Below are positions 1 to 35,415 of a stretch of DNA of 35,415 bases, piece after piece. The DNA is from Utricularia gibba. Its lineage: Eukaryota > Streptophyta > Magnoliopsida > Lamiales > Lentibulariaceae. The stretch spans positions 1-35,415 of the forward strand of contig NEEC01000173.1 of the NCBI GenBank assembly GCA_002189035.1, given 5' to 3'. The first letter of the stretch is position 1, and each line of letters begins with the position of its first letter. The notes beneath the pieces are model-generated. The model did no database searches, was not told the origin of the DNA, and worked only from the letters and a program-made list of their open reading frames with translations. A program made the position numbers and the translations under genes.

Positions 1-183
1 TTATAAATATATTTAAAATAAAAATAATTGCACAAATTTAATTGAAAAAAAAATAAGTAAAATGTGCAATTGATAACATCATAGTCTTTGGAAGAGAACA
101 ACAGGGGCTTGTAGCTATGTCATAAAATAAATAAAAAAGGAAAATGAAAAATATCTTATTCTTAGAGGAAGCATTGTTGCATC

Positions 184-1887
184 CTAAAAGAATTTTTTCC
201 AGATGGGATGAGTCTTCCAAAGGCGTTCCTCGACCTCTTCCACCGGCACCCCCTTGGTCTCCGGCAACAGAAACAGGGCGAAGAGGCCCATGACGACGAT
301 CCAGGCCGAGAAGAAGAAGAAGATGTTTGCTTTCATGTGGCACAGCATCGACAGGAAGGCTTGAGCTATCACGAAGGTGAAGATCATGTTGGTGCTGACT
401 GCAATCGCGAATCCCGCCGCTCGAGTCTGAATCGGATAAATTTCCGTCGGAACCAGCCACCCCATCGGCCCCCACGACCAGGCGAAGGACATCACGAATG
501 TGCAGACGAAGAGCACCACTACGGCCGCCAATGCTTTTGGTAAACCCCCGGTTGAACCCAGGTGAGTTGACAGTACGGACCCGACGATGACCTGCATGTA
601 ATAACACGCCAATCTCTGATTCTACATTCTACTTCTGGTCTGGGTGTGATAGTGTAGGATAATATGATGAACGAACCTGAGAGATGAGCATCTGGACGCA
701 TGCTTGGAGGAGGAGATTTCTCCGGCCAACTTTGTCGACGACGAAGATGGAGACGAATGTGGAGCACACGTTGACAGCTCCGATGATAAGTGAAGACGCC
801 AAGGAGGCATCGGATTTGAAACCCAGTGTCTGAAACAGGACTGGAGCGTAGAACATTATCGCATTGATCCCTGTAAACTGCTGGAAGATCTGAATCGAAT
901 TTCCGACGACCAATGCCGGAATCCCGGATTTGGCGAAGACTTTCTTCCACGGATGTGTCGTCTTTTTGGATTCTTCGCATCCGGTGACAATCTGGGCGAA
1001 TTCGAGGTCGACATTTTCAACTCCCCGGATTCTCTTCAACGCCGCCAATCCCTCTTCCACGCGTCCTCTCTGGACGAGGCTCGGAGGAGTCTCGGTTATG
1101 AACAGGGATCCGATGAAGAGAACGACGCCGGGAACCACCGCCAGGCCGAGGGATATCCGCCAACCGTGAGGGTGAACGAAGGAGGTGCCATAGTTTACGA
1201 TGTTGGCTATGAAGATCCCGATGGTGACGAACAGCTGAAACAGAATGTTCACTGCACCTCTGTGTCGCACAGGTGCAACTTCCGACAAGAACAACGGCAC
1301 CGCCTGCGGCCACAACAAACACAAATATTTCTTACACTGGATCTCCATGCATAGCAATCAAACCTAATTCACAAAAACAGATTAACCACGCACCTCATTA
1401 CCACATCCCACGCCGATTCCGAACAGAATCTCCCGAGAATGAGAACCCACTTGACAGGCGCAGAGGCACACAGAATGGCGCCACAGATGAAGAACAGGGA
1501 GGCTGTTAAAATCGTCAGGCGGCGACCAAATACAGAGCAGAGCTTAGAGGCGAAGAAACTGGCAACGAGGGCCGCCAAGTAAAGCGAGGAAGTGAAGAGC
1601 TGCAGCATCTGATCATCATATTTGCAGTAATTATCCTCATGCGCTCGTAGTTTCCTCTCATAGACATGATGGAAGAATTTTTTCAAAAAATCATCCATCC
1701 CCGTCACACCACCTTCACCACAAACCAAAAACATCATAGCAGGAAATCAAAACAAGGAAGCAGATGGGTAAACCCTACCAGAGATCCCGATATCATAACC
1801 AAACATTAGACCACCAAACGCAGCCAGTATCCAACAGGCCCAGACGTACAACGTCATCTTCGACTGGAACTCTTCCGCATTCGCCAT
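184..1887 (-). CDS. Sugar transport protein (STP/MST hexose-H+ symporter), 4 exons, one frame break
   Basis: This is a plasma-membrane monosaccharide/H+ symporter of the major facilitator superfamily. Exons on the minus strand are 1887-1779, 1712-1394, 1303-677 and 591-184, all with GT-AG introns of 66-90 bp. The start encodes MANAEEFQSKMTLYVWACW, followed by the first membrane helix and the family signature GYDIGIS. Exon 2 opens with GGVTGMDDF. Exon 3 starts AVPLFLSEVAP and contains QQFTGINAIMFYAPV and VDKVGRR. Exon 4 has FAWSWGPMGWLVP and PETKG and ends KTHPIWKKFF. About 487 residues would be encoded, close to the family's usual 500. One base is missing in exon 2 near 1429: after LILGR the frame slips, and the next frame continues ILFGIGVG as expected. 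The codon before intron 2 gives Glu where the family has Gln (GNQ/AVPLF). The family is certain. The substrate and paralogue are not assignable. Confidence 0.9.
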
Positions 1888-2217
1888 CGGCTCTCTTCTT
1901 CTGATTCTTGAACTGGGGTTGACGATGAATCCGAGTTTATATACTTAATGACGCAGATGTAGCCGCACTATCTTCCTTGTTTTTGGTAACTTCGTTAGAG
2001 TCTTCCTATTTTTTAGGTCAGTTGGATTGCCTCCTCGAATTCCGGGCACGTGTTAATTTAATTGCAATCCGAATCCATATTCCATGACTGATAATATCCA
2101 CTTCTGTAATCTGTATTTATCCGTAATAAAATCATTTATTTTTTTAATCCCTTGCCAGAAATAAATCTAGAAAGCCAATTTGCGAATATAATATTTGATT
2201 GGAAAATCACAATATCC
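1888..2217. other. Promoter side of the sugar transporter, no gene seen
   Basis: This is the upstream region of the minus-strand STP gene. A minus-strand TATA-like stretch lies near 1938-1944 (plus strand tttatat). Nothing else is recognised before the MITE. Confidence 0.4.
2210..2217. repeat. Left target-site duplication of the MITE
   Basis: CAATATCC is directly repeated at 2772-2779, immediately outside the two ends of the element. The next base on the right is also C, so a 9-bp reading is possible. Confidence 0.75.
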
Positions 2218-2399
2218 CAATGTTTTAAAAATGGGTTAAACCCATTGAACGGTTTTGTTATGGTCTTGGGTCGAACACTTTTTAAAATGAATTGAACTGA
2301 TTTCATTAAATTTTAATTATATTTATTAAAATATTAAAATATAATTATAAAATCATACTTTAATGTATCAAAATATTGAAAATATAGAAAATTAAATAA

Positions 2400-2403
<4 letters not shown>

Positions 2404-2430
<27 letters not shown>
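2404..2430. repeat. (TA)13 microsatellite
   Basis: An uninterrupted alternating TA tract inside the MITE, likely length-polymorphic. Confidence 0.95.
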
Positions 2431-2434
<4 letters not shown>

Positions 2435-2571
2435 GCAATTGATACTATTACATTAAATCATTCTAATTGTTCAATATCTCATTCAAATAATATATAATCT
2501 AACTATAGATAAATATTTTTGACTATCAATATTAATACATATATAAAAATATAATTATTAAGATATAATCA

Positions 2572-2595
2572 ATATATATATATATATATATATAT
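2572..2595. repeat. (AT)12 microsatellite
   Basis: A second alternating AT tract inside the same element. Confidence 0.95.
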
Positions 2596-2771
2596 CAAAT
2601 ATTTATATATCTTATATTTGCTATTCATTATTTCTCTAAATTACACATTAAAAAAAATTTTAAAAAAAGAAAATGAAAGTAAAAAAAATTGAATTAGATC
2701 CAATCCATTAAAATACGGGTTAGTACTAACGGGATGTAACCATGAGTCGAGCCCATTATTTTAAAACTGTG

Positions 2772-2779
2772 CAATATCC
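2772..2779. repeat. Right target-site duplication of the MITE
   Basis: CAATATCC matches 2210-2217. Confidence 0.75.
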
Positions 2780-2780
2780 C

Positions 2781-3390
2781 TTAAAGATGCTTCACAAAAT
2801 TCGATTCTAGGAATAAAATATCAATGTAGATTTTTCTCCTCGAATCTCTCAACCAGCAAATGAGAGGGAGCCGTGGCCGAGGGACGCCGGGGCAGTGTCG
2901 TCGCCGGAGCCGACGATAGAATGCCGTTTTCCTATGAACCTTCCGATCGGATTGGCCATGCTTTAACCAGCAGGAGCCGGAAGAGGAGCGGTAATCAGCG
3001 TGATTTACTTGCAGCACGTCGGGAACGAAGGCCTCAGCCCTCCATTTGCAGTGCCAAAAGTTGGAAAAGGTTTGTGCTTTTGTAATGTGACAGACTGAAT
3101 CTGGTTCCATTTCGAAGGTCTGACCCAAGGAGTCTCTGTAATGGACGCTTCGGTTGATACCCCCAGCCCACAGAATCTCCCACCATTTCACCAGCCGCAG
3201 TGCAAACCAGTCGCTTCCAGAGAAACCAATCTCGAACAAAACGAAGCCTCAGGAAACCCTGATTCACCAATCAGACGCAGCAATGCGAGTGATCCCTGCC
3301 TGCTTACTTGCTTGCTTTGAAGGGAAGAATGCGATGATGATGATGCCTCATCTCCTCTTGCTAAAGATGCAGCCTGCGTCCCCTACAAGC
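2781..3390. other. GC-rich island without a recognisable gene
   Basis: Base composition changes sharply to about half GC after the MITE. Short overlapping open frames exist on both strands (for example + strand 2873-3085 and an ATG at 3142), but none shows a domain I recognise. It could be a leader exon, a decayed gene fragment, or the 5' part of a gene hidden by indels. No function is proposed. Confidence 0.4.
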
Positions 3391-3513
3391 AACCACCACG
3401 TGGTGGTTTTCACATCTTATTATGAAACCTTCACTAAATTCTTCTCCTCGGATGAACAATGTGCCGCGTGTGGTCCAAATTGGCTGCGCCACGTGGACCT
3501 CCTTTTCCACGTG
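3391..3513. promoter_or_regulatory. Cluster of three G-boxes, one inside a perfect 18-bp palindrome
   Basis: CACGTG occurs at 3397-3402, 3490-3495 and 3508-3513. The first lies in the perfect palindrome AACCACCACGTGGTGGTT (3391-3408). G-boxes are bound by plant bZIP and bHLH factors. The cluster is about 1.2 kb upstream of the lipoxygenase start, and a fourth CACGTG is at 4198-4203. Which gene it serves cannot be told from sequence. Confidence 0.6.
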
Positions 3514-4613
3514 ACTCTGACCGGCTTCGGGCAACCCAACCGGAGTCTTCCACTTCGCCACGTCTTACTTATTTCGTAATTATCATGTTCTAAAATTAAA
3601 AGACGTACCCCATTTATATACATTATGATTTAAACACGAGACAATACCGTTGTCATAAGTAGATAAGGGGAAAAAGATCGCACACCCTACATTTCCTATC
3701 CTTCTTTAAATCATTATAATTATTGAAAAAACTAATCATTTCGTGTGTAGGAGATGACTTTGCACACGTCATAATTCAATTTTTTTTTAAAGAAAGTCTT
3801 ACCATAGACGTGGATAAGCATTGATTCGCGCGTACAGCGTCTTTCTTCGACCAATTTCAATTCATTTTTTTTATTTCCCACGCCTGATAAAGAATATTAA
3901 ACCCCCCCCCCCCCCCCCCCAATTTTTATAAAAAAAAATCTAAAATTGAAAATCTTATATGTAGATAACTATCTTTTTATTTTTTAATATTAAATATCTT
4001 ATAATAAATTTAATATATTCGATGAAATACATTCTAAAATCGAAACAATAGGTTATAACCGTTTCTAAAAGGTAACGTGTACAATCAGATCTGTAGAACA
4101 TTATCCATTGGTGCAGCAACGTGGTCCGAATCTCGTACAACGTTGCATAGGTTACTTCGTGTTTCCGTACGACGCACTTTATTCACTAGGAGGCCCCACG
4201 TGGTTAATTATGATTGGTACATATTAAATAAAATGCTCATGGGAAAGTAATTGTATTTAAAATAATTAAAAATGATTTGTATCATTTGGGTCCTATGAGT
4301 TTAACTGAATAAAAAAATATTTTTTATTTTGAGATATTTCGTATTGGTGGGGCCGGAGGTGTCCAAGGTCGAAGCTACAACGATCATGGCATGCATTGAA
4401 TGCGGAGAAATGTCGATGCTTGGAATTCCTTTTTAATGTATTTATGTAATAAAAACCGTATCCTTCTTTTTCTTTTTCTTTTTTTTTAAATGTGAAATAT
4501 TTCAGTTGAATTCAACTAGTCAATGAGATGAGAAGTTGGAAGCCTTGAAATTTCCCTGGTTGCGCGTGGAGAAAGACGGCATGTGTTCGTTCTGGGTATG
4601 CGCTCATGGATTC
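3514..4613. other. AT-rich intergenic region upstream of the lipoxygenase
   Basis: No coding frame is recognised. The region holds a run of 19 C at 3902-3920, several A/T-rich blocks and one isolated G-box (4198-4203). It probably contains distal lipoxygenase promoter sequence. Confidence 0.5.
3902..3920. repeat. Poly(C) run of 19
   Basis: A mononucleotide tract. The true length is uncertain, given how often run length seems wrong elsewhere in this window. Confidence 0.9.
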
Positions 4614-4620
4614 TATATAA
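4614..4620 (+). promoter_or_regulatory. TATA box of the lipoxygenase gene
   Basis: TATATAA lies 91-97 bp upstream of the start codon at 4711, in a sensible position for a leader of about 60 nt. Confidence 0.7.
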
Positions 4621-4710
4621 ACCCCTCTTTTAGTTCCCTTGTTCCAACACCTACATCCAGCAAGTTTAGTTCTTTCTTTTAAACGCCAATAATTTTCAGA
4701 TTTTTTCGTG

Positions 4711-7700
4711 ATGGGCAGCCGCCAAACAAGCAATTGCTTCGTGGATGTGCTTGACAAAGTTATGGGAAGTGTGTGCGGGAAGACGAAGGATGAGCCCGTG
4801 CTTCAGCAGTGCAAGCAGAAGATCCAGGGCAGGGTTGTGTTGACCAAGAAGAATGTGCTGGATGTTACTGATCTCGGCGCCTCTGTTCTTGATCGAGTTC
4901 ATGAGGTTTTTGGGAAAGATATTAGCTTCAGGTTTATCAGTTCAACACAGTGTGACCCTGGTGAGTTTCTTCTTTATTAGGTTTTCTTTTTTTTTTATTT
5001 GTGGGTGTGTGTTATGGAGGAAAAAAATGGAGGGTTTCTTTGTGTTTCTAGATTGGCTGTTCTTGAATCGTAAAGTTTTGCCTGTGGATTTGCAGAGAAT
5101 GGGAATAAAGGGAAGCTGGGAAAAGAAGCACGTTTGGTAGACTGGTTTTCAAAGTTAACTTCACTTGGAGCAGAAGATTCTGCTACCTTCGACTTGGAAA
5201 TTGATTGGGAGGAATGTCTGGGAGTCCCTGGAGCTTTTATCGTTAAAAACCATCATTTTAGCCAGTTTTACCTCAAGACAGTCACTCTGGAAAATGTTCC
5301 TGGGCAAGGCCAAGTCCATTTTGATTGCAACTCCTGGGTATACCCAGCACACCGTTATAGCTACGATCGCATTTTCTTTTCGAATCAGGTACTTTACTGA
5401 AGGGATACAAGTGGTTTATCCTTATCGTTCTTGATTTGAGACCTGAAATTTTGCTTGACTTTCAGACATACTTGCCGTGTGAGACGCCGGAGCCTCTGAG
5501 ATTGTACAGAGAGCAAGAGCTGATCAATCTGCGTGGAAATGGGAAAGGCGCTCTGAAGGAATGGGATAGAGTGTATGACTACGCTTACTACAATGATCTG
5601 GGGATGCCTGAAAGGGGAGAGGATTTTGCTCGTCCAGTTCTCGGAGGAACGGAACAATATCCATATCCACGGAGGGGAAGAACCGGCCGTCGTCCCAACA
5701 AACGGGGTAAGGGAACAAACTAAAAGCTATCACAGATGATTTACATACAGTTTGCTATAGTTTCACTAAGCTGTTGGAGCTGAAATGCAGATCCAAAGAC
5801 AGAGAGCAGGCTGCCTCTTCTGAGCTTAGACATTTATGTACCACGAGATGAGAGGTTTTCAAGTGTCAAGTTTTCAGATTTCATAGCATATGCTCTGAAA
5901 TCCATTGGACAAGTTATCGGGCCAGAGATCAGAGACTTGTTCGACAAGACGAGGAACGAGTTTGACACATTCGAAGACGCTCTCAGGTTATATGATAACA
6001 GCAAGGAGGTGGACCTTCCTGATGCCTGTGCTCTGCTGAAGCGCCGGCAAAGTGTTTCAATGGAACTGATCAGAGAGCTGATTCGCTCAGATGGTGAACG
6101 CTCCTTTAAATTCCCAATGCCTGAAGTAATTCAAGGTAAAGGATCACTTTGTGTTTGTTCAAGTTTTGCATCCAGACTGAAACGCTTGTGTGTTTTACAG
6201 AGGATAAAACAGCTTGGAGAACTGATGAGGAATTCGGAAGAGAAATGCTCGCCGGAGTGAACCCTGTCATCATTCGCCGCCTAGAGGAGTTTCCCCCAAG
6301 GAGCAATCTCGACCGCCAAGTGTATGGTAATCAAGACAGTACCATCACAGAGAAACACATTGAGAAGTTCATGAATGGGCTTACAGTTGATGAGGTAAAG
6401 CTCTTTCCTTTTATCCCTGTCTCTCTTTTGTAGATTTCAGTTCTTTGAATGTTCTTCTTCATTGGACTTGAAAACAGGCTATCAACTGTGGGAAACTCTA
6501 CGTGTTAGATCATCATGATGCACTGATGTTGTACCTCAGAAGAATCAACACAACTAATACAAAGACATATGCTACAAGAACTGTGCTGCTGCTCCAGGAT
6601 GATGGTACTTTGAAGCCACTAGCTATCGAGTTAAGTTTGCCACATGAAGAAGGGGACCAATACGGAGCAATCAGTGAAGTGTTTACTCCATGTGATGAGG
6701 GAGTTGAAGCTGCAGTTTGGCAACTTGCAAAAGCTTATGCTGCTGTGAATGATTCTGGGTACCATCAACTCATCAGCCACTTCGTGAACACCCATGCTGT
6801 CATTGAGCCATTCCTGATCGCAACACATAGGCAACTGAGCGTGGTGCATCCCATACACAAGCTTCTTCATCCCCACTTCCGCGACACCATGTACATAAAT
6901 GCCTTGGCTCGCCAGATTCTCATAAACGCGGGAGGTGTACTGGAGAACACTGTTTTCCCTGGGAAGTACGCGATGGAAATGTCTTCTGCAGTTTATAAAA
7001 GCTGGAACTTCAACGATCAGGCACTTCCGCAAGATCTCATCAAAAGGTCAGTGATTTCACAACTTTGAATTCATTGCACAAAAGCTCACTTGTCTGATAA
7101 TGTATTTGCTGCCAACCGCAGAGGGATGGCTGTTAAAGCTGAAAACAAGCCCCATGGTCTTCAGCTCATGATCGAGGACTACCCATATGCTGTGGATGGA
7201 CTAGAAATATGGTCAGCAATTGAATCATGGGTTAAAGAATATTGCTGCATCTTCTACCCAACAGATGAAAAGGTCGCAGCTGACTCCGAGCTCCAAGCTT
7301 GGTGGAAGGAGGTTCGTGAAGTAGGCCATGGTGATCTCAAGGACCAGACATGGTGGCCAAAAATGCACACCAGAGAGGAGCTAGTGCAGTCATGCACCAT
7401 CATCATATGGATAGCCTCAGCACTCCATGCTGCTGTAAACTTTGGACAATATCCCTATGCAGGATATCTACCTAACAGGCCAACGGTGAGCCGGAGATTC
7501 ATGCCGAAGAAGGGAACTCCTGAGTACGCAGAACTTGAGCAAAATCCTGACGCAGCATTCTTCAAGACAATAACAGCACAGTTTCAGACACTTCTTGGAG
7601 TTTCTTTGATCGAAATCTTGTCAAGGCACTCGGCAGATGAGATCTATTTGGGACAGAGAGACAGTGCTCAATGGACTGACGACAGAAGGTCATTGCAGGC

Positions 7701-7890
7701 ATTTGAGAGGTTTTCATCCGTTCTGGTGGAGATTGAAGAAAGGATCCTGCAAAGGAACAAGGATTCCAGTCTTAAGAACCGTTCTGGGCCAGTGAAGGTG
7801 GATTACATGCTGCTGTTTCCCAACGCCTCTGGGACCAGTCAAGGCGGAGGTTTGATCACCAAAGGAATACCAAACAGCATTTCCATCTGA
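4711..7890 (+). CDS. Linoleate 9S-lipoxygenase (type 1, cytosolic), 7 exons
   Basis: This enzyme adds O2 to linoleic and linolenic acid to make hydroperoxides that feed oxylipin synthesis. Exons are 4711-4960, 5096-5388, 5466-5706, 5791-6135, 6201-6394, 6478-7046 and 7122-7890; together they encode 886 residues with no frame break. A PLAT/LH2 domain covers roughly residues 50-190 and the catalytic domain runs to the end. By alignment with soybean LOX-1, the iron ligands are His542, His547, His733, Asn737 and the C-terminal Ile886 (ending NSISI). Thr599-Val600 at the substrate-pocket position is typical of 9-LOX. Ala585 at the Coffa site predicts S stereochemistry. No plastid transit peptide is visible. 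Two oddities are seen near the iron site: SHFVNTHA where most have SHWLNTHA, and HPIHKLL where most have HPIYKLL. Introns are only 65-135 bp. Which LOX paralogue it is cannot be decided from sequence alone. Confidence 0.96.
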
Positions 7891-8297
7891 GATTTCAATC
7901 AGATCCTTTCCCCCCTTTCGTCTTTTGCTTCTGTGTCATGTCTGTGATTGCAGTTCCAACTCTGTTGTTTGATTAATTCTTTTTGTTGTCATCATATTGC
8001 CTAATGTTTGCGATTGTACCTATGAATTTGATGCTGCAACAACATTTATAAGGATCTTGGTTTCATGTAAAAAGTGCACTCAAACCATTGGCGGTTATAT
8101 CAGTCTTCAAACAACGCATTTCAAGATACGAAAAACTTGACAAATGGCCATAGAAATGGCCAAGACAAAGATGAAGGAAGGCTCTTAGTGTCACCTTGGC
8201 TTTCTCACAAGCATTTCAGTCATCTGTCTGTATACATAAACTGAATATAGAATGACAAATCAACAATCATAACAGGCTTGTCCTCAATCCAAAACAT
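7891..8297. other. Convergent 3' ends of lipoxygenase and DUF868 genes
   Basis: The two genes are transcribed toward each other. This interval holds both 3' untranslated regions and no further coding sequence. Confidence 0.6.
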
Positions 8298-9209
8298 CTA
8301 TTCTAACTTCCAAGCATACAAGATCAAGGAGAACCCCAAACCTGAGAGTTTAGATTCCCCAATGGTCTGAGAGCAGCTCCATGACAATGCCGCCGATGAG
8401 GCATCATCAATCGGTTGACTGTTCCACATCTTGTGTGCAGACAAACTCGTATGAAAAAGAAAAACAGCATTTCCTAAACCAGGTCCAAATAACCAGTTGT
8501 GAACATCCCAGAACACTTCAACAGGGAGCCCATCGATGTTGATAGGGCAGTTGCCACGAAACTTCCAGTGTAGATGATCGATCTGGATGACCGTTTTCGC
8601 ATCTATTCGAATGGAAAGGTTGGGGTGTCGGCTTGTGGTTGTGTCACACTCGATTCTCAGATCATGGTACTCCCCATTTTCACAAAACTGAGCCTTGGTG
8701 GAGTATACCTTTTTACCAGAAATATGTTCCTTCTTCGAAATGAATTGGGTGTCGGGGAGCAAGGAAAGAGCACCTGTTTTCTTGAATGCTTCTCTCCTCA
8801 GATTCCCTACAAGCAAAACCATCTCTTGCTTAGAGACAACTGCTATGTAATAGCCTTCCAGTGGCTCTGGTCCGGATCCGAATTTGGCACCAGAAAGATC
8901 CCAAAAGATTTCAACCTTCGTTGAACTAACTTCCAAGAACTTTGACCCCTTCCGTTTGGAGAACAACGAAGGCTTTACATCAACTCTGAAAATACAACGA
9001 TGCGAGGAATCTTGAATTTCAACACTAACACATTGACCCATCAAGTTTCTACTCCATATAACGCTGATTAAGCAAGATTTGGCAAGCAGTTTGCACCTAA
9101 ACACACAGGTAACTGAATTCTGAGAGGACTTAGTCGCCCCAACAGTTGAACAAGACGTATCAGACACCTGAACCCCGTTCTCACCAAAGCACGAAGGGAA
9201 ATCCCTCAT
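8298..9209 (-). CDS. DUF868 family protein, single exon
   Basis: This is a 303-residue intact frame starting MRDFPSCFGENGVQVSD. It matches the plant DUF868 family: VTCVFRCKLLAKSCLISVIWSRNLMG near the N-terminus, then FSKRKGSKFLEV, VEIFWDLSGAKFGSGPEP with YYIAVV, and near the C-terminus KWKFRGN-like and FWDVHNWLF segments. The gene has no introns, as is common for this family, and the length is normal. The biochemical role is unknown. No signal peptide or membrane segment is evident. The start is the first ATG after an in-frame upstream region without homology. Confidence 0.9.
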   Translation of the reverse strand: MRDFPSCFGENGVQVSDTSCSTVGATKSSQNSVTCVFRCKLLAKSCLISVIWSRNLMGQCVSVEIQDSSHRCIFRVDVKPSLFSKRKGSKFLEVSSTKVEIFWDLSGAKFGSGPEPLEGYYIAVVSKQEMVLLVGNLRREAFKKTGALSLLPDTQFISKKEHISGKKVYSTKAQFCENGEYHDLRIECDTTTSRHPNLSIRIDAKTVIQIDHLHWKFRGNCPINIDGLPVEVFWDVHNWLFGPGLGNAVFLFHTSLSAHKMWNSQPIDDASSAALSWSCSQTIGESKLSGLGFSLILYAWKLE

Positions 9210-10026
9210 CTTTCAACACCCCCAGATCCTCAAAACTTGCAAAAATGAAAAATCTGAAACTAAAACTCCAAGAAACGTGATTTTCCAATCCGAAAATCGA
9301 TTTCCGCCACAACTACCCACTACCCAATCCGAAAATTGAGTCCCGAAGCAACAGCCCGTGAGGTGGGGAGTGGGTGCCGTAAATTTCAGTCAAGCAGAAG
9401 AAGAATATGAAAATAAAAAAATGACAGACAAGTGATTTCTTTGTTTATTACAAAGACCCCGACAAGAGACTGGCGTTTGAATTATCACTATCAGCTTTGC
9501 TTCGTCAACAGAGAAAGAAAAAAGAAAGCAATCGTCACATGCTTTAACTCCAACTCCAAAGCTTCTCCCTGCTACGGTTTCCATCTCGGAGCCCTTTGAT
9601 TCTGTACCATTATTGCCTTTGCTTCTTCTTTTTACTACTCTTCTGTCTCCTCCAAACCAAAAAAAAAAAAAACTCCTCAGTATTTACCCAACCTTTAAGG
9701 TTATTTTTTTAACTTTTTTACCGCGATTTTAGGTTATTCATTTTTTAAAAAATAAATAAAAAGATGTGGATCTGGCCAATTATAGTACTGATAATAATAA
9801 TAAAGTTCGATATAATATGGGATGTGGGCCCGGGTGGGTTGTTGCTGGAGATCATTTATTCCAAATCATGTTGGGAACTGTAAGTGCATTTAACTCCAAT
9901 TATGGAGAATAAAATTTAATGAACAGAAAAACATAACAAAAATGGGTTAATTAATTTTAAATAAAATTGTTAATTAATTTAATATCGGGGGCCCAAATAC
10001 ATGCCCTAGATATATGGGCGGGCAGT
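9210..10026. other. Upstream region of the DUF868 gene, no further gene
   Basis: The first ~450 bp upstream of the DUF868 start is of moderate GC and CT-rich, and probably holds leader and promoter. From about 9660 the DNA is AT-rich up to the 3' end of the next gene at 10027. Confidence 0.5.
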
Positions 10027-11817
10027 TCATTGGATCTTGGATCGGTACCACGTCTCGTCGTACGGCCTCCGGTGGAACTTCAGGTAGGGACGGAACAGTT
10101 CTCGGTTTCCTTCGCCACGGCGGAGCAGCGTCGCCGCCGGCGACTGTAGGAATCCCGGCAGCGGTGTCCACGCCTTGGGGGTCGCCTTTCCAGCGGCCGC
10201 GTGGGGACTCCGGGTCCTGATGACGTCCCTGCCACCTCCGGGAGATGCGAAAGAAAGCGACCTGGGGTTGAGATTCGGACCCGCGGATTTCGCGTCGGTG
10301 AAAGACAAGCACCACGGCTTCAAGGTGTCCAAATGAGGGGACACGGTGACCGAAAACCTTGACGATTTGGACACCGTCGCCGCCCTGAAAGAGGATCCCA
10401 GTCCCGGATCCTCCTCCTCCTCCTGGTAGTCCTCCGGCCACACCAAATGGGTGTCCCTGGAAAGCTCTAGAAACGGCCTCATTCCCTAAGAACATTCGAA
10501 GAAGATTAGAATTCGTTCTGAATCACCAGATTCACCTCAACTCATCATCACCTCACTACCTTCCAAAGGAAAGGAAACAAGGAGGGAGGGTCGATGACAA
10601 AGGCTTTGTGAAGCCGACAAGGGTAGTAATCGGCAACCATTTTTAGTGTCGGTACCAACACCACATTCATGAAAGCTGATCCTGATCTGAAAAAGCCTGC
10701 AAATACTTCATCATCCACTTCAAATTCCTTCTGGTAAATCATCATAATCTTATGCGGTTTCTGCGCATGCTTCACACATATGTTGAAAGAAAGGTTGCTG
10801 TGCAGCCTTACTTTGAGAACTGTCCATCCTACTTTTCTATGCTTACACATTCAAAATGTCCGTCAGACACACACTGACTGGACTAAAAACACCTATGGAT
10901 GAAGAATACAAGAGTAACTAAAGAGTGTGATCTTACTGGCGTCGAATAGGAGGACGAATTGATCGACGTTTTTGGGCATTGTTCGAACCGCCGCTTCAAG
11001 AGTAAACACCACTAGTCTGGTCACCCTGAGACATGATTGTTTTTCCATGATGAATATGTAAGGATTTGAAGTGTATAGCATAATGTTTTGTACTTACTTT
11101 GATTTGGGGTAGTCTTGTTTGATTTTCAATATCTAGCAGGAGAGGTAGCAAAACACAGTTTGAAAATCAACAAAGATAAAGAAAGACAGGGAGGGTAGTG
11201 ACATTACATGAGTTAGTTTACTTACAACTACAGGTCTGGAGTCAGCGTCATGCCCAGCAACATAAGCAACTCCATCAACGACCTCTCCCAAGAATTGATT
11301 CACCATCAAACTGTCTACGAAATTGCACAACACCCCACATTGAAAGTCAACATCTTTAGTTACTTTTAAGACGAAAGCTCCATCTTTCTGTTGAAAGCTT
11401 ATTGAAAAAAAAATAAGATTCCAGAACGCGATGATGATGCAGAAAGTGACAAGGAAAGGGAAATGAGAAGTCTTCCAAAAAGCCCCGAAAGGAGGAGGAA
11501 AAAGAGGTAGCACTTTGAGAGAAAAAAAACAAAGGAACAATGTTTTACCAGCTGAAATGGAGTCTCTCCATTGAAGACAGTTTCTGAGTTGCTTGGCTGC
11601 TTTTTTGACGTTGTATCCTTTCAGCGTGAGAAACCTCTGGATGCAAGCATTGTTGCAAAACTTCTCCTGGTGCAGAGGAATTCAAAGAGTGAGCTCTTAC
11701 AGTGAAAGTGGAAGCAGTAGGAAAACAAACTTGTTTGAGGGTGAGGGGAAATTGGCTCTTGAGAAGGCGGAGAACAGAGAAAACTTTGCTTTCGTCCTGT
11801 GCTTTATCATTTCCCAT
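10027..11817 (-). CDS. SEC14-like CRAL-TRIO domain protein, 7 exons
   Basis: This is a putative phosphatidylinositol/lipid transfer protein of the SEC14 superfamily. I read seven exons on the minus strand: 11817-11731, 11666-11549, 11314-11226, 11132-11098, 11025-10937, 10696-10560 and 10485-10027. They sum to 1014 nt, or 337 residues, with every join in phase. The N-terminus carries [19 protein letters not shown] and [18 protein letters not shown], the CRAL-TRIO N helices. The lipid-binding domain follows with [42 protein letters not shown] and [20 protein letters not shown]. The Ser/Pro-rich tail ends [20 protein letters not shown], a tail I recognise from Arabidopsis members of this subgroup. 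Exon 4 is only 35 nt and intron 1 is 64 bp, so an automatic gene finder may miss both. No break is seen. Confidence 0.9.
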
Positions 11818-12131
11818 CGGATGAAAATGAAGTGGCTCTTGAGAAGGAATCTAGAGACAGACAGAGAGAGCAGTTTCCCTCGAGAAAACAGAGCGTGCCC
11901 GCCTCTCTTCTTCAAGCCATTTCAACTGTCTCTGATACCCTGTTTATACACGTCGGCAGTAGCACTTATTTCATTCGTTTTAAACCTTCTGGCGGGCACC
12001 CCAAGTGGACCTAGAGTTGGACCTGGTTGGCCGAGGATTCCAGTTTTAAATAGGCCCAAAAAAAGGCTCAACGTCAAGATTGACACACTGTGCTCTATTC
12101 TCATAAGTTGGGAGATTCAAGGTGTTGAAAT
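11818..12131. other. Upstream region of the SEC14-like gene
   Basis: Likely promoter and leader of the minus-strand gene. No coding sequence is recognised. Confidence 0.4.
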
Positions 12132-12421
12132 TAAGAATATATGATAAATTGTACAGGCATACGTGAATTCAAATTATATAAGAAATATAGATGATATCAA
12201 AAAAGATTAAGTTCAATTAATTTCTAATGATATACAATATTATACTTAATATACATCAATCACAAATAATCCATAACTCTCATTATATAATCTCTTGTAC
12301 CAAACATGCCCTAAGAATATGATAAATCGTACGAGTACATGTGAAGTCTAGTTATATAAAAAATGCAGATCATATCAGAAAAGATTAGTTTTAATCAATT
12401 TCTAATGATATACAATTTTTT
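12132..12421. repeat. Degenerate ~110-bp direct repeat pair
   Basis: A unit at about 12132-12240 recurs at about 12311-12421. Shared blocks include GATAAAT-GTAC, a TTATATAA(G/A)AAAT block and the exact AATTTCTAATGATATACAAT. The stretch before copy 2 contains TACCAAACATGCCCTA, a sequence often seen at the edges of plant MITEs. This looks like the remains of a duplicated small transposon, but I did not find convincing inverted ends. Confidence 0.65.
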
Positions 12422-12949
12422 TATATATTTAATTATTTTATTTTTAAATTTTAATGTATTATTGTTTATTTTAATATCTATTCTCAAGTAGAATTGATCT
12501 TAATACTTTTTTTGTGATTTTAAACAATACTTAAATCATAATTTAATCTAATTTTTATTACTTAACCTTACTGCAATTTCTTGTTTTTTTAATTCAAACT
12601 CATAAAAATATTAAACTTATCTTGACCATGCAAATTGTATCATATTGAAACTAAAAGTGAATTTCAAGTACATAATAAATGTAAATCACATAAAAAAATA
12701 TAATATTTTATGATCTGTAATTTATTTTCACTTTTAAATATCCATCTAAGATTATTTATTCTAATACAAGGTGCACTTTTATGAAGTTGATAATGGTACA
12801 ATGAGTAAATGTATCCATGGGATTAAGTTGCAGAAACGACTACTTGGGAATTATTCGTTACAAGGCCCATTTGAATGAATACAATGCAGATCCAAATGCA
12901 AATACAAGAAGAGCAGCTACGCGTAGCAGCAGTGTTGTTCCTGGGCAGG
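12422..12949. other. AT-rich intergenic DNA
   Basis: No gene is recognised. A block near 12658-12705 (ATTTCAAGTA-ATAATAAATGT) has a related copy near 13826-13875 on the other side of the DUF3339 gene. Confidence 0.5.
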
Positions 12950-13159
12950 CTAACCGAAGTAGATCCGGACACGGAGAGCCATTATCAAAATGGTGTAGGT
13001 CGCAAAATAGAGCAGAGTGTGGAGGATGACAGCCTTCCCGTTCGTCGTGAAAGTCCCGAGCTCCACCCGCTTGGAGTTCCCCGGAAGCAGAAACACCACT
13101 CCCGGCGACATCAGGACGAAGAGAACCAAACCCATCAGGATCGGCGCCCAGTCCAGCAT
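12950..13159 (-). CDS. DUF3339 family small membrane protein
   Basis: This is a complete 69-residue frame, MLDWAPILMGLVLFVLMSPG onward, with the family features FLLPGNS(K), VELGTFTTNGKAVILHT and a C-terminal hydrophobic helix ending RVRIYFG. DUF3339 proteins are plant-specific, about 65-75 residues, with two predicted membrane segments and no settled biochemical role. Length and motif spacing are normal. There is no intron. Larger frames on the opposite strand over this interval are shadows. Confidence 0.9.
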   Translation of the reverse strand: MLDWAPILMGLVLFVLMSPGVVFLLPGNSKRVELGTFTTNGKAVILHTLLYFATYTILIMALRVRIYFG

Positions 13160-14589
13160 CTTCTCCTCTCAGATATGCTACTTCTTCGCTTCTTCCTTTT
13201 GGTTTCATACTTCCCGATGCTGCTTCTTTCATTACCAGGGAGGGTTTCGAATATTCATTCCTTCAGGACGCAAATGCAAGTTTTGTACCATTCCTTTCTT
13301 CAGGAAATGGAATCGTCCTTTTTATTTTTTTTCTCAGTAATTGAATATATTGAAAACAAAAAATAAATAAGTTTTAAAATGATGGTAGATTTCAAAAATT
13401 TTGTATCGTTAAATATTTTTTTATTTAAATAATAACTAAATCATAACATATTTTTTTATTATATTATGTTAAAATTATAGTTATAAAATTTAGAATAATA
13501 TATTTATGTTATACAATTTTATAAAATATGAAACGAATGAATTATTTATTCATATCAATTTAATACTGCATAGATATTGATTCCTCGTAATCATATATTT
13601 TTTTTTAATATTTTTATTGATGGAGCATCCAGTTTGTAGAAAGCATTTGTTATTACTTCGATTTCAAATATCACAGAGTGCTACGTACAAGATGACTTGT
13701 ATTGATATCTCATAAATTATAAATTATATTTTCTTTAATAATTTCAAAAAATCAAATATATAAGTTTACATAGATGTTTTGTTTGCCCCTGATAAACTAT
13801 AATTGAAATTAGACAACGTACTATATGTAAATTTCAAGTATATAATAAATGTGAATAATTATATTAAAAAAAATTAGATTCAACATATTATTATTAATCT
13901 ATAATTTCTTATATATGTGATTATTTCAATTTCAAATTTTGTTGTAGTATCTTTTTTATTGTAATAGCATGCATATTGGAACATGCAATGTCAAGAATTC
14001 CAAACTGTTGACGTTTTGCATCTGAACCAAGATTCCGTCTAGGGGGGAATGACGATCCGGTAGTGGAGGAGCCGAGGCTGCTGGAATATTCACTTAGGTA
14101 GGTGCCCATGCTACTGCTGCATCCCACAAATCATTTTGCTGCATAATTCCAGTAATAACCGCACCGCGCACGCCGATTTGTTTGGTTCTCAGGACATGGA
14201 CCCGATCCCCGATCCAGGTCGATGATCCGCAGAGCAGCCCTGGGGGCAGGTTAACATGGACTCGGAGTCGGAGGGGCGGACAGATAGGCGTTGCCCGACA
14301 CTAGCAGCAGTGGGATTAATGGGACAGCTTGCTGCTATGGCTGCTGTCCGTCCGGCTGTCTGTCTGGCTTTACACCGCTCTCCTCGTGCTTCATTCATCT
14401 CCCTTCACCTGAAAGCGCCAACCTTTTCATCAACTTGCCTCCGCTCCTCCTCCTCCTCCTCCGCAATTCCGAATCGGAGCAGAGGAGTCAGCAACAATGA
14501 AGGACGAGAAACACTCAAGTGTTTGTTTAATGAAATAGTGAAAAGGAAGGTGCACAGCACACCATAATTCACGTGGTGAAAATTGATTG

Positions 14590-14606
14590 CCCCCCCCCCC
14601 CCCCCC
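14590..14606. repeat. Poly(C) run of 17
   Basis: A mononucleotide tract followed by TCCC. Its real length is uncertain. Confidence 0.9.
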
Positions 14607-14972
14607 TCCCTACGCCTTTTTTATTATTTCATGGAGATGCACTGTCCTGCAGCAGTGAGTAGTCAGGTTGGCAGTCCCACAGCGACGAGGACCCCCCCGT
14701 CTGCAATCCACTTTGCCCACCCACATGGACTGGACTCCTCGGAGTTTTTTTCCCCGACTGTACGAACTGATGACCGGAGGAGTTAAAATGGAGCAGCTGC
14801 AGGAAGGGGGTTGACTTCTGTGAGGAGTTATTTACACAAGTGTAGTTCAAATTAGGGAATAAGACTGGGAATCAAACCCTAATTTAACATGCATCATTCA
14901 GTGCTTGTGTACTGCTGGCTTCATAACTCCAAAGTAATAACTGGGTGCATCTCAAACAAGTATAATGTGTAA

Positions 14973-15001
14973 GGGGGCGGGGGCGGGGGCGGGGGCCCCC
15001 C
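14973..15001 (+). other. G-quadruplex motif followed by a C6 tract
   Basis: Four runs of five G are separated by single C residues (14973-14995), followed directly by six C (14996-15001). Four G-runs with one-base loops are the strongest class of intramolecular quadruplex motif. The adjacent C-run could instead fold back as a hairpin. Confidence 0.8.
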
Positions 15002-15504
15002 TGAATTATGTATGAGAAATAACTTAGACTTTTCTTTTTTGATGTAAAAATGAAAAAAGTGGATTTTAAACTCTGGAATTAATAATTCATCCAATCATGT
15101 TGTGGCGTGGAGTAGGCGCATTAATGGGAGGCATGAGGCAATGGCATCACCCCCTTCCATCCAACCACAACTTTACTCTCTCTTGGACATGGAATGATGA
15201 TTCCCAGAAACGCAAGATAACTGCTAATGATCTCTTGATTCTTGAAATTGATTGTTTCAAGAAGATGACTCAGTTCTTAAACTCTGGTGTGTTAGAAGAA
15301 AAGGATGTGAAATGGGGTTGCGGGGTTGTGTCTAAATGAGGAAACTCAGAGCTGGACTTATGTTGCATTGTGGATGGAGGTGATTTTGGGTGGGTGAGAT
15401 GAAGTAAATGCACTCATTCTTGATAGGCGGAGACAGTTGAAGTGTGGGGGACTACCATGTGATCTGATCGCTGCCCGAGTTACTTCTTCTTCTTCATCTT
15501 CTTT

Positions 15505-15512
15505 TATAAATA
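15505..15512 (+). promoter_or_regulatory. TATA box of the Lys-Pro/Gly-rich protein gene
   Basis: TATAAATA lies about 40 bp upstream of the start codon at 15549. Confidence 0.7.
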
Positions 15513-15548
15513 GCATTTGAATGAAGTTGGCGTTCTAAGTGAGGCAAC

Positions 15549-16199
15549 ATGGGGTGTGTTTCTAGGCTTCTTCTGGTCTTCATTTTACTGCTCTCGCTGG
15601 TTGCCGTTTTGGGGGAGAAGAATGGGGTGGAGATCAAGTGTCTGATGAGAAATTCTTGCCACCAAAACCACTTCTGTTTCCTAAGCCCTTTCTTAAGCCT
15701 TTTCCTAAGCCCCTTCCTAAGCCGTTTCTTAAGCCCCTTCCTAAGCCCTTGATCGGGGCGGGCGGTGGCCTCGGTGGTGGCTACGGAGGCGGTGGTGGTC
15801 TGGGTGGCGGCTACGGAGGCGGCGGCGTTCCAGGGGTGGCTATGGAGGCAGTGGGGGTCTGGGCGGTGGCTACGGAGGCGGCGGCGGTATTGGGGTGGTT
15901 TTCAGAAGCCATTTCCGAAGCCGTTTGTCAAGCCGATTCCTAAGCCGTTTGTAAAGCCATTTCCCAAACCGGTACCAAAGCCTTTTCTCGGCGGCGGCGG
16001 TGGCTTTGGCGGAGGCGGTGGGTTAGGTGGTGGAGTTGGTTACGGTAAACCGTTTCCGAAGCCCTTCCCGAAGCCGTTTATCAAGCCAATCCCTAAGCCC
16101 TTCCCGAAGCCAGGCATTGGTGGAGGGATTGGCGGCGGCGTCGGCGTAGGCGGAGGCATTGGAGGTTTCGGTGGGAGTGGTGGATTGGGCGGTGAAGGT
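15549..16199 (+). pseudogene. Secreted Lys-Pro/Gly-rich repeat protein, 5' part, split by a retrotransposon
   Basis: The start encodes MGCVSRLLLVFILLLSLVAV, a clear signal peptide. It is followed by tandem KPF/PKP repeats (PKPFLKPFPKPLPKPF type), a Gly-rich block (GGLGGGYGGGG type), a second PKPFVKPIPKPF block, a second Gly block, a third KPFPKPF block and a long Gly tract. The pattern suggests a structural cell-wall protein related to glycine-rich proteins. I do not recognise a named family. The frame slips by one base at about 15638, in the G-run 15833-15836 and in the G-run 15892-15895. The three slips add up to a full codon, so the last frame equals the first. At 16199 the copia element begins, and its first bases give an immediate TGA stop. 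The 3' part of the gene resumes at 21554. Confidence 0.85.
16195..16199. repeat. Target-site duplication of the copia element, left copy
   Basis: AAGGT precedes the LTR at 16200 and is repeated at 21549-21553 after the other LTR. Confidence 0.9.
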
Positions 16200-16591
16200 T
16201 GATAGCAGTTTATATCGATGTGTGAGGGTTGTAGAACAGATATTTTTTGTAATGTTATGCAAGAGTACACATATTTATAGTTCTTTAGCAACGGTCGCCT
16301 ACTTCTAGGGATTAGCCGTTGCTCACTACGACTTCCAACAATATTGACTTCAGCACGTTGGGCCATATCATCATGTTGGGCCATTTTCTTGAAGTGGATG
16401 AGTAGCAAGATCTTTGTTGGTGGCCCATCTTCTGATCTTGCTGTCCAGTATAATCAGTCCGAGTTGCTGACAGACCTTCTTCTTCTTCCTCCCGTTATCT
16501 CTCAACACATTCGTATTTTCCTGTTCTGGGTCCTCCACATTTCTCACAGTTTGCTGCTGGTTTATCTCATATTCGTCCTCACTCGACATCA
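16200..16591 (-). repeat. 3' LTR of the copia element
   Basis: 392 bp, matching 21157-21548 base for base by eye. A minus-strand TATA box (TATAAATA) lies at 16279-16272. The end of the polyprotein frame runs about 220 bp into this LTR. Confidence 0.95.
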
Positions 16592-19500
16592 TTCCTCCTT
16601 GAGGAAGAACATGAGATGAGGCAGCAGTAATCAAGGGATTTCTGCGCAGCCCTAATAGCTCACGGATTTGAGAGAAATGACTTGGAAAGAGGGCTTTGGT
16701 GAGAATGTCTGCGGCTTGTCTTTCTGATGGTAAATACTCCAATTTTATGCTTCCTTCTTTGATGTATTCCCTAAGAACATGGTATTTGATTTTGATATGC
16801 TTCGTCTTCCCAAACATGACCGGATTTTGAGCTATACTTATGGCTGATTTGCTGTCAATTTTCAGAATGAGTGGCTTGTTAATCTTGATCTGTAAATCTT
16901 CACATAATTTCAGGAGCCATTGAGCGTGATTTGCAGCACAAGCTCCAGCCATGTATTCTGCTTCGGCTGAGGATTGAGCTACTAAGGTCTGTTTTCTGCT
17001 GTTCCAAGCAAATGCAGCAGAGCCCAGAGTAAACAAATAACCAGTGGTGGATTTAAGATCAGATTCGTCACCTGCGAAATCAGAGTCTACGAACCCTTGA
17101 AGAGATAGGTCAGTATGCCTTTTGAAGTATAAACCCATAGTTTTTGTAGCATTCAGATATTTGAATATTTGTTTAGCTATTCTAAGGTGTAAAGCAAGAG
17201 GGTGATGCATAAACCTGGATAGAAACGTTACAGCGAATGTAATGTCCGGTCGAGTTGAGGTGAGGTATAGTAGGGCACCAACAGTCTTCTGATATTCTCG
17301 TATGTTCACTGAATTTTCTTGAGGATCTTGTGGCCCTGAATCGGCAGAATTTAATTCTTTCAGATAGTTGTTTGCCTTGTTCTTCAGGTATGGAGTGAAA
17401 GGCGTAGTTGCTTCTTTTGCATTGTCCATCCCAAATTTTTTTAGTAAGTCTTCAGTGTATTTTTGCTGGCTGAGAAATATAAAATTGGGATCTTGTATTA
17501 TCTCTAGTCCAAGAATATATCTTGCTGGCCCTAGATCAGTCAATTCGAACCGTTGTTTGAGCCTTGATTTTTGATCTGCTATCAATGTCTCGTTATTTCC
17601 TGTTAGTAAGATGTCATCAACGTATAAAGATATGATGACCTTTCCAGTTTGATTGTTGAGGGTGTATAGAGTAGGGTCGTTCTTGCTTCTGATATAACCC
17701 ATTTGACCAAAGTATGAATCTATGGTTGAATACCATTCCTTGGGCGCTTGTTTAAGCCCGTAGAGAGCCTTTTGGAGTTTTAACACCTTATTTGAGCCAT
17801 CCTTTAGTGTAAAACCGGGAGGATTTTCAACATATATGTCTTCTTTCAAGTCTCCATTCAGAAACGCATTCTTTATGTCTAAATGGTGCAGGATCCAACC
17901 TTGACTGGCGGCTAATGCGATAATCAATTTTATTGTATCCAGACGAGCTACCGGTGCGAAAGTCTCCCAGTAGTCTATACCTTCCTTTTGAAGATATCCT
18001 TTTGCAACCAGCCTAGACTTTAACTTATTTACTGAGCCGTCTGGATTTAGCTTTGTGCGATAAATCCATTTTAATCCCAACGGTTTAATATTGAGAGGTT
18101 TATCCACCGCTGTCCACACTTGATGCTCTGCTATGGCCTGTAACTCATTATCCATTGAGGTTTTCCATGCAGGATCATTGAGAGCTTCGAAGGAGAGGTA
18201 GGTTCACAAATCATAAGCGATCTGTCATAGACTTCAGTAAGAGGACAGTAACCTCTAGCAGGCTCTTCATCTATGAGATGATCGGCTGACTGCAGCATAA
18301 AGTGATGTGTATAGGAATTGTAGTTGTTTGCTGAATCTTCTGAGATATTTTCTGTGTTATCATGTCTTTCAGATATAATTTGCTCAGAGTTTTGGAAGTG
18401 AGATGTATTTTCCTCCTGTTCTTGTAATGAAGAGAATTGATATTCTGATTCTCTGCTTTCTCCATGTTGAGGCTGTTGCGACGAAGTAGGATATGGCATA
18501 TGATCATTACTTTGCATGTCTTGATTCCTTTCTGAGTGATGTCTGAAATAATTGTTGTCCTCTGTTTCTGCACCAACAAGATTGGAATTATTCGTAATAG
18601 TGGTATTAGTTTCAGGAAGTTCATTGACAAGATTCTCTTCGTGCATTTCAGTAAGATTTTCAGATGCATTGATAGGAAATAGGAGTTGCATGTCTCTGGA
18701 ATATTCAGCTTCGTTTTCAGGAGTAGAAGAGATATTATGCCAGTCATAGGTCAGACTTTCTTCAACCACAACATCAGCACATCTTTGAACTTCTATACAT
18801 TGTTTGGATGGAATAAATATTCTGTAAATTTGAGAGGAGTCCGAATATCCCATAAAGACCCCCATTTGAGCATGATTCTCTAACTTTCTGCGTTTTTCTT
18901 TAGATATATGGACATAGCAGAGGGATCCGAAGATTTTCAGATTCTGTAGATCTGGGACTTTTCCATACCACAGTTCATGTGGAGTTTTTCCTTCAGGTAT
19001 TCCTTTGGTGGGAAGTCGATTTAATAGGAATACCGCTGTGTTAACAGCTTCTCCCCAAAAGCGCAATGGTAAGTTGTGTTCCAATAACAAGCAACGAGCC
19101 ATATTCATAATCGTTTGATTTTTCCTTTCACAAACACCATTTTGTTGAGGGTATATGGAACGGTAAACCGATGAACTATACCACTTGCATTGCAGATGTC
19201 TCGGAGTTCGGATGATTTGTATTCCCCGCCATTGTCTGAATGCAAAGTAAGTATTCTACAATTGCTTTGTAATTCTGCCATCATCTTGAACTGCTTGAAG
19301 TATTTAGTCACTTCAGACTTTTGCTTAAGAAAATATACCCACATATGCTTGGTGTAGTCATCAATAAATAGGACATAGAATTTCTTTCCACCAGGTGTCT
19401 CAACATGCATAGGTCCGCATACGTCAGAGACTACTAGCTGTAGTTTAGAGTCGGATACTTCAGTACGATTCTTGAATGGCTTCTTGTGCATTTTCCCAAA

Positions 19501-21024
19501 TAGACAGGTGCTGCACGGGAAATTCCAGTCCTTTAATTGAGGTACGCCATGTATAACTCCTTGGGTTTGCGCTGTTCTGAGTTGGCTTGCATGATAGTGA
19601 CCTAATCTTTTGTGCCATAGGAAAGAGGTATTTACAGCTGCAAGACAGAAATTACTATTAGTTGTCATGCAGTTAACTGGAAAGAGGCGATTTACCATGG
19701 GCACTTTTAGTACAATATTGTGAGCATAATCCTTCAACAAGCACATATTGTTCTCTATATTCAACTCATATCCACATTCTGCTAGTTGTCCTGCACTCAG
19801 TAAGTTGTGAGAAGCCTTTGGTACATAGAATACATTAGTAATCTTGATGAGTTTTTGTTCAGTTTCCAGACAGATTGATCCAACACCTTCAACTGCAATG
19901 AGCGTTCCATCAGCAATGGTGAGAGTTTTTCCTGATATTGGGGTATATGTTGTGAATATAGACTTGTTGTTGGTCAAGTGATTACTGCAGGCGCAATCAA
20001 TGAACCAGATTGTGTTGTGTCGTAGATCAGTGAAATCAGAGAGAGTAGTCTTGCTGCACAAGATATAAACTGAAGACTTCACTTTCATATTTGAATCATC
20101 AGGAGATACATGAATTGATTTGTTTTTTGAATGTTCAGAAGATGCAGCAACAACATAAGTAGAGGCATATGATTTCTTGGTGGGACACACACGCTCCACA
20201 TGGCCTTTGGTTGAACAGATTGCGCAATGAGCCTCAGGATGCCAAAAACAGTTCGTTGGAATGTGGTTTTTCTGTGCGCAATATGGGCAAGGAGGATGTG
20301 GCCCCTTTTTCTCTTTCTTGACAGGTAGGAAACTTGGTGCAGAATATTGTTGTGTCCCATTTTCTCCTTTAGGACCTGCTATAGTAAGTGATGCTTTGAA
20401 GGCAGCTTCTAATAGATTTTCTTCATTGCGAGATTTACGTCTGCTGTCCACATTTTTGAAGTGTTGGAGCAGTTGCTGCAGACTCAGAGTTTCTAGAAAT
20501 CCGGTTGCTTCCAAGGATTCAACGACAGCATCATAATCTGCCGGAGCACTATGAATGATCCTGGCCTTAAGCTTGCGCTCTTCACGGGAGTCAACTTCTT
20601 CTCCAAGGCGCTTTAGTTTTTCCAGGTTTTTGAGAAGTTGTTCTGCATTGGTGGCTACCTCGCCATCTCTAATTTTGAAGTTGTAAACTTCATTCCATAG
20701 TTTCTGTATCTCCCTGTGCTTGTCTTCCTTTGTTTCTTCAAAGGTTTTCTCGAGCATAAGCCACGCCTCTCTTGGAGACCTTCGAGTTATACACCTGTAA
20801 GCATCTCCAACCACTGCTGTGGCTAGCACAGCTGCAGCCTGAATTTCTTTGTCTCTATAAGCTTTTTCAGCTGCAGTTTTTTCTTCAGGTGTTCCTTCAA
20901 AAACTGGATCAGTGGCTATTATTTTCCAGAGCCCATGAAGTTGGAGATATATCTCCATTTTTGGCGCCCAAATATCGTATTCCTTTCCGTCAAAAATGGG
21001 AGGTAATATGTTTGTTACAGTCAT
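16371..21024 (-). pseudogene. Copia gag-pol polyprotein, two frame breaks
   Basis: The likely start is Met at 21024 (MTVTNILPPIFDGKEYDIW), the usual copia gag opening. In order it shows: the UBN2-type gag domain; two CCHC zinc knuckles (CPYCAQKNHIPTNC and CAICSTKGHVERVC); protease WFIDCACSNHLT; the integrase HHCC region (LWHKRLGHYH, CSTCLFGK) and catalytic core (VSDVCGPM, DNGGEY); reverse transcriptase with YVDDILLTG; and RNase H with DSDFAGD and ADILTKAL. Two one-base contractions break the frame: a G-run at 19149-19151 within integrase and an A-run at 18190-18191 before reverse transcriptase. Allowing for them, the total is a multiple of three (about 1551 codons). The frame ends at 16371 inside the 3' LTR. 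As written the polyprotein is broken; the breaks may be assembly errors. The protease has Asp-Cys-Ala where Asp-Ser-Gly is usual. Confidence 0.92.
16592..16600 (-). other. Polypurine tract
   Basis: AAGGAGGAA on the minus strand, immediately upstream of the 3' LTR; primes plus-strand DNA synthesis in LTR elements. Confidence 0.8.
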
Positions 21025-21139
21025 GATGACACTCTTTTGAGAACCTGCGATAGAATATAGAGTAAGGTAAGAAGCCTTTAGATGTAGTGTTTGAGTGGCA
21101 AACCGTGTTTGGAAGGATAGCAATGTTGAGCTGCTTGTT

Positions 21140-21156
21140 TCACGTCGGGTTCACCA
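21140..21156 (-). other. Candidate primer binding site
   Basis: It begins TGG directly after the LTR end (TGGTGAACCCGACGTGA). It does not start TGGTATCAGAGC, the site complementary to initiator Met tRNA that many plant copia elements use. I could not name the matching tRNA. Confidence 0.55.
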
Positions 21157-21548
21157 TGATAGCAGTTTATATCGATGTGTGAGGGTTGTAGAACAGATAT
21201 TTTTTGTAATGTTATGCAAGAGTACACATATTTATAGTTCTTTAGCAACGGTCGCCTACTTCTAGGGATTAGCCGTTGCTCACTACGACTTCCAACAATA
21301 TTGACTTCAGCACGTTGGGCCATATCATCATGTTGGGCCATTTTCTTGAAGTGGATGAGTAGCAAGATCTTTGTTGGTGGCCCATCTTCTGATCTTGCTG
21401 TCCAGTATAATCAGTCCGAGTTGCTGACAGACCTTCTTCTTCTTCCTCCCGTTATCTCTCAACACATTCGTATTTTCCTGTTCTGGGTCCTCCACATTTC
21501 TCACAGTTTGCTGCTGGTTTATCTCATATTCGTCCTCACTCGACATCA
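21157..21548 (-). repeat. 5' LTR of the copia element
   Basis: 392 bp. On the minus strand it starts TGATGTCGAG and ends GCTATCA. The promoter-like TATAAATA is at 21236-21229. Confidence 0.95.
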
Positions 21549-21553
21549 AAGGT
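21549..21553. repeat. Target-site duplication of the copia element, right copy
   Basis: AAGGT, matching 16195-16199. Confidence 0.9.
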
Positions 21554-21804
21554 GGACTAGGGAATGAGGGCGGTTTTGGAAATGGTGGTGGCCTCGGTGG
21601 CGGCATTGGCGGGGTGGTCTAGGAGGCCCTGCCGGCGGTGGTCTTGGAGGTGCAGGTCCCGGCTTTGGAGGAGGCGCAGGTCCCGGCTTTGGAGGAGGAG
21701 CCGGCGGTGGCCTTGGAGGAGGTGCAGGTGGTGGCTTTGGAGGAGGATTCGGCGGCGGCGGCGGCGGCGGCGGTTTAGGAGGAGGATTCGGGGGTGGACA
21801 CTGA
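21554..21804 (+). pseudogene. Lys-Pro/Gly-rich repeat protein, 3' part
   Basis: This continues the frame of 15549-16199 once the element and one AAGGT copy are removed: Gly-rich repeats (GLGNEGGFGNGGGLGG, then GAGPGFGGG and GGGFGGGFGG units) ending GFGGGH and TGA at 21802-21804. One base is missing in the G-run 21611-21614; without it the frame stops at TAG about 10 bp later. The segment has no promoter or start of its own and is probably silent. Confidence 0.85.
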
Positions 21805-22499
21805 CCCCCGGTGGGTGCATAAAATTTAAAAGTGTTTTGTTCTAATCCATCTGGTCATTGTTTCTGCATGCCGTTGGATGTCGACATTATTGCTATAATC
21901 AGATTGTTGTGTTCTTGACGCTTAATAAATGAAGCAAATATATCTTTTTTATTGGATTTAATTAGCCCCCTTCTTTTTTAGGCAACAACTGCACCCAAAT
22001 TAGGGCACGTGCCCCTTTATTTAGATCCATTTCTTTTTTAATACAACCCTTTTTTTTTCAAAATATTTTCTGGGTTTGCATGAAAAGAGAAAAAATATAT
22101 TACTAAACTTTAAACAGTATCAATTAGATTGAATCCATTGAATTGAGTTTTAAAATATTATAAAAATAAAGAACTCTGAGTTTCGAGGGGGCGGAAGTGC
22201 GGTGTCCAATGTTAACTTTCCATTAAATTCTTGTTTTTGTATATTCAATAATCACCATTTTACGTTTTATTTTTTATGAAAAATACCTCATATAAAATTA
22301 GAAATTATTTTTCTATATAAAATATTTTTATATTAACCTTCCACTCATAATACCTTTGGCCCGGCCCTTCAATTATTAAATTTAATATCTGTAATTCTTA
22401 ATTTTTTTATAAAAAATATTGAATGGGGTTCAATATTAAGTTAAAAGTCATTTTATTTGTGGATTTATTTATGCTACAGTACACAAACTGGGGTTGCAA
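21805..22499. other. AT-rich 3' flank, no gene
   Basis: This holds the 3' untranslated region of the split gene and of the convergent LEA gene. Nothing coding is recognised. An open frame at 22423-22899 (+) is a shadow of the LEA gene. Confidence 0.5.
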
Positions 22500-23366
22500 T
22501 CAAGACCCTGGCGCCCTGCCCTCGTTGATCATGGCGGCGGCTGCGATGGACGCTGCCACGCCGCCGGGGTGGACTCCCATTTTCCGATCGCCCATCTTCT
22601 CCGCCTCTGCTACCTCTTCCGCGTCGGCCATCGTCACCACCTTGTCCGCCGGCATAATACCCGCCGCCCCCTGTTACGCACAAATGACATGTTACCACGA
22701 ACTCAAAACATTAATCGCAGTTCTGGATGACTGTTTTGTAGTGTGGAAGATATATATTACTGTCAACACGCCGCTGAGCTTCACTTTTTCTTCATTCCTC
22801 AACACCTCATCGTTGAACGCAGCGGCAGACATGGCCGATGCCGATAACCCGCCGGGAGACACGGCGTCGGATCCGGTTGCCATGCTTTCCGCAGCATGAA
22901 TTGCAGCGGCGTCACCATGGTCCACCGCCCTGTCTCCGGCGGTGATCGCCAGTGATTCCAGTGCTTCGCCGATCGTTATAGCAGCCTGAGGCGCTTCCCC
23001 TGAATCCGCAGGTTCAGCATACTGCTCCACAACCTGCCCGCCAACGGATTTCATGATTATTTTGGTCCCGGGGATATCGATCTCGGTGACGGCAACACCT
23101 TCAGAACCTGCAATATCGGTGACCTCGTGGTGGCTAACGGCGCCAACGTTTTCATTAAGATTTGCCGCAGACTGCATCACGGCGGCTGTTCCGCCTTTCT
23201 CAGTTTTCCCCAAAACTTTGGCCTCAGCTGCCTGCATCATTGCGGCATCTTTAGGGGCAATCGGCTTCTCCGCAAGCTCCCCAGACACATCGAAAACGTC
23301 ACCATATTTGATGGGTTCCTGTTGCTTGGTCCCTTCCGGCGAACTCGTCGGCTGTTCTTGGCTCAT
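22500..23366 (-). CDS. Seed maturation (SMP) / LEA D-34 family protein, 2 exons
   Basis: This is a late-embryogenesis-abundant protein of the SMP type, a hydrophilic protein that accumulates in drying seeds. The start is MSQEQPTSS at 23366; an in-frame ATG 24 bp upstream (23390) is less like the family. Exons are 23366-22761 and 22670-22500, joined in phase, giving 258 residues. Three SMP repeats are visible: QEPIKYGDVFDVSGELA to about residue 75, AAITIGEALESLA in the middle, and KLSGVLTGAAGIMPADK onward, each ending in a GG-(V/L)-A-A/S-A motif such as HPGGVAASIAAAAMIN. The protein is Ala/Glu-rich with no signal peptide, so it is probably cytosolic or nuclear. ABRE motifs upstream support ABA-driven expression. 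The frame is intact. Confidence 0.94.
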
Positions 23367-23424
23367 GACGTCTCTCAGTTGAAGTATCAAGAGTTCGACA
23401 ACTCGTTTTTCTGCAACCCTTCGC

Positions 23425-23532
23425 TTTATAAACGAATGCTCTGTTGACTGCTAAAGATTTTTCAAGAACGTCGAAGGAATACGTGGCTAGCGGCAGAGCT
23501 CGACACCTTAACACTTCAATTTACACGTGGCG
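23425..23532 (-). promoter_or_regulatory. LEA promoter: TATA box and two ABRE motifs
   Basis: On the minus strand a TATAAA lies at 23430-23425, about 60 bp before the start codon. Upstream are two ABA-response elements: GCCACGT (plus-strand ACGTGGC at 23481-23487) and CGCCACGTGT (plus-strand ACACGTGGCG, about 23523-23532). Paired ABREs close to the TATA box are typical of ABA-induced seed genes. Confidence 0.75.
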
Positions 23533-23739
23533 GCACGACACATACAAATAGTCGTGCAGGCAAATTCCGGTCGACTGCGTGTACCTAATCCGACAACGGA
23601 TTGTTTTGGTCTTGAACGGGAGAACAATGATTGGATTCTACTTAAGAATTCAACTTGTAGAACATAAGACTCGAATGAAACCAATCATATTACAATCTGT
23701 ACACTAAATAAGAAGATTAGTGTTTCCAGTCACGCCATG

Positions 23740-24253
23740 TCAGAAAATTGCCGCAGGTATTCCGATGAAGAAGATGCCGAGCGCAGTGTAAGTGTTCAGC
23801 TTGATACCAGAAGCATCTGATAGCATCCCGAAAGCCGGTGGTCTTATTCCACTTCCACCTGCGTTGTGTTGACACATTTTCAAGATTAGCTTTTTCTTTT
23901 TGGGTTCCACAGTAGAACTAAGACGACTTGAAAGGAAGAGCCTTACGCGGGCAGTCACTGAAACTTGGAACATCAACACCGCAGGCACTGGCCAAAGCCT
24001 GAACCTCTTGGCTCATGGCAAAGTTGGATCCTCCATAGCTTTGTACCTGGCAGAGGCACTGTGGCTCTAAAGTGATTACCGAGACGAGCTCGGTGCAGCA
24101 GGAATCGCTCACCATGGACGAGTTGTAGCTCAGGCACGATGACATGCTACTGATGATGCTTCTGCAGCCGTTGGCCTGAGATGCAACACCAGTCCACATG
24201 TTGGGAATGAGGATCACGGCAATGGCCGCCAGTGTGAAGTGTTGATGCAACAT
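23740..24253 (-). CDS. GPI-anchored non-specific lipid transfer protein (LTPG), 2 exons
   Basis: Exons are 24253-23947 and 23858-23740, giving 141 residues with an 88-bp intron. The protein has a signal peptide (about residues 1-25). The eight-cysteine lipid-transfer fold follows, in the order C, C, CC, CXC, C, C (GCRSIISSMSSCL, SCCTELVSVI, CLCQV, SACGV, DCPR). A short linker leads to a hydrophobic C-terminus after SDASGIKL, which looks like a GPI-anchor signal. Such proteins bind lipids at the outer plasma membrane and wall and help export cuticle lipids. It is arranged head-to-head with the next gene. The frame is intact. Confidence 0.88.
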
Positions 24254-24537
24254 TTTTCAGGTGGTTTGTGTTGAAGGAAAGTGAAAGGAGACATTTTTAT
24301 GGGCGTTACTTTGTGGGGTTTAAGTAATGAAAAATCCCGAGGAGGTTCAACAACTTCGTCCTAACTTTCTGGCTTGGGCTTTTCTTTCCACAAGTTAGGT
24401 TAAGTAGTTCATCCAGAATAACCCAATTCTGCTAATCAACTCAATCTGCTCTTGTCAACTCTTAGATTTCCCATCTATAAAACCCCGTTTCATTTTCATT
24501 TCCCTGTTAAGAAACCTTGTATTTTCCCAACCAGAAA
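24254..24537. promoter_or_regulatory. Shared divergent promoter between two LTPG genes
   Basis: Only 284 bp separate the two start codons. A TATAAAA at 24476-24482 serves the plus-strand gene. A weaker minus-strand ATAAAAA near 24300-24294 could serve the other. The arrangement allows co-regulation. Confidence 0.65.
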
Positions 24538-25448
24538 ATGGCCTCAAAGTTACTCTTCCTAGCTATAGCAGTTTCATCCCTTCTCCTCCTCTTCGCCCCA
24601 ACAGAGTCCAGTCCCAGATCCTACCCATATTCCCCTGCAGCACTTCGATGATCACAGCATTCGCTCCTTGTATGAATTTTGTCACCAGCAACACAACGAA
24701 CGGGACATCCGTTAGACCAAGCCAAAGCTGTTGCAATTCTCTCAAGTCACTGATGAGCAATGGCACAGAATGCATTTGCCAGATCCTCAGCAACAACATT
24801 CTCTCCCAGGTGGTACCCATTAACCAGAATCTCGCCATTTCCCTCCCTCAGGCTTGCAACACCTCTGGAGTTCCACTTCAATGCAAAGGTGAGATTTATA
24901 AATATATCTTTTTTGTTTATCTTTGCCTTTTCATCTCTTCAATCAATCACCTTAGTATCACAATGTGTCAGCGGCAACTCCACCAGCCGTAGCCCCTGCT
25001 CCAAACCGGGTTGAAGGTAAACATATATCTACCGCTTACAATCACAATTCCTTAACTCGCCTCATTCTTCAATTACAAAAAATCACAGGACCTACGCCAA
25101 ATGGATCGCCTTTATCTCCCACAGCTTCTCCTCCTCCCCCCCTGTTTCTAGGTAACAGTTAGACCCTTTACAACTCCAATCGAAGGATTTGAGGCATACA
25201 CTAACCTGATTCCTCAAATGCCACTAGGATCACCGCCACCACAGCAAGTGCCCGAAGCTACTACTCCCCCACCGCCTCCACCTGGAACCATCATTGGCCT
25301 ATCACCCCCAGGAAACTCCGGCAGCCGAACTGGATTGTTCAACTCCGCCGCCGCCGCCGCTCCCTCCCCTACCCGCACAATTTGGTCAGTAGGTCTCGTT
25401 ACAGCTCTGCTCCTGGTTGGAACCACAGCTTTCACAAACTGCTACTAA
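24538..25448 (+). CDS. GPI-anchored lipid transfer protein (LTPG), 4 exons, one frame break
   Basis: Exons are 24538-24888, 24972-25016, 25089-25151 and 25228-25448. The start encodes MASKLLFLAIAVSSLLLL, a signal peptide. The eight-cysteine domain follows: PCSTSMITAFAPCMNFV, QSCCNSLKSL, CICQIL, QACNTSG and QCK. Then come a Pro-rich linker and a C-terminus (SAAAAAPSPTRTIW plus a hydrophobic tail) that fits a GPI signal. One base is missing in exon 1 between the signal peptide and the first Cys, most simply in the CC at 24608-24609. With that base the sum is 681 nt (226 residues) and all joins are in phase. As written the frame stops at about 24651. The two short Pro-coding exons are typical of this gene group. 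Confidence 0.85.
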
Positions 25449-25849
25449 GCATTACCTGGATTTCCTTGTCGTCTTGCTTTTTTTATTATTATTCCGATTT
25501 AAAATTTTCCTTTTTTGTTTTAAATTTATTTCGCATTTTTATTACCTATAATTCAAGTTAATTTTCCCTTTTTACCCTCCCGTAAAGCATCTCATCCCAG
25601 CTTTAATATTAACAAGAAAAAAAAAGGAATATTATTTATTCACGTGGGAAATTGCTAAAATGAAAAATTTTGAATTTAATATATATATATTTTTTTATAA
25701 AATATTATATATCCATCACCAACCGGAGACCAAAAGCCCATAGTTGAAAATCGACAAAATTGGCTGGACTTCCAAGTACCAGCTCTACTTGAAGAGCATC
25801 TTGCGGAAGAACTTTCATTTCCCTTGAAATGCAGAAGCTACAGACATTC
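25449..25849. other. AT-rich spacer between convergent genes
   Basis: This holds the 3' regions of the LTPG gene (+) and the helicase gene (-). No coding sequence is seen. Confidence 0.5.
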
Positions 25850-28800
25850 TTACTCCCATGGTGCATCAGATTTGTTGATATCCTCATGCTTGTTCCCATG
25901 GAAGCCTTGTGGTGATGAATCATCATCATGCGGTGTGGTTTCACTCTCTTCTTCTACACACACAGAGTTGTCATTTGCAGACCTGCAACTCTGTTCATCA
26001 TCTCCAACCCAAGGATCATTATTACGTTGTGTACCCAATGAATCAGAATTGTCATACGGCTGCTGATCAGTGTTTGGTGGCTGTTCTTCAGCACCCTCTT
26101 GAGGTTGGGGAGAATTCCGATCATTGGCGTTATCATCCCAGTTTGAGGGGTGATTGACATGTTCATTAGAAGCCCATTGGCGTTGGGAGGAATACCACTC
26201 ACTCGGATTGTCATCCCAATTTGATGTCTGATTACCCTGTTCTTCAGCACTCCATTGACCTTTGGGAGTATCCCAACCATTTCCATTATCATTCCAGTTT
26301 CCATTGCATGCTCCAGAATCATTATTCCCCTCTTCATAGCCTGAGAAATCTGGACTGCTAGATGGCTTCTCTGGAAGGAAGCAGCCTTTGTATGAGCCGT
26401 TGTCCACACAATACCATAGGAGGTTGTTCCAGTTTGGATCCTATATAAGTAATACATTAGAGAACTGATTGTTGCTCCATATGAAAAAGGCAAAAAAAAA
26501 AAAAAAAAGCATGTTAAACGTGTAACAGATTACGTGTACCTTGCAGAGAATGTGTGGATTCCCTATGATAACAAGCAAAGACTTGGCTCGTGTGATGGCA
26601 ACATTGAACCTCCTTGGATTACTCAGAAATCCTAGATAATGACGCTTATCAAATTCATTATGCTTGATCGTTGAGCGGACTGTGGATATGATGATGACTT
26701 CTTTCTCTTGTCCCTGGAACTGTTCAACACTTCCCACTTTGATGCCAGACATCCCAAGATTCTCTAGAGTGCACCGTATTTTGGATACCTGTTGCCTGTA
26801 GGTGTAATGACCCCAATATCCTCCTCTTTCAGCCCTTTATCATCAATCAGCAATCTGATCATCTCAACTACTTTGCTTGCCTCAATTCTGTTGAACCACG
26901 AGGGATTGGTTCCTTCCCTCTCGTCACACCCTTGGATACCAATGAAAAGCAAAGGGAAATCCTTGTTGGGAAGAATGCCATCCCAAAAGGCTGATGAGAA
27001 TCTTTCATCCTCCTTAGAAGGGATTAGTTTCCCATCATAAAACAAGTCAGAAGGAAGGCGAAGAATTGCTTCATGTGTTCGATAATTTCTAACCAACCTG
27101 GTCATGAAATTCTGGTCTCCATCAGCATATGTCTTGAAGAGTAGCAGCCTTTCCAAATATGAGGTTCCCAGTCCACTGCTTTCAGCACATTGAGAAAATA
27201 CAACTGGACCTAACTGCATAGGATCTCCAGCAAGAACCACAACAGTCTGATCTGTATATAGGTGGGACAGAGGAACCATTGTTTCTGGCTCTGAAGCTTG
27301 CCCAGCCTCATCCAAGAAAATATGAGAAAAGTGTCCACGACTCAGTTCTTGAGCATAAAGATGAGAAGCACTTGCGTAGGTTGTTATGATGATCCTAAAC
27401 TTTTCCAAAACAAAACGTGGAAGACACTTGAAAAGTGAGTCTTCTTCATAGCAGAAATCCATGAGTTTGGGATTCATGTCCTCTAAAGGACGTGTGTACG
27501 CATTAAGTCTAAATATCTCATCATTCTTAAATCCTGGTGACTTCTCACGGATTAGCCTCTCCAAGAGATTATCGGCTGCAGGGTTGGAAGGTGCGCAGAC
27601 TAGAATAGCTTTTCTTCTATTTCTATTATAAACTTGAAAGATTAATTCAACCAGAGTCATCGTCTTGCCAGTACCAGGGGACCGTAAATCACATATGGGA
27701 ACCCTCCCTTGCTAGAAAGGATCATTTGAATGGCAGTCGTTTGTTCCTTGTTCAGGGAACAAGATAATGGAACAAACGTTGGGGTTGTTTCACATTAGTC
27801 CTGCTTGGAGTAGATGGGAAAAGAAACCTCTTACTCAAACTTGAAGCAGCCTCGAGAGCCTGATACAGCCTTCGCATAGCAGTTCGATTGTATGAGAACT
27901 GGACATCATACTGATTTCCATCTCTGTGGTGGATATGAAACTTCGGGTCAAACTTCAAATATATTTCTTCAGCCTCAACTTTGTGAATGTAACCCTGCAC
28001 ATAAAGAAACAAGGAACAATAAAGATCAAAAGCATGTGACAATCTCAATAACTCGCATGAATAAATATTCACGGAACAAAGCATAATTCACACATAACAT
28101 GCATTGGACAGAAGACATGGATGCAAATATATGTAGAAGCTCACAGAGTACTGAGGCCATAAAACACAAATGGGAACAATTTAGTAAAACCAGAGAAGGT
28201 GAATTGTATTTTGACATTCTGTTCATGTAACATGAGAATACATTTCCCAAAAACACTCGAATGAAGAAAAGTAGTAGGATAACCTGAAAAGAATCGTTCC
28301 CAGAAGCACCTTTAGCGAGAATGAAGTCCCCAATAACAAGTGACGGTCGTTTCTCAGCCAAACCAGGAACCTCAAGAGACAGGAACTGGTTCCTTTTACT
28401 TTTCAATGTGACTGAAACCATGTCATAGGCATGCATATCTTCCTGAACACCCATCAAAGAAGAAAGCATTAATAAAGAGATGAAGATGGCAATAATTAGT
28501 GTAAGAGGGATACAAAACATGGTATCTATGCTGCATCAAAGAGGTGCATACCTCCAACTTTATCTCTTCTATAGCTAGTAAAGCTTTAAAGAAAGACTCA
28601 TAGTTTCTAGGTGCTAAACCCTCAATCACCACATCAGGAAGCTGACCGTCTTTTTAACAGACCTGATACAATCTGGAATAGGATATTCAGGTAGTCGGTA
28701 CCTAGGCCCACGAGTCGAAGCCTTTGGAGGACGACGACCCACAAAATATGCATTATCTGCAGGCTTGGCGTTCCAAGTATATTGTTTATTTCTCACCAAT

Positions 28801-29346
28801 CGTTGATATGGTTTTTTTGAGGTCAAAGACTTGGATATGCTATCTTCTGCTAACACAAAAACTATCCTTTCTATAGTTTCGCTTCCAACAGTAAAGTGCA
28901 CAGCTGCTGAATGCATCCCTATTTCTTTCGGTTTGCACGACAACCAGATGGTCAAACACTGATCACATTTCAGAACTCTATCTTCCAAGGAAAATGTCTC
29001 CATAAAATCCTCGATATACTGCATATCAGAATTGGCGTTTGGGGCTCCATTAGAGAAATCGTAAACGAGTTCTCAGGTTTGGCATCATAATACTTACTGA
29101 CCAGAGATCCAATGGCTCACTGGATATGTTTTTTATTGTAACAGTATCAAACTTAGTTTCACCAACAAGTCCTGATTGAGGCTTTCCATCCCTTAATGCA
29201 AAAGGCACAGATATCTCTACAAAATCACTCTCCTCACAAGGGTTATAGTTGCAAACAGATTTGCAGCTGTCAAGATCAATAAACCCAATGTCTGCTTTAT
29301 CACCAATAACCGAATACTCATCATCAGATTTATCAGCTGACTCCAT
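25850..29346 (-). CDS. SDE3: SDE3-like RNA helicase (MOV10 family), 4 exons, six frame breaks
   Basis: The family acts in RNA silencing and antiviral defence with Argonaute proteins. Exons are 29346-28552, 28442-28284, 27994-26540 and 26440-25850. The N-terminus ([18 protein letters not shown]) matches Arabidopsis SDE3, followed by LPSLVIGDF-type and [18 protein letters not shown] segments. Helicase motifs are the Walker A loop (near 27665-27685), [29 protein letters not shown] (motif II), [34 protein letters not shown] and [13 protein letters not shown]. The C-terminal tail is acidic and Trp-rich. Six one-base contractions break the frame, near 29089, 29041, 28650, 27781, 27677 and 26800. 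Allowing for them every exon is a multiple of three, giving about 1001 residues. Identity as SDE3-like is strong; whether the gene is broken or mis-assembled is open. Confidence 0.92.
26063..26296 (-). repeat. Three 78-bp tandem repeats encoding a Trp-rich tail
   Basis: Within exon 4 of the helicase, about residues 854-931, three 26-residue units begin [16 protein letters not shown] and WDDNANDR. The units keep the same length but have diverged in sequence. Trp/Gly pairs in the SDE3 tail act as an Argonaute hook in Arabidopsis; here the first unit has NGWD, and W recurs about every 7-8 residues in units 1 and 2. Confidence 0.85.
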
Positions 29347-31730
29347 AAGGTTATCCTGAAGCTACAAACAGTCATACAAAATCAGTAACATCCAGCAATG
29401 ATTGTTATACATCAGAAACATATGAAAAAGCTCTGATAGAAATCTGATAAATGATCCATATAAAGCAGAGTAAAATTGTCCAGTTAATGGTTAAAAAGCA
29501 CCCAGTTTCATTCTAAAGAGAGATCATCTAACAATGGGGTGATTCTTATGCGCTTCTTCAACCAAAAATTTCAACAATAAAAACAATAGCATGCACCAAA
29601 TACGCAATCGGAAAACGATGTCCCATGAACGGCAATGTAGCGAAACCCACATAAGGCTTCCATCACTCCACGCATTGGAGACGATGAAATAGTTACGAGA
29701 AGGGCTTTCAAAATGAAAACAATTACCAGTCAGCGAACAGAGGAAAAGAAAAATGCGACGTACCCACTCGAGCACAAGAAAGAAGAAGGTTAAACAGAAA
29801 GCGGACCCGGAGCAGCGCCAAGATTCTTGCACGAACCCCTAGGTCCTGGAGAGATTCCGCAGTCAGCTTTGCCGGCAAAAATGAGAATCAGTGAAATGAA
29901 AAAGGGACCATTTCGAAAAATTGAATGAGTGAAATGAAACCAGCCCCATGACGCTTCAGCTTTGGTTCAACCCCCAAAGGTGACCGATGATGATGCTCTT
30001 ACATCTTTCGATAGTAAACAGTACACTTCCCCACGTTTTCCTTTTCCGTTACCAATTAATTACGAGCTAAAACCCAGATCATCTCATCTTAAAATCTCAT
30101 CCATTATCGCATAACACCAGCGCCGCCTTCTTCTTCGTCACTATGCTTGGACTTGATCACCGGAATCATGCACTGCAGACTTCCCTCGTTTAGGTCTCCA
30201 TCAGCCAGATTCAGGGGAGGGGCTGTGCTGTGGACACGGATCGCATCTAGTTTCCCTTATTTGGGCCTAAGAAACTTGACAATACGGGCTACCAGCATCC
30301 GGCCCAGATAGATCCACAAGAGCCCGCATCAGAGGTATCCAGTCCTGGCTGGAAATTTTATGATGTACTTCCCTTTTGGGCCCAGACCAGATCCAAGCCC
30401 ATTTTAAAAAGTTCAATCAAACACTCGGTTCATAGTTACAATTTCAAAATAGGCGGCCTGGCCCAATCCCATTTTTCCTAATACTAAAACATTAAAAAAG
30501 AAAATATTTTATATGGGTAGATTTTACCAAAGTTATTCCAATTTATGGTCAATATTAAACATTTAATTTACAAGTTTCAAAATTATGATATAAAACCTTC
30601 AATTTAATTTTTTAAATAGTTTACACCTTAATTTATTGAAATTATATATTTAACTTTTTATGTTATCAAAATTAATTGGTTTTGATCGTTGTTATAACAA
30701 TATATTATATTAGATATAAACATGAAAACAATATAAATATCTTTAATTTGAATCATACAATACACAAATGTGATATAGCCCTACATAGATATCATTCGAT
30801 TCATCAAATTTCAACAATTTGAGGGATTTAAATTTTTTATATTAAAGTAAATTTGAGATATTTTTCTTGCAATTTTATCTATTTTATATTAAAAAGATAT
30901 TTGTAAGATTATTACATTTTCAAATGTTATGTCCAATTTTACAAACCACAAGTAGCAGGCCCAAGGCAGCGGAGGTGTGGACCCCGCAGCCAGCAGACTC
31001 GAAAGCGACGCTTCATTTGTTTCATGACAAAATTTCAACGGACACGACATAATAAAACTCCACCCCCTCATTTATTGTTATTCCCCCCCGTGACCAACCC
31101 CGCAGCGGTCGCCATTTTTTCGCCATGTCGTTTTCTTCTTCTCCCACTCAATAATGCTGATTCTTATGCAAATGCTGCTTCACACAACAATAGGTAGCAC
31201 CGGCGTCTTGATGCCTTTGAGAGTAGGAGAGGAACAGGTGGGAATGACAAGGACAAAACTGAGGCTGATGCAGACGGAAGCAGATGAACAAGAATACAAT
31301 AAGCACGACACTCCATCTCGAAGCGGGCCATGCAGGAATGATGCCAGGGGCAGGCTGAAGAAGACCCACGTTCCCCGTGAACTAGAAATGATATCTTCCT
31401 GGTCGAGATTTGACGGCATTATCATGACATGGTGGTTCATTGGGTTGACACGGAGGGGGGGACTGCATGTAGAATGGTTTTGAGAGGGCTCGTTAGCAAG
31501 TGGATTTGGTGTATTTTCTTCTTTTTTGGGAGGGGGAGGGATAGCACAGTTTCTAAGATGGTGAAAATGATCACGTGGCTCGCTAAGAGATGTTAATGTG
31601 GATAAGCAATTAGTGGGTATCAAGACAGCCATCCAAAGGTACGAGAATCCAACTCCCCTCTTCTTAAATTCTGACTGCATGTTCTGTCTCTCTTTGCTCT
31701 GCTCTGATAGCTTCTGAGGGGAAGGGGAAA
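29347..31730. other. 2.4 kb intergenic region between helicase and protease genes
   Basis: The first 500-700 bp is the leader and promoter of the helicase gene, possibly with a 5' UTR intron. From 30490 to 30950 the DNA is AT-rich. From 30950 to 31700 it is GC-richer with overlapping open frames on both strands (31154-31483 +, 31180-31749 -), but no known domain or peptide motif was recognised. The last part is the protease promoter. Confidence 0.45.
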
Positions 31731-33333
31731 ATGGGTCTCTGGGTTTCAATGGCTTCTCTGCTCCTCCTGTTTGCGTTTACCAGCTGCATTAGTTCTGTTT
31801 CTTGTGTACTCAGGAATGAGCTTCTTCCTCTCTCATTGAAGAAGCTAACCCGGACAAAGCCAGAGTATGCTGTAAACTGCAGAGTCCCACAGACAACAAG
31901 TGAGTTTTCAAACACCAAATTGCATTCCACTTGTTTCTTTTGGGTTGCTTTTATGGTAGTTTTAAGGTTAGGGAAAGTTTCGTTTCTTGGGTTTCCTACT
32001 TTTGGTGCCCTGATGTTATCTGCTTCTAAAGAGAGTTGTCAGCATCAACAGGAAATGAAAACGGAGCTACCATTTTAGAAATGAAGCATCATGATTCCTG
32101 CTCAGGCCTTGCACAAGACTGGAACAACAAGCCTCAAAATCGTCTCTTTGCTGATGTTATCAGATTCAAGTCCATGCAATACCGCATTGAAAATATGGGT
32201 TCCACGAAAAAGGAATCCATGTCTCTACAAGCAGAGCTTCCACTGAACTCAGGAATCAAACTCCAGACACTTAACTACATAGTCACTGTTACATTAGGGG
32301 GCGAAACTTGACAGTTATAGTTGACACAGGAAGTGATCTGAGTTGGGTTCAGTGTCAGCCTTGTCAGCAATGCTACACTCAAGCAGATCCAGTGTTCAAC
32401 CCCTTGCTATCCCCTTCATATCGAAACGTTCAATGCAGCTCACAAGCCTGTCAGAATTTACAGTACGCAATTGGACACTCAGGGTTATGTGGTAACGATG
32501 AACCTAAATGTAAATATGCAGTTACATACGGGGACGGATCATCAACTGCAGGGAATCTGGGGAAGGATAAGCTACTTCTAGGAGTGGTTTCTATTGAGAA
32601 CTTCATATTTGGATGCGGGTATTACAACAAAGGTCTTTTTGGTGCTGCTTCTGGTTTACTGGGACTGGGAAGAAGCCAACTTTCACTCATTTCTCAAACT
32701 TCCAATTTGTTTGATGGTGTTTTCTCCTACTGCTTACCTGAGTCAGATACCACTCTCTCGGGTTCATTAGTTCTTGGAAGCAGTACCTCGGTTTTCAGAA
32801 ACACAACTCCGGTTTCTTACACTAACTTAGTGGTAGATCCTCAACTCAACAGCTTCTACCTTCTGAATATGACAGGAGCCAGCGTTGGAGGTGTTGAATT
32901 GCAATCTCCATCTTTTGGGAAGACAGGGATTCTTATTGATTCGGGGACAGTCATCACTAGACTCCCTCCATCTATCTACAGAGCAGTTAAAGACGAGTTC
33001 TTGGTGCAGTTTGCAGGGTACCCTCCCGCCCCAGGATTCTCGATCTTGGACACATGCTTCAACCTCACAGGATACCAGAAAGTCAATGTCCCTACAATGA
33101 AGATGAGGTTCCAGGGTGGAGCAGAGATGAGTGTCGATGTTTCAGGAATGCTGTATTTCGTGAGAAGGGATTCATCACAAGTGTGCTTAGCTCTGGCAAG
33201 CCTTGGTTACGAGGATGAGAACGGGATCATTGGGAACTATCAGCAGAGAAACACAAGAGTTGTGTATGATACAAAGAATTTAGTGGTGGGATTTGCTCGA
33301 GAGATGTGCAGCTTAAGACCACGAAAGATGTAA
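31731..33333 (+). CDS. Aspartyl protease family protein (A1, nepenthesin/CND41-like), 2 exons, one frame break
   Basis: Exons are 31731-31899 and 32043-33333. A signal peptide starts MGLWVSMASLLLLFAF. A propeptide region follows, then LNYIVTVTLGG and the first catalytic motif VDTGSDLSWVQCQPC (Asp codon 32322-32324). The plant-specific Cys-rich insert, YGDGSSTAGNLG, FGCGYYNKGLFG and SGLLGLGR follow, then the second catalytic motif LIDSGTVITRLPPSIY (Asp codon 32938-32940) and the end GIIGNYQQRN. One base is missing in the G-run 32297-32301, just before the first catalytic motif; the written frame stops there. With it the total is 1461 nt (486 residues). Likely secreted or vacuolar; the substrate is unknown. 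Confidence 0.92.
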
Positions 33334-35241
33334 TTTTTACACAAAACAGCATGTATATATATATATAATTCACTACATGACACGAGACTGCTTCATGGAT
33401 GGCAACACACGCAAGAGAAAAGCAAAAGTGTGCAGGTAGAATAAGAACAAACCTTCCATGTGCCATGTGCCATGTGTTATCCCCACAAAACGTAATGAAA
33501 AAAAGAAAGCAGCCAGTTCTGCTGGGAAACAGTAATCACATGTGAAGTTTTTTGAAAAGGCAGCAAACAGATAAAGAATCCACAGTTAAACAACGGCACA
33601 CTATCCATCTCAGGAATGGGTGCAATCTCAAATGGGAATATAGCAAAGCAATAGAACAGGCATTCAAGTTTGTCTTGTACCCGCTTAGTCTCCTCAAGAG
33701 AACAATCTACATGAAAAGCAGAGCAGCATCGCCGATGGTTTACCTTTGCAAGTTCTATCATCATCCACACAGTGCCATAATTTCCTTCCATTCACAGCAC
33801 CCGTCTCCAAATCTAACTAGATTCATTCTCTCCCCCCTGCAAGCCCAAAAACATCCAAACCCCCCGCCCAAACACAGTTTGTTAGATTAAAATCCGCACA
33901 GACAAACCCTCTTGAACGGGCCTGAATTCCTCTGTGGGAAATGGGTGATGGATTCACTATTCCAAAGCCCCACCACGTACCTGTACTGCGGGACCCACCC
34001 ATCCCTTCCCCCTCCGTATTCAATCCTACGGCCACTAGCGAACCTGAATCGCATGCGGTCAGGATGTGCCAGTCCCAGTCCCAGTTCTTCAAATTAAATA
34101 ATAATAACGCTAAAATGAAATTTAGTTTAATTTAATATGATATTTTAATTCATCCAAGTTAATCATATATAATATTAATATTCAAAAAAATAAATATTTA
34201 AAAAACATGAGTATATTCTAGAACTAACGTTATTTAAATAAAGACTATTTAACACATATTTTACACAAAATACTATATTTAAATATACATATAATATTAT
34301 CAAATATCCATAATATATAATTAAATGAAATAGTATTTATTACAAAAATCTATATAAATATATGTGTTTGTCTTTGACCATAAATCAAAGTTTAAATAAC
34401 AAAGAATATCTAATATATAGCATTAAATATCATTACTAATTCAATATGTGACTAATTTACAAGAAATATCATTTCCAGTCAATTTTAAATAAAAAAATAA
34501 TCAATTTGATAATCTTATTTATTATACACTTACAGGATTACCAAAATATAGTATTAAATACTATTGCTAATTAAATATGTGATTAATGTAACATAAAGCA
34601 CCCGTTCATATGTACCCATTGAGAATGAAGACGGGCATTTATTTTAAAATTTGGAAAAAAAAAAGTTGCATGAATTCAAAAAGCGCAGCAATAAATGGTG
34701 ACAGCTCATTCATTAGGGTTTAACCCGGCAAAAACATTTAGGGATGGGAAATAATTTCCTAATTATTGTGGCCAACAGATTAACCTAACCGTTAGTTCAT
34801 TCCAATTTAGTGGGCATCCATTATTCCACTTTGAACAATTAAATACTCCAAATACCCCCCTCATTAACCGACACGTGTCATAATTACCCCTTAATCACCT
34901 CCAACAGAAACCCGGCCCGGCCTTCTCTTAAAATGGATCCCTTAATCACATACATTATGGAACCCGATTGGAAATATAAAAGAAATTAATTAAAAAAACA
35001 GTTAATATCTGATTGGACAGGAAGCCACGGCATTTTTTATGTGGTAGGCTGAAGGGGAGGGTGAAATAAATAAATAGACCAAAAATTGCAGCGGAGAATT
35101 AAAGGCGTGAGCGGAGGAAGTTGGCGATCCTACGGTAACAACAATTAATTCCGCCAAATAATAATACGAACATTGAACATTTAAGGCGTCTTTGTAAGAG
35201 AGGAGGAAGGGGGAAGGAGGGAATCGTGTTGTGAGAATACA
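33334..35241. other. 1.9 kb intergenic region
   Basis: The 3' flank of the protease gene, with a short TA microsatellite at 33353-33366, then moderately GC DNA to about 34090 with no recognised gene, then very AT-rich DNA to about 34600 with a direct repeat pair. The final ~350 bp is the promoter of the AP2 gene. A telo-box-like TTAGGGTTT occurs near 34715. Confidence 0.45.
34416..34590. repeat. Degenerate 44-bp direct repeat, spacing 131 bp
   Basis: 34416-34459 and 34547-34590 share TATAG-ATTAAATA, ATT-CTAATT and AATATGTGA-TAAT blocks with about eight mismatches. Possibly remains of a tandem array or a small transposon. Confidence 0.65.
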
Positions 35242-35248
35242 TATATAG
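35242..35248 (+). promoter_or_regulatory. TATA box of the right-edge gene
   Basis: TATATAG, about 70 bp upstream of the ATG at 35314. Confidence 0.6.
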
Positions 35249-35313
35249 GGCCGGCCAGTCGCGACAACCAACATTCAGCCCTGCCCATCACTCAAACTGG
35301 ACCCGAAACCAGC

Positions 35314-35415
35314 ATGGCCAAGCGCGCCACCGCTGTCGCCACCCACCGGAGGAGCCAATTCTGAGGAGCAAGCGGAGCAGGAAGAGCATACCCAGGGAGT
35401 CTCCTCAACAGCGGA
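35314..35415 (+). CDS. N-terminus of an AP2-type transcription factor (WRI/ADAP-like), partial
   Basis: The ATG at 35314 opens MAKRATAVAT, then the frame shifts by one base at the CCC run 35342-35344. The next frame reads PPEEPILRSKRSRKSIPRE and SPQQR to the window end. That basic segment closely resembles the stretch just before the first AP2 domain in WRINKLED-like factors (SKRKRKSPPRNAPLQR in Arabidopsis ADAP). These factors regulate fatty-acid synthesis or ABA responses. The AP2 domain itself lies beyond the edge, so the call rests on about 20 residues. Without the shift the frame ends after 16 codons. Confidence 0.55.

Follow-up and report, generated by a model that had tools for sequence, protein, structure and literature searches.

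Frame breaks in a small Utricularia gibba contig are very probably consensus errors in a redundant copy of part of a megabase contig

Results

A second copy of the window in a megabase contig

The window, a stretch of 35,415 nucleotides from Utricularia gibba, is the whole of contig C234. Very probably, this contig redundantly duplicates, as an alternate version, 30 kb of contig C505 (3.45 Mb, same assembly), and its frame breaks arose as consensus losses of single bases. The second copy of the region lies on the minus strand of C505. Long DNA queries over the genome returned only repeats and gene-family relatives and not the window itself; the copy was therefore located with a 301-base query and then read directly. 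Positions 1-16199 and 21549-35415 of the window align end to end with C505, so that C234 is contained in the larger contig. Outside the mobile element between these two parts, the approximately 30 kb of aligned sequence contain no substitutions and 50 short indels. This divergence consists of indels only and is not biological decay.

The first-pass annotation had reported sixteen one-base frame breaks and had ascribed them to residual long-read consensus error. The observation is confirmed in substance, and 11 of the sixteen are one-base losses in C234 relative to C505. The window is shorter at 1429, 15623, 15891, 21610, 24595, 26800, 27780, 28654, 29088, 32296 and 35341. These 11 match reported positions within 15 bp, with shifts from 15638 to 15623, from 24608 to 24595 and from 28650 to 28654. 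When 14 sites are placed randomly in 20,000 draws, the mean is 0.40 hits within 15 bp and the maximum is 5. The comparison with another assembly that had been proposed was run against another contig of the same assembly. It agrees with the error reading, since there are no substitutions, the differences are indels only, G/C runs are over-represented and, of the 14 sites outside the element, 11 have an additional base in C505.

The annotation had also described all changes as losses, with no insertion. This holds for the net coding frame and fails contig-wide: of all 50 differences, the window is shorter at 28 and longer at 22. That the contig-wide differences are not clearly loss-biased counts against the error reading, as do the breaks in C505 itself, one at 22997 and three among the sixteen reported sites. 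In recognised genes, with exons judged by eye and a frame-neutral pair excluded, the window is short at 11 sites and long at one (p = 0.006).

Frame breaks in recognised genes

At 1429, in the sugar transporter gene (minus strand), the window lacks one base that C505 has. The stop-free stretches of this gene are 187-621, 632-1357 and 1372-1746, and stop-free length favours neither contig. The lipoxygenase gene (plus strand) had been listed as showing no break. Its frame is indeed intact, yet a frame-neutral -1/+1 pair relative to C505 at 6349..6353, absent from the earlier list, changes residues.

The glycine-rich protein gene (plus strand) is one base short relative to C505 in G runs at 15623 and 15891 and, beyond an insertion, at 21610. 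It has a further break at a G run at 15833, where C505 is identical. In the second LTP-type gene (plus strand), the window is one base short in a C run at 24595. The SMP gene (minus strand) shows the opposite pattern: at 22997 it is C505 that lacks one base and falls out of frame, and the window is open.

The MOV10-like helicase gene (minus strand; MOV10 and AAA_11/AAA_12 domains) carries six breaks by the first count; four are found in C234 only, and C505 has the other two as well. The window is shorter than C505 at 26800, 27780 (in a G run), 28654 and 29088. The two contigs are identical at the break at 27677, beside the PGTGKT motif, and at the break at 29041, where the flanking stretches have no Pfam match. 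The C505 row of the later stop-free check was discarded at 29041, where the anchor crosses the difference at 29088. Of all 26 stretches compared with Pfam, 7 are without any match.

In the aspartyl protease (TAXi-type) gene (plus strand), the window is shorter than C505 in a G run at 32296. The gene cut off by the contig end (plus strand) is likewise shorter in a C run at 35341, and the C505 reading continues to a YRGVTR-type end, which is presumably AP2-like.

The number of broken genes, with the helicase gene broken six times, would fit a C234 that is a dying duplicate or haplotype in which genes truly lost single bases. Such pseudogene decay is highly improbable here. Decay brings substitutions and stops, though the approximately 30 kb contain no substitutions, and the same type of event occurs in unrelated genes, in noncoding DNA and in a mobile element. 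Decay was dropped because substitutions are absent.

Open-frame comparison of the two contigs

At 10 of the 11 sites where the window is shorter, the C505 reading passes through the site better (seven by a mechanical open-frame test and three by further reading). At 32296 there are 434 open codons in C505 and none in the window, and at 26800 there are 423 and 83, respectively. The C505 reading also continues past the window's stop at 24595 and 35341.

The mechanical open-frame test was meant as an unbiased judge of which contig is right, and it scores chance open frames too. Between the window and C505, nine of 16 informative sites favour C505, and seven of these nine are reported breaks. The remaining seven sites favour the window and consist of 22997 and six sites outside recognised genes. 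Four of them (31372 to 31614) fall within a minus-strand stretch of 198 codons without a stop. The test is mixed for the window because chance open frames are scored, and recognised genes were therefore relied on instead.

Homopolymer-run pattern

Most losses are in G/C runs of 4 to 6. Among runs of up to 12 bases, with long C runs and one 15-base A run excluded, 13 of 141 G/C runs of 4-7 and 3 of 455 A/T runs of 4-9 are shortened in the window (Fisher p = 1.3e-6). Several indels between C234 and C505 fall outside homopolymer runs.

An indel-only, run-associated spectrum would also be produced by true slippage, if the insertion allele had gathered real one-base run losses without substitutions in a repair-defective lineage. 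Slippage is expected to strike the longest runs most. Instead, the losses are concentrated in G/C runs of 4 to 6, few A/T runs of 4 to 9 have lost a base, and similar indels are found in unrelated small contigs. Real slippage is thus barely conceivable as the source, and it was dropped because the wrong run classes are affected.

The pattern resembles residual homopolymer-length errors of long-read consensus in its single-base, run-associated indels, its lack of substitutions and its breaking of frames across unrelated genes. It differs in that short G/C runs outweigh A/T runs in C234 and in that the error is exposed by another contig from this assembly and not by short reads. PMC12007338 describes consensus homopolymer-length errors as able to pseudogenise genes.

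Consensus error in C234 probably came about in steps. Reads with the insertion allele would have been assembled separately from the main contig. The consensus of those reads, presumably built from few long reads with little polishing, would have dropped single bases, frequently within G/C runs, and the missing bases would then appear as frame breaks. The plant's own genes are probably intact. Because C505 belongs to the same assembly and was probably sequenced on the same platform, it is not a fully independent witness.

Breaks common to both contigs

At 15833, 27677 and 29041, the written reading shifts frame and the C505 text is identical. These breaks are probably shared errors, in that both contigs went wrong in the same way. 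Errors are the most likely source because C505 has one or more breaks that the window lacks, such as the one at 22997.

It is rather unlikely that these are true frameshifts and that the glycine-rich protein and MOV10-like helicase genes are real pseudogenes in the plant. The agreement of the two contigs at all three sites is consistent with true frameshifts, and a search with two probes did not reveal the locus a third time. The sequence around 15833 is of low complexity and the frame was judged by eye from the translation, and around 29041 no Pfam family is matched on either side. Against true frameshifts, similarity to UPF1 helicase begins directly at the far side of the 27677 break, and G/C runs of four lie in or beside all three sites. 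C505 is broken elsewhere too, and other genes are split between frames in large contigs. True frameshifts are given this much weight because the domain evidence covers one of the three shared sites.

Other small contigs

Six small contigs were probed (the window, C236, C230, C233, C120 and C245); C236, C230, C233 and C120 are the four searched out of 20 from which the first kilobase was taken. For five of the six, counting the window, some megabase contig contains a nearly identical stretch. The sixth, C233, is a tandem satellite for which 2 of 1,327 candidates were scored for a large-contig match. Small-contig alignments of fewer than 300 columns were excluded.

The C236 comparison is limited to the 14,924 of 20,000 bases that align to the C505 stretch. 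It shows no substitutions and 27 indels, and the large contig is open at all ten informative sites. C245 differs from C244 by one substitution and seven indels, with the large contig open at the single informative site. The control, C230, has 131 substitutions and 123 indels, and its frame test is mixed, 17 to 13. Given these substitutions and the mixed frame test, some small contigs differ from their counterparts by more than errors.

C234 could instead be a very recent segmental duplication elsewhere in the chromosomes, neither an allele nor an alternate contig. A fresh duplicate and an allele are not separable by identity alone. Both ends of C234 lie inside the C505 interval without foreign flank, and the probes from four further small contigs have almost perfect matches in megabase contigs. 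A duplication is accordingly quite unlikely.

As an alternate contig, C234 resembles haplotigs of long-read assemblies, in which a small contig is contained in a large one with a structural variant between them. It differs in having no phasing substitutions, and a single retrotransposon insertion is the only evident biological difference. Secondary haplotype contigs and indels made by assembly are described in PMC5632298.

Users of the assembly should be aware that a small contig may be a redundant copy and that frame breaks in small contigs, less so in large ones, are not to be taken as gene loss. Comparison of a contained contig with its large counterpart, counting substitutions against indels, is a cheap internal test for error. 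The same comparison reveals very young mobile-element insertions that are otherwise thrown out as duplicate contigs.

The copia insertion

The one real difference between C234 and C505 is a young Ty1-copia-type LTR retrotransposon of 5,349 bp (16200..21548, minus strand) inside the glycine-rich protein gene. The element is absent from C505, which has an empty site with one copy of the 5-bp target duplication. In the window, this duplication is present at 16195..16199 and 21549..21553. The two LTRs, each of 392 bp, are identical, end in TG...CA and lie at 16200..16591 (3' in the element's sense) and 21157..21548 (5'). Pfam domains for copia gag and rve are in the upstream open stretch and RVT_2 is in the downstream one. 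The separate contig probably exists because it represents the allele with this insertion.

The TG...CA LTRs, the 5-bp target duplication, and the order of gag, integrase and then reverse transcriptase are shared with plant Ty1-copia elements. The structure is ordinary; what sets this element apart is its youth and its presence and absence between two contigs of one assembly. The identical LTRs, the empty site and flanks without a substitution difference suggest, with somewhat better than even odds, that the copia family is currently mobile, in a genome whose retrotransposons are regarded as nearly silent. The titles and abstract openings of the literature searched make no mention of the insertion polymorphism, and it is not claimed to be unpublished.

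The two reported breaks within the element, at 18190 and 19149, are the window's only private one-base losses relative to all five other copies compared. Against the error reading, one of these five, although it lies in a large contig, shows three private one-base losses. At least ten LTR pairs occur at full-element spacing. The same presence and absence pattern is found for another insertion of the copia family in a second small contig, C245.

Comparison of the window with a second copy of the locus

The contig that makes up the window, C234, has 35,415 bases in an assembly of 516 contigs and 100.09 Mb. Its recognised genes encode a sugar transporter, a lipoxygenase, a DUF868 protein, a CRAL/TRIO (SEC14-like) protein, a DUF3339 protein, an SMP protein, two LTP-type proteins, a helicase with MOV10 and UPF1-like domains, and a TAXi-type aspartyl protease. 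A glycine-rich protein gene and a truncated gene at the right end are identified from translation only. Dispersed repeats occur at 2216-2773 (about 550 bases, AT-rich, with dozens of genome-wide matches, mostly at 71-87% identity) and at 12322-12634 (matches on several contigs at 72-78% identity).

A 301-base probe locates a second copy of the region on the minus strand of the 3.45-Mb contig C505, of which 39 kb were read and aligned to the window. The end-to-end alignment of window positions 1-16199 and 21549-35415 contains 50 indels and no substitutions. Default scoring gives one mismatch, in a row that extends beyond the edge of the insertion. Loss and gain are no more than four bases apart at 6349/6353 and at 33970/33973, and each of these pairs could alternatively be written as a few substitutions. 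Substitutions normally outnumber indels in real divergence between alleles or duplicates. If half of the fifty events were substitutions, the chance of seeing none would be approximately 9e-16.

The window is shorter than C505 at 28 of the indels and longer at 22. The first-pass annotation described losses only, with no insertion; this does not hold over the whole alignment. In the recognised genes, the window is shorter at 11 events and C505 at one (SMP gene, 22997; p = 0.006). For this count, exons were judged by eye and a frame-neutral pair in the lipoxygenase gene was excluded. G/C runs that have four to seven bases in C505 are shorter in the window more often (13/141; 6/36 for runs of five) than A/T runs of four to nine bases (3/455; Fisher p = 1.3e-6). 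The losses are denser on the right (20 in 13.9 kb) than on the left (8 in 16.2 kb), the pattern that falling read depth would give. Two noncoding C runs of 17-19 bases (3902-3920 and 14590-14606) differ in length between the contigs.

Frame breaks in the genes

Sixteen one-base losses had been reported in the window and attributed to long-read consensus error. Eleven of these coincide with sites where the window is shorter than C505, two are private to the window's copia element and three are identical in C505. Random placement gives a mean of 0.40 coincidences of 14 and a maximum of 5 in 20,000 draws. The C505 reading passes through better at 10 of the 11 coinciding sites: seven in a mechanical open-frame test (15891, 21610, 26800, 27780, 28654, 29088 and 32296) and three by translation (15623, 24595 and 35341). 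Stop-free length favours neither contig at 1429, where both have long open stretches. Over the whole alignment, the mechanical test favours C505 at nine sites and the window at seven, six of which are outside recognised genes. In the truncated right-end gene (35314-35415), the C505 reading continues to a YRGVTR-type end, which we take to resemble exon 1 of AP2-type transcription factor genes. The reported pattern is essentially correct. The lack of substitutions and the better reading of C505 support the consensus-error explanation, and the breaks private to C234 are very probably such errors rather than gene loss.

At 15833, 27677 and 29041, the translated C505 also changes frame. No third copy of the locus was found with probes at 14000 and 27560. 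True frameshifts would be written alike in both contigs, as these three sites are, but the three too are likely errors.

The lipoxygenase gene, reported to show no break, has an intact frame but contains the loss and gain at 6349/6353. The residues here are E-K-H in the window and, read from the letters, R-E-H in C505; solved lipoxygenases have K-E-H (1hu9), A-E-H (9lby), K-S-H (8i6y) and K-E-Q (2iuk). Since these structures and C505 differ from E-K-H, the window, not C505, is probably the altered copy. The SMP gene is broken in C505 at 22997 and open in the window; therefore, neither contig is right throughout.

The copia insertion

Two identical LTRs of 392 bp bound the element at 16200-21548, which is flanked by a 5-bp target duplication and interrupts the glycine-rich protein gene. 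C505 has the corresponding empty site, where the five target bases occur once. The domain order on the minus strand is copia gag, integrase and reverse transcriptase. The sequences of six elements of the family were read from end to end. The window's copy differs from each of the five other copies compared in full by 1 to 7 substitutions and has exactly two private one-base losses, both at reported places (18190 and 19149); one of the other copies has three of its own. Stop-free stretches in the window's copy are 681, 374 and 610 codons, versus 1,593 codons in four of the other five and 842 in one.

In the genome, near-identical LTRs of the family are paired at full-element spacing at least ten times (the window, C4, C2, C508, C304, C213, C3, two on C244, and C245). 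Judged from these sequences, the family is a very recent burst. A second insertion of the family (C245:16411-21750) is flanked by a 5-bp duplication of its own, and the corresponding empty site lies near C244:2425539. Insertion-bearing reads probably formed a side path in the assembly, which would have left C234 as a small, thinly supported contig. With the breaks assigned to error, the remaining biological interest is a young insertion polymorphism.

Other contigs of the assembly

Probes of 601 or 701 bases from the small contigs C245, C236, C230 and C120 each find a nearly perfect match in a megabase contig; the C120 comparison consists of a 601-base probe only. C236 differs from C505 by 27 indels and no substitutions over 14,952 columns, and at all 10 informative sites it is the large contig that has the open frame. 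C245 differs from C244 by seven indels and one substitution over 19,763 columns, with the single informative site favouring the large contig. C230 and C413:4224001-4244000 differ by 123 indels and 131 substitutions over 19,507 columns, with a mixed open-frame result (17 to 13). With so many substitutions and a mixed result, the pair may represent haplotypes that have truly diverged, or its consensus may be much poorer. C233 consists of a tandem satellite (period, about 312 bases) that is also found at C260:3-8596 and C297:32-7101.

On the large contigs, a DUF868 gene (C412) and UDP-glycosyltransferase genes (C4 and C255) each appear as two adjacent matches in different frames, which could be errors or real pseudogenes. 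Of the 29 contigs whose length was read, five have sizes that are exact multiples of 500, where approximately 0.06 are expected (C505, 3,452,500; C2, 6,192,500; C340, 27,500; C360, 20,000; C280, 5,000). A possible cause is the loss of consensus windows of fixed size from the ends of contigs; Quiver uses windows of 500 bases.
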